Below are positions 1 through 64,000 of a stretch of DNA of 64,000 nucleotides, piece after piece. The stretch comes from Rhodococcus sp. W8901 (lineage in GTDB: Bacteria > Actinomycetota > Actinomycetes > Mycobacteriales > Mycobacteriaceae): assembly GCF_013348805.1 (NCBI RefSeq), contig NZ_CP054690.1, positions 3,162,001 through 3,226,000 on the forward strand, given 5' to 3'. Every line of letters starts with the position of its first letter. The first letter of the stretch is position 1. The position numbers were made by a program, and so were the translations under genes. The notes under the pieces are model-generated. The model was given only the letters and a program-made list of their open reading frames with translations, was not told the DNA's origin and ran no database searches.

Positions 1-2078
1 TCGATCTGGCTGTAGTCGGCGGTGAGCAGTGTCTCGAAGCCGTCGCCGACGACGAAGCCGTCGCGGATCTGCCGTCCCGCGTCGGTCCGGACGGGGATGT
101 TCTGCAGGTTGGGTTCCGTCGACGACAGTCGACCGGTCGCGGCCACGGTCTGGTTGAACGTGGTGTGGATCCGACCGTCGTCCGCGACCGTCTTGAGCAG
201 TCCGTCGACGGTGACCTTGAGCCGCGTCGCGTCCCGGTGCGCGAGCAGGTGCTCGAGGAACGGGTGCTGGGTCTTCTCGAACAGCGACTGCAGCGCGTCG
301 GCGTCGGTGGTGTAGCCGGTCTTGGTCTTCTTGGTCTTCGGCATCTCGAGCTCGTCGAAGAGCACCACCTGGAGCTGCTTGGGCGAGCCCAGGTTGATCT
401 GCTTGCCGATCACCTCGTACGCCGCGTCGGCCGCCTCCGCGACCCGGGCCGCGAACGTGCTCTGCAGGTCGTGCAGGTGACCGGAGTCGACGGCGATGCC
501 CGTCGCCTCCAGCTGCGCCAGCACCGCGAGCAGCGGCAGCTCCATGTCGGCCAGCAGTCCCGTGCCCTCGATGTCCGCGAGTTCGGTGTCCAACGCCGCG
601 GCCAGGTCGACCACCGCGCGAGCACGGAGAATCTCGCCTTCGGCCTGTTCGGCATCCGCTGCCTCTTCGTCGTCGAGCAGCGAAAGCTGTTGCTGCCCCG
701 ACTCTTCCACGCGAAGCTCCCGCTTGAGGTAGCGCAGGGACAGGTCGTCGAGGTTGAAGCTGCGCTGCCCGGGACGAACCAGGTAGGCGGCGAGTGCGGT
801 GTCACTGGTCAGTCCGGCAAGGGTCCAGCCGCGCCCCCACAGGGCGTGCATCGCCCGCTTCGCCTCGTGCAGCGCCTTGGGCTGCGCCGGGTCCGCCAGC
901 CATGCCACGAGCGCCGCCTCGTCCTCGGGCGTCACCGTGGCGGCCGGGATGTAGGCGCCCTCACCGTCGGACGCCGCGATCGCGATCGCGGTGACGTCTC
1001 CGCCGTAGGGGGTTCCCGCGCCGACGACGGACAGCCCGTGCCGCTCGCCGGTCGACGCGTGGTCCGCGATCCAGCCGGCCACCTCACCGGGTGTCAGGGC
1101 GCGCCCGCGCACCTCGAAGCCCTCCTCGGCCTCCGGTTCCGCGGACGACAGGGTCGCGAAGAGTCGGTCGCGCAACACCTTGAACTCGAGGTCGTCGAAC
1201 AGCGCATGGATGCGTTCGCGGTCCCACGGCGCCAGCGACAACTGGTCCGGCGTGTACGGCAGCGCCACGTCGCGCACCATCTCGGTGAGCTGGCGGTTGA
1301 GGACGACGCTGGGCAGGTTCGCCCGCAGCGACTCGCCCACCTTGCCCTTCACCTGGTCCACCTGGTTGACGAGGTTCTCGAACGATCCGTACTCGCGGAT
1401 CCACTTGGCGGCGGTCTTCTCGCCTACCCCGGGGATACCGGGGAGGTTGTCACTCGGGTCGCCGCGCAGCGCCGCGTAGTCCGGGTACTGCTGCGGTGTG
1501 AGCCCGTACTTGTCCTCGACCGCCTCGGGGGTGAAGCGGGTGAGGTCCGAGACGCCCTTGCGCGGGTAGAGGACGGTGACGTCGTCGGTCACCAGCTGCA
1601 GCGCATCCCGGTCGCCGGTCACGACCAGCACCCGGTAGCCGAGCGCGGTGGCCTGCGTCGTGAGCGTCGCGATGATGTCGTCGGCCTCGTAGCCCTCGAT
1701 CGCCATCACGGGAATGCCCATCGCGCCGAGGACGTCCTTGGTGACCTCGACCTGGCCCTTGAACTCGTCCGGGGTCTTGCTGCGGTTCGCCTTGTACTCG
1801 GGGAACGCCTCCGCGCGGAAGGTCTGCCGGGAGACGTCGAATGCGGCCGCAACGTGCGTCGGCTGCTCGTCGCGCAGCAGATTGATCAGCATCGACGTGA
1901 ACCCGTAGACCGCGTTGGTGGTCTGGCCGCTCTGCGTCTTGAAGTTCTCGGCGGGTAGCGCGAAGAAGGCGCGGTAGGCGAGCGAGTGCCCGTCGAGCAA
2001 CAGCAGCGTCGGCCGCTCCGAGCCGGACGCGTCAGGAGTAGCAGAGACGGTGGACGAGGACGTGGATGCGGGGCTCAC
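1..2078 (-). CDS. polA: DNA polymerase I, C-terminus beyond the left edge
   Basis: Replication and repair polymerase that removes primers and fills gaps. From the GTG at 2078 about 692 codons are visible. They hold an N-terminal 5'-3' exonuclease/flap domain (LLLLDGHSLAYRAFFALP near residue 25, then GYEADDIIATL and GDRDALQLV), a helix-hairpin-helix (LPGIPGVGEKTAAKW), a middle domain, and the start of the polymerase domain (TGRLSSTEPNLQNIP). The frame leaves the window inside polymerase motif A (ADYSQI). The middle domain lacks the DxE signature of an active 3'-5' proofreading site, as is usual in mycobacterial PolA. It lies 81 bases downstream of pdtaR on the same strand. Start chosen because the conserved exonuclease fold begins shortly after it. 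Confidence 0.97.
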   Translation of the reverse strand, partial: MSPASTSSSTVSATPDASGSERPTLLLLDGHSLAYRAFFALPAENFKTQSGQTTNAVYGFTSMLINLLRDEQPTHVAAAFDVSRQTFRAEAFPEYKANRSKTPDEFKGQVEVTKDVLGAMGIPVMAIEGYEADDIIATLTTQATALGYRVLVVTGDRDALQLVTDDVTVLYPRKGVSDLTRFTPEAVEDKYGLTPQQYPDYAALRGDPSDNLPGIPGVGEKTAAKWIREYGSFENLVNQVDQVKGKVGESLRANLPSVVLNRQLTEMVRDVALPYTPDQLSLAPWDRERIHALFDDLEFKVLRDRLFATLSSAEPEAEEGFEVRGRALTPGEVAGWIADHASTGERHGLSVVGAGTPYGGDVTAIAIAASDGEGAYIPAATVTPEDEAALVAWLADPAQPKALHEAKRAMHALWGRGWTLAGLTSDTALAAYLVRPGQRSFNLDDLSLRYLKRELRVEESGQQQLSLLDDEEAADAEQAEGEILRARAVVDLAAALDTELADIEGTGLLADMELPLLAVLAQLEATGIAVDSGHLHDLQSTFAARVAEAADAAYEVIGKQINLGSPKQLQVVLFDELEMPKTKKTKTGYTTDADALQSLFEKTQHPFLEHLLAHRDATRLKVTVDGLLKTVADDGRIHTTFNQTVAATGRLSSTEPNLQNIPVRTDAGRQIRDGFVVGDGFETLLTADYSQI

Positions 2079-2159
2079 GGTTGACCAGTCTAGGGAGCCG
2101 GACCGACAGCCACGCCCTTCCTCCCCGCGCGTCGCCCGATGCGCGGGGTCACAGCGGGC

Positions 2160-2780
2160 TCAATCGCCCGCGGCGTCGGCTCCCAGCGTGTCGACGACCA
2201 CCTCGGCCACGGCCTTCATCGTCGTCCGACGATCCATGGCCGCGCGCTGGATCCATTTGAATGCCTCGGGCTCGGAGAGCCCCTGTGACTGCATCAGCAT
2301 GCCCTTGGCGCGCTCGATGACCTTGCGGGTCTCGAGCCGGTCCGAGAGGTTGGCAACCTCGCGTTCGAGCAACGAGATCTCCGTGAATCGGCTCGCCGCC
2401 AACTCGACCGCCGGCACCAGGTCCGCCTTCGAGAACGGCTTGACGAGGTACGCCATCGCGCCCGCATCGCGCGCCCGCTCGACCAACTCCCGCTGACTGA
2501 ATGCGGTCAGGATCACAACGGGGGCAATTCGTTTGGCGGCGATCTCCGATGCCGCATCGATCCCGTCGCGGCGCGGCATCTTCACGTCCATGATCACCAG
2601 ATCCGGCCGCAACTCCTCTGCCAACTCGACTGCACGCTGACCGTCGCCGGCCTCACCGACGACGTCGTAGCCCTCTTCGCGAAGCATCTCGACCAGGTCG
2701 AGCCTGATCAACGCCTCGTCTTCCGCCACCACCACACGCCGCGGCTGTCGTTCGGTGGCCTGCGTGGCGGGAGCGTTCAT
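2160..2780 (-). CDS. pdtaR: ANTAR-domain response regulator PdtaR
   Basis: Cytoplasmic two-component regulator of about 206 residues that acts on nascent RNA by antitermination rather than on DNA. The receiver domain (about 15-130) has the acidic pair AEDE, the phospho-acceptor Asp65 in VIMDVKMP and Lys114 in YLVKPF. The C-terminal ANTAR helices (about 140-200) carry VIERAKGMLMQSQGLSEPEAFKWIQ. The ATG at 2780 is preferred over an upstream one because GGAGGAG lies about ten bases before it. The cognate kinase PdtaS is not in the window. Family identity is strong; its RNA targets here are unknown. Confidence 0.95.
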   Translation of the reverse strand: MNAPATQATERQPRRVVVAEDEALIRLDLVEMLREEGYDVVGEAGDGQRAVELAEELRPDLVIMDVKMPRRDGIDAASEIAAKRIAPVVILTAFSQRELVERARDAGAMAYLVKPFSKADLVPAVELAASRFTEISLLEREVANLSDRLETRKVIERAKGMLMQSQGLSEPEAFKWIQRAAMDRRTTMKAVAEVVVDTLGADAAGD

Positions 2781-2889
2781 AGTCACCAATCTCCTCCAGT
2801 CGGCGCCCACGGATCGGGGCGCGAACGATTCGAGGGTACCGGTGGTTTGACTGGGGCCCGTGATCTTCTAGAGTAGGAACCCGCAAGAC

Positions 2890-2966
2890 GCCCTCGTATC
2901 CCAATTGGCAGAGGAAACGGATTCAAAACCCGTGCAGTGTGAGTTCGAGTCTCACCGAGGGCACCA
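2890..2966 (+). tRNA. tRNA with CAA anticodon, probably Leu, atypical short variable loop
   Basis: A 77-base cloverleaf with encoded CCA (2964-2966). The acceptor stem is 2890-2896 with 2956-2962, fully paired. The T arm is 2939-2955 with a perfect 5-bp stem and TTCGAGT loop. The D arm has only three pairs (2899-2901 with 2913-2915). The anticodon loop 2922-2928 reads TTCAAAA, giving CAA (Leu). Two things are odd. The variable region is only five bases (2934-2938), whereas bacterial tRNA-Leu normally has a long variable arm. The last anticodon-stem pair is also an A-C mismatch (2921/2929). Amino acid identity is therefore less certain than the presence of a tRNA. Confidence 0.85.
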
Positions 2967-3128
2967 AGATCGTGCGCTGCGAGTGCTGCGCACCAGCTTC
3001 ACATCCCGGACCCGGTCATCGACCGGCCCGGGGCCAACCAGACCGGTATATCGTTCGGTCATCGTCGCGGAATGCCGAGGGGCACAAGGACCGACGTGAT
3101 GTCCGTGCAGAGGGTGCTCGACGGCGAC

Positions 3129-4052
3129 TCAGAACAGTGAACCGGGGCGAGAGAACTCGGCGTTCGTACGCAGGCCTTCGGCATGCTGCCCGGGCGAGGC
3201 ACCGAACTGTCGGCGGTACTCACGATTGAACTGCGAGGGGCTGTCGTAGCCGACGACATGCCCGACTCCTGCGACGTCACCGGGGTGCGCGACAAGCATC
3301 GAGCGGGCCTGCTGCAGCCGAATCCGTTTCTGGAACTGCAAGGGGCTCATGGACGTGACTGCCCGGAAGTGTCGGTGAAACGTCGATGCACTCATATTCG
3401 ACAGCCGCGCGAGGTCGTCGATCCGCATCGGCTCGGCGTAGTTGTCACGGATCCAGCGGATTGCGCGGCTGATGTGCGACACATCGCTGTCGGCCAGCCT
3501 GATCTGGCGGAGCGTGTCCCCGTACGGACCGGCGAGGAGCCGCCACAGGATCTCTCGCTCGATCAGCGGGGCGAGCACGGGCACGTCCGCGGGATGATCG
3601 AGTAGTCGCAGCATCCGGGCAACCGCGTCGAGCAGATCGGCATCCGTCTCGCCGGTTGTGATCGCCGGCTGGCCGCCCGCGCCGCGGGACCACCGTTCGG
3701 TGGGGGCCTGTAGTACCAGTGCGGCGACGGCTTCCGGGCGCAGCACCAACCCCATGGCCAACGACGGCGCGCCTTCGTCGATGTCGATGTAGTGGCCGGT
3801 GACGGGCAAGTCGGCGGTGACGACCAGGCATTCCCCCGCCCGGTATTCGTAGACGTGGCCGCCGAGCAGGAGTCGCTTTCCGCCCTGGGCCATGACCACC
3901 AGCAGCGGCTCGGTCAGCGAATATTCCGGCGTGGCCGAGTCGACGGTCACCGTCGACGGCAACAGCCCGTCGATCGGCGTCCGCATATACGGCCTCGCGT
4001 GGGCCGCGATGCGGCCACGGATCTCGTCCAGTAGGTCGGCTGTCGTACGCAC
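3129..4052 (-). CDS. AraC-family transcriptional regulator
   Basis: Predicted 307-residue DNA-binding regulator. The first two thirds resemble the AraC N-terminal cupin-like sensor of this subgroup (YSLTEPLLVVMAQGGKRLLLGGHVYEYRAGECLVV around 45-80). The C-terminal roughly 100 residues are two helix-turn-helix motifs (MRIDDLARLSNMSASTFHRHFRAVTSMSPLQFQKRIRLQQAR and VGYDSPSQFNREYRRQFGASP). It starts with GTG and is divergent from the aldo/keto reductase at 4205, with about 150 bases between them, so the reductase is its likely target. The ligand is not predictable from sequence. Confidence 0.9.
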   Translation of the reverse strand: MRTTADLLDEIRGRIAAHARPYMRTPIDGLLPSTVTVDSATPEYSLTEPLLVVMAQGGKRLLLGGHVYEYRAGECLVVTADLPVTGHYIDIDEGAPSLAMGLVLRPEAVAALVLQAPTERWSRGAGGQPAITTGETDADLLDAVARMLRLLDHPADVPVLAPLIEREILWRLLAGPYGDTLRQIRLADSDVSHISRAIRWIRDNYAEPMRIDDLARLSNMSASTFHRHFRAVTSMSPLQFQKRIRLQQARSMLVAHPGDVAGVGHVVGYDSPSQFNREYRRQFGASPGQHAEGLRTNAEFSRPGSLF

Positions 4053-4204
4053 AGTTCACGTAAGCATCCGCGCCGCGGTCCGGCAATCCGATCGGGGCGT
4101 TGTCGAGAGGATCGTGCAACGCCGCTCGTGAATCGGTCTACCCCCCTCCCAGCGCTTCGCGTTTCGATGGGAATGCACGTTCCGACACGGACAAGGAGCA
4201 GATC

Positions 4205-5287
4205 ATGGGGCTCGATCAGTACGTCACTCTGGGCCGATCGGGGCTGCGGGTCAGCCCGTTCGCCCTCGGTGCGATGACCTTCGGCGAGGACGCCGGCGGC
4301 GCCGGCTGCAGCGTCGAGGAATCCGAGAAGATCCTCGCCACCTACCTGGACCTCGGCGGGAACTTCATCGACACCGCCAACTTCTACACCAACGGCCACT
4401 CGGAGAAGATTCTCGGGGACTTCTTCGCCCACCAGCGCGGTCGCCGTGAGCGCGTGGTGCTGGCATCGAAGTTCTTCGCGAACCTCTTCCCCGGCGACCC
4501 GAACGGCGGCGGCGCGGGGCGCGCGTCGATCATCGCCCAGCTCGACGAGACCCTTCGCCGTCTCCGCACCGACTATCTCGACCTGTACTGGTTGCACAAT
4601 TGGGACCGCCACACACCGATCGAGGAAACCCTGCGCACCCTCGACGACCTGGTCCGCGCCGGCAAGACCCGCTACATCGGGTTCTCCAACAACCCGGCCT
4701 GGGTGACCGCTCGGGCCCAGACCACGGCACTGTTGCGGGGGTGGACCCCGTTGATCGCGCTGGAGGTCGAGTACTCGCTGCTGGCCCGCACGGTCGAGGG
4801 CGAAGTCGCACCCCTCGCCCTCGATCAGGGCATGGCACTGGTGCCGTGGAGCCCGCTCCGGAACGGGTTCCTGTCCGGCAAGTATCGACGCGGCACCGAG
4901 GTCACCGACTCCGCCCGCGCCGCGTTCGTCGGCGGGCCCAGCGACGCCGAGTTCGTGGTGATCGACGCCGTCGCCGCGATCGCCGACGACCTCGGCACCA
5001 CCTCGGCGGCCGTGGCACTGGCCTGGTTGCGGGCCCGGTCCGGGACCGTCGTCCCGATCCTCGGCGCCCGGCGAGTGGAACACCTCACGAACAACGTCGC
5101 CGGCCTGGAGGTGCCCCTCGGCCCCGACCACCTCCGCATGCTCGACGAAGTGTCGGCCCCGACCCTGAACTACCCGGCGCCGATGAACGGTGACACGCGG
5201 GCAATGCTCCAGTTCGCGGGCACCACCGTGGACGGCGAATCGTCCACCGTGTACCCACCGCTGCTGCAGAGCGATGTCCGGTACTGA
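4205..5287 (+). CDS. Aldo/keto reductase
   Basis: NAD(P)H-dependent oxidoreductase of 360 residues with a TIM-barrel fold. The catalytic tetrad is visible: Asp and Tyr in DTANFY (about 53-58), Lys in LASKFF and His in YWLHNWD. A cofactor-site segment (IGFSNNPAW) and the C-terminal VVPILGARRVEHLTNNV also fit. The ATG at 4205 follows AAGGAG by seven bases; upstream in-frame sequence is not conserved-looking. It is divergently arranged with the AraC regulator at 3129-4052, which probably controls it. The substrate is unknown. Confidence 0.93.
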   Translation: MGLDQYVTLGRSGLRVSPFALGAMTFGEDAGGAGCSVEESEKILATYLDLGGNFIDTANFYTNGHSEKILGDFFAHQRGRRERVVLASKFFANLFPGDPNGGGAGRASIIAQLDETLRRLRTDYLDLYWLHNWDRHTPIEETLRTLDDLVRAGKTRYIGFSNNPAWVTARAQTTALLRGWTPLIALEVEYSLLARTVEGEVAPLALDQGMALVPWSPLRNGFLSGKYRRGTEVTDSARAAFVGGPSDAEFVVIDAVAAIADDLGTTSAAVALAWLRARSGTVVPILGARRVEHLTNNVAGLEVPLGPDHLRMLDEVSAPTLNYPAPMNGDTRAMLQFAGTTVDGESSTVYPPLLQSDVRY

Positions 5288-5339
5288 CCGGGCTGACGGA
5301 GGGCCGACCGATACCGACCCTGTGCCCCGCACGACCGGG

Positions 5340-6215
5340 TCACGCCGACTCGGCCAGGGAGTCGAGAATGGCCCGGTAGTGCAGGTGCGCCATGAAATGG
5401 CCGCCGGTCCCGATGTTCAGGGTGGACTTGGGGATTCGGGTGGCCAGTTCCGTCGGCCATTCCTTGGGGATGAGCCGGTCCGCGTCGCCCCACCACACGT
5501 CGACCGGCACCTGGAGTTCCTCCGGCGAGAACCCCCACGGGCGCGCCCACGCCCGGTAGTCCTCGACCACGCCGGCAGGGATGCGCAGCCCTTCACCGGC
5601 CATTGCGGCGAACGCCTGCAGTTCGCCGTGGACGACCTCAGCGTCGGCGGGCGCGAGGGTCCGGGCGGAGATCCGCGCGAACTGTTTGGGCATGGACCAT
5701 GCCAGCACCGACAGGGAGCGGAACCACGCGGCGGCCAGTGACGGACATCGTTGGGACATCCGGGTGCACCATCGATCCATCGGCGTCAAGCGCGCGAAGG
5801 TGCCGTCCTCGGTCAGCGGCAGTGCGCCCGCGACTATCGCCACCCGGTTGATTCGCGACGCCAATGCGTATCCGAGTGCCGCTGCGTACTGACCACCCAT
5901 CGACCAGCCGAGCACCGCCATCCGTTCGATCCCGAGGTGGTCGGCCAACTCCTCCACGTCCGCGGCCCAGTCGAGGACTGTGCGTCCGGGGCTGGGATCC
6001 GAGAGGCCGATCCCGGGCCGATCCGGTGAGATGAGCCGGATCCCGGCGGCCTCGGCGACGGGCGCGGCCCCTCGTATGTCGAGGCGGCACGACAGTCCAC
6101 CGTGGGCACTGACCACGACGAAGCCGTCTGCGGGTCCGTAGTCGGCGAATCCCATCGACCGACCATCTCGCAGACTGATCACCCGATCCTCAGGCCTGAC
6201 AGTCACTCTGGGCAC
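5340..6215 (-). CDS. Alpha/beta hydrolase
   Basis: Predicted 291-residue serine hydrolase. The oxyanion-region HGG motif (VSAHGGLSCRLD), the nucleophile elbow GWSMGG, an acidic residue in WWGDADRLIP and a late His in GTGGHFMAHLHY give a plausible Ser-Asp-His triad. The open frame extends further upstream, but the GTG at 6215 has GGAGG six bases before it and the conserved fold begins right after, so that start is chosen. It converges with the aldo/keto reductase (52-base gap) and diverges from the DUF35/thiolase pair across 372 bases. No substrate is evident. Confidence 0.88.
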   Translation of the reverse strand: MPRVTVRPEDRVISLRDGRSMGFADYGPADGFVVVSAHGGLSCRLDIRGAAPVAEAAGIRLISPDRPGIGLSDPSPGRTVLDWAADVEELADHLGIERMAVLGWSMGGQYAAALGYALASRINRVAIVAGALPLTEDGTFARLTPMDRWCTRMSQRCPSLAAAWFRSLSVLAWSMPKQFARISARTLAPADAEVVHGELQAFAAMAGEGLRIPAGVVEDYRAWARPWGFSPEELQVPVDVWWGDADRLIPKEWPTELATRIPKSTLNIGTGGHFMAHLHYRAILDSLAESA

Positions 6216-6518
6216 AGCGCACCTCCGACGAGTCGGAATCACGATAACGGTCGGTTGCCCAACAGTGACGGACTTCGACACTGCGAGTTCGCGGCCGTGT
6301 CGGCCCAGGCCAGGCGGCTGCCGAGCCGGCTTGCTCCGACACGCCCGGAGCTGGTGTCGCTTTTGGTCGTTTGTTCGGATTCGATCGGTCGATCCGCGCT
6401 TCCCGAGTCCCACTGGACGGACGCGGCCCCGGGATCCGACCGTCCCACGCACCGCCGATCCGGGCCGCCGTCCGGTGGATGGGACGGCACATCGGGAATC
6501 AGTTAACTCATGCCATAC

Positions 6519-6532
6519 TGCAACCCGTTCCA
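6519..6532. promoter_or_regulatory. KstR-like operator
   Basis: The 14-base word TGCAACCCGTTCCA fits the mycobacterial KstR consensus TnnAACnnGTTnnA at every fixed position. It lies 56 bases before the DUF35 start, in the 372-base divergent region 6216-6587 that otherwise shows no gene. KstR represses sterol-catabolic genes. A single consensus match can occur by chance, but its place before a lipid-transfer thiolase operon supports it. Confidence 0.6.
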
Positions 6533-6587
6533 ACGCCGGTCGCCGACCAGACCGGCCGATCAGGCTCGACAAGCAGATGAGGTTTGC

Positions 6588-7040
6588 ATGAGCGACACCG
6601 CCACACCGGCCGTAGAGGGCTGGTTCACCACCGGGCCGGAGCCGGCCCTGATCGGCACCAAGTGCCGGTCCTGCGGCACGATCTCGTTCCCGCGGGAGAC
6701 CACGTTCTGCAAGAACCCGGCCTGCTCCGGCGAGGAGTTCGACGATGTCGAGCTGTCGCGCCGCGGCATGGTGTGGTCGTACACCGATGCGCAGTACAAG
6801 CCGCCGGCCCCGTACATCGCGAACACCGATCCGTACGTGCCGTTCGCGCTCGCAGCGGTCGAGCTGCCCGAGGGCCTCGTCGTGCTCGGCCAGGTGGCCG
6901 ACGGCTACGGCGTCGCGGACCTCAAGGTGGGCAACCCCGTCGAACTGGTCATCGAGACCCTCTACACCGACGAGACGGGCGACCGTAGCATCTGGCGCTG
7001 GAAGCCGGTCGCTGCAGCAGAGAACGGGGTACAGGCATGA
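6588..7040 (+). CDS. DUF35 OB-fold/zinc-ribbon protein, thiolase partner
   Basis: 150-residue acyl-CoA-associated protein. A rubredoxin-like zinc ribbon (CRSC then CKNPAC) is followed by an OB-fold (GMVWSYTDAQYKPPAPY...YVPFALAAVELPEGLVVLGQV). Proteins of this family pair with SCP-x/lipid-transfer thiolases and form the second half of the active complex, as in steroid side-chain aldolases. The stop overlaps the start of the thiolase (ATGA), consistent with a 1:1 complex. I recall the orthologue as M. tuberculosis Rv1628c. The ATG at 6588 is preferred because the zinc ribbon begins about 25 residues in and sequence upstream is unlike coding sequence. Confidence 0.92.
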   Translation: MSDTATPAVEGWFTTGPEPALIGTKCRSCGTISFPRETTFCKNPACSGEEFDDVELSRRGMVWSYTDAQYKPPAPYIANTDPYVPFALAAVELPEGLVVLGQVADGYGVADLKVGNPVELVIETLYTDETGDRSIWRWKPVAAAENGVQA

Positions 7041-8233
7041 GCACCAACAATGATGTGGCCGTCCTCGGCGTCGGTATGCACGCGTGGGGCAAGTGGGGCC
7101 ACTCGTTCGTCAAGTACGGTGTCGCCGCCGCCCGCGCGGCCCTCGCCGACTCGGGCGTGGACTGGCAGGACGTCGACCTCATCGTCGGCGGCGAGACGGT
7201 CCGCAACGGCTACGGCGGCTATGTCGCCGGCGCCACCTTCGCGCAGGCCCTCGGATGGAACGGCGCCCGCGTCGCGACGTCGTACGCCGCATGCGCCACC
7301 GGCGCTCAGGCACTCGACACCGCCCGCGCCCGGATCCTGGCCGGACTCTCCGACGTCGCACTGGTCGTTGGCGCCGACACGACGCCCAAGGGCTTCCTGG
7401 CTCCGGTCGCCGGCGAGCGCTGGGACGATCCGGACTGGCTCCGCTTCCGCCTGATGGGCATGACCAACCCGGCGTACTTCGCGCTCAATGCGCGTCGGCG
7501 CATCGACCTGTACGGCGCCACCCCCGAGGACTTCGCCGCCGTCAAGGTCAAGAACGCCAAGCACGGCCTGAACAACCCGAACGCGCGCTACCGCAAGGAA
7601 GTTTCGGCGGCCGACGTGCTGGCCTCGCCGGTGGTCGCGGACCCGTTGCACCTGCTCGACATCTGCGCCACGTCCGACGGCGGCGCCGCCATCATCCTGA
7701 CGTCCATGGAGTACGCCCGCAAGAAGGGCATCGTGGATCCCGTTCGGATCAAGGCAATTTCGACCGTCACGCCGACGTTCCCGCAGACGATCATGGACAT
7801 GCCGAACTTCTCCACCGAGTCGGCGTCCGCGGTGCCCGCACCCGAGCGCACGTTCAAGGAGTCGATCGGCGACGCGGCCTACGAGGAGGCCGGCATCTCC
7901 CCCGAGGACGTCGACGTCGCCGAGGTCTACGACCTCGCCACGTCGGTCGAGCTCGACTGGATCGAGGACCTGGGACTGTGCAAGCGCGGCGAGGCCGAGC
8001 ACCTGTTGCGTGCCGGTGACACCACGATCGGTGGCCGCATCCCGGTCAACCCGTCCGGTGGTCTCGCCTGCTTCGGCGAAGCCGTTCCGGCACAGGCACT
8101 CGCGCAGGTCTGCGAGCTCACCTGGCAGCTCCGCGGCCAGGCCGAGGGCCGCCAGGTGGAGGGTGCTCGCGTGGGTATCACCGCCAATCAGGGCCTGTTC
8201 GGGCACGGCTCGTCGGTGATCGTCTCCGTCTGA
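7037..8233 (+). CDS. SCP-x-like thiolase (lipid-transfer protein)
   Basis: 398-residue thiolase-fold protein acting on acyl-CoA, probably in steroid or fatty-acid side-chain shortening. The nucleophile Cys is in YAACATGAQALDTA (about residue 93). The C-terminal HPSG-like loop is replaced by NPSGGLACFGEAVPAQ, and the GITANQGLFGHGSS segment is typical of the Ltp/SCP-x branch. This branch often catalyses retro-aldol rather than thiolytic cleavage. It is translationally coupled to the DUF35 partner (ATGA overlap), downstream of a KstR-like site. I recall the orthologue as Rv1627c. Its downstream hairpin terminator is interrupted by an insertion sequence. Confidence 0.92.
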   Translation: MSTNNDVAVLGVGMHAWGKWGHSFVKYGVAAARAALADSGVDWQDVDLIVGGETVRNGYGGYVAGATFAQALGWNGARVATSYAACATGAQALDTARARILAGLSDVALVVGADTTPKGFLAPVAGERWDDPDWLRFRLMGMTNPAYFALNARRRIDLYGATPEDFAAVKVKNAKHGLNNPNARYRKEVSAADVLASPVVADPLHLLDICATSDGGAAIILTSMEYARKKGIVDPVRIKAISTVTPTFPQTIMDMPNFSTESASAVPAPERTFKESIGDAAYEEAGISPEDVDVAEVYDLATSVELDWIEDLGLCKRGEAEHLLRAGDTTIGGRIPVNPSGGLACFGEAVPAQALAQVCELTWQLRGQAEGRQVEGARVGITANQGLFGHGSSVIVSV

Positions 8234-8268
8234 CGGACATTCAGCGACATCGAGCGCCCCTCTCCCAC

Positions 8269-8294
8269 TGAACTGACCCCCGGGAGTTGGACTG
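8269..8294 (+). repeat. Left terminal inverted repeat of the IS
   Basis: 26 bases, identical to the reverse complement of 9681-9706. Its inner part (8273-8287) is also reverse-complementary to 8309-8323, so the left end alone can fold into a 15-bp hairpin that includes most of the repeat. Confidence 0.95.
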
Positions 8295-8327
8295 AGAAAT
8301 CAGTTCAGACTCCCGGGGGTCAGTGTT

Positions 8328-8819
8328 TTGGATAGACGAAGTTCGCTGACGCAAGAGCAGCGCATCGCAGCAGTAGTGTTGTTCGAGAAAGGTGCGGCTT
8401 CGAGGGCCGTAGCGACGTCGTTGGAGGTGCCCCGCGATCCGATTCGTAGGTTGCACCAGCGGTGGCGGGTCCGAGGCAGAGGAGTGCTGGTGTCGAAGAG
8501 GGCAACGCCTGCTGTGTATCCGTTCGAACTGAAACTGGACCTTGTGCAGCGGTTCCTCGCGGGCGAGACACTCGCGGAGCTGGCGGAGGAAGGCGGGTTG
8601 TCTTCGCCTGTCCTGCTGCGTAGGTGGGTTCGGGAGTATCGCGCTCACGGCGAAGATGCGTTGCGGCCGAAGCCGAAGGGGCGACCAGCCAAGAGCACGG
8701 TCACGGGCGAGGAGACGGAGCTGGACCGTCTTCGCCGTGAGGTCGAGTATCTCCGGGCGGAGAACGCGTACCTGGGAAAATTGCGGGCCTTGATGGAGGA
8801 GAAACGACGGACAAGGTGA
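8328..8819 (+). CDS. IS3-family OrfA (DNA-binding helix-turn-helix protein)
   Basis: 163-residue first product of the insertion sequence, starting with TTG. Two helix-turn-helix units (LTQEQRIAAVVLFEKGAASRAVATSLEVP and AVYPFELKLDLVQRFLAGETLAELAEEGGLSSPVLLRRWVREY) are followed by a leucine-zipper-like coiled coil (ETELDRLRREVEYLRAENAYLGKLRALMEE). This is the IS150-type arrangement. The frame is -1 relative to OrfB and ends in a GTGA overlap with it. A slippery heptamer at 8774-8780 should yield the OrfAB fusion transposase. Confidence 0.93.
   Translation: MDRRSSLTQEQRIAAVVLFEKGAASRAVATSLEVPRDPIRRLHQRWRVRGRGVLVSKRATPAVYPFELKLDLVQRFLAGETLAELAEEGGLSSPVLLRRWVREYRAHGEDALRPKPKGRPAKSTVTGEETELDRLRREVEYLRAENAYLGKLRALMEEKRRTR
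8774..8780 (+). other. Predicted -1 ribosomal frameshift heptamer
   Basis: The heptamer G_GGA_AAA is in the OrfA reading phase (codons CTG GGA AAA). Slipping back one base there enters the OrfB frame, which is open from this point, giving an OrfAB fusion. A perfect 8-bp stem (8803-8810 with 8823-8830, 12-base loop holding the OrfB GTG) lies 22 bases downstream. That is farther than usual for a stimulatory structure. Confidence 0.7.
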
Positions 8820-9658
8820 ATGCCGTCGTTGCCCTCAAGGCCGTCCATTCCCTCACCACGTTGCTGAAGATCGCCGGTCTTGCGCGGTCGACGTTCTTCT
8901 ACCACCAAGCCAGGCTGTCCGAGCCGGACAAGCACGCGGAGCTCAAGACCGCGATCCGGCAGATCTTCGACCGGCACGGCGGCCGCTACGGGCATCGCCG
9001 CATCCACCAGCGGCTGCGCCGCGAGGACTGGGTTCTGTCGAAGAAGACCGTCCTGAAGCTGATGAACACACTCGGGCTGCGTTGCGCGATCCGTCGCAAA
9101 CGCTATGTCTCGTTCAAGGGCGAGCCCGGCAAGATCGCCCCGAACTTGTTGAGGCGCGACTTCACGACCACGGGGACGAACCAGAAGTGGGTCACCGACG
9201 TGACGGAGTTTCGTGTCGGCGAGCAGAAGGTCTACCTCTCGACGGTGATGGATCTGTTCGATCGGCAGATCATCGGTCACGCGCACGGAACTTCCCCGAA
9301 TCTCGCGTTGACGAACACGTCGCTGCGCCGGGCGTTGAAGACCAGGCACCGAGGGCAGAAGCCGATTGTCCACTCCGATCAAGGATTCCAGTATCAGCAT
9401 GTTTCCTGGCGGCGACTGCTGAAGGGGCGTGCGATCCAGTCGATGTCGCGCAAGGGCAACTGCCTCGACAACGCGGTCATGGAGAGCTTCTTCGGGCATT
9501 TGAAGGACGAGCTCTACTGCAACACCACGTTCCTCACTGTCGACACTCTCACCGTCGCGATCGATGACTACATCGCATGGTTCAACACCGAACGAAGCCA
9601 CTCAACGCTGAAGGGCCTGAGCCCGGTTGAATACCGGGCTCAGGCCCTTGCCGCATAG
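8816..9658 (+). CDS. IS3-family OrfB transposase (DDE integrase core)
   Basis: 280 residues when counted from the GTG at 8816; as the fusion it continues from OrfA at the heptamer. An HTH_21-type segment (RHGGRYGHRRIHQRL) precedes the rve integrase core, whose DDE residues are in VTDVTEF, VHSDQGFQY and NAVMESFFGHLKDE. The protein ends WFNTERSHSTLKGLSPVEYRAQ. It cuts and joins the IS ends as OrfAB. Reading frame is intact, so the element may be active. Confidence 0.95.
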   Translation: MNAVVALKAVHSLTTLLKIAGLARSTFFYHQARLSEPDKHAELKTAIRQIFDRHGGRYGHRRIHQRLRREDWVLSKKTVLKLMNTLGLRCAIRRKRYVSFKGEPGKIAPNLLRRDFTTTGTNQKWVTDVTEFRVGEQKVYLSTVMDLFDRQIIGHAHGTSPNLALTNTSLRRALKTRHRGQKPIVHSDQGFQYQHVSWRRLLKGRAIQSMSRKGNCLDNAVMESFFGHLKDELYCNTTFLTVDTLTVAIDDYIAWFNTERSHSTLKGLSPVEYRAQALAA

Positions 9659-9680
9659 CCCCGTTACGATCTCACTTGGC

Positions 9681-9706
9681 CAGTCCAACTCCCGGGGGTC
9701 AGTTCA
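9681..9706 (-). repeat. Right terminal inverted repeat of the IS
   Basis: 26 bases, perfect reverse complement of 8269-8294. It ends with CA directly before the second arm of the interrupted hairpin. Confidence 0.95.
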
Positions 9707-9728
9707 CCGGGAGAGGGGCGCTTTCGCT

Positions 9729-10400
9729 ATGTTCGACGGCATGACGGATGCGGCAGGCTCGCTCGACGATCATGTTCGCCCACATCTCGATTCGTCCGCG
9801 CTCGTGGTGATCGACATGCAGAACGACTTCATGGACGAGGGGCCGCTTCCGGTTCCCGGAACCGCAGCCTTGCTCCCCGTGCTCACCCGGATCGTCGACG
9901 CGTACCGCCGCGCCGGGCGCCCGATCGTGCATGTCGTCCGGATCTATGACGGCGATGACGTCGACCTCGTGCGCCGGACGGCCATCACCCGTGACGACGC
10001 GCCGCTCGTGCGGCCGGGCACGACAGGCTCGCAGGTGGTCGACGGTCTCCTGCCCGTCGGCGCGCCGCCACTCGATCCGAAACTCCTTGTCGAGGGCGGG
10101 TTCCAGCCGGTAGGCCCGTCCGAGACCGTGATGTGGAAGCCGCGCTGGAGCGCATTCCATCGGACCCGGCTGGACGAGCACCTGGCCGGACTCGGCGTCG
10201 ACACCGTCGTCGTCGCCGGCTGCAATTTCCCGAACTGCCCGCGGGCCACGCTGTTCGACGCGAGCGCCCGCGACTACCGGACCGTTCTCGCCTCCGGCGC
10301 GACGTCACAGGTCACACTGGATCGCCTCGCCGATGCCCGGTCCATCGGAGTCGTCGTAATGCCCGCCGCAGCCATCGCCGCCGCTTTCCATGCGACGTGA
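9729..10400 (+). CDS. Isochorismatase-family cysteine hydrolase
   Basis: About 223 residues. The catalytic triad of the family is visible: Asp in VVIDMQNDFMDEG, Lys in VMWKPRWSAF and Cys in VVAGCNFPNCPRATLFDA. Such enzymes hydrolyse amides or vinyl ethers (nicotinamide, ureidoacrylate, isochorismate and similar); the substrate here is unknown. The frame runs on into the insertion sequence, but the ATG at 9729 (or the one at 9741) is the natural start. The IS ends only 22 bases upstream and has cut the gene from its former upstream region. Confidence 0.88.
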   Translation: MFDGMTDAAGSLDDHVRPHLDSSALVVIDMQNDFMDEGPLPVPGTAALLPVLTRIVDAYRRAGRPIVHVVRIYDGDDVDLVRRTAITRDDAPLVRPGTTGSQVVDGLLPVGAPPLDPKLLVEGGFQPVGPSETVMWKPRWSAFHRTRLDEHLAGLGVDTVVVAGCNFPNCPRATLFDASARDYRTVLASGATSQVTLDRLADARSIGVVVMPAAAIAAAFHAT

Positions 10401-10489
10401 ACAGGTCTTTTTCGCCGAAACTGCACGGTTGCGCAATTCGTAACCGGCGCACCGTTTCTGGTCGCGTGAGCATTTCGCACCACCCTGGA

Positions 10490-10505
10490 TGTGCCTGACA
10501 TCACA
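10490..10505. promoter_or_regulatory. CRP/GlxR-like site upstream of rpf
   Basis: TGTGCCTGACATCACA matches the CRP-type consensus TGTGA-N6-TCACA with one mismatch. It is 328 bases before the rpf start. In M. tuberculosis, rpfA is a known target of the CRP homologue Rv3676, so the site is plausible. Confidence 0.5.
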
Positions 10506-11163
<658 letters not shown>

Positions 11164-11181
11164 GCCTGAATACGCTCGCCG

Positions 11182-11227
11182 AGGAGGCGCTCTTCGTGCC
11201 GGATTTCCGGCACGAAGAGCGCCTCCT
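11182..11227. terminator. Bidirectional terminator between rpf and the ABC-F gene
   Basis: A perfect 21-bp stem (11182-11202 with 11207-11227) around the loop ATTT. It lies 18 bases after the rpf stop and 36 bases after the end of the convergent ABC-F gene, so it can serve both. Confidence 0.85.
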
Positions 11228-11263
11228 GCGTTCACCAGAGTCGATTCCGTTCGGCCATCGGAT

Positions 11264-12895
11264 TCACGCTTCGCTGGGACCCGCCGGCGAGGCGATGACG
11301 AGTTCACGGAAAGAGCCGCTGCGGTCGAGTTCGAGCACCCTGTCGAGTTCGAGACGCTCGAGGAACGCGGTGTCGTGACTGACCACCAGAACGGCACCCC
11401 GATAGTCGCGCAGCGCATCGACCAGTTGGTCGACGCTGCGGATGTCGAGGTTGTTGGTCGGCTCGTCGAGGACCAGAATCTGCGCCGGCGGATCTGCCAG
11501 GAGAAGCTTCGCGAGCGACACACGGAAGCGCTCTCCACCCGAAAGGGTGGATACCGGGCGGTCCACGCTGTCACCTCGAAGAAGCAAGCGGGCCAGTTGA
11601 TTACGGATAGCACCCGACGACATGGTCGGCGCCGCCGCACGGACGTTGTCGAGGGCGCCGGCCTCGTCGTCGAGCCCGTCGAGACGTTGTGGGAGGTACC
11701 CCACTCGGTCAGTGAACAAGGTCCCGCTCGGACGACCCGGTGCCGCTGGCCGTCCGTAGACCAGCCCCTCGATCAGGGTCGTCTTGCCGACACCGTTGGG
11801 TCCGGTGACCGCGAGCCGTTCCGGGCCCTGCACCTGGACAGTACGATTCGTTCCGCGAAGTTCGGCGATCCGCCGGCTGCGCGGAACGTCGGGATCCGGC
11901 AGTCCCAGATGAATATGTTCGTCGGCCCGAACGCGTGCGGCGGCCGCATCGACTGCCGCCTTGGCGGCCTGCACTTTCGCGTCGAGCCCGGTGCGCATGG
12001 CACCGGCCGATGCTTGTGCCTTGCTCGCGCGATTTCCCGCCAGGATCTTCGGGATGCCCCCGCTCTGCTGGGTTGTCCGAGCGGTCCGCTCCCGGCGCGC
12101 CAGCTTCGTCTCGGCCTCGACGCGTTGCCGCTTCTCGACTTTGAGTGCTTGTTCCGCCGATCGGGCTGCCTGAACCGCCGCTGCCTGCTCGCGGCCGAGA
12201 TGCTCGCGCCACGCGCTGTAGGGCCCGCCGAAGACGCCTACCCGACCGGCGTGGAGTTCGGCGGTGTCGTCCATACGTTCCAACAGGTTCACGTCGTGGC
12301 TGACGACGACGAGCGCTCCCGGCCAGGTGTCGACCAGCTCTGCGAGTTTTACGCGAGTCGACATGTCGAGGTTGTTGGTGGGCTCATCGAGCAACGTGAT
12401 CGGTGTGTGCCGAAGGCGCAGCCCGGTGATTGCGACGAGCATGGCCTCGCCACCGGATATCTGTCCGACTCGTCGGTCGAGATCAGCGGCGGAGAAGCCG
12501 ATCTCACCGAGCGCCTCAGCGGCGCGGGTCTCGATGTCCCAGTCGTCGCCGATCGCCTCGAAGTGAACATCGTCGACCTCCCCGGCCTCGATCGCACGGA
12601 GCGCCGCCAGCTTGTCGGCGATTCCGAGGAGCGCGGCCAGTCGCGTCTGCCGGTCGAGCGTCAGGGTTTGCGGCAGATAGCCGACATCGCCCGACGTCGT
12701 GATCTGTCCCGACGTGGGTGTGAGCACTCCGGCGATCAGCTTCAGCAGTGTCGACTTCCCTGCTCCGTTGTCGCCGACCAGTCCGGTGCGACCGGAACCG
12801 ATGGTGCCGAAGAGTCCTGCGAGCGCGACTGTTCCGTCAGGCCACTCGAACGTGAGGTCCCGAAAGGTGATCGCGGGTTTGACGGACGTTGACAT
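11264..12895 (-). CDS. ABC-F family ATPase, possible ribosome-protection protein
   Basis: 543-residue soluble protein with two ABC ATPase domains and no membrane segments. The first Walker A is GDNGAGKST, with signature ISGGEA and Walker [13 protein letters not shown]. The second Walker A is GPNGVGKTT, with signature LSGGERFR and Walker [13 protein letters not shown] charged linker (about 240-330) lies between them. ABC-F proteins bind the ribosomal E site; some give resistance to macrolides, lincosamides or pleuromutilins. The ATG at 12895 is chosen because AAGGAG lies seven bases before it. A 290-base leader precedes it. Resistance is an inference only. Confidence 0.9.
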
Positions 12896-13187
12896 GTTCT
12901 GTCTCCTTGTGTGCAAGGCAATCCGATCGGCGCGGCGGCCCGCCGGATCTGCGTCTACTCCACAGACCCGAGGCGGACGAACACGACCGAGCAGGTATCA
13001 CCGCGCGGCTGACTGACTCTGGTGGTGAGCGCCGCGGAACCCGTCGGCTCGGTGCGCGTCTTGGGCACACCGAACGGGCGGAGCGGGCGATCGCGGATCC
13101 GAACCACAGGCCGAGGACCGACACCAGATGGTCCGGCACGAAGAATGGCCGACTCGTGCGCGTAGATGCGCAGCGCACACAAAGTTG
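12896..13187 (-). other. Leader region of the ABC-F gene
   Basis: About 290 bases between a hairpin at 13188-13207 and the ABC-F ATG. No recognised gene. It contains overlapping short open frames (TTG at 13182, 75 codons; GTG at 13178) and GC-rich inverted segments just before the ribosome binding site. Antibiotic-inducible ABC-F genes are often controlled by such leaders, but I cannot identify a specific leader peptide. Confidence 0.35.
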
Positions 13188-13207
13188 GCCGCCGATGGTT
13201 CGGCGGC
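13188..13207 (-). terminator. Hairpin after the ABC exporter gene
   Basis: GCCGCCGA and TCGGCGGC pair perfectly (8 bp) around a four-base loop. It lies 116 bases beyond the exporter stop, followed on the minus strand by a weak T-rich stretch (AACTTTGTG). It probably separates the exporter from the ABC-F leader. Confidence 0.5.
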
Positions 13208-13323
13208 TAGAGTCTGTCGACCTCGATAAGCACGATCGGACCGTATCACCCGCCGGGAGTCGTCACCGCACTGCCCTCGGCCGTTCACCGCCGCAACAGC
13301 CAGGTCAGCGTCGACCGATCGGG

Positions 13324-15177
13324 TCAGTTCACCGTCACCGCCGACAAGCGCCAGGGACCGTCGCCGAGCAGTTCCAGCTGGCGGGTGTGGTGCTGGTCGA
13401 CGGTGCTGCGGTGGCTGACGCTGACGAGCATGCAGTCCGGCACCCGCTCCCGGATCAGGTGGTACAGCGCGAACTCGAGGCCCTCGTCGACCGCCGACGT
13501 CGCCTCGTCGAGGAACGCGGCCTGCGGGCGGATCAACACGATTCGGGCGAAGGCGATGCGCTGTTGCTCGCCGGGTGACAGGATCTTCGCCCAGTCCGCC
13601 TCCTCGTCCAGACGGCCGACGAGGTTGCCGAGTTGGACGGACTGCAGGGCCTCGACGATCCGCGCGTCGCCCAGGTCGTCCGGAGTCGCCGGATAGGCGA
13701 CGGCACTGCGCAGGTCCCCGAGCGGGAGATACGGCAACTGGGACAGGAACAGCGCTCCCTGTCCGATCGGGCGGCGCACCCGGCCGTCGACGAACGGCCA
13801 CATCTCGGCGAGGGCACGCAGCAGCGTCGTCTTGCCGCTGCCCGACGGCCCCTTCACGAGCAACGCCTCGCCCGGTTCGAGGTGCACGTCCAGGTCGTCG
13901 ATCAACGGTCGTCCGTCGGGTGTGCGGACCGACACCTGGTCCAGTTCCACCGAACCGTCGTGTCCCTCCGTGCGAATGGCCGGGAGTTGCCGGGACTTCT
14001 CGTCGGCGTCGAGCAGTCCGTTGAGCCGGATCAGGCTCGCCCGATAGCCGGCGAACACGTCGTACGACTGACGGAAGAACGACAGGGCGTCCGACACCTG
14101 GCCGAACGCCTGTGTGCTCTGGGTGATATCGCCGAGGGTGATGGTGCCGGCGAAGAACCGCGGCGCCTGGATGACGATCGGGAACACGACCGAGACCTGG
14201 CTGACGCCCAGGTTGAACCCGTTGAATTTCAGTGTCCGGAAAACGATCTGCCACGCGTTGACGATCACCCCGGCAAACCTGCCGAGCAGTCCGCGCTTCT
14301 CTACGCCCTCTCCGCGGTAGAAGGCGACGTTCTCGGCGCTGTCGCGCAGACGCACCAGGGCGTAACGGAAGTTCGCCGTCAACCGCTCCTTCAGGAAGCT
14401 CAGCGCGATCAACGGCCGGCCGATCCAGAAGGCGATCACGGTGGCGGTCAGGATGTATACGTAGACGAGCACGACCATGGCCCGGGGAATCTCGACCCCG
14501 AGGATCTCCATCGGACCGGACAGGTCCCACAGGATCCCGGTGAAGGACACCACCGTCACCACCGAACTGACCAGCCCCATCGACAGGGTCTGCGTGGTGT
14601 TCGCCACCTCGGTGATGTCGGCCTCGATCCGCTGGTCCGGATTGTCGATGGATTTGTCGATGAACCTGCCGCGGTAGTAGGCGCGGCCGCCCAGCCAGTC
14701 GGTGGTGACCCGATCGGTGAGCCAGGTGCGCCACAGGATCTCGAGTGCCTGCCCCACGTACTGGGCCAGCAGCGTCCGCACGACGTGCACGGTTGCGAGC
14801 ACCGTGAACACCACGATCGATCGCCAGAACATCGATTTCGCGCCGTCGAGCATGGCCGCATCGCCGGCCTCGAGACCCTGCGCAATCAACTGCAGCGAGG
14901 TGTACATCTCGTTGCTCTGGTACGAGAGCAACACCATCACCCGGACTCCCAGGATCGTCAGGAACAGCAACGCCACGATCAGCGACCACGGTCGCCAGCT
15001 GTCCCGAGTCGAGAAGTAGCCTCCGGTGATTCGCCAGAATTGCCGACCCCACCTGGTGTGCCGCGCGAGCAAGGCGCCGATCACCACGAAGCAGACCAGG
15101 CCGATAGCGAACGCCTTCGAGGTCCACAGCAAACTGGCCACGACTTCGTTGTTCCAGTCGATCGATTCGTTTCGCAT
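13324..15177 (-). CDS. SbmA/BacA-like ABC transporter with fused ATPase
   Basis: 617-residue inner-membrane protein. The N-terminal membrane domain (about 1-360, ABC_membrane_2/SbmA type) includes EILWRTWLTDRVTTDWLGGRAYYR and DNPDQRIEADITEV, the hallmark of the SbmA/BacA/YddA group. The C-terminal ATPase has Walker A GPSGSGKTT, signature LSPGEQQR and Walker B AAFLDEATSAVD. The mycobacterial relative Rv1819c imports cobalamin and peptides such as bleomycin, so uptake of B12 or hydrophilic peptides is plausible. GGGGGAG precedes the ATG. Confidence 0.92.
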   Translation of the reverse strand: MRNESIDWNNEVVASLLWTSKAFAIGLVCFVVIGALLARHTRWGRQFWRITGGYFSTRDSWRPWSLIVALLFLTILGVRVMVLLSYQSNEMYTSLQLIAQGLEAGDAAMLDGAKSMFWRSIVVFTVLATVHVVRTLLAQYVGQALEILWRTWLTDRVTTDWLGGRAYYRGRFIDKSIDNPDQRIEADITEVANTTQTLSMGLVSSVVTVVSFTGILWDLSGPMEILGVEIPRAMVVLVYVYILTATVIAFWIGRPLIALSFLKERLTANFRYALVRLRDSAENVAFYRGEGVEKRGLLGRFAGVIVNAWQIVFRTLKFNGFNLGVSQVSVVFPIVIQAPRFFAGTITLGDITQSTQAFGQVSDALSFFRQSYDVFAGYRASLIRLNGLLDADEKSRQLPAIRTEGHDGSVELDQVSVRTPDGRPLIDDLDVHLEPGEALLVKGPSGSGKTTLLRALAEMWPFVDGRVRRPIGQGALFLSQLPYLPLGDLRSAVAYPATPDDLGDARIVEALQSVQLGNLVGRLDEEADWAKILSPGEQQRIAFARIVLIRPQAAFLDEATSAVDEGLEFALYHLIRERVPDCMLVSVSHRSTVDQHHTRQLELLGDGPWRLSAVTVN

Positions 15178-15270
15178 GAGGCTCCCCCATCAGGGATGGC
15201 GTGCCGTGAATCGAGAACCAGAATTCTATCCGCCCCCGCGATGACCGAGGAGGCTCATGACCGAACCGGC

Positions 15271-16173
15271 TCAGCGCCGGGCCGGAAAGTGCCGAATGAC
15301 GCCTTCCTGCACGACAGTTGCAATCAACTGCCCGTCGCTCGCGAAGAACCGACCGGTCGCCAGACCTCGCGAACCGGCCGCAACCGGCGATTCGGTCGCA
15401 TACAGCGCCCACTGGTCGAAGCGGAACGGGCGATGGAACCAGATCGAATGGTTGACCGTCGCGGCGACGATGCGGTCCAGACCCCACGACAGTCCGTGGG
15501 TGGTGAGAATCGAGTCCAGCACCGTGGTGTCCGACGAGTACGCCAGCGCCGCGGTGTGCGCCCACGACTCGTCAGGCAACTCCCCGTCGGCCCGCATCCA
15601 CACCCGGTTGTGGTTGAGTCGCTCGCCGGTGCCCTTGAGCACCCACGTCGGGTCGTTGGCGTAGCGCATCTCCATCGGCTTGAGCGCATCGACGAACATC
15701 CGAAGCCGGTCCTCGTACCCGACGAGGTGTTCCCCGATCGACGGCAGGGACTCCGGACCGGCGACGTCGGGGATGTCGACGCTGTGCTCGAGGCCCTTGC
15801 CCCAGTCCTGGAACGCGGCGAACATCGAGAACAGCACGTTGCCGTCCTGGTACGCGGTGACCTGACGGTTCGCGAACGCCCTCCCGTCGCGATGTCGGTC
15901 GACGCGGTACTCGATCGGCGCCTTGACGTCACCACCGCGGATGAAGTGGGCGTTGATCGCGTGGATCGGACGGTCTCCCTCGACCGTCCGCCCAGCCGCG
16001 ACCAACGCCTGCGACACCAACTGGCCACCGAACGTGCGGCTGCCGACCTGCGCGGGATGCCGACCGAGGTAGGTGTCCTCGCCGATCTGCTCGAGATCCA
16101 GCAACGCCAACAGCGTCTCCAGATCGGCCGATCTCGTCGGACGTACCCCTGCCCCCGCGTCGGTCACCCGCAT
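15271..16173 (-). CDS. tesB: Acyl-CoA thioesterase II
   Basis: 300-residue double-hotdog thioesterase that releases free fatty acid and CoA. Family segments seen are SRTFGGQLVSQALVAAGRTV, HFIRGGD, FANRQVTAYQDGNVLFSMFAAFQ near the first hotdog and LDRIVAATVNHSIWFHRPFRFDQWALYATESP near the second, which holds the catalytic Asp/Gln/Thr region. It is nine bases downstream of pyk on the same strand, the same pairing as pykA-tesB1 (Rv1617-Rv1618) in M. tuberculosis, so the two are probably cotranscribed. Confidence 0.95.
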   Translation of the reverse strand: MRVTDAGAGVRPTRSADLETLLALLDLEQIGEDTYLGRHPAQVGSRTFGGQLVSQALVAAGRTVEGDRPIHAINAHFIRGGDVKAPIEYRVDRHRDGRAFANRQVTAYQDGNVLFSMFAAFQDWGKGLEHSVDIPDVAGPESLPSIGEHLVGYEDRLRMFVDALKPMEMRYANDPTWVLKGTGERLNHNRVWMRADGELPDESWAHTAALAYSSDTTVLDSILTTHGLSWGLDRIVAATVNHSIWFHRPFRFDQWALYATESPVAAGSRGLATGRFFASDGQLIATVVQEGVIRHFPARR

Positions 16174-16182
16174 TGCCCCCTT

Positions 16183-17601
16183 CTAGTGGTCTTCCTCCCC
16201 GATCCGGTGCACGTGGATCAGGTTGGTCGAGCCTACTGTGCCGGGCGGCGAGCCGGCGACGATGACCACGAGGTCACCCTTGTTGTAGCGACCGAGTGAG
16301 AGCAGCGCGTGGTCGACCTGCGTGAACATCTGATCGGTCGAGGCGACCGCCTCGACGATGAACGTCTCGGTGCCCCACGACAGCGCCAACTGGCGGCGCA
16401 CCGCTTCGAGCGGTGTGAACGCCAGCAGCGGAAGCGGCGAGTGCAGGCGCGCCAACCGGCGGACCGTGTCACCGGACTGCGTGAACGCCACCAGCGCCTT
16501 CGCATCGAGACGCTCACCGATGTCACGGGCACCGTAGGAGATGACACCGCGCTTGGTGCGGGGCACATGCGTGAGCGGCGGGACGCGCGCCGGATCGGTC
16601 TCGACGGCCTCGAGGATCCGGGCCATCGTCTGCACCGTCTCCATCACGTACTTGCCGACCGACGTCTCGCCCGAGAGCATCACCGCGTCCGCGCCGTCGA
16701 GCACCGCATTCGCGACATCCGACGCCTCGGCGCGAGTGGGCCGCGAGTTCTCGATCATGGATTCGAGCATCTGTGTGGCGACGATCACCGGCTTCGCGTT
16801 CTCACGCGCGATCTGGATGGCGCGCTTCTGCACCAGCGGAACCTGCTCGAGCGGCAGTTCGACGCCCAGGTCGCCGCGGGCAACCATGACGGCATCGAAC
16901 GCCAGCACGACGGCCTCGAGGTTCTCGATCGCCTCGGGCTTCTCGAGCTTCGCGATGACCGGGACGCGGCGGCCGACCCGATCCATCACGGCGTGTACCA
17001 GCTCGACATCGGCCGGCGAGCGCACGAACGACAGCGCGATGAAGTCGACGCCCAGCGACAGCGCGAACTCGAGATCCTCGATGTCCTTCTCGGACATTGC
17101 CGGCACCGACACGTTCATGCCGGGCAGCGACACGCCCTTGTTGTTGCTGACCGGGCCGCCCTCGGTGACACGGCAGACGACGTCGTCGACCTCGACGGCC
17201 TCGACCACCAGGCCGACCTTGCCGTCGTCGACGAGTAACCGGTCTCCGGGCTGCGCGTCCTGCGCGAGCTGCTTGTACGTCGTCGAGACACGGTCGTGCG
17301 TGCCCTCGCAGTCCTCGACCGTGATCCGGATCTGTTCCCCAGTCGCCCAGTACGTCTTGCCCTCGACGAACCGGCCGAGGCGGATCTTCGGTCCCTGCAG
17401 GTCGGCGAGGATGCCGACCGCGCGTCCCGTTGCTTCGGACGCCTCACGCACCCGTCGGTAGTTGTCCTCATGATCGGAATGTTCGCCGTGGCTGAAGTTC
17501 AGTCGCGCTACGTCCATCCCGCTCTCGACGAGTTCACGTACGCGGTCGCCGGTAGCAGTCGCAGGGCCAAGTGTGCAGACAATCTTCGTGCGTCGGGTCA
17601 C
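16183..17601 (-). CDS. pyk: Pyruvate kinase
   Basis: Glycolytic enzyme converting phosphoenolpyruvate and ADP to pyruvate and ATP; about 472 residues. Visible are RRTKIVCTLGPA, MDVARLNFSHGEHSDH, the metal/substrate loop ALSFVRS, the catalytic Lys in IAKLEKPEAIENL, MVARGDLGVELP and the pyruvate kinase C-terminal domain (AKALVAFTQSGDTVRRLARLHSPLPLLAFTP). The frame extends two codons to a TTG, but the GTG at 17601 gives the family-typical start and is preferred. No clear Shine-Dalgarno is seen, so the mRNA may be nearly leaderless. tesB follows closely. Confidence 0.96.
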   Translation of the reverse strand: MTRRTKIVCTLGPATATGDRVRELVESGMDVARLNFSHGEHSDHEDNYRRVREASEATGRAVGILADLQGPKIRLGRFVEGKTYWATGEQIRITVEDCEGTHDRVSTTYKQLAQDAQPGDRLLVDDGKVGLVVEAVEVDDVVCRVTEGGPVSNNKGVSLPGMNVSVPAMSEKDIEDLEFALSLGVDFIALSFVRSPADVELVHAVMDRVGRRVPVIAKLEKPEAIENLEAVVLAFDAVMVARGDLGVELPLEQVPLVQKRAIQIARENAKPVIVATQMLESMIENSRPTRAEASDVANAVLDGADAVMLSGETSVGKYVMETVQTMARILEAVETDPARVPPLTHVPRTKRGVISYGARDIGERLDAKALVAFTQSGDTVRRLARLHSPLPLLAFTPLEAVRRQLALSWGTETFIVEAVASTDQMFTQVDHALLSLGRYNKGDLVVIVAGSPPGTVGSTNLIHVHRIGEEDH

Positions 17602-17673
17602 GAGCAAAGCCTAGTCAATGCGAGGAACGAACTCTATTCGGCAGGAGAACGCCCCGTGACGTCCAGATGAGCG

Positions 17674-19171
17674 TCAGACGACGGTCAGCGGGAGCGCAGT
17701 CGGATGCACGGGAGCGGGCAGCTCCGAACTCCCGGTCAGATAGGCGTCGACGCCCCGTGCTGCGGACCGCCCCTCCGCGATGGCCCACACCACCAGCGAG
17801 GCCCCCCGGTGCGCGTCGCCGCACACGAACACACCGGGCGTCGCGGTCTGCCAATCGGATCCACACGAGAGCGAACCCCGCCGGTTGGTACCGAGGTCGA
17901 GATCGTCGAGCAACGGGCCGTATTCGGCACCCTCGAAGCCGATCGCGAAAAGCGCTAGGTCGCAAGGAAGTTCGATCACCTCACCGACCGGACGAATCAC
18001 CCTCTGCCCCGATTCGTCGCGCCCCAGCCGTACCTCCGCCAGGATCATCGACCGCACGCGCCCGTCGGCGTCACCGAGGAATCGCTGAACCGCGACCTCG
18101 TACCGGCGCACACCGCCTTCCGCGTGCGCCGGGGACGTGCGCAGCACCATCGGCCATGCCGGCCACGGCGTGGAGGATTCGTCCCGTTCGGTCGGTAGGG
18201 CCGGGTGATAGTCGAGCTGGGTGACCGACAGCGCGCCCTGCCGGTGCGCGGTCCCGAGGCAGTCGGCTCCGGTGTCACCACCACCGATGATCACCACGTG
18301 CTTGCCACGCGCGCTGATCGGCGTCGGCCCGTCACCCTCGCACTCATGGTTGGAGGCGACGAGATACTCCATCGCCAGGTGCACGCCGTCCAGCTCCCGG
18401 CCCACGACGTCGCGGTTGTCGCGCGCCTGCAGTGCGCCCGTCGCGAGCACGACCGCCTCGTACCGTTCCCGCAGCGCGGACACCGGCAAGTCGATACCCA
18501 CCTCGACCTCGGTGACGAAATGCGTTCCCTCCACTCTCATCTGGGTCAGCCTCTGGTCCACCATCGCCTTCTCGAGCTTGAACTCGGGTATCCCGTACCG
18601 CAGCAGCCCGCCGAGTCGGTCGTCGCGCTCGTACACGGTCACCTCGTGCCCGACACGAGTTAGTTGTTGCGCAGCAGCAAGTCCCGCGGGGCCCGAACCG
18701 ACGACGGCGATATGTCGGCCGGTACCGATGGCCGACAGGACCGGCCCCACCGCACCCTTCTCCCAGGCGGCGTCGGCAATGGCCTGCTCGATCCGCTTGA
18801 TCGTGACGCTGCCGGTGGTGTGGGTGTCGGCGAGCGAGAGGACGCACGCGGCCTCGCAGGGTGCCGGGCACACCCGTCCGGTGAACTCCGGGAAGTTGTT
18901 GGTCGCGTGCAACCGGTCTGCCGCCGCACCCCAGCGACCTCGGCGAACCAGGTCGTTCCACTCGGGAATCAAGTTCCCCAGGGGGCACCCGGCACTCCCG
19001 GAGTGACAGAACGGGATCCCGCAGTCCATGCACCGACTGGCCTGCTCGGACACCTCCCGGGCACGCTCCTCGGCCGACTGCGACTCGTACACCTCGCGCC
19101 AGTCGTGGACACGTTCTTCCACCGGACGCTTGCGCGCCTCCTGCTTGGTGACGTGTAGGAAACCCTGTGGA

Positions 19172-19179
<8 letters not shown>
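17674..19179 (-). CDS. gltD: Glutamate synthase small subunit
   Basis: 501-residue FAD/iron-sulfur NADPH-oxidising subunit that feeds electrons to GltB for glutamate formation from glutamine and 2-oxoglutarate. N-terminal cysteine motifs for Fe-S clusters (CMDCGIPFC...GCPLGN and [14 protein letters not shown]) are followed by an FAD Rossmann motif ([15 protein letters not shown]) and an NADPH motif ([13 protein letters not shown]). It overlaps the end of gltB by eight bases, so the pair is one operon. Confidence 0.97.
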
Positions 19180-23755
<4,576 letters not shown>

Positions 23756-23975
23756 CGAACACCTCCACACCGGCCACGTACGTCCCGACCGCGACCACCT
23801 GTTCGCGCATCACGCACTTCTCGGGCGACTCCCTCATGGGGGTCGCCGACTACGGGTGCTGACTGCGTTGATCGGGGTCCACCGGCATTGCTGTCGACCC
23901 GTGAAGGTTGCCGAGTTCCACACCCGGCCGGGTCAGTTTACCGCGCCATCGCCACCCGAAGCGATGCCGAAAAAG

Positions 23976-24013
23976 CCACACCGCCCGTGCCGATATCGGC
24001 ACGGGCGGTGTGG
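23976..24013 (-). terminator. Intrinsic terminator after the trp-lgt unit
   Basis: A perfect 18-bp stem (23976-23993 with 23996-24013) around TA, followed on the minus strand by CTTTTTC. It ends transcription just after the 89-residue gene at 24024-24293 and before gltB. The 23756-23975 stretch between it and gltB should hold the gltB promoter; I see no clear boxes. Confidence 0.88.
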
Positions 24014-24023
24014 TTCGAGTACG

Positions 24024-24293
24024 TCAGGTCCGGTCGGACTCGGTCGGCTCGAGATCGCCGGGCGGGGGCGGATAGCTCGGCCCGGCTCCCCACCCCGGGC
24101 CGTTACCGACCCCGGAGAAGGTGTCCCAGCCCGGTCCGGCCGCTCCGCTTCCGGACGGCGGAACCGCCGAGGTGCCCGACGTCGACTCCGTCATGGAGGC
24201 GTCGGCTGTCGCGTCGTAATCGAAAGGCGCGCCGAACTCCGGCGGCGAAGTGGGTTCGACCAACCCGTCGTCGAACTCGGTGGGTTCAGTCAT
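24024..24293 (-). CDS. Small acidic hypothetical protein
   Basis: 89 residues rich in Pro, Gly, Ser and acidic residues, with no membrane segment or recognised domain (segments such as SGTSAVPPSGSGAAGPGWDTF and GPSYPPPPGDLEP). It probably is intrinsically disordered. The ATG overlaps the lgt stop (ATGA), and an intrinsic terminator follows, so it is the last gene of the trp-lgt unit. Coding status is supported by the coupling and codon bias; function unknown. Confidence 0.65.
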   Translation of the reverse strand: MTEPTEFDDGLVEPTSPPEFGAPFDYDATADASMTESTSGTSAVPPSGSGAAGPGWDTFSGVGNGPGWGAGPSYPPPPGDLEPTESDRT

Positions 24294-25294
24294 TTCTTCT
24301 CCCTTCCGCTGTCGGTGCTGTCGCTGTCGCTGCGGTCGCGGTCGGTGTGATCGGGACTCGTGACGGAGTCCTCATCGACTGCGGGCGCCGCGGCTCCGAC
24401 CGTTCGGTCGGTGCGACTGCTGCGCGGTTGCAGATCCTCCGGATTCTCACGCCCCTTCTTCGCCAGAACGAAGTAGGCGACGGCGCCTGCGAACACGAGG
24501 GCCGACGTGAACGAGTTCACCCGGATGCCCAGGATCTCGGACGCGTGATCCGACCGCATCAGCTCGATCCAGAAACGGCCCGCGCAGTATCCCGCCACGT
24601 AGAGCGCGAACAGCCGGCCGTGACCGATCTTGAACCTGCGGTCCACCACGACTAGCAGCACGACGATCAGCAGGTTCCAGACCAGTTCGTAGAGGAACGT
24701 CGGGTGAACCACCTGCATCACGACGCCGTTGGATGCACCGTTGAGCGTGTCGACCCGTCCCGCGGCATCCGTGCGCTCGTAGATCTCGAGACCCCACGGG
24801 ACCGTCGTCTCGCGGCCGTACAGCTCCTGGTTGAACCAGTTGCCGAGTCGGCCGATGGCCTGCGCCAGGATTATGCCGGGCGCGATCGCGTCGCCCAGCG
24901 CCGGCAGCGGGATGCCCCGGCGTCGGCAACCGATCCACGCACCGACGGCGCCGAGGGCCACGGCACCCCAGATGCCGAGGCCGCCCTGCCAGATCTTCAG
25001 CGCGTCGACGGGGTTCCCGCCGGCACCGAAGTACGTCGGCCAGTCCGTCATGACGTGGTAGAGCCGGCCACCGATCAAACCGAACGGCACCGCCCAGACG
25101 GCGATGTCGAGGACCGTGCCCTTCTCACCGCCGCGCGCCACCCATCGCCGGTCGCCCCACACGATCGCCACGACGATGCCGACGATGATGCAGAGCGCGT
25201 AGGCACGCAGGGCCAGCGGTCCGACGTACCACACCCCCTGCGGTGGGCTGGGGATGTACGCGAGAAATTGCGTCGAAGTCGCCATCGAAGTCAC
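24290..25294 (-). CDS. lgt: Prolipoprotein diacylglyceryl transferase
   Basis: 334-residue membrane enzyme that attaches diacylglycerol to the lipobox Cys of exported lipoproteins. About seven transmembrane segments are visible, with the family motifs FGLIGGRLYHVMTDW, GRLGNWFNQELYGRET (catalytic loop) and GRFWIELMRSD. The C-terminal 60 residues are an added charged, disordered tail ending DRDRSDSDSTDSGREKK, as is common in actinobacterial Lgt. The GTG start overlaps the trpA stop (GTGA), so it belongs to the trp operon. Confidence 0.96.
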   Translation of the reverse strand: MTSMATSTQFLAYIPSPPQGVWYVGPLALRAYALCIIVGIVVAIVWGDRRWVARGGEKGTVLDIAVWAVPFGLIGGRLYHVMTDWPTYFGAGGNPVDALKIWQGGLGIWGAVALGAVGAWIGCRRRGIPLPALGDAIAPGIILAQAIGRLGNWFNQELYGRETTVPWGLEIYERTDAAGRVDTLNGASNGVVMQVVHPTFLYELVWNLLIVVLLVVVDRRFKIGHGRLFALYVAGYCAGRFWIELMRSDHASEILGIRVNSFTSALVFAGAVAYFVLAKKGRENPEDLQPRSSRTDRTVGAAAPAVDEDSVTSPDHTDRDRSDSDSTDSGREKK

Positions 25295-26094
25295 TGGGCC
25301 ACGGTAGCCGAGCGCACGCCCTCCGCGAGTTCCGTGGTGAGGGCGCGGACCGCACCCAGGCCCTGCTCCACCGCGGAGACGATGGCGGATCCGACGATGA
25401 CCGCGTCCGCGTACGCCGCGATCTCGGCGGCCTGCGCGCCCGACCGGACGCCGAGGCCGACACCGACCGGGATGTCCGAGTGGGCACGGATCCGGGCGGT
25501 GAGTTCCGGCGCCATCGACGACACCGCGTCACGCGCACCGGTCACGCCCATCGTCGACGCCGCGTAGATGAACCCGCTGCTCGCCTCTAGGGTCATCGCC
25601 AGCCGCTCCTCGGTAGAGGACGGCGCAACGAGGAAGATCCGGTCCAGGTGATGCTCCTCGGAGGCCTCCATCCACTCACCGGCCTCCTCGGGGATCAGGT
25701 TCGGGGTGATCAACCCGAGGCCACCCGCGTTCGCGAGGTCGCGCGAGAACCGGTCGACGCCGTACTGGAGTACCGGGTTCCAGTACGTCATGACGACCGC
25801 GTTGCCGCCCACCGACGCAATCTGCTCGACCACGGTGAACACGTCACGCACGCGCACTCCGTTGCGCAGCGCGGTCTCGGCAGCCGACTGGATGGTCGGG
25901 CCGTCCATCACCGGATCGGAGTACGCGATGCCGACCTCGATGATGTCGCAGCCGGCGTCCACCATCGTCTTGTAGACGTCGATCGACGCGGCGACGTCCG
26001 GGTAACCGGCCGGCAGGTAGCCGACGAGCGCGGCGCGGTTCTCCTCGCGACATTTCGCGAACGTGGGCGCCAGGCGTGAATCTCGCTGGTTCAC
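25291..26094 (-). CDS. trpA: Tryptophan synthase alpha chain
   Basis: 267-residue TIM-barrel subunit that cleaves indole-3-glycerol phosphate to indole. Catalytic acid residues are in [19 protein letters not shown] (Glu and Asp), and the phosphate-binding loop is [14 protein letters not shown]. The GTG at 26094 is used because it overlaps the trpB stop (GTGA) and matches the family N-terminus ([25 protein letters not shown]). It works as an alpha2beta2 complex with trpB next to it. Confidence 0.96.
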
Positions 26095-27410
26095 TTGGCC
26101 GTACCTTCCTTGCTCGAATCGGCGGCGTCGGCAGCGGTGTCCTTGTCGAACAGGCCGAACCACTGCGCCGCGGTGTCCATGTCCTTGTCGCCGCGGCCGG
26201 ACAGGCTCACGACGATGATCGCCCCGTCGCCCAGTTCACGACCCAGCTTCAGCGCGCCCGCCACCGCGTGCGCCGACTCGATCGCCGGGATGATGCCCTC
26301 GCGTCGCGAGAGCAGCAGCAGCGCGTCCATCGCCTCGGCGTCGGTGATCGGCTCGTACGACGCCCGACCGGTGTCCTTGAGGTAGGCGTGCTCGGGTCCG
26401 ACACCCGGGTAGTCGAGGCCGGCCGAGATCGAATGCGACTCGATGGTCTGGCCGTCCTCGTCCTGCAGCAGGTACGAGTACGCGCCCTGGAAGGCGCCCG
26501 GGGTGCCGCCGGCGAAGGTGGCTGCATGCCGACCGGTCTCGACGCCGTCGCCGGCGGCCTCGTAGCCGACCAGCTTGACCGCCGGATCGTCGATGAACGC
26601 ATGGAAGATGCCGATCGCGTTCGAGCCACCGCCGACACACGCCACGACGGCGTCCGGCAGCCTGCCCGTCAGCGTCTGCACCTGTGCGCGCGCCTCGAGA
26701 CCGACGATGCGCTGGAAGTCGCGCACGATCATCGGGAAGGGGTGCGGACCGGCCGCGGTGCCGAAGCAGTAGTAGGTCCGATCAGCGTTGGTGACCCAGT
26801 CGCGCAACGCCTCGTTGATCGCGTCCTTCAGCGTCGCCGATCCGGTCTCGACCGACACGACCTCGGCGCCGAGCAGACGCATCCGGGCCACGTTGAGCGC
26901 CTGCCGGGCGGTGTCGACGGCACCCATGTAGACGATGCACTCGAGACCGAGCAGCGCACACGCGGTCGCCGTCGCCACACCGTGCTGGCCGGCACCGGTC
27001 TCCGCGATGATCCGGGTCTTACCCATGCGCTTGGCAAGCAGTACCTGCCCGAGCACATTGTTGATCTTGTGAGATCCGGTGTGGTTCAGATCTTCCCGCT
27101 TGAGCACGATGCGGGCCCCACCGGCGAACTCGCGCAGCCGAGTGGCCTCGAAGACCGGGGACGGGCGACCGGTGTAGTCGCGCTGCAGCCGATCCAGCTC
27201 GTCCAGGAACGAGTCGTCCCCGCGGGCCTTGTCGTACTCGGCGGTGACCTCCTCGATCACCGCCATCAGCGCCTCGGGGACATGACGTCCGCCGTACACA
27301 CCCCAGTGGCCGCCGGGATCGGGCTCGTGGGTGGAGCGCTCGGTCAGACCGGCGCTGGCGGGGGGCAGATTCCCGCCCTTGGAGACGAGGGCCTCATTGC
27401 GTGAACTCAC
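26091..27410 (-). CDS. trpB: Tryptophan synthase beta chain
   Basis: About 439 residues. A PLP enzyme joining indole and serine to tryptophan. The PLP lysine is in [14 protein letters not shown]. Other motifs are [13 protein letters not shown] and the phosphate-binding [10 protein letters not shown]. The frame extends six codons upstream to a TTG, but the GTG at 27410 gives a more usual N-terminus. It is flanked by trpC and trpA in a compact unit. Confidence 0.96.
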
Positions 27411-27471
27411 GTCCCCAGTCTGCCCCAACCCCGACGAGAACGAGTGGTCGGGTCCGCTGGCGGCCGACGAC

Positions 27472-28281
27472 TCAGCGAGCCGGCTTGGGGCACGACGGGT
27501 GCGCGCCCGCCGTGACCAGATCGGAAACAGCGGTCCTCGGGTCGCCGCTGGTCACCAGACCTTCGCCGACGAGGACCGCGTCCGCGCCGGCACCCGCGTA
27601 CGCCAGCAGGTCGGCGGTGCCGCGGACGCCGGACTCGGCGATCTTGACGACATTCGTGGGCAGGCCCGGAGCGATCCGCCCGAACGTGTCCATGTCGACC
27701 TCGAGGGTCTTGAGATTGCGCGCGTTGACGCCGATGACGCTGGCGCCGGCCTCGAGTGCGCGGTCCGCCTCGGCCTCGGTGTGGACCTCGACCAGCGCGG
27801 TCATCCCGAGCGACTCGGTGCGGTCGAGCAGCGACGCGAGCACATGCTGCTCGAGGGCCGCGACAATCAGCAGGATGACGTCCGCGCCGTGCGCACGCGC
27901 CTCGTGGATCTGGTAGGGGCCGACAATGAAGTCCTTGCGCAGGATCGGGATGTTCACGGCCCGGCGAACAGCGTCGAGGTCCGCGAGCGAACCATGGAAG
28001 CGACGCTCCTCGGTGAGCACGCTGATCATCCGCGCCCCACCGGCCTCGTACGCAGACGCGAGCACGGCAGGATCCGGGATGTCGGCGAGTGCACCCTTCG
28101 ACGGGCTAGCGCGCTTCACCTCCGCGATGACGCCGATGCCCGGGGCGCGCAGGGCCGCGGCGGCATCCAGCGCGGGAGGCGCTGCGGCAGCGGCAGCCTT
28201 GACGGCGGCCAGGTCGAGAACGGCTTCGCGGGCGGCGACATCGGCGCGCACCCCGTCGAGAATCGAGTCGAGAACGGTCAT
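27472..28281 (-). CDS. trpC: Indole-3-glycerol phosphate synthase
   Basis: 269-residue TIM-barrel enzyme that closes the indole ring in tryptophan synthesis. Catalytic Lys and phosphate residues are in [39 protein letters not shown] and [13 protein letters not shown] are family motifs. Monofunctional: no fused trpF. The ATG at 28281 follows AAGGA by eleven bases. It sits between the Trp-operon membrane protein and trpB. Confidence 0.96.
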
Positions 28282-28360
28282 CGTGGCTCGAGTCCTTTCC
28301 GGCATGTCAACCGATGTGTGAGGTACCTCATCGGATCTTGACTCAGCCTAGAGGTCGGGG

Positions 28361-29095
28361 TTATTCGGTCTCCCGGCGGGTACCCGACTGGCCGGTGTCC
28401 TTGCTCACATCCGTCGCCGAAGGGCTTGACTCACCAGCACCGGCAGCCCTGTCACCGTCGTCGACGGTGGGGTCCTCGCCGGCATCGAGCGCATCCCAGA
28501 GCATGCGCTGCGTCTGCGGCTCGTCCGTCTTGTCGACGGCGCCGCGCTTGGCGGCAGCGTCGCGGCGGGCCGCCGGGCTGTCGTACTTGGACGAGAGTCC
28601 GCCCGTCGCAGCCGGTTTCCGGATGAGCGCGAAGGCTGCCGCCAGTGCGACCACCGAGCCCACCAGCACCAGCACCGCGGGCAGGGCGGTGACCTCGGTC
28701 GCCGTCACCTGCGTGGCGACCCGCTCGAATCCGGCAATGTCCGCAGCCTTCTCGTCGGACGCACCACGGGTCAGCAGGCCGATCGCGGGAATCGCGGCGA
28801 CCACCGCGACGACCGCGACCAGCAGGCCCAGCACCCGCACGAGCCACCCGCGCACCGCGAACGCGGCCGCGATCGCCGCGACCAGCGCGAGCGCCAGCGG
28901 TGTGGTCGCGGCGGCCCACGTGCCGCCGTCGAGGTTCGTCACGCGATCCTCGCCCAGCCCGTCGGACGACGTCACCGTCACCCACGTCATCCGCGACGAG
29001 CCCCACAGGCACGCCGCTGCCACCGCGAGCAGCAGCGCCGCCACCCCGGTCGCGCGGCGGCCGGAGTTCCGGCCGCCGGACTCGTTCTCACTCAC
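28361..29095 (-). CDS. Trp-operon-associated membrane protein (TIGR02234 type)
   Basis: 244 residues with four predicted transmembrane helices (around 17-35, 62-80, 85-107 and 139-159) and a long charged cytoplasmic tail rich in Ala, Asp and Ser. It matches the conserved but uncharacterised membrane protein always found between trpE and trpC in actinobacteria (Rv1610 position). The start overlaps the trpE stop by eight bases, so the two are cotranslated. Function is unknown; a transport or assembly role for the pathway is speculation. Confidence 0.88.
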
Positions 29096-30689
29096 CGGTG
29101 TTCACCTCCGAACGGTCCCCGAAGGACCGCAACGTCTGTGCCGCGGCGATCGCGCTCAGGACCGCCATCGCCTTGTTCCTTGCCTCGGTGTCCTCGTAGA
29201 CGGGGTCCGAGTCGGCCACCACGCCGGCGCCCGCCTGGACGTACGCGGTGCCGTCCTTGATCAACGCGGTGCGGATCGCGATCGCGGTGTCCGCATCGCC
29301 CGCGAAGTCCAGGTATCCGACGATGCCACCGTAGATTCCGCGGCGGGTCGGCTCGAGCTCGTCGATCAGTTCCATCGCCCGAACCTTGGGCGCACCCGAC
29401 AGCGTGCCGGCCGGGAAGCAGGCGGTCACCGCGTCCAGCGCGTGCTTGCCCTCCGCCAGACGTCCGGTCACGGTCGACACCAGGTGCATCACGTGGCTGT
29501 AGCGCTCGATGTGGCGGTAGTCGTGAACCTTCACCGTGCCCGGCTCGCACACCCGGCCCAGGTCGTTGCGGCCGAGGTCCACGAGCATCAGATGCTCGGA
29601 GTTCTCCTTCTCGTCCGCGAGCAGGTCCTTCTCGAGCAGGATGTCGTCCTCCTCGGTGGCGCCGCGCCACCGCGTGCCCGCGATCGGGTGGGTGGTCGCC
29701 ACACCCTCACTCACGGTGACGAGCGCCTCGGGGCTCGACCCGACGATCGAGAACGCGGTGTTCCCGTCCGCGCCGGGTACCTGCAGCAGATACATGTACG
29801 GGCTCGGGTTCGAGGCCCGCAGCATCCGGTAGACGTCGATCGGCTCTGCAGCGCAATCCATCTCGAAGCGCTGCGAGAGAACCACCTGAAAGGCCTCGCC
29901 GGCCTCGATCTCACCGATCAGCCGGCGGACGTCGATACCGAAGCTCTCGGTAGTGCGCTGGCGACGGTAGTCGGGCTGTGGGCGGGCGAACGTCGAGACC
30001 GTCGAGTGAGCCGGCGCGGCGAGCGCAGCGGTCATCCGGTCCAGTCGCGCGACGGCGTCGTCGTACGCGGCGTCCACGCGCTCGTCGGAACCGTCCCAGT
30101 TGACGGCATTGGCGATGAGGGTGATCGCGCCCTCGTGGTGGTCGACCGCGGCCAGGTCGGTGGCGAGCAGCATCACCATCTCGGGAATCTGCAGGTCGTC
30201 GACGGCATGACTGGGCAGGCGCTCGAGCCGGCGGACGGCGTCGTAGCCGAGGAATCCGACCATTCCGCCGGTCAGTGGCGGCAGATCGGGCAGACGCTCG
30301 GTGCGCAGCAGTTCGAGGGTCCGCCCCAGCGCCTCCAGTGGGTCACCGCCCGACGGAGCGCCCACCGGGACGTTGCCGAACCAGGCGGCCTCGCCGTCCT
30401 GCACGGTCAACGCCGCGGGACTGCCCGCGCCGATGAACGACCAGCGCGACCACGACCGGCCGTTCTCCGCCGACTCGAGCAGGAAGGTGCCCGGCCGGCT
30501 GCCGGCCAACTTGGTGTAGGCCGACAGCGGAGTCTCGGCATCCGCCAACACCTTTCGGATGACGGGAACCACACGATGCTCCGCCGCGAGAGCCCGGAAC
30601 TGCTCACGAGTGGTGGTTGAATCGTGCCGGGGCGCCTCGCCGGGAACTGCCGAGGTAGCTGCTGGGATGGTGGTGGACTCGCCGCGCAT
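29088..30689 (-). CDS. trpE: Anthranilate synthase component I
   Basis: 533-residue enzyme converting chorismate to anthranilate with TrpG, which is not in the window. The N-terminal domain has [18 protein letters not shown], which contains the LLES tryptophan-feedback motif. The chorismate-binding domain has [48 protein letters not shown] and [12 protein letters not shown]. The ATG at 30689 is used because conserved sequence begins about 40 residues later. Only 58 bases separate it from the divergent bcp, leaving no room for a long attenuator leader. Confidence 0.96.
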
Positions 30690-30747
30690 GCACCCATCAT
30701 CCCAGGAACGTCGATTCCGCCCGCGCCCGCGGGTAGCGTCGGCGCAC

Positions 30748-31206
30748 ATGAAGCCCGGTGAGCTCGCGCCCGAATTCGACTTGCCCGACCAGGACGGCAC
30801 ACGTCGGACGCTGACGTCGCTGCTCGCCGGCGGACCGCTCGTGCTGTTCTTCTACCCGGCCGCATCGACACCCGTGTGCACCGCCGAGGCCTGCCACTTC
30901 CGGGATCTGTCCGCCGACTTCGCCGCCGCGGGGGCCGTCGTGGCCGGCATCAGCCGGGACACCGTCGACAAGCAGGCGAGCTTCTCCCGCGCGCAGTCGT
31001 TCGGTTACCCGCTGCTCGCCGACGTCGACGGCACCGTCGCCGAGCGGTTCGGCGTCAAGCGCGGACTGCTCGGCAAGATCACGCCGGTCAAGCGGACCAC
31101 GTTCGTCATCGACACCGACCGCACGGTACTCGAGGTGATCGCGAGCGAGGTGCGGCCGAACCTGCACGCCGACCGGGCGCTCGAGCTCGTCCGCAGCCGG
31201 GCCTGA
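30748..31206 (+). CDS. bcp: Peroxiredoxin, BCP/PrxQ type
   Basis: 152-residue thiol peroxidase of the cytoplasm. Peroxidatic Cys44 and resolving Cys49 are in [12 protein letters not shown] (CxxxxC, PrxQ style). [22 protein letters not shown] and TTFVIDTD complete the fold. It is divergent from trpE with 58 bases between, the same arrangement as bcpB-trpE (Rv1608c-Rv1609). It marks the left boundary of conserved order; the next conserved gene, hisI, is 21 kb away. Confidence 0.94.
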
Positions 31207-31212
31207 CGCCCG

Positions 31213-31989
31213 TCAGGCCACCTGGATCGACCGCTTCGCCAGGCCCATCCAGAAGCCGTCGATGATCTGTTGCGGCGTCTGCTCCGGGTCGTTCGATGCA
31301 CCCAGGGTGACGAACAGCGGAGCGAAGTGCTCGATCGTCGGGTGCGCATACGGCATTCCGGGCGCCTGGGCGCGGAAGTCGATCAGGGCGTCGACGTCGC
31401 CGGCTGCCAACCGCTCCCCCGCCCACGCGTCGAACTCGGCCGACCAGCCCGGGGCCGTCGCCTCCGGCGAGGGGTCCCGCAGGAACGGCAGCCCGTGCGT
31501 CGTGAAGCCGGAACCGACGATCAGCACACCCTGCTCGCGCAGCGGGCGCAGACGCCGCCCGAGTTCGAGCAGTCGTTGCGGGTCGAGGGTCGGCATCGAG
31601 ATCTGCAGGACTGGCACGTCCGCGTCCGGATACATGACCGTCAGCGGCACGTACGCGCCGTGATCGAGGCCGCGATCCGGCTGGTGGTAGACCGGTTCGT
31701 TGTCCGGCATGAGCGCGGCGACCTGGCGGGCCAGTTCCGGCGCACCGGGCGAGGCGTAGGTCACCTCATAGAACCGGCGCGGGAATCCGCCGAAGTCGTA
31801 GACGAGCGGCGTTCCGGTCTCGATTGCGCCGATGGTGAGCGGCGCCGATTCCCAGTGGGCCGAGACGACGAGGATCGCCGTGGGACGCGGCAGGTCGGAC
31901 GACCACTGCGTGAGCTCGCGGACCCACCGCTCACTGTCGACCAGCGGGGGCGCGCCGTGGCTGAGGAAGATCGCAGGCATGACGGTCAC
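31213..31989 (-). CDS. LigB/DODA-type extradiol ring-cleavage dioxygenase
   Basis: 258 residues, class III extradiol dioxygenase fold with a non-heme metal. Conserved features are IFLSHGAPPLV, a His in VSAHWES, GLDHGAYVPLTVMYPDADVPVLQIS and VGSGFTTHGL. The substrate is probably a catechol-like or DOPA-like aromatic ring. It starts with GTG (AAAGGAG five bases before). It diverges from a MarR gene with a perfect palindrome between them, so it is probably induced by an aromatic ligand. Confidence 0.9.
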   Translation of the reverse strand: MTVMPAIFLSHGAPPLVDSERWVRELTQWSSDLPRPTAILVVSAHWESAPLTIGAIETGTPLVYDFGGFPRRFYEVTYASPGAPELARQVAALMPDNEPVYHQPDRGLDHGAYVPLTVMYPDADVPVLQISMPTLDPQRLLELGRRLRPLREQGVLIVGSGFTTHGLPFLRDPSPEATAPGWSAEFDAWAGERLAAGDVDALIDFRAQAPGMPYAHPTIEHFAPLFVTLGASNDPEQTPQQIIDGFWMGLAKRSIQVA

Positions 31990-32002
31990 ATGAACTCCTT
32001 TG

Positions 32003-32014
32003 TTGAAGCTTCAA
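32003..32014. promoter_or_regulatory. Palindromic MarR operator
   Basis: TTGAAGCTTCAA, a perfect 12-base palindrome 14 bases before the dioxygenase start and 117 bases before the marR start. Words of this type (TTGAA-N-TTCAA) are usual for MarR regulators that control LigB-type dioxygenases. Binding here would block the dioxygenase promoter. Confidence 0.7.
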
Positions 32015-32130
32015 GTTAACATGTGACTGAACGCGCCCGGTCGTCTGCTATTCCCCGACCAGCGGGCCGCGGCGGACGTTTGACACGCTGGTACCCGAAC
32101 ACCGACTTTCAGCGATCGGAGAACGACCCG

Positions 32131-32625
32131 ATGGGCGCGCAGGACAACACCGAGACCACGTGGCTCACCGGAGCCCAGCAGGACGCCTGGCGAACCCTCG
32201 TCTCCCTCGTCACGAGACTGCCCGCAGCGCTGGACACCCAACTGCAGCGTGACTCCGACCTGACGCATTTCGAGTACTTCGTCCTCGCCGTGCTGTCGGA
32301 GGCACCGGACCGGCGGCTGCGACTGTCGGAACTGGCGCAGCAGGCCAACGCCTCGCTCTCGCGCCTCTCGCACGTCGTCACGCGATTGGAGAAGCGGGGC
32401 TGGGCGCGCCGCGAAACCGTCACCGGCACGCGGGGCGCGTTCGCGGTCCTGACCGACGAGGGTTACGCGAAGGTGGTCGAGGCCGCGCCCGGACACGTCG
32501 ACACCGTGCAGGCGCTGGTGTTCGAGGGACTCGATTCCGCCCAGGTGGCCCAGTTGTCGTCGCTGGGCAAGGCGCTCGTCGATCAACTCGACAAGGGCAT
32601 CGCCGCGGGCACCGGCAAGGCCTAG
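32131..32625 (+). CDS. MarR-family transcriptional regulator
   Basis: 164-residue winged-helix dimeric regulator. Core sequence: LTHFEYFVLAVLSEAPDRRLRLSELAQQANASLSRLSHVVTRLEKRGWARRE, the recognition helix and wing (TVTGTRGAFAVLTDEGYAKV). The ATG at 32131 follows GGAG. It is divergent from the LigB dioxygenase and most likely represses it through the palindrome at 32003-32014; ligand unknown. Confidence 0.92.
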   Translation: MGAQDNTETTWLTGAQQDAWRTLVSLVTRLPAALDTQLQRDSDLTHFEYFVLAVLSEAPDRRLRLSELAQQANASLSRLSHVVTRLEKRGWARRETVTGTRGAFAVLTDEGYAKVVEAAPGHVDTVQALVFEGLDSAQVAQLSSLGKALVDQLDKGIAAGTGKA

Positions 32626-32650
32626 GGCAGGCCACACGACGCTCGCGGCC

Positions 32651-33439
32651 ATGTCGATGAACAAGACGGCGCCTGCGCACCTCCCGTGGGGCGGCCTGCT
32701 CACGTTGACGCCCGGGGCGGTTCTCTACCGTGGTGCCGGCGGTGACGCCGATCTGCACGCGCACCACGCCGTTCAGGTGATGATCTCCCTGGACGAACCC
32801 TTCGTCCTCGAGTTCGAAGACGACCACCATCACACCGCCGCCGCGATCGTTCCGAGCGGTGCACCACACCGGCTCCACTGCACCTCGCGCCGCCTGCTCC
32901 TGATCCTCGTCGAGCCGTTCGGGCCGCGTGGTCGTGGCCTCGGCCTCATCGGTGAGCGAAGCCGCGGCCAGGAGTTCGAGGCCGTGCTCGAGCGCATCGC
33001 CACCGAGCACGCCGACGACGCGGACCCCGTGACCGCCGTCGACAGCCTGGTTCGGGCCATCACCCCGGAAACGCCACAGCGGCCCGCCCGGCTGTCCGAA
33101 CCGGTGCGCGCGGCACTGCGGTACCTGGAGCAGACCCCCGGTATACAGCCCACGCTCGCGCGCGCGGCCGCCGAGGCGCACCTTTCCCCCTCGCGGTTGA
33201 CCCACCTGTTCACGCTCGAAGTGGGCATCCCGTTCCGACGCTACGCACTGTGGGTCCGTCTGCGGACCGTGACCGAGCGAGTGACGTTCGGAGACAACCT
33301 GACTCAGGCCGCCGTGGCGGCCGGGTTCAGCGACTCCTCGCACCTCAGTCGGGTGTTCAAGAACAATTTCGGTCTGAGCCCGTCGGCCCTTCTGGGCATG
33401 ACGGTCGACCGCGACGCGTGGCCGGAGGGCACCTCCTGA
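32651..33439 (+). CDS. AraC-family regulator with cupin-like N-terminus
   Basis: 262 residues. The N-terminal part has a His-rich cupin-like segment (LHAHHAVQVMISLDEPFVLEFEDDHHHTAAAIVPSGAPHRLHC). The C-terminal part has two helix-turn-helix motifs (TLARAAAEAHLSPSRLTHLFTLEVGIPFRRYALWVRL and NLTQAAVAAGFSDSSHLSRVFKNNFGLSPS). It starts 25 bases after marR on the same strand, so the two may be cotranscribed. The target is unknown. Confidence 0.88.
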   Translation: MSMNKTAPAHLPWGGLLTLTPGAVLYRGAGGDADLHAHHAVQVMISLDEPFVLEFEDDHHHTAAAIVPSGAPHRLHCTSRRLLLILVEPFGPRGRGLGLIGERSRGQEFEAVLERIATEHADDADPVTAVDSLVRAITPETPQRPARLSEPVRAALRYLEQTPGIQPTLARAAAEAHLSPSRLTHLFTLEVGIPFRRYALWVRLRTVTERVTFGDNLTQAAVAAGFSDSSHLSRVFKNNFGLSPSALLGMTVDRDAWPEGTS

Positions 33440-33512
33440 CCGGGGGCGCTCGCGGGGAAAGTCAGCCGCAACGTTCAAGTCTTCCGATGCCCACTCCGCA
33501 TACGTTCGGGTC

Positions 33513-34250
33513 ATGGACGTTCGACTGCAACCCACCCCCCTCCTCGACTACGACCACCCTTCGATTCAGGCGCTGATCGCACAGCGCGGATGGCGCGATC
33601 TGCCCCACGGAATCCGCATCGGCGCGGTCTATGACTTCGTCAGGGACGAGATCGGCTTCGGGTACAACTCATCCGACGCACTGGCAGCCTCCGAGGTGCT
33701 CGCAGACGGCTACGGCCAGTGCAACACCAAAACCACGCTCTTGATGACCCTACTGCGGGCCGTCGACGTGCCCTGCCGGTTCCACGGGGCGACCATCGAC
33801 AAGAGTCTGCAGAAGGGCGTCCTCGACGGAATTCTCTACCGTCTGGCGCCTCGGGACATCCTCCACAGTTGGGCGGAGGTCCGGTTCGAAGACCGGTGGG
33901 TCGAGCTGGAAGGCGTCATCCTGGATGCCGACTACCTGACCGGACTACGCGACACGGTCGCGTCGGGCGGCGCATTCCTCGGCTTCGGTGCAGGGACCGA
34001 GGACATCGGTGACCCGCCGGTCGCGTGGACCGGCACCGACACTGCGATTCAGAAGACCGGAGTGAACCGCGATCTCGGCACGTACGACAATCCGGACGCG
34101 TTCTACCGAAAGCACGGGACCAACCTCAGCGGAATCCGAAACCTGCTGTACCAGCGGGTTATCCGGCACGTAATGAACCGTAGGGTCGCTTCGCTCCGCG
34201 GTTGCGCCTCTCTCCCGAGAAGCGAGGCGTCGGCGCCTGACGGGTCCTGA
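33513..34250 (+). CDS. Transglutaminase-like cysteine protease-fold protein
   Basis: 245 residues with a transglutaminase core. The Cys is in ADGYGQCNTKTTLLMTLLRAVDVPCRFHG, the His in ILHSWAEVRFEDRWVELEGV, and the acidic residue is a few residues later (DADY). Many bacterial members are peptidases or amidases. The last about 20 residues (VASLRGCASLPRSEASAPDGS) look less conserved, so the end may be altered. No partner gene identifies the substrate. Confidence 0.8.
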   Translation: MDVRLQPTPLLDYDHPSIQALIAQRGWRDLPHGIRIGAVYDFVRDEIGFGYNSSDALAASEVLADGYGQCNTKTTLLMTLLRAVDVPCRFHGATIDKSLQKGVLDGILYRLAPRDILHSWAEVRFEDRWVELEGVILDADYLTGLRDTVASGGAFLGFGAGTEDIGDPPVAWTGTDTAIQKTGVNRDLGTYDNPDAFYRKHGTNLSGIRNLLYQRVIRHVMNRRVASLRGCASLPRSEASAPDGS

Positions 34251-34258
34251 GCGCGAGA

Positions 34259-34438
34259 TCAGCCCAGCGGTTCGCCTCCGACGCCCCAGTGCTCGCGCGG
34301 CACCTCAGTGATGGTGACCCACACCGAGGAGGCGTTCTTGCCGGTCGCCTCGGCATACGCCTCGGTGACGGCGGCGATGGTCTCGCGCTTCTGCTCGGCG
34401 GTGAGTCCCGGCGTCTGGCTGATCTGAATCAACGGCAT
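34259..34438 (-). CDS. 4-oxalocrotonate tautomerase family protein
   Basis: 59-residue tautomerase. The N-terminal Pro after Met removal (MPLIQISQTPGLTAEQKRETIAAVTEAYAEATGKNASSVWVTITEV) is the catalytic base. Members isomerise 2-hydroxymuconate-type intermediates of aromatic degradation, which would fit the nearby extradiol dioxygenase, but the two are not in one operon. The frame runs on upstream, but only the ATG at 34438 exposes the Pro. The 240 bases to the next gene hold nothing I recognise. Confidence 0.88.
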   Translation of the reverse strand: MPLIQISQTPGLTAEQKRETIAAVTEAYAEATGKNASSVWVTITEVPREHWGVGGEPLG

Positions 34439-34677
34439 GCCGGAGATTGTGTCAAACGCCGGGCACGCAGAAGCAGGCGCGACCGCGAATGTTTGGTGCT
34501 GCACGCCGTGCTGGCGGGCGACGAGGACAGCTGGGGATTCATCGTCCAGGGGATCAAGGCGAAAGCTCAGGAGTTCCTTCCCCATCGGGACCAGTACACC
34601 CTCTCCCGACCGATCCGCTCCGGGTGCAACGTCGTCGGCGCATGATTACCGACGACGGAAACGGGTAATTCCCGACC

Positions 34678-35650
34678 ATGGATACCGATCGGGCTCTACG
34701 GGTGGTCGTCATCGGCGCGACGGGAAACGTCGGCACCAGCGTCGTCGAAGCGCTGAGCACTGCCGGGCACATCGGGGAGATCGTCGGCGCCGCCCGGCGT
34801 CCGACCGAGTTGGCCTACCCGAAAACGAGATTCGTGGTGGCCGATACCACCACCGACGACATCCGCGGCCTCGTTCGCGGCGCCGACGTCGTCATCCATC
34901 TCGCGTGGCTCTTTCAGCCCACTCACAGGCCCGAAGTCACCTGGAACAACAACGTCCTCGGCGCCATCCGTGTATGCAGAGGACTGGCCCACGCACGGCT
35001 GGCCGGGCGCCGCATACCCCATGGAGAAGGCCTACCTCGAGCGTTGGCTCGACGCGGAGGAACTCCGCCATCCGGAGACGCGAGTGGTCCGGATTCGCCC
35101 GTGCTTCTTGTTCAAGCGGCGGTCGGCCACCGAGCAGCGCCGATTGTTCGCCGGGCCTCTGGTACCGGGCAGTCTGGTTCGCCGCGGCCTGGTTCCCGCA
35201 GTCCCGCTGGTCGATGGGCTGAACGCCCAGGTCCTGCACACGAGCGACGCCGCGGCGGCGATCGTCCGGGCGGCACTTCGCCCGGTCCGGGGCGCCTTCA
35301 ACCTGGCGTCGATGCCGGCTGTCGACGGTCGGTACCTCGCGGAACTTCTCGGCGCTCGCCCGGTTCCGATACCGCGCCGCGCGCTGCGACTCGCGACGTC
35401 ACTGGCGTGGCACCTTCGGGTGCTCCCCGCCTCCCCCGGACTGCTCGACACCGTCCTCCAGCTGCCACTGTTGGACAGCACGCGGGCCGAAACCGGCCTC
35501 GACTGGCAGCCGCGGTTCACTCCGCGTGAGACTCTCGAGACCTTCCTCGGCGGACTCCGGTCGGGTGCGGGCCTTCCGACTCCCCCATTGGCCGGCGATT
35601 CCGTCTCACGCCGACTGCACGAACCTTCTCGGCCACCTGCTCTTCACTGA
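34678..35650 (+). pseudogene. NAD-dependent epimerase/SDR with internal deletion and frameshift
   Basis: Extended-SDR protein split over two frames. The first half (34678 to about 34977) has the NAD motif VVVIGATGNVGTSVVEAL and ADVVIHLAWLFQPTHRPEVTWNNNVLGAIRVC. The second half, in another frame from about 34970, has YAEDWPTHGWPGAAYPMEKAYLERWLDAEELRHPETRVVRIRPCF up to 35650. Compared with relatives, about 30 residues with the SSxGAY segment (catalytic Ser) are missing at the junction, and the phase is shifted. Tyr and Lys of YxxxK remain. This is an internal deletion, not a simple sequencing slip. A second, shorter relic of the same kind of gene is at 36820-36962. Confidence 0.85.
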
Positions 35651-35971
35651 TTCCGTTGGCGAGGTCGTTGCACGATGCGATGACGATGTTCTCGATGCTG
35701 TCGTCGTCGCGGTCCTCCGAGAGATCCGAGTAGCCGGTTCGGAACGCGACCACGAACGCATCGAGCTTCGCCTGATCGAAGGTCCCCAATTGTTCGGTCG
35801 ATGTGACCGACGTGGGGGCGGATTCGTCGGTCTCGTTCTCCCGTGGTCACCGGCATCTCCATCGACGTCTGCATCGTCGTGTCGGTGCTGTCGTCGTTGT
35901 CGTCTCCGCACGCCCGTCAGCGTGAGTACGGCGCCCGCACCTACCAGTGCGGTGGCGATGATCTTCTTCAT
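35606..35971 (-). pseudogene. Frameshifted small lipoprotein
   Basis: Begins with a lipoprotein signal (MKKIIATALVGAGAVLTLTG), but the lipobox Cys is one frame away. Reading the +1 frame gives CGDDNDDSTDTTMQTSMEM, and a third frame continues ENETDESAPTSVTS and TEQLGTFDQAKLDAFVVAF to NGISEEQVAEKVRA. Two indels (near 35910 and 35845) are thus needed to restore one protein of roughly 120 residues; the C-terminal part recalls small secreted DUF732-like proteins. The 3' end overlaps the convergent epimerase relic. Confidence 0.7.
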
Positions 35972-36019
35972 CGGAATTGCCTTCCAACTCGGGGACTGCG
36001 TATGGGATCCGGCCGAGTC

Positions 36020-36499
36020 CTACTGCTCGGATCGAGTGGACGGGAAGAACTGCTGCTCGTACAGGCGGGCCGCCTCCTCGAGTACCGCGGGGTGGATTCG
36101 CGCCAAGGGACGGAAATGCGTGACGAGTGGTTCCAGATCCAGACTGTGACCGATGACGGTGCCGGTCAGCAGCCAGGCAAAGCAGTCCGACTCCGGGCTC
36201 TGTCGACCGCGAGCCTGTTCGCCGAGACCACAACAGCGGTGGAGGCGTCGTGCCATCCACTCCTCGGCCGACCCGGGCCACCACGGTTCGGGCGCAAGGG
36301 GTGTCACGACCAGTCCCGGCATGTCGATTCCCGATTCCCGGTCCCGGCTCCGGCAGTCGGCGGCATCGCGGGCGGGACCGGTCGAGTAGCGCAGGAAGAT
36401 GCCGTGGGTCGACGCCGTGAGGGCGACCAGTTCGGCCAATGTCGTGATGGCGACGAGCGGCGCCCCCGGCGGCTCCCGATTCGAAACCGCGCCGCTCAC
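36020..36499 (-). CDS. DUF6098-like protein
   Basis: About 159 residues, soluble. Core: PLVAITTLAELVALTASTHGIFLRYSTGP, PGLVVTPLAPEPWWPGSAEEWMARRLHRCCGL, CFAWLLTGTVIGHSLDLEPLVTHFRPLARIHPAVLEEAARLY. The layout matches an uncharacterised actinobacterial family that I recall as DUF6098, often near stress genes. The GTG at 36499 has GGAGG eight bases ahead. A SigF-type promoter lies 74 bases upstream. Confidence 0.72.
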   Translation of the reverse strand: MSGAVSNREPPGAPLVAITTLAELVALTASTHGIFLRYSTGPARDAADCRSRDRESGIDMPGLVVTPLAPEPWWPGSAEEWMARRLHRCCGLGEQARGRQSPESDCFAWLLTGTVIGHSLDLEPLVTHFRPLARIHPAVLEEAARLYEQQFFPSTRSEQ

Positions 36500-36572
36500 G
36501 ACGGTGCCCTCCGAACCCGCACCTGCACGAAGACCTCCCGATACTCTTCCGTCGACGACGGCCACGGTCCGT

Positions 36573-36598
36573 ATACCCGGACGGACGCGCGCCCAACC
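36573..36598 (-). promoter_or_regulatory. SigF-type promoter for the DUF6098-like gene
   Basis: On the minus strand GGTT, 16 bases, GGGTAT, the full actinobacterial SigF/SigB pattern. Predicted start about 65 bases before the GTG. Confidence 0.7.
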
Positions 36599-36819
36599 AT
36601 CTATCCCGTCGGTCTCCCGGACCCGGCAGTCCCGCACGGCGCCCTGTCGGCGACTCGCGCACGTTTCACTTCCGAGCGCCTCGGGAATGCACCGTCAATT
36701 GCATTCGCTCGGCGATGCACCGAGCATCTCGCCTCGTGGGCGATGACACGACGCACACGGTGGGCGTCGCGGCACCCGAGCCGGCCGAGCAGCTCAGGCT
36801 TCCATTCACTAAGGCGTAC

Positions 36820-36962
36820 TCGGTCGCCCACCTGGCGTGGGGCTTCCAGCCGACGCATCGGCGTCGAGCAGTCCACGTGTCCTCGACTTGGCCGAGGGGA
36901 TGGTCGACCGCGCCGGCACCGGCAGCGCCGTTCTCGCGGACCGGTCGGTATTCGAGCGTTGA
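36820..36962 (+). pseudogene. Relic of a second epimerase gene
   Basis: Two short pieces: SVAHLAWGFQPTHR (from 36820), like VIHLAWLFQPTHR of the epimerase at 34678, and in another frame VLDLAEGMVDRAGTGS followed by AVLADRSVFER and a stop at 36962, which resembles an epimerase C-terminus. Most of the middle is deleted. The rest of 36500-37012 holds no gene I can support. Confidence 0.55.
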
Positions 36963-37012
36963 CGTCAGCGCTCAGGCGGGTCCCCGTCGGGCTCAGGAAG
37001 CCGACCTGATGG

Positions 37013-37489
37013 TCAGTCCACGCGCCTCGACGCCGGTTCCGCGTTCCGGGTCTCCAACGGTGGGAGAAACCCGCCGATGAGGATCATCACCACAGCGAGG
37101 CCCAGGTGGAGCCAGTTGTCGGCGTCGTTGACCGGAAGGAAATTGGCGGCGTCGTCTCGGTTGATCGAAACGCCGTAAATCCACACAGCGAAGTAGACGA
37201 CTCCGCCGCCGATCAGATAGACCCGGGCGAGCCCGATGCTGCGTGCCATCAGGATTCCGGCCACACCGAAAGCGAGATGTACGACGTTGTGCAGTACCGA
37301 TACCTCGAAGATTCCTAGCAGTTTCGCATCCGAGTGATGACCCGCCCACGTCATCGTGTCGTAGTCGGTCGTGATTCCGGGAATGAAGCCCAGGATTCCG
37401 ACGACGAGGAACACGACGCCGAACACCAGAGCCACCACCTCCGTCGCCGAGCGCTTCCGAGCAGATGTCCGCCGAGGATCGCTGGGCAT
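37013..37489 (-). CDS. DUF4383 membrane protein
   Basis: 158 residues with four predicted transmembrane helices. Typical DUF4383 segments: VVALVFGVVFLVVGILGFIPGITT, GIFEVSVLHNVVHLAFGVAGILMARS, YLIGGGVVYFAVWIYG and NWLHLGLAVVMILIGGFLPP. The function of the family is unknown; members are frequent in actinobacterial stress regulons. The ATG at 37489 is preferred over an upstream GTG because GGAAGG precedes it. A perfect SigF-type promoter lies 38-63 bases upstream. Confidence 0.85.
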   Translation of the reverse strand: MPSDPRRTSARKRSATEVVALVFGVVFLVVGILGFIPGITTDYDTMTWAGHHSDAKLLGIFEVSVLHNVVHLAFGVAGILMARSIGLARVYLIGGGVVYFAVWIYGVSINRDDAANFLPVNDADNWLHLGLAVVMILIGGFLPPLETRNAEPASRRVD

Positions 37490-37526
37490 GTCCCACACCT
37501 TCCGTTTCGAGTCGGTCACTTGCCGA

Positions 37527-37552
37527 ATACCCGCGATCGCCGAAGGTCAACC
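37527..37552 (-). promoter_or_regulatory. SigF-type promoter for the DUF4383 gene
   Basis: On the minus strand GGTT, 16 bases, GGGTAT, matching the consensus exactly. It is back-to-back with the plus-strand promoter at 37576-37601. Confidence 0.75.
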
Positions 37553-37575
37553 GCGGCCACGCCCGAGACATCCGT

Positions 37576-37601
37576 GTGTCGCGAGTCCGGCGAATGGGTA
37601 C
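37576..37601 (+). promoter_or_regulatory. SigF-type promoter for the hydrophilic-protein gene
   Basis: GTGT, 16 bases, GGGTAC; one mismatch in each box from the SigF pattern. It is 48 bases before the ATG at 37649. Confidence 0.55.
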
Positions 37602-37648
37602 TCGACATGCACGAGGAACTCCGCCGCCCGACGGATATCGAGGAGGCA

Positions 37649-38076
37649 GTCATGACGCAGCGACCGGGCGAACATCTGGGCGAGGAACCACAGTCCGAAC
37701 GAGGAGCCCCGGGTTCACGCGACACCGGAGCCGACGACCCCAGCGCAGGCAAGCATCGACGCGAGGGCGCCTTCGAGGACGAATCCACGATCTCGTCGGG
37801 TGAACCGGGCTGGCAGGCGTCCCCGGATGCCGGGGGGCACGGATCGTCTTCCGACGAGGCCGCCGTGCCCCGTACGACGATCGCCAGAGGGAGGCGAAGT
37901 CCGCCGAGCACATGCGTGCACGCGCCGGAGATCCCGACGGCAGCGGTGAGGCACAGCGAAGCGGCGTGGAACACGAACAGCCGTCCACGTCCGACGAAGG
38001 GGTGGGACCGGCGCATCAGGCGGGTACCCGACGTGGAGAGGATCACCCGCCAGAAACAACTCACCCTGAGAAGTAG
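37649..38076 (+). pseudogene. Hydrophilic stress-type protein with a frameshift
   Basis: Starts MTQRPGEHLGEEPQSERGAP after a good GAGGAGG and runs as a Gly/Glu/Asp/Ser-rich, disordered-looking protein to about 37867. At a CCCC run (37868-37871) the sensible reading moves to the next frame: PYDDRQREAKSAEHMRARAGDP, then THQ-like AHQAGTRRGEDHPPETTHPEK and a TAG at 38076. One indel restores about 142 residues. It may be a true pseudogene or a homopolymer sequencing error. It resembles hydrophilin-like proteins of Rhodococcus; function unknown. Confidence 0.65.
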
Positions 38077-38119
38077 CCCTCCGGAGCGAAGGCACGACGA
38101 CTCGTGAGCGACTCGGCCA

Positions 38120-38413
38120 TTACCATCGTCCGATTCCCCGGTAGGAGAATCCGCACGCAGCCATTGCGGCGGCGTCGAGAGTTTCGCGCGTCGATGAGGC
38201 GGCCATCACGGCGGTCACCTCCGGCACGTCGGCGCCCATCGCGGTGCACAGGTCGGCGAGTTCGTTCGTGCGGGACGCCTTCACCGCCATGAAACCGTTG
38301 CACGCGTACTTCGACAGTTCGGCGCTCGCCCAGTCGGTACGGAAGACGGGAACGGAAACCGAGCTGTACAGGGATAGGCAGAGAACCACGACGTCACCAT
38401 CGGCAAGGACGTC
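38120..38413 (-). pseudogene. Remnant of UDP-glucose 6-dehydrogenase
   Basis: The piece SAELSKYACNGFMAVKASRT, followed by NELADLCTAMGADVPEVTAVM, matches the central helical region of UDP-glucose/GDP-mannose dehydrogenases (there AELxKYAxNAFLAxKxSFxNE...). It is followed by a shortened CGFSYRG in place of the glycine-rich catalytic-Cys loop (typically GFGGSCFPKD). The NAD-binding N-terminal domain and the C-terminal domain are missing. Nothing else is supported in 38077-38534. Confidence 0.55.
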
Positions 38414-38534
38414 GAGTCCGGTGTCGAATTGAGCTGTCCCGTAACGTAATCCCGTACTGCGAAACGCCGTCAACACCGACCTTGCGGATTCCCTGCCGCA
38501 TGCATGAGATCGCCGAACAGGGGTATTCGTGGTC

Positions 38535-39144
38535 ATGACAGAACCGACCGCACTCGCCCTCGTCTGTACGCTCAAACCCTCCCCCGGACCGTCGAGCAGC
38601 GATCTGATCGCCCGTCAGGTCCTGGGGGAACTCGAGAAGAACGGCATCTCGGGCCGAACGATCCGGGTCGTGGACCACCACGTCGCTCCCGGGGTCGAGA
38701 AGGACAGTGGGAGGGGGCGACGAGTGGCCGGCCCTGCGGCGCGCGGTCCTCGAATCCGACATCGTGCTGATCTCGACGCCCACGTGGCTGGGGCAGATGT
38801 CGAGCGTCGCGAAGCGGGTTCTCGAGCGCCTCGACGCCGAACTCTCGGAAACGGACGACGACGGACGTCCCGTCCTGTTCGACAAGGTCGCAACCGCTGC
38901 CGTCGTCGGGAATGAGGACGGCGCGCACGCCATCGTCGCTAGCCTGTTCCCGGCACTGAACGACATCGGCTTCTCCGTGCCCGCCCAGGGGTGCACGTAC
39001 TGGAACGGTGAGGCGATGACTCCCGGGGACTACAACGATCTGGACGAGGTGCCCGACGCAGTGGCCTCGACGAACTCGACTCTGGCCGCCAACGCGGCAC
39101 ACCTCGCGCGAGCGCTGCGGGAGAAACGGTATCCGGCGACGTGA
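38535..39144 (+). pseudogene. Flavodoxin-like/NADPH-dependent FMN reductase, frameshifted
   Basis: Frame one (ATG 38535) gives TALALVCTLKPSPGPSSSDLIARQVLGELEKNGISGRTIRVVDHHVAPGV, with an FMN phosphate loop. Frame two, from a G-rich run near 38705-38716, continues GDEWPALRRAVLESDIVLISTPTWLGQMSSVAKRVLERL to CTYWNGEAMTPGDYND and a stop at 39144. Joined, they make one flavoprotein of about 200 residues. A single extra base in the G run explains the break, so a sequencing error is possible. Confidence 0.75.
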
Positions 39145-39281
39145 GCGAGTCGGTCGAACTGCCCCGCAGCAGCGCCGACGAGCCGGGCACCTGCAGGCGT
39201 GCGGCAAGGCGCGGCGCCGCCAGGAGTGACCGCCCGGGCTGGTGCCGGTCGCTCGGTCGATAGGGCGGGGCCGACCCTGGG

Positions 39282-39510
39282 AGGATCGCTTCCTCGCGGA
39301 CCGGGACACAGACAGATGGCACGACCTGCGAGCGAACGACGTCGGCGAGCGCTTCCACGAATCTCGGCGACCAGTTCACCCCCCAAAAAAGAAGACCTGC
39401 GCACGTCACGCCGAGGCACAGGCCATGCGGGCGGTCGCGACCGAACTCGGCAATACTCCGGCGGTGGCCCGCGCGTCGTACGTCGACCCGTGGAGCTACT
39501 CGGTTCGTGC
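39282..39510 (+). pseudogene. Remnant of type IB DNA topoisomerase
   Basis: Segments DRWHDLRANDVGERFHE, then (other frame) GDQFTP, then AEAQAMRAVATELGNTPAVA and RASYVDP correspond in order to the C-terminal catalytic part of bacterial topoisomerase IB (relatives: RRWHDxRxDDVNxxLKE, AKDFRTWHAT, LGNTPAVxRxSYIDP, whose Tyr is the nucleophile). Two or more frameshifts and loss of the N-terminal half make it non-functional. It occupies the otherwise empty 39145-39577 gap. Confidence 0.65.
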
Positions 39511-39577
39511 GAGGAACAGGCTGCATCCTGACGCGCTCGTACTCTTCCGACCCCGGGTCACGCCGCGTCGTCACGCG

Positions 39578-39838
39578 TCACCAGACGCCGGTGGCCATCA
39601 GGATCAGTGCGATCGCCACCGCAACGAAGACCACCACGATGAGAGCGACCACGATGATCGTGGCCGTGCCGGTCACCGGGAATCCGTGGCGCGTGTCGGG
39701 TTCGTGCTCCCACACCCCCGAGGTTCCGCCCGACGCGGGCGGCGTCGACCCAGCGGGCACACCTCCTCCGCCCGACTCCAGGTCCGGTGTGTTGCGGGGG
39801 TCGGGGTCGGGTCCGTCGGCTGCACGTGGATCGGTCAT
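39578..39838 (-). CDS. Small DUF6480-like membrane protein
   Basis: 86 residues: a Pro/Gly/Asp-rich N-terminal half (DPRAADGPDPDPRNTPDLES) and one C-terminal transmembrane helix (GFPVTGTATIIVVALIVVVFVAVAIALILMA). It matches a small uncharacterised actinobacterial family I recall as DUF6480. The ATG at 39838 has GGAGG five bases before. It diverges from the gas-vesicle operon; a GGGTAC box is present upstream but its -35 match is poor. Confidence 0.75.
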   Translation of the reverse strand: MTDPRAADGPDPDPRNTPDLESGGGGVPAGSTPPASGGTSGVWEHEPDTRHGFPVTGTATIIVVALIVVVFVAVAIALILMATGVW

Positions 39839-39930
39839 CTCGCCCTCCTGGTCGCTTCTCATGCGAGTACCCGCTGGGGCCGCAAGTCATTCGCCGCGAC
39901 CCGGTACAGGTACGCGATTTCGCGATCCGT

Positions 39931-39956
39931 GTTTGCGCGGGTGCCGAAGCGGCTAT
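39931..39956 (+). promoter_or_regulatory. SigF-type promoter of the gas-vesicle operon
   Basis: GTTT, 16 bases, GGCTAT, one mismatch from the SigF pattern GTTT-N16-GGGTAT. It lies 74 bases before the first gvp start, with no other gene between. Confidence 0.6.
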
Positions 39957-40030
39957 CCGATCACGTGGAGCGTGTCGATCCGGGCCGGTGGGGTCCGGGC
40001 ATGTCCCTCCCCTGTACGAAGGAACCGGTC

Positions 40031-40759
40031 ATGAAAGGTGGCATGCGAGTCGCCCTCGGTGTCGCGGTCGGCTATTTCCTCGGCCGAACCCGCAAGATGA
40101 AGGTCGCGCTGATGCTCGCCGGCGCGGGAGCGACGGGGCGTCTGCCCAGTAATTCTCGCGAATTGGTTCGCGAGGGAATCAAACGGCTCGGCGACTCGGC
40201 GGAGGTCGGGAAACTCACCGAGAGCGTCCGCGGCGAACTCACGGATGCGGCGAAACGCGCGGCGGTTGCCGCCGCGAGCAACCGGATCGAGGCCCTCACC
40301 AATCGCATCGAGGGCGTCGAATCAGGCGTGGGCGAGGGCGTCGGCAAGGTGGGCGGGGACGTCCGCGACACCGTCGGCAAGGTCGGCGAGGGACTCCTCG
40401 GCGGCGAGGAAGCGCGCGGCGACGAGGAAGAGGAGCACGGAGAGCCGGACGAGAAGGACGAGAAGGACGAGAAGGACACCGAAGCATCCCAATCCGCGGC
40501 GTCGAAGTCCCGGTCCGAGCGACCGCCCGCCCCTCGGCAGCGCAGGAAGCGCACAGAGCCCGAGGACGACACGGGCAGCGACGACCAGGGCGAGGGGCGG
40601 GAGGACGCAGAGTCTCGTCGCCGATCCGCCGCCTCACGGACCTCGCCTTCGCGGCGCAGCACGCCGCGCACGCGTAAGGACTCCGAGCCCAAGTCGCGTA
40701 CACGTGCACGGTCCACGACGTCCGCCGACGACGCACCCGTGCGACGTACCGGGAGGTGA
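40031..40759 (+). CDS. gvpY: Gas vesicle-associated GvpY-like protein
   Basis: 242 residues. A short hydrophobic N-terminus (MRVALGVAVGYFLGRTRKMKVALMLAGAGATGR) is followed by an amphipathic helical region (ELVREGIKRLGDSAEVGKLTESVRGELTDAAKRAAVAAAS) and a long highly charged tail with DEKDEKDEKD and many Arg/Ser. It corresponds in place and layout to gvpY of Streptomyces gas-vesicle clusters. Its role is not known; a vesicle-surface or scaffold role is inference. First gene of the operon; AAGGAA precedes the ATG, and the stop overlaps a GTG nine bases before the next ATG. Confidence 0.75.
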   Translation: MKGGMRVALGVAVGYFLGRTRKMKVALMLAGAGATGRLPSNSRELVREGIKRLGDSAEVGKLTESVRGELTDAAKRAAVAAASNRIEALTNRIEGVESGVGEGVGKVGGDVRDTVGKVGEGLLGGEEARGDEEEEHGEPDEKDEKDEKDTEASQSAASKSRSERPPAPRQRRKRTEPEDDTGSDDQGEGREDAESRRRSAASRTSPSRRSTPRTRKDSEPKSRTRARSTTSADDAPVRRTGR

Positions 40760-40764
40760 GAGCT

Positions 40765-41727
40765 ATGACTGCAACCAAAGAGGGGACTGACGAGCAGGGG
40801 CCCGCGGTCGGCGCGGAGCAACTCAAGTCGTCCCTGCAGCATCTCGTCGGCGCCGTCGCCCAGAAGGGGGTCAAGTCGCTGACCGATACCGTCTCTTCGA
40901 CGGTGGGGAACCTCGACCAGTTCAGCGAGAGCGGTGGCAGTGGAGGTCTCGCGTCCGCCGTGACGGGGCTCGCCCAGGGAGAATCCCCCGCAAAAGTGGC
41001 GCTCAAGGCGGGCATGTCGTCCGTGACGGGGAAGATCAAGGATAAGGGACGCGACCTCAAGGAAGCCCTCACGGGAGGCGGCAAAGGAAAAGGCAAGGGC
41101 AAGAAGGACAAGATCACCAACATCGTCGAACAGATCGACATCGGAGCACCCGTCGACCTGGTGTACGACCAGTGGACGCAGTTCGCCGACTTCCCCCGGT
41201 TCATGAAGAAGCTCGAACAGGTGGAACAGATCTCCGACGAGAAGCTGAGATGGAAGGCTCAGGTCTTCTGGTCCCACCGGTCGTGGGAGTCCACCATCCT
41301 CGAACAGGTCCAGGACGAACGAATCGTCTGGCGCTCGAAAGGCGACAAGGGGTACCTGGACGGCGCGGTCACCTTCCACGAACTCACCCCCGACCTCACC
41401 AGGGTGCTGGTCGTGATCGAGTACCACCCGCAAGGCTTCTTCGAGAAGACCGGAAACATCTGGCGCGCCCAGGGACGCCGAATCCGATTGGAACTCAAAC
41501 ACTTCCGACGCCAGGTCATGATACAGACACTCCTTCATCCGGAGGAGATCGAGGGCTGGCACGGGGAGATCCACGACGGCGAGGTGGTACCGGAAGAGGA
41601 CCTCGAGGAGGGCCCCGAAGACGACGTAGAGGAACCCGACGAGAGCGAGGACGAGGAGCCGGACGACGGCGAGGACGAGGAGCCGGACGACGGCGAGGAA
41701 GCGGAATCCGGGTCCCGGGAGGAGTGA
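40765..41727 (+). CDS. gvpZ: SRPBCC-domain gas vesicle protein GvpZ
   Basis: 320 residues. An N-terminal helical part rich in Gly and Lys is followed by a START/SRPBCC (polyketide-cyclase-like) domain at about 110-245 ([36 protein letters not shown]...[19 protein letters not shown]). The tail is acidic and contains two exact copies of a 24-base unit (41650-41697; protein DEEPDDGE repeated). SRPBCC domains bind hydrophobic ligands, so a lipid or chaperone role at the vesicle wall is possible. GGGAGG lies eight bases before the ATG. Confidence 0.82.
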
Positions 41728-41734
41728 TCGGAAG

Positions 41735-42133
41735 ATGACCATGGTTCAAGGAGGCGGTGGCGCGGGCGGCCCGAGTTCCCAGAGCCTCGCGGACGTCGTG
41801 GACACGATCCTCGACAAGGGCCTCGTAATCGACGCCTACGTTCGACTATCCCTCGTGGGCATCGAACTCGTCACCATCGATGCACGCGTCGTGGTCGCCA
41901 GTGTCGACACGTACCTACGGTTCGCGGAGGCAGTCAATCGTCTGGAGATCTCGGAGACCCAGCCGAAGGGCCTGCCAGACATGGTGCAGGACATGACCAC
42001 GGGCGTGGCGGAAGGGAAGACGAAGGGTGCCATCGAGGCGGCCGGCGAGAAGGTACTCGACTTTCTCGGCGGTTCCCAGGACGAGCGCGAGCAGCAGCAT
42101 CGCGGACACTCCGGCGGAGGCAAGGAGCGATGA
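41735..42133 (+). CDS. gvpA: Gas vesicle structural protein GvpA
   Basis: 132 residues, PF00741 type. The rib-forming core is [59 protein letters not shown] (about 14-72): helix, two beta strands, helix. It has a longer C-terminal tail than cyanobacterial GvpA, ending in a Gly/His-rich segment. It is the best candidate for the main wall protein, because the other two PF00741 proteins in the operon resemble GvpJ and GvpS. GGGAGGAG precedes the ATG. Confidence 0.9.
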
Positions 42134-42912
42134 ACGAAGAACAATCCGCGCCGGAAGAACGGCGCCCGGTGGTGTACGTGTACGGCTTGGTGCCCGCGGA
42201 CGTGGAAGTGAAAGAGGACGCCACCGGCATCGGCTCGCCACCCCGGCCACTGAAGATCGTGACGCACGACGACGTCGCCGCACTGGTCAGCGAGATCGAT
42301 CCGAATTCACCGTTGGGCAGCTCCGACGATCTTCGAGCCCACGCGGCTGTACTCGACGCCACGGTCACGGCGGCACCGGTGCTGCCGTTGCGCTTCGGTG
42401 CGGTGCTCACCGATACCGATGCAGTGGTTTCCGAGCTTCTCGAACAGTATCGAGACGAGTTCCACGACGCGCTCGAGCAACTCGAGGGAATGGTTCAGTT
42501 CGTCGTCAAGGGCAGGTACGTCGAGGACGCGATCCTGCGGGAGATCTTGTCGGATGACCCCGAGGCCGGACGCCTGCGCGAGGCCATACGCGACCAGACG
42601 GAGGACGTGACCCGCGACGAGCGCCTCGCGCTCGGTGAGCTGATCAGCCGGGCGCTCACCGGCAAACGTGAGCAGGACACCCAACGCATCGTCGAGGCGG
42701 TCGAACCGGTCGCCGCGGCCGTGTCGGCGCGCGAGCCGACCGACGACGAGGAGGCCGGTTCCGTAGCCGTGCTGATCCCCGCGGACCGGACGGACGAGTT
42801 GGAAGAAGCGGTGGCTCCGCTGATCGACGAATGGCAGGGAAGGATCGACGTTACGGTGACCGGTCCGTTGGCCGCATACGACTTCGTGAAGACACGGGCA
42901 CCGGGAACCTGA
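42130..42912 (+). CDS. gvpF: Gas vesicle protein GvpF
   Basis: 260 residues of the GvpL/GvpF family. [13 protein letters not shown] starts the N-terminal domain. [40 protein letters not shown] is the family signature, and the C-terminal ferredoxin-like part ([33 protein letters not shown]) is present. GvpF binds GvpA and prevents its premature aggregation during assembly. It overlaps gvpA by ATGA; GGAGGCAAGGAG lies ahead. Confidence 0.92.
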
Positions 42913-42913
42913 C

Positions 42914-43174
42914 ATGGGCCTCTTCTCAGCCATCTTCGGGCTCCCACTGGCCCCGGTCCGGGGCGTGGTGTGGATCGGGGAAGTCGTACGCCGTCAGGTC
43001 GAGGAGGAGACGACGAGCCCCGCCGCGATGCGCCGCGACCTCGAGGTGATCGAGGAGGGCCGGCGTTCGGGGCAGATGTCGGAGGACGAAGCCGCCCGTG
43101 CCGAGGACGAGATCCTTCACCGGGTCACGCGCCCCAGGGACGTCGACGCCCGTGGCGGGGGGAGTGAACGATGA
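42914..43174 (+). CDS. gvpG: Gas vesicle protein GvpG
   Basis: 86 residues. MGLFSAIFGLPLAPVRGVVWIGEVVRRQVEEE is the typical GvpG N-terminus, followed by a helical AAMRRDLEVIEEGRRSGQMSEDEAARAEDEIL. GvpG is an accessory assembly protein working with GvpF/L. It starts one base after the gvpF stop and overlaps gvpO by ATGA. Confidence 0.92.
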   Translation: MGLFSAIFGLPLAPVRGVVWIGEVVRRQVEEETTSPAAMRRDLEVIEEGRRSGQMSEDEAARAEDEILHRVTRPRDVDARGGGSER

Positions 43175-43470
43175 CCGGGCCGCGAGATCCGGACGACCAC
43201 ACCGACTTGACCGCACCGGAGGCGGCCGCCGAGGCCGCTCGGCAGATCGCCGCACTCACCGGTCGGACCCCGATCGGAGCGGTGTCCGTCGCGCCGAGCG
43301 ACGAAGGGTGGTCCGTCGAGGTGGAGGTCGTCGAGGATCGCCGTATCCCGTCGTCCTCCGACGTCCTGGCCATCTACGTCGTCGTCCTCGACATGGACGG
43401 AATGCTGCTGTCCTACCGGAGGAGCCGGCAGTACACGCGCGGTCGCTCCGAGAAGGGTGCTCAACAGTGA
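43171..43470 (+). CDS. gvpO: Gas vesicle protein GvpO
   Basis: 99 residues. AARQIAALTGRTPIGAVSVAPSDEGWSVEVEVVEDRRIPSSSDVLAIYVVVLDMDGMLLSYRRSRQYTRG is the complete GvpO fold. In Streptomyces clusters gvpO precedes gvpA; here it is between gvpG and gvpJ. It is required for vesicle formation in haloarchaea. GTGA overlap with the next gene. Confidence 0.92.
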   Translation: MTGPRDPDDHTDLTAPEAAAEAARQIAALTGRTPIGAVSVAPSDEGWSVEVEVVEDRRIPSSSDVLAIYVVVLDMDGMLLSYRRSRQYTRGRSEKGAQQ

Positions 43471-43883
43471 CGAGGTCGAGCGGCGGATCGAACTACCCGC
43501 AGCAGTACAGCCAGGGTCTCGGCGGCGCGGGCCACGAGCCGGCCAACCTCGGCGACATCCTCGAACGGGTCCTGGACAAGGGCATCGTGATCGCCGGCGA
43601 TATTCGGGTCAATCTCCTCGACATCGAACTGCTGACCATCAAGCTGCGCCTGGTGATCGCGTCGCTCGAAACTGCGCGCGAGGTCGGAATCGACTGGTGG
43701 GAACACGATCCGTGGCTGTCGGGAGGCAATCGCGACCTGGAACTCGAGAACGAGCGTCTGCGCTCGCGCATCGCGGCTCTCGAGTCCGGCGAGGGGCGGA
43801 TCGCGGATGTGACGACCGGCCCGCAACAGGCGGTGGAACCGGCCGAATCCCCCGCCGAGGAGGAGCACGACGATGACCCCTGA
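43467..43883 (+). CDS. gvpJ: Gas vesicle protein GvpJ
   Basis: 138 residues, PF00741 core NLGDILERVLDKGIVIAGDIRVNLLDIELLTIKLRLVIASLETAREVGIDWWEHDPWL, then a coiled-coil (DLELENERLRSRIAALES) and an acidic tail. The IDWW segment and coiled coil mark it as the minor wall protein GvpJ rather than GvpA; it probably acts at vesicle tips. It begins with GTG overlapping the gvpO stop; its 3' end overlaps gvpL by 11 bases. Confidence 0.88.
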   Translation: MTRSSGGSNYPQQYSQGLGGAGHEPANLGDILERVLDKGIVIAGDIRVNLLDIELLTIKLRLVIASLETAREVGIDWWEHDPWLSGGNRDLELENERLRSRIAALESGEGRIADVTTGPQQAVEPAESPAEEEHDDDP

Positions 43884-44652
43884 CGACGGCGTGTGGGTAT
43901 ACGCGGTGACCACGGAGGGGCCGTTTCCCGGCGGAATCTCCGGCATCCGCGGCGTGGCCGGCGAGGAACTGCGCACGGTCACCGAGTCGGGCTTCGCGGC
44001 TGTCGTCGGCACAGTGCGACTCGACACGTTCGGCGAGGAGGCGCTGCGCCGCAATCTGGAAGACCTCGACTGGCTTGCCGAGACGGCACGTCGTCACGAT
44101 GCGGTCGTCGCCGCGATCTGCGCCGGTGGCGCCACCGTGCCGCTGCGCCTGGCGACGGTGTACTTCGACGACGACCGGGTGCGAACGATGTTGCGCGACA
44201 ACGCCCAGCAGCTCGGTGAGGCATTGGAGCAGATCACCGATCGCTCCGAATGGGGCGTGCGGTCCTATCTCGATCGCGCCCGCACCGAACCGCGGGACGC
44301 ACGTGAGAAGACCGGCAGACCTTCCGGGACGGCGTATCTGATGCAGCGGCGCGCGCAGGCGGCCGCCCGGGAGGAAGCCGAATCCGCCGCCGGCCGGCGC
44401 GCGGACGAGATCTTCGCCGAGCTGTCGCGGTGGGCGGTGGCCGGCGCCCGACAGCCACCCTCTCCCCCGGATCTGTCCTCGCGCCGCTCCCAGGAAATCC
44501 TCAATGCATCGTTCCTGGTCGACAACGAGCACCACCGCGAGTTCGTCACTGCCGTCGAGCAACTCGACACTCGGTTCGACGACGTGGAACTGGTGCTCAC
44601 CGGTCCCTGGCCGCCGTACTCCTTCACCTCCGTGGAGGCGAGCGCCCGATGA
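43873..44652 (+). CDS. gvpL: Gas vesicle protein GvpL
   Basis: 259 residues, second GvpL/GvpF-family protein. VWVYAVTTEGPF, DAVVAAICAGGATVPLRLATVYFDDDRVRTMLRDNAQQLGEALEQI and the C-terminal ILNASFLVDNEHHREFVTAVEQLDTRFDDVELVLTGPWPPYSF are characteristic. GvpL is thought to recruit other accessory Gvp proteins. It overlaps both neighbours. Confidence 0.92.
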   Translation: MTPDDGVWVYAVTTEGPFPGGISGIRGVAGEELRTVTESGFAAVVGTVRLDTFGEEALRRNLEDLDWLAETARRHDAVVAAICAGGATVPLRLATVYFDDDRVRTMLRDNAQQLGEALEQITDRSEWGVRSYLDRARTEPRDAREKTGRPSGTAYLMQRRAQAAAREEAESAAGRRADEIFAELSRWAVAGARQPPSPPDLSSRRSQEILNASFLVDNEHHREFVTAVEQLDTRFDDVELVLTGPWPPYSFTSVEASAR

Positions 44653-44846
44653 GCACCGCCCCGGACCGTCGGATAGCGCTGGTCGATCTCCTGGACCGCG
44701 TCCTCGGCGGAGGCGTCGTGGTCGCGGGCGAGATCACCCTCTCGATCGCCGACGTCGACATGGTGCACATCTCGCTCCGCACGCTCGTGTCGTCGGTCAG
44801 TGCGCTGACGCCGCCGCCCGCCGGGACGCCGGAGAGCCGACGGTGA
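44649..44846 (+). CDS. gvpS: Gas vesicle protein GvpS (short GvpA-like)
   Basis: 65 residues: DRRIALVDLLDRVLGGGVVVAGEITLSIADVDMVHISLRTLVSSVSAL is a bare PF00741 core without tail. The position between gvpL and gvpK is that of gvpS in Streptomyces. Probably a minor wall protein. ATGA overlap with gvpL and GTGA overlap with gvpK. Confidence 0.88.
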   Translation: MSTAPDRRIALVDLLDRVLGGGVVVAGEITLSIADVDMVHISLRTLVSSVSALTPPPAGTPESRR

Positions 44847-45184
44847 ACGCATCGCCCGATGGTCCGGATTCGAGCGAGGCCGCCACGTCGCGTCCTCGCC
44901 AGCCGTCGATCCGCCAGCGGATCGACGCCGACCCCGAGTCGGTCGAGCGCGGGCTCGTCGCTCTGGTCCTCACGCTCGTCGAACTGCTGCGGCAACTCAT
45001 GGAACGGCAGGCGCTGCGCCGGGTGGACGCCGGCGATCTCTCCGACGACCAGATCGAACGCATCGGCACCACTCTGATGATGCTCGAGGAGAAGATGGAG
45101 GAGCTGCGTGAGCATTTCGGCCTCGAACCGGAGGATCTCAACATCGATCTGGGCCCTCTTGGTCCGCTACTGGCAGACGACTGA
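44843..45184 (+). CDS. gvpK: Gas vesicle protein GvpK
   Basis: 113 residues: RIDADPESVERGLVALVLTLVELLRQLMERQALRRVDAGDLSDDQIERIGTTLMMLEEKMEELREHFGLEPEDLNIDLGPLGPLL is a full GvpK. It is needed for vesicle formation in other organisms. Starts with GTG overlapping the gvpS stop. It is the last gene of the operon; no clear terminator hairpin follows. Confidence 0.93.
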   Translation: MNASPDGPDSSEAATSRPRQPSIRQRIDADPESVERGLVALVLTLVELLRQLMERQALRRVDAGDLSDDQIERIGTTLMMLEEKMEELREHFGLEPEDLNIDLGPLGPLLADD

Positions 45185-45220
45185 TCTGCCGCAGAGTTTC
45201 CCGACGTCACCGTCCTGCGG

Positions 45221-45544
45221 TTGCCGCGGAAGTGGCGTTCTGCGACGGCGACACGGTGTGGCAGCCCGGGGCTCTCGCCATCCGCCGCGGACGTCCTCGA
45301 TCGGTACCCAGGACTGGACACGGTCACCGGCCGGCGCCTCGTGGAGCCGACACTCGCGGAGGACCCACTGACACCGGAACTGCGCAGTTCTCCTGTTGTC
45401 GGCCCCGAGTCGATGCCCGGCCCGCCGCTCCTGGGCATCATGCCGGGCCTGACGATGATGGCCGCCGTGCCATTCCTGGAGGTCGGTCGGTTGCTGGCGC
45501 GAGGACGTCACCCTCCACCACCGGCCCCTCGACGGCGCGGATAA
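45221..45544 (+). other. Possible degenerate coding stretch, unidentified
   Basis: An open frame with coding-like codon bias (DVLDRYPGLDTVTGRRLVEP, TLAEDPLTPELRSSPVVGPE, PLLGIMPGLTMMAAVPFLEVGRLLARG) but no good start, no ribosome binding site and no family I recognise. Together with 45585-45863 it fills the 700 bases between gvpK and the anti-sigma gene. It may be the tail of a decayed gene. Confidence 0.3.
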
Positions 45545-45584
45545 GTCCCGTGGGGTGGGAATCGGTGAGATGTCCCGCATTTGC

Positions 45585-45863
45585 CTATCCGTAGAGTTTG
45601 AGATCCCGGTCGAACGATGGAGGCCGTACGGTGGTCCGGCCGTCGTACTGGGTGATCAGCACGCGCCCTGCCGGGATTCGCGCGCGCGTCGGTGCGGCCT
45701 CGCCGCGCATCCGTGTCTGGACACGGTCGAGCCGCATGACGTGTGCAGTGCCGTGGATTCCCTGTGTGACTCCTCCCTGGATTTCTTCCAGTGCCCCGGA
45801 GTTTGGAATCGACGCACCGCGGGAATCCTCCGATCGAAGCCGCCTACCGGATCCACCTGTCAC
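45585..45863 (-). CDS. Hypothetical protein, low support
   Basis: Up to 92 residues; the second half (RMRGEAAPTRARIPAGRVLI, TQYDGRTTVRPPSFDRDLKLYG) looks protein-like, the first half less so. No domain, membrane segment or clear ribosome binding site is seen, and it overlaps the plus-strand promoter at 45801. It could be a truncated gene. Confidence 0.3.
   Translation of the reverse strand: MTGGSGRRLRSEDSRGASIPNSGALEEIQGGVTQGIHGTAHVMRLDRVQTRMRGEAAPTRARIPAGRVLITQYDGRTTVRPPSFDRDLKLYG
45801..45826 (+). promoter_or_regulatory. SigF-type promoter of the rsbW-sigF operon
   Basis: GTTT, 16 bases, GGGAAT, one mismatch from consensus, 61 bases before the anti-sigma start. It implies autoregulation, as known for usfX-sigF in mycobacteria. 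Confidence 0.7.
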
Positions 45864-45886
45864 GCCCAGTTTCGAAGCGAGGCGTC

Positions 45887-46327
45887 ATGAGCGAAGCGTG
45901 TCTCTCCACGAGACGAAGCGAGGACTCCGCGCCTGTCATCGAGTTACGCACCGCGGCCGACGCCTACCAACTGGCCGCGATTCGGCGCGTATCCACGTCG
46001 TTGGCAGCGCAATGCGACATGACACTCGACCAACTCGCCGATCTGCGGCTTGCTGTCGACGAGGCCTGCAGCATCCTGCTGCGAATCGCACTTCCCGACA
46101 GCGTCATCGTCTGCACGTTTCGCGTGAGTGCCGATTCGTTCGACTTCGCCGGTTGCGTCCCCACCACCGGCGCTGAACTGGAAGGGCAGTACGAGCAGAC
46201 GTTCGGTTGGCATGTCCTTCGTACGCTCACCAACGAACTGGCTCTCGATCGGCATCCCGGCACTGGAGACGGCCGGTCCCCCACCATCACCATCTCGTTC
46301 GCGATGCGGTGCGGGGAGAGCGTGTGA
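45887..46327 (+). CDS. RsbW/UsfX-like anti-sigma factor
   Basis: 146 residues with a GHKL-type ATPase fold. AADAYQLAAIRRVSTSLAAQCDMTLDQLADLRLAVDEACSILL contains the first helix and N-box region (Glu present, the usual Mg-binding Asn replaced, as is common in actinobacterial SigF antagonists); FGWHVLRTLTNEL and TITISFAM follow. It should hold SigF inactive until an anti-anti-sigma factor binds. GTGA overlap with sigF and a SigF promoter upstream support the pairing. GAGG lies before the ATG. Confidence 0.88.
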   Translation: MSEACLSTRRSEDSAPVIELRTAADAYQLAAIRRVSTSLAAQCDMTLDQLADLRLAVDEACSILLRIALPDSVIVCTFRVSADSFDFAGCVPTTGAELEGQYEQTFGWHVLRTLTNELALDRHPGTGDGRSPTITISFAMRCGESV

Positions 46328-47103
46328 CACCCCGAACAACCGATCGGCCGGACGAGTACGACGACGTGAAGCCGATGTTCATGTTGTTGGAATCGCTGGG
46401 CGAATCGGACCCAGCACGCGCAGAACTGCGGCAGAGGATCATTACGCGCTGCCTTCCGCTTGCCGAGCACATCGCCCGGCGTTTCGACCGACGGGGTGAG
46501 CCCCTCGAGGACCTGGTGCAGGTCGCCAGCATCGGCCTCGTCAACGCCGTGGACCGCTACGACGTCACTCGTGGCTCGGACTTCCTCGCCTTTGCAGTGC
46601 CCACGATCATGGGGGAGGTCCGACGTCACTTCCGTGACACCGGCTGGGCCGTGCGGGTGCCCCGGCGACTGAAGGAGCTTCATCTCGACCTGATCAAGGT
46701 GTCGTCGAGTCTGTCCCAGCGGCTAGGGCGCTCGCCGACGACCCGCGAGATGGCCGAAGAACTCGGGATCGGGATCGACGATGTCGCTCAGGGCCTGCAG
46801 GCCGCCAACGGTTATCAAGCCCTTTCTGTCGACGGGACCGCTGGTGGCAGTCTCAAATCAGGATCGACGCTGGCTGATCTGTTGGGCGACACCGATTCGT
46901 ACCTCGCCGCGGTCGAGGATCACGAAACGCTGCGGGTCATCCTCGAAGGGTTACCGGACCGGGAACGCACGGTGCTGTTGCTCCGGTTCTTCGGCGATCA
47001 GACGCAGTCGCAGATCGCGGCCCGCGTGGGTGTCTCCCAGATGCACGTCTCCAGGATCCTCTCCGATACGCTGGCCAGACTACGTGCACAGGTGGAGCTA
47101 TAG
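46324..47103 (+). CDS. sigF: RNA polymerase sigma factor SigF/SigB type
   Basis: 259 residues, group 3 sigma factor. Region 2 is at about 35-115 (LPLAEHIARRFDRRGEPLEDLVQVASIGLVNAVDRYDVTRGSDFLAFAVPTIMGEVRRHFRD). Region 3 is near 120-175 (RVPRRLKELHLDLIKVSSSLSQRLGRSPTTREMAEELGI). Region 4 has the HTH near 235 (TQSQIAARVGVSQMHVSRILSDTLARL). Controls general-stress and stationary-phase genes in relatives. Starts with GTG overlapping the anti-sigma stop. Seven SigF-like promoters occur within 13 kb around it. Confidence 0.94.
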   Translation: MTPRTTDRPDEYDDVKPMFMLLESLGESDPARAELRQRIITRCLPLAEHIARRFDRRGEPLEDLVQVASIGLVNAVDRYDVTRGSDFLAFAVPTIMGEVRRHFRDTGWAVRVPRRLKELHLDLIKVSSSLSQRLGRSPTTREMAEELGIGIDDVAQGLQAANGYQALSVDGTAGGSLKSGSTLADLLGDTDSYLAAVEDHETLRVILEGLPDRERTVLLLRFFGDQTQSQIAARVGVSQMHVSRILSDTLARLRAQVEL

Positions 47104-47133
47104 TGCCGTCAGTCAGATAGTGCCGTCAGTCAG
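47101..47133. repeat. Tandem 17-base duplication at the sigF stop
   Basis: TAGTGCCGTCAGTCAGA at 47101-47117 is repeated at 47118-47133 (16 of 17 bases). The first copy contains the sigF stop codon and the second overlaps the stop of the convergent gene at 47130. Confidence 0.85.
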
Positions 47134-47366
47134 CCACCGGACAGTCTGCTGGCCAGCAACTCCTTGCTCTGCTCGGCACCTTTCCTGCTCTCACTCTGGG
47201 CGCGGCGGAAGAACTCCGCCAGTTCTCCGTCACCGTCGCGTTCGGCATCGGCGATGTAGTTCTCGAGCCGGAGGGCGTTGTTCATGCAGGTCTCGGCGAA
47301 CCAGATCAGATCGTAGGTCTTGTCGACGGTCCCGGTGACGCCTCCGGTCTCCGATGAATGCGACAT
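47130..47366 (-). CDS. Small helical hypothetical protein
   Basis: 78 residues, soluble and strongly helical: TGTVDKTYDLIWFAETCMNNALRLENYIADAERDGDGELAEFFRRAQSESRKGAEQSKELLASRL. It resembles short conserved proteins of Rhodococcus and Gordonia stress regions; the two-helix, acidic pattern is ferritin-like but no metal ligands can be assigned. GAGGAG lies eight bases before the ATG and a SigF-type promoter lies 39 bases upstream. Function unknown. Confidence 0.75.
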   Translation of the reverse strand: MSHSSETGGVTGTVDKTYDLIWFAETCMNNALRLENYIADAERDGDGELAEFFRRAQSESRKGAEQSKELLASRLSGG

Positions 47367-47404
47367 CTGCTCGTCTCCTCGTTCGATGTTCCTCATGGCA
47401 CGGC

Positions 47405-47430
47405 GTACCCACTTCACGACGCCGGAAACC
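47405..47430 (-). promoter_or_regulatory. SigF-type promoter for the 78-residue gene
   Basis: On the minus strand GGTT, 16 bases, GGGTAC; one mismatch from consensus. The nearest downstream gene is the ATG at 47366. Confidence 0.65.
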
Positions 47431-47622
47431 TGATGCCGGCAGTCCCGACGCGATGCGCCAGGCTGTACACGAGGACGAGTCGGTGTTAGAAACAAGAGAG
47501 GTTGAACACCCAGCCTGTCCAGCAACGGTGACGGACATTTCTGGCCGTCATGGAACGGACGTCTCGACCGAGTTCCACACGAGGCGCCATCCAACACGTT
47601 TGCACCGGATGGAGGCAACGAC

Positions 47623-48078
47623 GTGTCTGATCTTCCAACTTCGGCAATGGTCATCCTTCGCGCATCGGCAAGGAGATACGAGACCGCTTCGGATAGCGTC
47701 ACGGCATCGGATCCGACGGCCCTGCTGGTCGAACTCTTGGTCGACTTGGACCTCAGCACGGTAGACCGCTTCCGGCGGTCGTTCAAATCTTTGCTTCACG
47801 AAGCGTCAGGAGCCAGACCGGCGATCGGCGATCTGATCGTGCTCGACCTCTCCCGGGTCGACTTCATCGGAGTCGACGGCGCTTCGGCTCTGGTCGACGC
47901 GAAGGAGTTGGCCGCCGGATACGGTCTCGAGCTCGCGCTCGTCACTGCGACGCGGGGCGTCGAGCATGCTCTCGCTGCAACCGGGGTGAGCCAGATCTTC
48001 ACGTGTCACGGGACTGTCGCGTCGGCCCTGGCGTTCGGGTCGAGCCATCTCGGCGCGCTGACCGACTTGGCGTACTGA
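47623..48078 (+). CDS. STAS-domain protein (anti-anti-sigma-like)
   Basis: 151 residues with one STAS domain at about 35-135 (LLVELLVDLDLSTVDRFRRSFKSLLHE, DLIVLDLSRVDFIGVDGASALVDAKELAAGYGLELALVTATRGVEHALAATGV). In SpoIIAA/RsbV the residue before the conserved Gly is the phosphorylated Ser; here it is Asp85, so the usual phospho-switch is absent or mimicked. It likely binds the anti-sigma factor next door, but could serve another sigma system. GTG start with GGAGG seven bases before. Confidence 0.85.
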   Translation: MSDLPTSAMVILRASARRYETASDSVTASDPTALLVELLVDLDLSTVDRFRRSFKSLLHEASGARPAIGDLIVLDLSRVDFIGVDGASALVDAKELAAGYGLELALVTATRGVEHALAATGVSQIFTCHGTVASALAFGSSHLGALTDLAY

Positions 48079-48649
48079 TCGCGCGGGTGGATGGAGACAT
48101 CCAGATGCAAGACGACACCGTTCGCCCCACTGCGTGAGCGTTTCGCGGACATCCCGGATCGTGCCCAGAGCAGCGGACACCGCCTGCCGGTATGACGCTG
48201 ATGGCACTGGCGCTTTCCGGCCGGACCCACCAAGAGGCGAGCGTCGAACTCAAAGTCGTTAGTCGGCAGCTTCTGGACAAGACCGTGCCCGTCAGGGTGG
48301 TTGAGTGCGACGGCCACAAGTACAACCAATACTGTTACACGACAAGCACTTCCAGATACCCCGGCAGAAGCGGTGGTACGACGGGAACACTCCGGGACCA
48401 CCCGAGAAGCCGCGGAGTGACTGGGGCTCGTCGTCGAGTCGTGCACCTGCGCCCGACCGGGGACGCCGTCGGTGGCGCAGACCAGGGAGATCAGCGCGGA
48501 CGACGGGACCTTCCGTATTGGCTGCTTGTTAGCCCGCCAAGGAGGCTCCGTCGAATCTCGAGAGTCGGCGTCGGCGTCGGCGAGAACATCATGGGACCTT
48601 GTTCGCAGGGACGCCCACTACCGTCCCAGCAAGGAGGTATAACCGAGCA
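48079..48649. other. 571-base stretch without a supported gene
   Basis: Open frames exist on both strands but none has a good start, ribosome binding site or recognisable protein. Base composition is locally lower in GC (around 48240-48360) than the neighbours, which suggests older decayed or transferred DNA. Confidence 0.4.
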
Positions 48650-49129
48650 ATGGCGATCCCTCATAACGACGGCGGCGCGCTGGCAGATGAAGTCTCCGAC
48701 CTCGCACAGAAGGCCGGGCGAACGGTCGGCACTGGCGAATCTCTGACCGGGGGACACATTTCGTGCCTCCTCGCCGCCGCTCCAAGCTCGTCCGCCTGGT
48801 TCCGCGGCACCATCGTCGCCTACTCGAGTGCCGTCAAGCACGATCTGCTCGAGGTGCCGACTGGACCGGTCGTCTCGGAACGCGCGGCACGCAGCATGGC
48901 GGTGGCTACCGCAAAGCTCCTGAACGCCGACACCGTGGTCGCGGTGACGGGCGCCGCCGGCCCCGACGGGCAGGACGGCCAGGAACCCGGGACTGTGTGG
49001 TTCGGGCTCTTCGACCGCGGATCCGTCAGCGCACTGCAGAAATCCTTCACGGGCAATCCGACCGACGTCGTCGAGTTGACCGCTCACCACGCACTCGAAT
49101 TGCTCGTGAACTGCCTTCGTGCCGGATGA
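48650..49129 (+). CDS. CinA C-terminal domain protein (PncC-type NMN amidase)
   Basis: 159 residues, single CinA_C domain: VGTGESLTGGHISCLLAAAPSSSAWFRGTIVAYSSAVKHDLLEV, then VVSERAARSMAVATAKLLNADTVVAVTGAAGPDGQDGQEPGTVWFGL. Family members deamidate nicotinamide mononucleotide in pyridine-nucleotide recycling. The N-terminal molybdopterin-like domain of full CinA is absent. AAGGAGG lies about 12 bases before the ATG. It stands in the stress island rather than near recA, so it is probably an accessory copy. Confidence 0.9.
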   Translation: MAIPHNDGGALADEVSDLAQKAGRTVGTGESLTGGHISCLLAAAPSSSAWFRGTIVAYSSAVKHDLLEVPTGPVVSERAARSMAVATAKLLNADTVVAVTGAAGPDGQDGQEPGTVWFGLFDRGSVSALQKSFTGNPTDVVELTAHHALELLVNCLRAG

Positions 49130-49306
49130 GGATTATTGGAGCGCCCGCCTCCATCAGTGCCGACCCCCGCGGGTCGCCGTCGGTGAGGAGCGGGAGGATG
49201 TCCTCGCCCCAGCGATTCACGCTGGATTGACCCATCCTGAACTGGATCGGCTCGACACTGTGCCGCCACGTCGCGCCTGCTGCACCAGCTTCGCACCCGG
49301 TGCCCC

Positions 49307-49546
49307 GTGGGCCTCCAGGTCGCGCTGGGCCTCACCCTGGTCGCTGCCGGCTACGGCTTCGCAGGCTGGGCATGGATCGCCGGAATCATTTGTGGTGGCG
49401 CTCTGCTGGTGGGGACGGCACTCGTGCTCGCTGAGCATCGACGCGTCAAGCGACTGGACAACGCCTCACTCACCAATCAAGGGCCACTGATCGATGTTTG
49501 CCCGCGGACCCGACCGGGTAAATGCTGGGCGAATCGTATCCGTTGA
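49307..49546 (+). CDS. Possible small two-helix membrane protein
   Basis: 79 residues from a GTG. Two hydrophobic helices (QVALGLTLVAAGYGFAGWAWIAGIICGGALLVGTALVLAEHRRVKRLD) look real, but the N-terminus has no ribosome binding site and the C-terminal part (TNQGPLIDVCPRTRPGKCWANRIR) runs through the csbD promoter. It may be a truncated gene. On the minus strand at 49131-49230 another fragment (NRWGEDILPLLTDGDPRGSA) looks protein-like; I cannot name it. Confidence 0.4.
   Translation: MGLQVALGLTLVAAGYGFAGWAWIAGIICGGALLVGTALVLAEHRRVKRLDNASLTNQGPLIDVCPRTRPGKCWANRIR
49496..49521 (+). promoter_or_regulatory. SigF-type promoter for csbD
   Basis: GTTT, 16 bases, GGGTAA, a near-perfect SigF pattern 38 bases before the csbD ATG. 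csbD is a classical general-stress gene in Bacillus. Confidence 0.75.
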
Positions 49547-49558
49547 AAGGAGATCGTC

Positions 49559-49804
49559 ATGTCGGACAAGGAAAAGTCGGGTCCTGCAGAGGCAGTCAAA
49601 GGCACTGTCGAGGGCGTGAAAGGCAAGGCCAAGGAAGCCGCCGGCGCCGTGACGGGTCAGGACGACCTTGTGCGGGAAGGAAAAGCGCAGCAGGACAAGG
49701 CCGCCGCCCAACGGGAAGCGGCCGAAAAGGAAGCTGAGGCGGAGAAGGCGCGCGGAAAGGCTGCGGCTCAGGAGGCACACCAGCGCACCGAACAGGATAA
49801 GTAG
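49559..49804 (+). CDS. CsbD-family stress protein
   Basis: 81 residues, hydrophilic: SGPAEAVKGTVEGVKGKAKEAAGAVTGQDDLVREGKAQQDKAAAQREAAEKEAEAEKARGKAAAQEAHQRTEQDK. The KGxxEGxKGKxKEAxGxxTG repeat is the CsbD signature. Such proteins are among the most strongly induced general-stress proteins, with unknown biochemical role. AAAGGAG precedes the ATG. Confidence 0.92.
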   Translation: MSDKEKSGPAEAVKGTVEGVKGKAKEAAGAVTGQDDLVREGKAQQDKAAAQREAAEKEAEAEKARGKAAAQEAHQRTEQDK

Positions 49805-49879
49805 CGCGATGACGTCGGACGTGACATCGCGCGGAACGGGTGAGCCGATCCGTCCGCGCAAGCCGACCCCCGCAGGTTC

Positions 49880-50010
49880 TGGCGTCTGTCCGGCGTCTAT
49901 CCGTCACAGTCCGATACCCACCTTCTCGCACGCACGTTGCTCGCAGAAGCGATCGAACCCGGTACCCGCGTTCTCGATATCGGCGCGGGCTCCGGGTATC
50001 TCTCGGTTGC
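49880..50010 (+). pseudogene. N-terminal fragment of a SAM-dependent methyltransferase
   Basis: The frame gives RLSGVYPSQSDTHLLARTLL, then AEAIEPGTRVLDIGAGSGYLSVA, a clear class I methyltransferase start with the SAM-binding motif I (VLDIGAGSG). It is cut off at about 50010, where the sequence changes abruptly to the middle of an FAD-linked oxidase in another frame. Confidence 0.7.
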
Positions 50011-52261
50011 GACGACGTGCGGGCCCGCTACCCCGACATTCCGCGCCGGGTGTCGGGGTACAACCTCGATTCACTGTTGCCGGAGAACAGATTCCACGTG
50101 GCGAAGGCACTCGTGGGCAGCGAGAGCACGCTGGTGACAGTGGTCCGCGTCGAGCTGCAACTGGTCCGGCGGCCACCGGCGAACGCGCTCGTCGTGCTCG
50201 GCTTCGACGACATCACGGTGGCAGCGGATGCGGTCCCCGCCGTCCTCCGCCACCAGCCGTCCGCGCTCGAGGGCATCGACCACCGTCTCGTCCAACTCGA
50301 GCACGGCCGGCACCTGGCCGAGAAGGCGTTGCGCGAGTTACCGGACGGGAACTCGTGGCTGCTGATCCAGGTGGACGGCGACACCCAGGACGAGGCGGAC
50401 GGGAAGGCGCGCGACCTCGTCGAGGACGCCGTGCGGAACCTGACCGACCGCACCAGGATCCTCGACGACCCCGCCCACAAGAAGCAGGTGTGGGAGGCGC
50501 GGGAGGCCGGGTTGGGCGCCACCGCGTACCCGCCGCACGAACCCGAGACCCACGAGGGCTGGGAGGACGCCGCGGTCCCGCCCGACCGACTCGGCGACTA
50601 CCTCCGCGACTTCCGCGACCTCCTGGATCGGTACGACTACGGAACCGCTTCGCTGTATGGGCATTTCGGCCAGGGGTGCGTGCACACCCGGATCCCGTTC
50701 GACCTCCGCACCGCCGACGGGGTGGACCGCTACCGCCGGTTCGCCGAGGAAAGCGCCCGCCTGGTGGTCCGCTACGGCGGCTCGCTCTCCGGCGAACACG
50801 GTGACGGCCAGTCCCGCGGCGAACTCCTGCCGATCATGTTCGGCGAGCGACTCGTTCGCGCCTTCGGCGAGATGAAGGCCCCTGTTCGATCCGGGCAATC
50901 GGATGAACCCGGGCAAGGTCGTTCATCCCGATGCGCTCGACGCACACCTGCGGCAGGGCTCGGCCTACCGACCGTGGGAACCGGCGACGCGGTTCACCTA
51001 CGGTGAGGACGACCACCGCTTCAGCCGGGCCGCGGCGCGGTGCGTCGGTGTCGGTAAGTGCCGGGGCCACGAATCCGGCGTGATGTGCCCCAGCTACCGG
51101 GCCACCGGCGAGGAGGAGCACTCCACCCGCGGCCGGGCACGGCTTCTGTTCGAGATGGTCGAGGGGGACGTCATCACCGACGGCTGGCGCTCGGCCACGG
51201 TCCGCGACGCCCTGGATCTGTGCCTGGCCTGCAAGGGATGCAAACGGGACTGCCCCGTCAGCGTCGACATGGCCACCTACAAGGCCGAGTTCCTCTACCA
51301 CCACTACCGGAACCGGCCGCGTCCGCTGTCCCACTACTCGATGGGATGGCTGCCGCTGTGGTCCCGTGCGGCCGCCGCGGCGCCGCGCGCGGTGAATGCG
51401 CTCGCCCACGCGCCGGGCCTCTCCCGGGTCGCCGCCCGCGCCGCCGGTGTCGACCCCCGGCGCCCCCTCCCCTCGTTCGCGCCGTCCCGCTTCACCGAGG
51501 CATATCGTCCCGAACCCACCGGTGGCTGCCGCGGGCGAGTCGTGCTGTGGCCCGACACCTTCGACAACAACTTCGACCCGCACATCGCGCATGCCGCCGC
51601 CGCGGTGCTGCACGCCGCGGGATTCGATGTCGAGGTCCCCGACCGGACGGTGTGCTGCGGCTTGACCTGGATATCGACCGGTCAGCTCGGCGTCGCCGTT
51701 CGGGTCCTGCACCGCACCCTCGACGTGCTCGGCCCGCATTTACGGGTCGGTACCCCGGTCGTCGTGCTCGAACCGAGCTGCGCGGCCGTGTTCCGCTCGG
51801 ACCTCACCGACCTGCTGCCGGGCGACGAGGACGCCCGCCGGCTCGCGCAGCAGACGCACACGCTCGGCGAAGTGCTGGCCCGGCATGCGCCCGACTGGCG
51901 GCCACCGCAGCTGCCCCGCGCAGCGCTCGTCCAACAGCACTGCCACCAGCACGCCGTGCTCGGCTACACCCATGACCGCGACGCGCTGGTCACCGCCGGC
52001 GTGGACGTCGAGGTCCTCGACGCGGGCTGCTGCGGGCTGGCCGGCAACTTCGGGTTCGAGGCCGGGCACTACGACGTCTCCGTCGCGTGCGCGGAGGACA
52101 AACTGATGCCCGCGGTCCGGCAGGCCGACCCGGGCACGCTGGTCGTCGCCGACGGTTTCAGCTGTCGCACCCAGATCCGGGATCTCGAACCCGGAGCGCG
52201 CCCCCTGCACAGTGCGGAAGTGCTCGCGGCCGCGCTGCGCGGCGGTAACGGGCTACCGTGA
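50011..52261 (+). pseudogene. FAD-linked oxidase/Fe-S protein, N-truncated and frameshifted
   Basis: A GlcD/D-lactate dehydrogenase-type protein. From 50011 it has the FAD-oxidase C-terminal domain (RARYPDIPRRVSGYNLDSLLPENRFHVAKALVGSESTL...GYGTAS-like YGHFGQGCVHTRIPFDL and SLSGEHGDGQSRGELLP). At a CCCC run (50879-50882) one extra base shifts the frame. The other frame continues FDPGNRMNPGKVVHPDALDA, a 4Fe-4S domain (CVGVGKCRGHESGVMCPSY and CLACKGCKRDCPV) and CCG domains (VCCGLTW, GCCGLAGNFGFE) to 52261. The N-terminal FAD-binding domain of about 220 residues is missing, replaced by the methyltransferase fragment. Confidence 0.82.
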
Positions 52262-52295
52262 CGCCGCAGACGGATCGATGCGCCGGCCGGAACGT

Positions 52296-52319
52296 CCCGA
52301 CGGTGAGAGCCCCGTCGGG
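52296..52319 (-). terminator. Hairpin at the end of the his operon
   Basis: CCCGACGG (52296-52303) pairs with CCGTCGGG (52312-52319) around an eight-base loop, four bases past the hisI stop in the minus direction and between convergent genes. No strong T run follows, so efficiency is uncertain. Confidence 0.55.
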
Positions 52320-52322
52320 CGG

Positions 52323-52670
52323 TCAGGCCTCGGCAGCGAGAAGCACGTCGGTGTCGAAGCAGGTGTGCGTGCCGGTGTGGCACGCCGCGCCCTCCTGATC
52401 GACGATCAGCAGCACGGAGTCGCCGTCGCAGTCCAGGCGTACCTCGTGCACGTACTGCGTGTGGCCGGACGTCTCGCCCTTGACCCAGTACTGCTGGCGC
52501 GACCGCGAGTAGTAGGTGCCCTTGCGGGTCTCCAGGGTGCGCGCGAGGGCCTCGTCGTCCATCCACGCGACCATCAGGACGTCGCCGGTCGACTTCTCCT
52601 GGGCGACAGCACTGAACAGGCCGGCCTCGTTGCGCTTGAGGCGGGCGGCGATCGACGGATCGAGACTCAT
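52323..52670 (-). CDS. hisI: Phosphoribosyl-AMP cyclohydrolase
   Basis: 115 residues. Third step of histidine synthesis, opening the adenine ring of PR-AMP. The zinc/magnesium site is seen in [28 protein letters not shown], and [36 protein letters not shown] is the substrate-binding core. Monofunctional (no HisE part). The ATG overlaps the hisF stop. Last gene of the operon. Confidence 0.97.
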
Positions 52671-53440
52671 CGGACGGTGATCCCTTCTGCACGCATGGAC
52701 GCCTTGACGTCCCCGATCGTCATGTCTCCGAAGTGGAACACGCTGGCCGCGAGGACCGCGTCGGCGCCGGCCTCGACGGCGGGCGCGAAGTGTTCGACGG
52801 CGCCCGCGCCACCGCTGGCGATCACCGGCACGTGTACCGCCGCGCGGACGGCGCGGATCATCTTCAGGTCGAAGCCGGCCTTGGTGCCGTCGGCGTCCAT
52901 CGAGTTGAGCAGGATCTCCCCCACGCCCAGCTCGGCGCCGCGGATCGCCCACTCGACGGCGTCGATGCCGGTGCCGCGCTTGCCGCCGTGAGTGGTGACC
53001 TCCCAGCCCGACGGCGTCGGCTCCTGCCCCACCGGGACCGTACGGGCGTCGACCGACAGCACGATGCACTGCGAGCCGAACCGCTCCGACATCTCCCGCA
53101 GCACCTCCGGGCGGGCGATCGCGGCGGTGTTGACGCTGACCTTGTCGGCGCCGGCGCGCAGCAGGCGGTCGACGTCCTCGACGGTGCGCACGCCGCCACC
53201 GACGGTGAGCGGGATGAACACCTGCTCGGCAGTGCGAGTGACGACGTCGAGCATGGTGCCCCGGTCGCCGCTGGACGCGGTGACGTCGAGGAACGTCAAC
53301 TCGTCGGCGCCCTGCGCGTCGTAGGTCGCCGCGAGCTCGACGGGATCGCCTGCGTCACGCAGGTTCTCGAAGTTCACGCCCTTCACGACACGGCCCGCGT
53401 CGACATCGAGGCAGGGAATCACTCGAACAGCCAAAGTCAT
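52667..53440 (-). CDS. hisF: Imidazole glycerol phosphate synthase cyclase subunit
   Basis: 257-residue TIM barrel that closes the imidazole ring with ammonia from HisH. Catalytic Asp residues are in [18 protein letters not shown] and [29 protein letters not shown] and [13 protein letters not shown] bind phosphate. ATGA overlaps with hisN upstream and hisI downstream. Confidence 0.97.
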
Positions 53441-54270
53441 TGTTGTGGGCCTCCTTCAGGCCGATTCTCCGGGTCGCCCAGAGAGTGGAGAATATCGAGC
53501 AGTTCGCCGTGCACACCGGGCGCGGCGGCAAGCACCGATCGCGATCCGACGTGCCAGTCGTCGCCGCGCAGATCCGTCACGACGCCACCGGCCGCCCGCA
53601 CCAGCGCGACGCCGGCCGCGTTGTCCCACACGTGGTGCCCGAACACGACCGCGCCGCCGAGAATTCCGGCAGCGGTGTAGGCGAGGTCGGCGCCCGTCGA
53701 TCCGTGCATCCGGAGCCGCGACGACGCGCGGCTGAGCTGACCGAGCAGTTCGAACCGATACGTCCCCGGGATCCGGCCGCGGCTGTCGATGTTGAACGCA
53801 CCGAATCCGATCATCGCGTCGGACAGGGCACTGCGTTCGAGCGGCGGCAGCGCGAGCCCGTTGTGGGTGACCGGGCCGCCCACGGCGGCAGCGAACCGTT
53901 CCCCGGTCAGCGGCAGCCACGTCAGCCCCAGAACGGGTACGCCGTCGCGCAGCAGCGCGAGCAGCATGCCCGCCGTCGGGAGGCCGGCCGAGTAGTTGAA
54001 CGTGCCGTCGATCGGATCGAGAATCCAGACGTCGCCGTCGGTGAGTTCCGGCCCGCCGAACTCCTCACCGTGGACCTCGATGCCGGTGCGGCGCTCGAGC
54101 TCCGCGGACACCGACTTCTCCAGCTCGAGATCGACTGCAGTCGCAAAGTCCTTGGGGCCCTTACGCACCGCGCTCGGGGCACCCAGACCCGCGACGAACC
54201 GGTCCCGGGCCCCGTCGAGGACATCGCTCGCGATGGCGAGCAGCTCGAGCGGATCCCGGGACAGGCTCAT
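53437..54270 (-). CDS. hisN: Inositol-monophosphatase-family histidinol-phosphatase
   Basis: 277 residues, Mg-dependent phosphatase fold: [26 protein letters not shown] (metal-binding DPIDGT) and [18 protein letters not shown] (second Asp). It sits between hisA and hisF, the position of impA (Rv1604) in M. tuberculosis. Actinobacteria use an IMPase-like enzyme as histidinol-phosphatase, so HisN is the likely role; inositol phosphatase activity cannot be excluded. ATG at 54270 was chosen by family N-terminus. Confidence 0.88.
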
Positions 54271-54284
54271 AGCGTCAAAAGCTC

Positions 54285-55019
54285 CTACCGCGAAACCGCG
54301 GCGAGGGCCTCGGGAAGCGTGAATCGTCCTGCGTAGAGCGCCTTTCCGACGATCGAGCCCTCGACACCCTCGCCGACCAGACCGGCGATGGCCTCGAGAT
54401 CGGCGATCGTGGAGACACCACCCGACGCGACGACCGGCGCGTCGGTGGCCGCGCAGACCTGGCTCAGCAGCTCGAGGTTCGGGCCCGTGAGGGTTCCGTC
54501 CTTGCTCACGTCGGTGACGACGTAGCGCGAGCAACCGTCGCGGTTGAGGCGCTCGAGGACCTCCCACAGGTCGCCGCCGTCGGACACCCAGCCACGGCCG
54601 CGGAGGCGGTAGTCGCCGTCGATCAGCTTGACGTCGAGGCCGACGGCGATGCGCTCACCGTGCTTGGCGATGGCACGGGCGCACCAGTCCGGGTTCTCCA
54701 CGGCAGCGGTGCCGAGGTTGACGCGGGCGCAGCCGGTCGCGAGAGCGGCCTCGAGGGTGTCGTCGTCACGGATACCACCGGACAGCTCGACCTTGACGTC
54801 GAGCTCGCCGACCACGGCGGCGAGCAGCTCACGGTTGGAGCCGCGACCGAAAGCGGCATCGAGATCGACCAGATGCACCCACTCGGCACCGTCGTTCTGC
54901 CACGCGAGGGCGGCGTCGCGGGGCGCACCATAACTGGTCTCGCTCCCCGCCTCTCCCTGAACGAGGCGAACAGCTTCACCGTTGGCGACATCTACAGCAG
55001 GCAAAAGGACCAGGCTCAC
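54285..55019 (-). CDS. hisA: PriA-type bifunctional HisA/TrpF isomerase
   Basis: 244-residue TIM barrel that isomerises Pro[61 protein letters not shown] and the C-terminal [16 protein letters not shown] are typical of actinobacterial PriA. PriA also performs the TrpF reaction; that fits the absence of trpF from the trp operon at 25-31 kb. The GTG at 55019 was chosen from the conserved start. Confidence 0.95.
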
Positions 55020-55080
55020 CGCGCCCACTCTAGTGCCTGGCTCCGCTGCGACCGAAAGCACGGTCGGCACTGTCGCGGCG

Positions 55081-55338
55081 TCACGATCGACGGTCGGTGC
55101 CGTCGGCCTCCGGCCCGACCGATCGACGGACCAATCGTTTGGAAACCACGCCCATCGCCGTGATCGCGGCGGCGACCCCGACGAGTGCGATGACGAGCCC
55201 TCCGACCGGCCCCGGCCGCAGCGCCACGATCACTACCGTGACGACGACCAGCACGGTCGTCGCCGCGCCCATCGCTGCGAGCGCGAGCCGCGCGATGGAC
55301 AGCTCCGCGCCCGAGTCCTCACCCGGGGAGCGGGTCAC
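55081..55338 (-). CDS. Small two-helix membrane protein in the his operon
   Basis: 85 residues with two hydrophobic helices ([23 protein letters not shown] and [24 protein letters not shown]) and a basic C-terminus. No family recognised. The GTG overlaps the hisH stop (GTGA), so it is translated with the pathway genes. Function unknown. Confidence 0.75.
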
Positions 55339-55970
55339 AGGGCGCGGACCCAGTTCTCCAGCAGCTGTGCGCCGGCGTCGCCGGACTTCTCGGGGTGGAA
55401 CTGGGTGGCCGACAGCGCGCCGTTCTCGACAGCCGCGAGGAACCGGTCGCCGTGCTCGGCCCACGTCAGCTTGGGCGGGGCGATGATGTCCGACGGCGGC
55501 AGCTCCCACGTGCGCACGCCGTACGAGTGGACGAAGTAGAAGCGGGTGTCCGGGTCCATGCCGGCGAACAGAGTGCTGTCCTCGGGGGCGTCGACGGTGT
55601 TCCAGCCCATGTGCGGCAGGACGTCGGCCTCGAGCCGCTCGACGGTGCCCGGCCATTCGCCGCAGCCCTCCGCCTCGACGCCGAACTCGACGCCGCGTTC
55701 GAACAGGATCTGCATGCCGACGCAGATACCCAGAACCGGCCGGCCGCCCGCGAGCCGCTGACCGATGATTCGGTCGCCGCGGACACCGAGAAGGCCCTCC
55801 ATGCACGCCGCGAAGGCGCCGACACCGGGCACCACCAGACCGTCCGCCGCGAGGGCGATCTTGGGGTCCGATGTCACCTCGATCTCCGCGCCGGTCCGCG
55901 CGAGGGCGCGCTGGGCCGAATGCAGATTTCCGGAGCCGTAATCGAGAAGAGCAACCTTGCGTGCGGTCAT
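55335..55970 (-). CDS. hisH: Imidazole glycerol phosphate synthase glutaminase subunit
   Basis: 211-residue class I glutamine amidotransferase giving ammonia to HisF. The nucleophile Cys is in [11 protein letters not shown] and the catalytic His/Glu in [27 protein letters not shown] starts the protein. It overlaps the MFS gene upstream by ATGA. Confidence 0.97.
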
Positions 55971-57121
55971 GTGCCAACTCTATCGGCCCGCAGGGCGGCG
56001 ATCGTAGCCACGGGGACGACGGCGGCGACCGCCACCGCGGCGACCACGAACACCGGCGGATAGCCCGCTGCCGTCGCCACCGCACCCAGCGCCAGCGCAC
56101 CGACACCGGTACCGCCGTCGTAGGCGATGTTCCAGGAGGCACTGGCCGCCGCGACCCGGTCCCGGCCCGCCGACGCGAGCAGCACCAGCAGCGACTCGTT
56201 CTGCACCGCACCGAAGCCCAGCCCGAAGATCATCGCCCCGACCACCAATCCGATGTCGCCGACGTGCCCGGCGACCGCGAACGCCAACAGGGAGGTGCCC
56301 ACCGCCGCGGTCAGCAGCGCCGGCACGGTGGTCCGACCCGCACCGATCCGGTCCGCGATCACACCGGCGCCGTAGCGGCCGAGCAGCATCGCACCGGCCG
56401 AGGCCGACAGCGCGAAACCGGCCACGGCAGCGCGATTCTCGGTGGCTATCGGAAGCAGCGAGGACACCCCGCCATACGTGGCCGCCACCACCAGCATCGA
56501 CAGGCAGGGCACCAGCAGCACCTTCAGCGGCGGTCCCTTGCGCCCGGCCGGCATCCCGGGATTCGGGACGACCGGGAGCCGTGAGATCGACACCAGGGAC
56601 AGCAACGGGATGATCGTGCCGAGCAGGTACACCGCGGCATGATGCCCCGCCTGGTAGAGGCCGAGTCCCAGTGGCAGCACCAGCATCTGGGATGCCGCCA
56701 CCGCCACTCCGTTGGCGCCGGTCACCCGCCCCAACAGGTTGGGCGGCGCCAACTCGGCCAGCAACCCGATGCCCGCGACCGTCACCAGTCCGAAACCGAT
56801 GCCCCGGATCGCCGAGATCGCCAGCGCCGGCGCGGTCGCGGTGCTGAGGAGGAAGCCCAGCGACGGCAGTCCCAGCAGTACGCAGCCCACGGCTAGCACG
56901 GCACGGTATCCCCGGTTGCGCAGCAGAGCCGGCACACGCAGTTGCGTCACGACTGTGGTGGCCATGAACACCGCCGTCGACGCTCCGGCCGCGGTGCTCG
57001 AACCACCCGCGTCGGCGATCGCCAACGGGACCACCGGCAACAGCAATGTCCAACCACCGAAGGTGGTGGCGCCCATGAGGAGAGCTACGAGGACCCCGCG
57101 AGTGCGCAGGAGTTCGCGCAT
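55967..57121 (-). CDS. MFS transporter in the his operon
   Basis: 384 residues with about 12 transmembrane helices; segments such as [36 protein letters not shown], and [16 protein letters not shown] fit the major facilitator superfamily. It is inserted between hisB and hisH, where mycobacteria have none. The ATG at 57121 overlaps the stop of the 50-residue gene by one base, so it is coupled. Export of histidine or a related metabolite is a guess from context. Confidence 0.88.
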
Positions 57122-57273
57122 CAGATCAGCCGCAGGATCCCCGACGCCGCCGCGAGCACCGCTAGGGCAACCAGGACACCCGACGCCAACTTGTTCACCT
57201 TCCACATCGCGTATGCGCCGCCGATGGCGAAGCCCGCTGCGAGGAACAGAATGTAGATGAAGACAGTGCTCAT
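57121..57273 (-). CDS. 50-residue two-helix membrane protein
   Basis: MSTVFIYILFLAAGFAIGGA begins a 50-residue protein with two hydrophobic helices joined by YAMWKVNKLASG and ending GILRLI. It starts four bases after the hisB stop, and its stop overlaps the MFS ATG (TGATG). The two overlaps and clean helix pattern argue that it is real in spite of its size. It may be a small subunit or regulator of the MFS protein. Confidence 0.7.
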   Translation of the reverse strand: MSTVFIYILFLAAGFAIGGAYAMWKVNKLASGVLVALAVLAAASGILRLI

Positions 57274-57277
57274 GGTT

Positions 57278-60356
<3,079 letters not shown>

Positions 60357-60506
60357 GAGAGGTCCTCTCTGGAGAACAGGGGTTTACACCGATTATCCGC
60401 GATGGGTGCAAGTTGCTTACGTTCCGGCCCCACACGCGCGCCGAACGGCCCGCTGCTCGCGGTGAGCGCCTCCCCTGAGCAGCGCTTTGTCCGAAAGACA
60501 CCCCAC

Positions 60507-60520
60507 TGGACACGTGTCCA
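60507..60520. promoter_or_regulatory. Perfect 14-base palindrome in the his/choE divergent region
   Basis: TGGACACGTGTCCA, a perfect inverted repeat between hisD and the cholesterol oxidase gene, with a TAGAGT box just downstream on the plus strand. It looks like a TetR-type operator, but I cannot name the regulator or say which side it controls. Confidence 0.5.
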
Positions 60521-60587
60521 CCCTAGAGTTCCCACCTGCGAGAGCTCGTCGACCCCAGCATCCGACAACGCAACGCAGGGAGCTGCC

Positions 60588-62198
60588 GTGATCCCCGATC
60601 CGAGCCCGACCGTTCCGCGAGTGACGAGACGCACGTTCCTCGGCGGCGCGGCAGGAGCAGCGTTCGCCGTGACGGCCGCTGCCCCGTCGGCCGCGGCGGC
60701 CCCGGCGCGACGCACACCGGTGACCGAGGAGCGCCGCCGCGCAGTGGTGATCGGGAGCGGCTTCGGCGGAGCGATCGCCGCGATGCACCTCGGGCAGGCC
60801 GGCGTGGACACCCTCGTCCTCGAGCGCGGCATCCGGTGGCCCACCGGGCCGAACGCCGAGACGTTCCCGCGGATGCTCTCCCCCGACCAGCGCTCGGCGT
60901 GGCTGCAGCCGCACCCGGTGATGACGGGCGCCCCGCCCGCCGTGTTCCCGCCGTTCACCGGACTGATGGAGCGCATTCCCGGCAACGGCATGGACATCCT
61001 GTGCGGAGCCGGCGTCGGCGGCGGGTCGCTGGTCTACCACGGCATGACCATGCAACCGAACGGCGAGAACTTCGCCCGGTGCGTCTCGCCCCGTATCGAT
61101 TTCGCGCAGATGGATTCGGAGTACTACCCGCGGGTGGCCCGCAGGCTGGGGATCGCGACGATCCCCGACGACCTGCTGAACAGTCCGCAGTACAGCTCGT
61201 CGCGCCGGTTCGTGGAGATGGCGGACGCACAGGGCCTGCACACGTTCCGGGTCCCGATGCCGATCGACTGGGAGTTCGCGCGGCGGGAACTGCGCGGCGA
61301 GATGCGCCCGTCGTACACCACCGGCGACCTGATCTACGGCGTCAACAACGGGGGCAAGTTCTCCGTGGACGTCACGTATCTCGCGGCCGCGGAGGCGACC
61401 GGCCGGGTCGAGGTGGCGCCGCTGCATCGGGTCGCCGACATCGAACGCGGCCCGGACGGCTCCTGGATCGTGCACTGCGACCGCATCGGACGGGACGGCA
61501 CGGTGCTCGAGCGGAAACGGATCACCTCCGACGCCCTGTTCCTCGGGGCCGGATCGCCGGGCACCACACGCCTGCTCGTGAAGGCGAAGGCCAAGAACCT
61601 GGTCCCCGATCTCCCCGACGGTGTCGGCACCGGATGGGGCAACAACGGCGACCGCGTCTTCATGGTCACCCGCGCGACGGACAGTCCCGGTGCATGGCAG
61701 GGCGGACCCGCGTGCGTCGGGGTCAAGGACTGGGACAACCCGGCCGGCGCGCTGACGATCGTGCTCGGGCCGGTGCCGTTCCCGCTGGATCTGTACACCA
61801 CGTCGGTGATCGGGTACGGCGTCGTGGACGGTCTCGGTACGTGGCACTACGACGCCGGCCGCGACGACGCGGTGCTGACCTGGAATCAAGCGTTCGACCG
61901 GGGTCTGACCGACGCGATCCGCGCACGGATCGAGCAGATCGTCGGCGCCGGGTTCGGAGTGTCGGCGATCGACGTGAACGCCGTCGACACCAACACCTTC
62001 CACCCGTTGGGCGGCGCCCCATTCGGCTCGGTGTGCGACGACGCCGGACGGGTGCACGGGCAGCGTGGGCTCTACGTCCTCGACGGCGCCCGCATCCCCG
62101 GGTCCACCGGGGCGTGCAATCCGTCGATGACGATCGCCGCGCTCGCCGAGCACAGCATGGACGCCCTGGTCGCCACCGACGTCGACACTGTCTTCTGA
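60588..62198 (+). CDS. choE: Secreted cholesterol oxidase (GMC oxidoreductase)
   Basis: 536 residues. A twin-arginine signal (RRTFLGGAAGAAFAVTAAAPSAAA, about 14-37) precedes the FAD motif VVIGSGFGGAIAAMHLGQAGV; GAGVGGGSLVYHGM, NTFHPLGGAPFGSVCDDAGRV and GACNPSMTIAALAEHSM carry the active-site His and Asn. This is the Streptomyces/R. equi ChoE-type enzyme converting cholesterol to cholest-4-en-3-one. GTG start with GGGAG eight bases before. The GH1 gene follows after 11 bases. Confidence 0.93.
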   Translation: MIPDPSPTVPRVTRRTFLGGAAGAAFAVTAAAPSAAAAPARRTPVTEERRRAVVIGSGFGGAIAAMHLGQAGVDTLVLERGIRWPTGPNAETFPRMLSPDQRSAWLQPHPVMTGAPPAVFPPFTGLMERIPGNGMDILCGAGVGGGSLVYHGMTMQPNGENFARCVSPRIDFAQMDSEYYPRVARRLGIATIPDDLLNSPQYSSSRRFVEMADAQGLHTFRVPMPIDWEFARRELRGEMRPSYTTGDLIYGVNNGGKFSVDVTYLAAAEATGRVEVAPLHRVADIERGPDGSWIVHCDRIGRDGTVLERKRITSDALFLGAGSPGTTRLLVKAKAKNLVPDLPDGVGTGWGNNGDRVFMVTRATDSPGAWQGGPACVGVKDWDNPAGALTIVLGPVPFPLDLYTTSVIGYGVVDGLGTWHYDAGRDDAVLTWNQAFDRGLTDAIRARIEQIVGAGFGVSAIDVNAVDTNTFHPLGGAPFGSVCDDAGRVHGQRGLYVLDGARIPGSTGACNPSMTIAALAEHSMDALVATDVDTVF

Positions 62199-62209
62199 GA
62201 AGGACCCCC

Positions 62210-63523
62210 ATGAAAGCAACGTTGCGCACCGCGATCGTCGCGCTCACGCTCACGCTCCTCGCCGTGCCGACTGCGCAGGCGCAACCGCTCGGCGACGACT
62301 TCCTGTGGGGCGTGGCCACCTCCGGGTTCCAGTCGGAGGGGTCGTCGCCCGACAGCAACTGGTCGCGGTACTCGGCCTCCGGGAGGACGCACGACGAGAT
62401 CGGCGATGCGGTCGACTTCCGACACCGCTACGCCGAGGACATCGACAACGCGGCCGCGCTCGGTGTCGACGTGTTCCGCTTCGGCATCGAATGGGCCCGG
62501 GTGCAACCACATCCGGGCCAGTGGGACAAGACCGAGTTCGCCTACTACGACGACGTGATCCGGCGGATCCGCGACCACGGGATGACGCCGATGATCACCC
62601 TCGACCACTGGGTGTACCCGGGTTGGATCGCCGACCGGGGCGGCTGGGCGGATCCTCGCACCGTGGACGACTGGCTGGTCAACGCCGAGGAGGTGGTGAA
62701 CCGCTACCGCGACGTCGGCGCCATCTGGATCACGTTCAACGAGCCCACCACCTACGCACAGCGTGAACTGACGTTCGGGGGGATTTCACTTCTCGACGTG
62801 CACAAGATGTTCGACGGCATGACACGCGCCCATCGCACGATCTACGACCGCATCCACCAACTCGATCCCACGGCGCGGGTCGGCAGCAATCTCGCGTTCA
62901 TCCCCGCCGCGTTCGGGCTGCTCGACAACCTGTTCGTCGACCGGGTCACCGACAAGCTCGACTTCCTCGGCATCGACTACTACTACGGGCTCTCGCTGGA
63001 CAACATCTCCGCGATCGCCGCCGCCACCGACCAGTTCTACGACGTCGTCCCACAGCCGGACGGGATCTACCACGCGCTCATGGCGTATCACCGCAAACTG
63101 CCGGACATGCCGCTGTACGTCGTGGAGAACGGGATGCCCACCGACGACGGCAAGCCACGACCGGACGGCTACACCCGCTCGGATCACCTGCGTGACCACA
63201 TCTACTGGATCGAGCAGGCCCGCAGCGACGGCGCCGACGTGATCGGCTACAACTACTGGTCGATCACCGACAACTACGAGTGGGGTTCGTACCGTCCGCG
63301 GTTCGGGCTGTACACCGTCGACGCGCTCACCGACCCGGCGCTCACCCGCCGCCCCACCGACGCCGTCGACACGTACCGCGGCATCGTCGCCGCCGGGGGC
63401 GTGCCCGCGGACTACACACCGGTGATGCCGAAGGCGTTCTGTTCGCTCGTCGATCCTCCGGGCAGCTGCCTGACCGGTGGCTCGTCGGGCAGCGGATCGG
63501 GCACCGGGTCGGGCGGCTCGTAG
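62210..63523 (+). CDS. Secreted glycoside hydrolase family 1 protein
   Basis: 437 residues. A Sec signal peptide (1-24, ending AQA) precedes a GH1 beta-glycosidase barrel. The acid/base Glu178 is in WITFNEPTTYAQ, and the nucleophile Glu306 is in YVVENGMP (usual form TENG). FLWGVATSGFQSEG and NYWSITDNYEWG are also conserved. The tail is a Gly/Ser repeat. Coupled to the cholesterol oxidase gene, so a sterol glycoside or other host glycoconjugate is a possible substrate. Confidence 0.92.
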   Translation: MKATLRTAIVALTLTLLAVPTAQAQPLGDDFLWGVATSGFQSEGSSPDSNWSRYSASGRTHDEIGDAVDFRHRYAEDIDNAAALGVDVFRFGIEWARVQPHPGQWDKTEFAYYDDVIRRIRDHGMTPMITLDHWVYPGWIADRGGWADPRTVDDWLVNAEEVVNRYRDVGAIWITFNEPTTYAQRELTFGGISLLDVHKMFDGMTRAHRTIYDRIHQLDPTARVGSNLAFIPAAFGLLDNLFVDRVTDKLDFLGIDYYYGLSLDNISAIAAATDQFYDVVPQPDGIYHALMAYHRKLPDMPLYVVENGMPTDDGKPRPDGYTRSDHLRDHIYWIEQARSDGADVIGYNYWSITDNYEWGSYRPRFGLYTVDALTDPALTRRPTDAVDTYRGIVAAGGVPADYTPVMPKAFCSLVDPPGSCLTGGSSGSGSGTGSGGS

Positions 63524-63572
63524 CCACACCCGCCACCGATCCACGGCGTGGGCGCGCCTAAGCTCCTCCCGC

Positions 63573-64000
63573 GTGTCGTGGCAGATGTGGTTGGCATTTT
63601 TCGGCGCCAGCTGGGTGATCAGCCTGTCACCAGGAGCCGGCGCGATCGCGTCGATGTCGGCTGGCCTCCGGCACGGCTTCCTGCGCGGCTACTGGAACAT
63701 CCTCGGCCTGCAGCTGGCGCTGCTGCTACAGATCGCGATCGTCGCGGCAGGCGTCGGCGCCCTGCTCGCCGGCTCGACGACGGCGTTCCTGATCGTGAAG
63801 TGGTTCGGCGTCGCCTACCTCGCGTATCTCGGCATGCGGCAGTGGCGCTCGGCGCCGACACCGATCGAGGCCGAACCGGACAGCAAGCGAGCCACCGCCG
63901 CGGGGCTGGTGCTACGGGCGTTCCTGATCAACTCCAGCAACCCGAAGGCGATCGTCTTCATGCTCGCGGTGCTACCGCAGTTCCTGAACCCCGCCGCACC
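63573..64000 (+). CDS. LysE/RhtB-family amino acid exporter, cut by the right edge
   Basis: About 142 residues visible, membrane protein with repeated hydrophobic helices. WLAFFGASWVISLSPGAGAIASMSAGLRHGFLRG and LIVKWFGVAYLAYLGMRQWRS are LysE-type signatures, and LVLRAFLINSSNPKAIVFM is the second-half motif. Probably exports an amino acid or homoserine lactone-like compound. Start taken at the GTG at 63573; an ATG 12 bases on is possible. Not overlapping the GH1 gene. Confidence 0.85.
   Translation, partial: MSWQMWLAFFGASWVISLSPGAGAIASMSAGLRHGFLRGYWNILGLQLALLLQIAIVAAGVGALLAGSTTAFLIVKWFGVAYLAYLGMRQWRSAPTPIEAEPDSKRATAAGLVLRAFLINSSNPKAIVFMLAVLPQFLNPAA

Follow-up and report, generated by a model that had tools for sequence, protein, structure and literature searches.

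A putative SigF-class regulon around rsbW-sigF and a gas vesicle operon at a fixed chromosomal address in Rhodococcus sp. W8901

The stretch of the Rhodococcus sp. W8901 chromosome that was analysed (64,000 nucleotides, hereafter the window) contains a 13.1-kb island in which an rsbW-sigF pair, a gas vesicle (gvp) operon and several smaller genes are accompanied by nine candidate promoter sites (Table 1). The earlier note on this DNA had placed a sigma factor of the matching class in the middle of the island, and SigF is indeed encoded there, with a TIGR02980 score above the cut-off and a score just below 372 (371.7) against the SigF model NF005514. The rsbW gene lies directly upstream (it ends at 46327 and sigF starts at 46324), with a SigF-type promoter ahead of the pair. 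In the gvp operon, GvpA scored above the curated cut-off of NF006872 (160.8 bits over 151), and most of the other gvp gene names, assigned chiefly by position, are presumptive. The 78-residue protein had no Pfam or NCBIfam match, and the homologues of the CsbD-like protein in relatives are 81-94% identical to it.

Table 1. Genes and candidate promoter sites of the island (positions in the window; all promoter assignments are predictions)
Feature	Position	Strand	Remarks
DUF6098 protein, 159 aa	36020..36499	-	Pfam PF19593, 1.9e-38
SigF-class promoter of DUF6098	36573..36598	-	GGTT-16-GGGTAT; start GTG 36499, 73 bases off
Extra site, divergent from DUF6098 promoter	36663..36688	+	GTTT-16-GGGAAT; without clear gene behind
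DUF4383 membrane protein, 158 aa	37013..37489	-	PF14325, 2.9e-49
SigF-class promoter of DUF4383	37527..37552	-	GGTT-16-GGGTAT
SigF-class promoter of hydrophilic protein gene	37576..37601	+	GTGT-16-GGGTAC
Hydrophilic protein gene	37652..38107	+	matched by relatives in two frames
DUF6480 membrane protein, divergent from gvp	39578..39838	-	PF20088, 1.1e-16
SigF-class promoter of DUF6480	39867..39892	-	GAAT-16-GGGTAC; weak -35
SigF-class promoter of gas vesicle operon	39931..39956	+	GTTT-16-GGCTAT
Gas vesicle operon, ten genes	40031..45184	+	including SRPBCC protein (40765; PF03364) and GvpA (41735)
SigF-class promoter of rsbW-sigF	45801..45826	+	GTTT-16-GGGAAT
RsbW-type anti-sigma factor	45887..46327	+	PF13581; without N-box Asn
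SigF (SigB/F/G-class sigma factor)	46324..47103	+	TIGR02980 290.1 bits, cut-off 234.35
78-residue protein	47130..47366	-	island-2 paralogue likewise carries site
SigF-class promoter of 78-residue gene	47405..47430	-	GGTT-16 or GTTT-15-GGGTAC
Stand-alone STAS protein	47623..48078	+	PF01740; TIGR00377 below cut-off
SigF-class promoter of csbD	49496..49521	+	GTTT-16-GGGTAA
CsbD-like stress protein	49559..49804	+	PF05532 1.4e-07, 31.7 bits, under gathering score 40

The seven 26-base sites described previously were verified in the sequence with respect to both coordinates and strand, and the distance from the -10 element to an in-frame start codon on the right strand was 37-74 bases (36-75 had been given). 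However, to call them near-identical was too strong, as the -35 element is GGTT in three, GTTT in three and GTGT in one, and the -10 element is GGGTAT, GGGTAC, GGCTAT, GGGAAT or GGGTAA. Likewise, a spacer of always 16 bases holds if GGTT and GTTT are both accepted; the spacer is constant because both were admitted as -35 elements, but GGTT-N16 can also be read as GTT-N15. This ambiguity of register, together with the N15 spacers in the rsbW orthologue of locus L067 and the csbD orthologue of L065, meant that a spacer of exactly 16 bases could not be upheld as a strict rule. Two sites, 36663-36688 on the plus strand and 39867-39892 on the minus strand, were absent from the earlier list. The surroundings of the former include 107 bp with 79% identity to the divergent promoter region of island 2, the cluster around a second SigF, and the site may be either a promoter or a chance match. 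The latter, ahead of DUF6480, reads GAAT or GCAT-16-GGGTAC in the window and in L059, L061 and L064 and is not present in L068 and L070. No site exceeding background was found for the STAS gene (47623) or for cinA (48650), although both lie within the stretch covered by the earlier note.

When sites were scored against GTTT-N15/16-GGGTA[TC] with a cut-off of 9 or more of 10, the remaining 50.9 kb of the window contained three, versus eight in the island, and in 60 dinucleotide shuffles of its sequence the mean was 0.63 and the maximum 3. Across the genome, GKTT-N16-GGGTAY had 25 matches (5 with the reversed pattern) and GTTT-N16-GGGTAT with at most one mismatch had 62 (18 reversed). Five identical matches in both scans are presumably antisense copies of 16S rRNA; an insertion element was also considered as the source of this five-fold repeat and was rejected in favour of antisense 16S rRNA. 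With the rRNA matches left out, the second count fell from 62 to 57, and six of these lie within the 13-kb island (five of the earlier seven and one new site; the other two of the seven have two mismatches each and hence fall outside this count). The genome scan for enrichment in the island, a check proposed in the earlier note, gave a positive answer, with none of 20,000 random placements reaching six matches. The seven sites are confirmed as real and far above chance. The island is not self-contained as had been suggested, since the other 51 non-rRNA matches are found outside it, with six around the second SigF about 200 kb away.

Comparison with relatives showed constraint on both boxes for five of the nine sites. 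In the footprints of these promoters, the two boxes had 90-98% column identity versus 58-71% elsewhere (rsbW, 0.98 versus 0.60; gvp, 0.93 versus 0.71; csbD, 0.90 versus 0.58; DUF6480, 0.97 versus 0.65; hydrophilic gene, 0.97 versus 0.68), and therefore the sites look like SigF-class promoters. The starts of sigF, STAS and cinA, and those internal to the gvp operon, scored just 6-8. The hydrophilic gene has GTGT-16-GGGTAC in L060 and GTGT-16-GGGTAG in L064. The rsbW promoter reads GTTT-N16-GGGAAT/C in all ten genus sequences (N15 in one), with GGGAA kept in 10/10, and the gvp promoter also keeps an off-consensus -10 element, GGCTA or GGTTA; therefore, promoter strengths or readers may differ among these units. 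No orthologue of DUF4383 was found in the loci of relatives that were examined, and the DUF6098 and 78-residue genes could be compared only with their island-2 paralogues, the latter also with one partial match. The sigF neighbourhoods of nine relatives contained 65 sites versus 8 on reversed sequence. Furthermore, in five relatives the gap between hisF and trpE, where sigF resides, had 67 sites in 267.6 kb, and control regions of the same genomes had 22 in 380 kb, a 4.3-fold enrichment of the gap (p 9e-11). In one genome (G002), the genome-wide pattern yielded only two matches near sigF.

The island sites have the features of the SigF/SigB class (GTTT/GGTT-like -35, 15-17 bases, GGGTA-like -10), the DUF6480 site at the -10 element only. 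The mycobacterial SigF consensus is given as GGWWT-N16-17-GGGTAY in PMC7693655, and GTTT-N16-GGGAA, GTGT-N16-GGGTA, GGTT-N16-GGGTA and GTTT-N16-GGCTA are listed in PMC4694148 (Table 1, part 1) next to genes whose expression falls when sigF is deleted from M. smegmatis; GAAT, the -35 element of DUF6480, is not among the variants listed there. M. smegmatis resembles W8901 in having a SigF-type promoter ahead of its rsbW-sigF operon and in the same main promoter variants (PMC4694148; PMC7693655). Its SigF-dependent genes also crowd around sigF (MSMEG_1766-1804; 27 of the 121 rows in part 1 of Table 1 in PMC4694148, by our own count). The term gas vesicle is absent from the main text of that paper. 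The gvp operon promoter of Streptomyces coelicolor is stated to be SigB-regulated in PMC5733086, and a gas vesicle operon with a SigB/F-type promoter, predicted in W8901, is common to the two systems; the difference lies in the linkage of gvp to the sigma gene in W8901, which is rare among the non-Streptomyces gvp loci surveyed below. SigB control of gvp in Streptomyces and a regulon crowded around sigF in M. smegmatis are already in print. The newer elements are a sigma factor that stays anchored while its cargo changes, and a partner switch that seems to lack the kinase, the phosphatase and the acceptor serine.

The latter proposal concerns RsbW and the STAS protein. The best PDB matches of RsbW were the anti-sigma-F factor RsbW structures 8ih8 (9e-16) and 8jzt (2.3e-15), in which, as in the window protein, the N-box Asn position is not Asn, whereas the serine-protein kinase RsbW (6m36), which keeps this Asn, was a weaker match (3.7e-8). 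In all ten alignment rows the position is non-Asn (Ile in the window, otherwise Thr), and in the STAS protein the acceptor Ser position of RsbV is Val or Ile in all ten. No SpoIIE-type PP2C phosphatase (PF07228) was matched at E 0.001 in the W8901 genome (G000), and the same model found matches in 5 of 14 other genomes. None of the N-box Asn, acceptor Ser and PP2C of the Bacillus-type phospho partner switch (RsbW/RsbV/PP2C) was found here. In M. smegmatis, RsbW1 clusters with kinase-less anti-sigma factors, a likeness to RsbW here (PMC4694148; PMC7693655), but a kinase RsbW2 and a phospho-regulated antagonist RsfB are also described (PMC7693655), and no such pair was found in W8901. The profile searches of the genome gave in addition one weak STAS match and eight weak HATPase matches, and the models used could overlook an antagonist, kinase or phosphatase that has diverged. 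The STAS protein is a candidate anti-sigma antagonist in this putative phosphorylation-free switch. RsbW also has conserved cysteines, and redox control through them is a candidate idea.

The promoters might alternatively be read mainly by the second SigF, or by both, so that the island would be one node of a two-sigma network. The second SigF (3003903-3004688) is 64% identical to the window SigF, with long identical stretches in the alignment, and six sites cluster around it in this genome, among them those of paralogous csbD, DUF6098 and 78-residue genes (the DUF6098 counterpart reads GGTT-16-GGGTCC, score 8). However, no rsbW-like match adjoins it, and the site enrichment that follows window-type sigF across relatives was not seen around the other SigF (6 sites in 160 kb, 15 reversed) in the four genus genomes that, by the tree, have only the latter. 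We regard this alternative as less likely than not.

The earlier note also suggested that the sigma factor and the island members travel as one. Joint transfer of sigF and a mobile stress island would account for the changes in cargo. Of 14 genus genomes, 7 contain the gvp gene tested, in each case with window-type sigF within about 10 kb; the gene was not found in the four genomes without window-type sigF. The gap between hisF and trpE reaches 107 kb in one genome. Nevertheless, sigF lies between hisF and trpE in 10/10 genus genomes with an orthologue, and on the strength of this fixed address mobility as a unit was rejected; it is the gap size (about 4.5 to 107 kb across the ten) and the presence of the gvp gene tested that vary. 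The gvp gene tested is missing from three of these ten; for instance, G013 retains csbD, rsbW, STAS and the hydrophilic gene without it. Moreover, no tRNA is close to the island, the sole one found in the window being at 2890, 34 kb away, and the GC content of the island (0.660 versus 0.683 for the rest of the window) is not a strong foreign signature. Such transfer is therefore very improbable. What stands of the stress-island reading is a local SigF-class regulon around rsbW-sigF, far above genome background and retained by sister species. That the sites are chance matches in G+C-rich DNA is conceivable since GGGTA is G-rich and lone sites arise randomly (the 18 reversed-pattern matches). 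This explanation was refuted for the rsbW, gvp, csbD, DUF6480 and hydrophilic gene sites by their footprints, is contradicted by the shuffles, reversed-sequence controls and genus-wide enrichment, and is hardly credible.

It is quite probable, in our judgement, that the locus is a local SigF regulon of a Prescottella/Rhodococcus-type actinomycete at a fixed hisF-trpE address, with an antagonist-set switch and cargo that changes around an anchored sigma factor. In the unstressed cell, SigF would be bound by RsbW. Stress would free SigF, which would then transcribe its own rsbW-sigF operon, whose promoter is likely autoregulatory, and at least seven neighbouring units (gvp, DUF6480, csbD, DUF4383, DUF6098, the hydrophilic protein and the 78-residue protein) via GTTT/GGTT-N15-16-GGGTA-type promoters. 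For the release of SigF from RsbW, the best candidate is the STAS protein encoded directly downstream, which would act through its level or a ligand and not through phosphorylation, because RsbW is without the N-box Asn, STAS is without the acceptor Ser, and a SpoIIE-type phosphatase was undetected. A partner switch free of phosphorylation would require another mode of stress sensing. With sigF as the anchor, promoter-bearing genes would have been gained and lost around it. More tentatively, and with rather less than even confidence, we propose that the hisF-trpE gap is a sigF-anchored regulon hot spot in which SigF-promoter genes, including those for gas vesicles, have settled and been lost during the history of the genus, and that the switch has shed kinase, phosphatase and acceptor serine and is set by antagonist level or ligand. 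If the hot-spot reading is true, closeness to the sigma gene would itself be the selected or mechanistic cause of membership. The anchored layout offers a natural series (ten genomes) for studying regulon growth and the role of closeness.

Why soil actinomycetes have gas vesicle genes is a standing question, and here gvp would belong to a stress-sigma regulon; the operon lies beside its likely regulator, and therefore a direct test is feasible. In the open-access library searched, nothing was found joining gas vesicle with SigF and Rhodococcus, with Rhodococcus equi, or with SigB, Streptomyces coelicolor and csbD. We surveyed 80 actinomycete gvp loci, which include no Streptomyces locus and some of which are ended by contig ends; one was too short and was left out of the site counts. 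GTTT-15/16-GGNTA was found around the start of the gvp operon in 22 of 79 loci, versus 0 reversed. Among control windows it occurred in 3 of 612 placed downstream on that strand, mostly in coding sequence, and in 5 of 308 placed farther upstream. SigF-class control as a universal feature of gvp was rejected given the 22/79 loci and 0/26 Nocardia loci (own count). Linkage to the sigma gene is rare among the 80 loci, a SigF homologue lying within 10 kb of gvp only in L082, L083 and L087, and just past 10 kb in L081 (P. equi).

The seven SigF-class promoter sites that the earlier note had placed in the island, the 13.1-kb stretch around rsbW-sigF, were all confirmed letter for letter in the window, and each lies shortly before a start codon, as had been claimed, with 37-74 bases between the -10 box and the start for all seven (starts checked in frame). 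Two further sites were added, as listed in the table. The supposed invariance of the 16-base spacer holds only when GGTT and GTTT are counted as one box; with GTT as the anchor, it drops by one base at the GGTT sites. An N15 spacer was found in orthologues of rsbW (locus L067) and csbD (locus L065), and the SigF site table for M. smegmatis contains spacers from N14 up to N19, most often N15 or N16 as judged by eye (PMC4694148). The added site that diverges from the DUF6098 promoter is conserved and promoter-like with no clear gene after it, and is perhaps an orphan promoter left by gene loss. Relatives match the hydrophilic gene in two frames, and a flavodoxin-like gene is apparently split across two frames; in each case this is real decay or sequencing errors.

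Features of the window, of the second cluster and of a Nocardia locus (window coordinates unless stated)
Feature	Position	Strand	Remark
Added site before DUF6480	39867-39892	-	GAAT-N16-GGGTAC, 28 bases upstream of start
Added site back to back with DUF6098 promoter	36663-36688	+	GTTT-N16-GGGAAT
Region of that site	36663-37010		
Hydrophilic gene	37652-38107		
Flavodoxin-like gene	38504-39144		
gvp leader	39957-40030		3' of -10 box
RsbW	45887-46327		
Second cluster	G000:C1:2985654-3005009		six SigF-class sites round SigF paralogue
Second SigF	about 3003903-3004688 (genome)		
Nocardia aurea SigF and DUF6480 homologues	L087, about 17181-18233		

The crowding of these sites exceeds chance. Scored out of 10 against a mycobacterial-type consensus, GTTT-N15/16-GGGTA[TC], and not against a matrix derived from the seven sites, eight distinct sites reach at least 9 in the island versus three in the other 50.9 kb of the window, while 60 dinucleotide-shuffled versions of the island averaged 0.63, with a maximum of 3. 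Genome-wide (5.71 Mb in a single contig, of which the window spans 3162001-3226000), GTTT-N16-GGGTAT with at most one mismatch gave 62 matches, versus 18 with the reversed pattern; five identical matches, which we take to be antisense 16S rRNA, were removed, and 57 were kept. Six of these lie in the island (five of the original seven and the new site at 36663) and another six form a second cluster at 2985.6-3005.0 kb; the remaining 45 number at most 3 per 20 kb. Among 20,000 random placements, none put six sites in 13 kb, and six in 20 kb were reached by 2.

The boxes are also conserved. Mean column identity in motif versus other columns was 0.98/0.60 upstream of rsbW (10 sequences), 0.93/0.71 for gvp (7), 0.90/0.58 for csbD (8, one being an island-2 paralogue), 0.97/0.65 for DUF6480 (4) and 0.97/0.68 for the hydrophilic gene (3). 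Gene-specific variants are kept, namely GGGAAT or GGGAAC at rsbW in 10 of 10, GGCTA or GGTTA at gvp, and GTGT at the -35 position of the hydrophilic gene. All variants except GAAT occur beside genes with lowered expression in the M. smegmatis sigF deletion (PMC4694148, Table 1), which is support of a weak kind because the sites there were located by eye, after the fact. Upstream of the starts of sigF itself, STAS, cinA and two gvp-internal genes, the best scores were just 6-8, and of 400 200-mers drawn at random from the window, 346 score 6-7 and 51 at least 8. DUF6480 is without such a site at two relatives' loci (L068 and L070). Taken together, site enrichment and box conservation argue for the local SigF regulon that the earlier note had predicted from the sequence.

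What was not supported is the picture of a self-contained unit moving with its sigma factor. This sigF (at least 75% identity: G000, the present genome, and G001, G002, G003, G005, G006, G007, G010, G011 and G013) lies between hisF and trpE in 10 of the 10 genus genomes carrying it, and the cargo changes around it. The length of the gap, in kb, is about 4.5 (G006), 12 (G005), 14 (G002), 22 (the window), 23 (G003 and G010), 25 (G013), 40 (G001), 73 (G007) and 107 (G011). An orthologue of the gvp SRPBCC gene is present in 7 of 14 genus genomes, all 7 of them among the 10 that carry this sigF and none among the other 4; G013 lacks it and retains rsbW, sigF, STAS, csbD and the hydrophilic gene. 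Constant position and changing gene content thus make sigF the fixed point, around which the site-bearing cargo varies.

The sites are enriched around sigF in relatives too. The sigF neighbourhoods of nine relatives hold 65 sites scoring at least 9, versus 8 reversed, ranging from 14 (G007) to 2 (G006). Over 267.6 kb of gap in five relatives there are 67 sites, with 12 on the reversed sequence, versus 22 (8 reversed) in 380 kb of control regions chosen at intervals along the same contigs; the densities are 2.50 and 0.58 per 10 kb (two-sided binomial test, p 9e-11). In the window, 9 lie in the 22-kb gap versus 2 in the 42 kb outside it. The stricter genome-wide pattern matches six times in G007 within 17.7 kb starting at the rsbW-sigF promoter, and in G002 just twice close to sigF. 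Around the SigF of the four genomes that lack this sigF there are 6 sites in 160 kb versus 15 reversed, with no cluster. G018, of another genus of the family, has a SigF with rsbW and an upstream site, yet only 3 sites in 40 kb. Crowding of SigF targets around sigF can already be seen in the M. smegmatis data, where it accounts for 27 of the 121 Table 1 rows listed, by our own count (PMC4694148).

The island sigma belongs to the SigB/F/G class (TIGR02980, 290.1 bits over 234.35), and the second cluster adjoins a paralogue 64% identical to it, beside which no rsbW-like match was found. Island 2 has homologues of csbD (85%), DUF6098 (80% and 69%, two pieces) and the 78-residue gene (61%), and the two islands share 79% identity over 107 bp of the divergent DUF6098 promoter region; homologous genes and a shared promoter region thus mark two related clusters in one genome, and cross-reading of promoters between them may occur. 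In island 2 the other promoter of this divergent region, the counterpart of the site at 36663-36688, leads to a reading frame of 100 residues, not found in the window or the relatives' loci searched. In the SigF tree, the ten hisF-trpE SigFs separate from the rest (support 1.0), and those of G004, G008, G009 and G012 group with the island-2 SigF (0.96), to which they are 70-84% identical, versus 58-63% to the window SigF.

As for gas vesicles, the S. coelicolor gvp promoter is stated to be SigB-regulated (PMC5733086), so SigB/F-class control of gvp is known, not new; gvp genes are also described as salt-induced, an osmotic role being proposed (PMC3123327; PMC5839063), and as induced by acid shock (PMC2631018). 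GTTT-N15/16-GGNTA occurs within 460 bases around the operon start in 22 of 79 actinomycete gvp loci (Actinomadura, Streptosporangium, Rhodococcus and Nocardioides among others), versus 3 of 612 control windows taken further downstream and 5 of 308 taken further upstream, and in none of 26 Nocardia loci. A gvp operon within 10 kb of a SigF gene was found at 3 of 80 actinomycete gvp loci, while in this genus all seven genomes with gvp have it within about 10 kb of sigF. In Nocardia aurea, homologues of SigF (50%) and DUF6480 adjoin each other ~7 kb away from the gvp SRPBCC gene; this may be a form of the linkage that arose independently or has decayed. In all 7 genus sequences the gvp leader keeps a stretch made up of CGATCCGG and CCG, followed a few bases later by GGG and CGG, which may be an operator or leader RNA element.

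The best PDB match of the window RsbW is to Anti-sigma-F RsbW chains (8ih8, 9e-16), with serine-protein kinase RsbW weaker (6m36, 3.7e-8). In the kinase motif EACTNAVQHAY, Asn is replaced by Thr (Ile in the window) in 10 of 10 orthologue rows, in agreement with M. smegmatis RsbW1, which is grouped with kinase-less anti-sigma factors (PMC7693655). At the position of the RsbV serine, the STAS protein 3' of sigF has Val or Ile in 10 of 10 rows. It is the only stand-alone STAS among the genome's matches over the Pfam cut-off, the five others being sulfate-permease C-termini; one further match is weaker. There are 15 other HATPase_c_2 matches; the seven stronger ones that were read are all in frames of 332-543 residues, and the two of these that were domain-scanned were both histidine kinases. 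No SpoIIE-type phosphatase was detected in the genome. With Asn and serine absent and no phosphatase detected, the simplest reading, drawn from absence, would be a phosphorylation-free switch. RsbW also has cysteines at residues 43, 61 and 76, kept in 10 of 10 orthologues, through which a redox input is conceivable.
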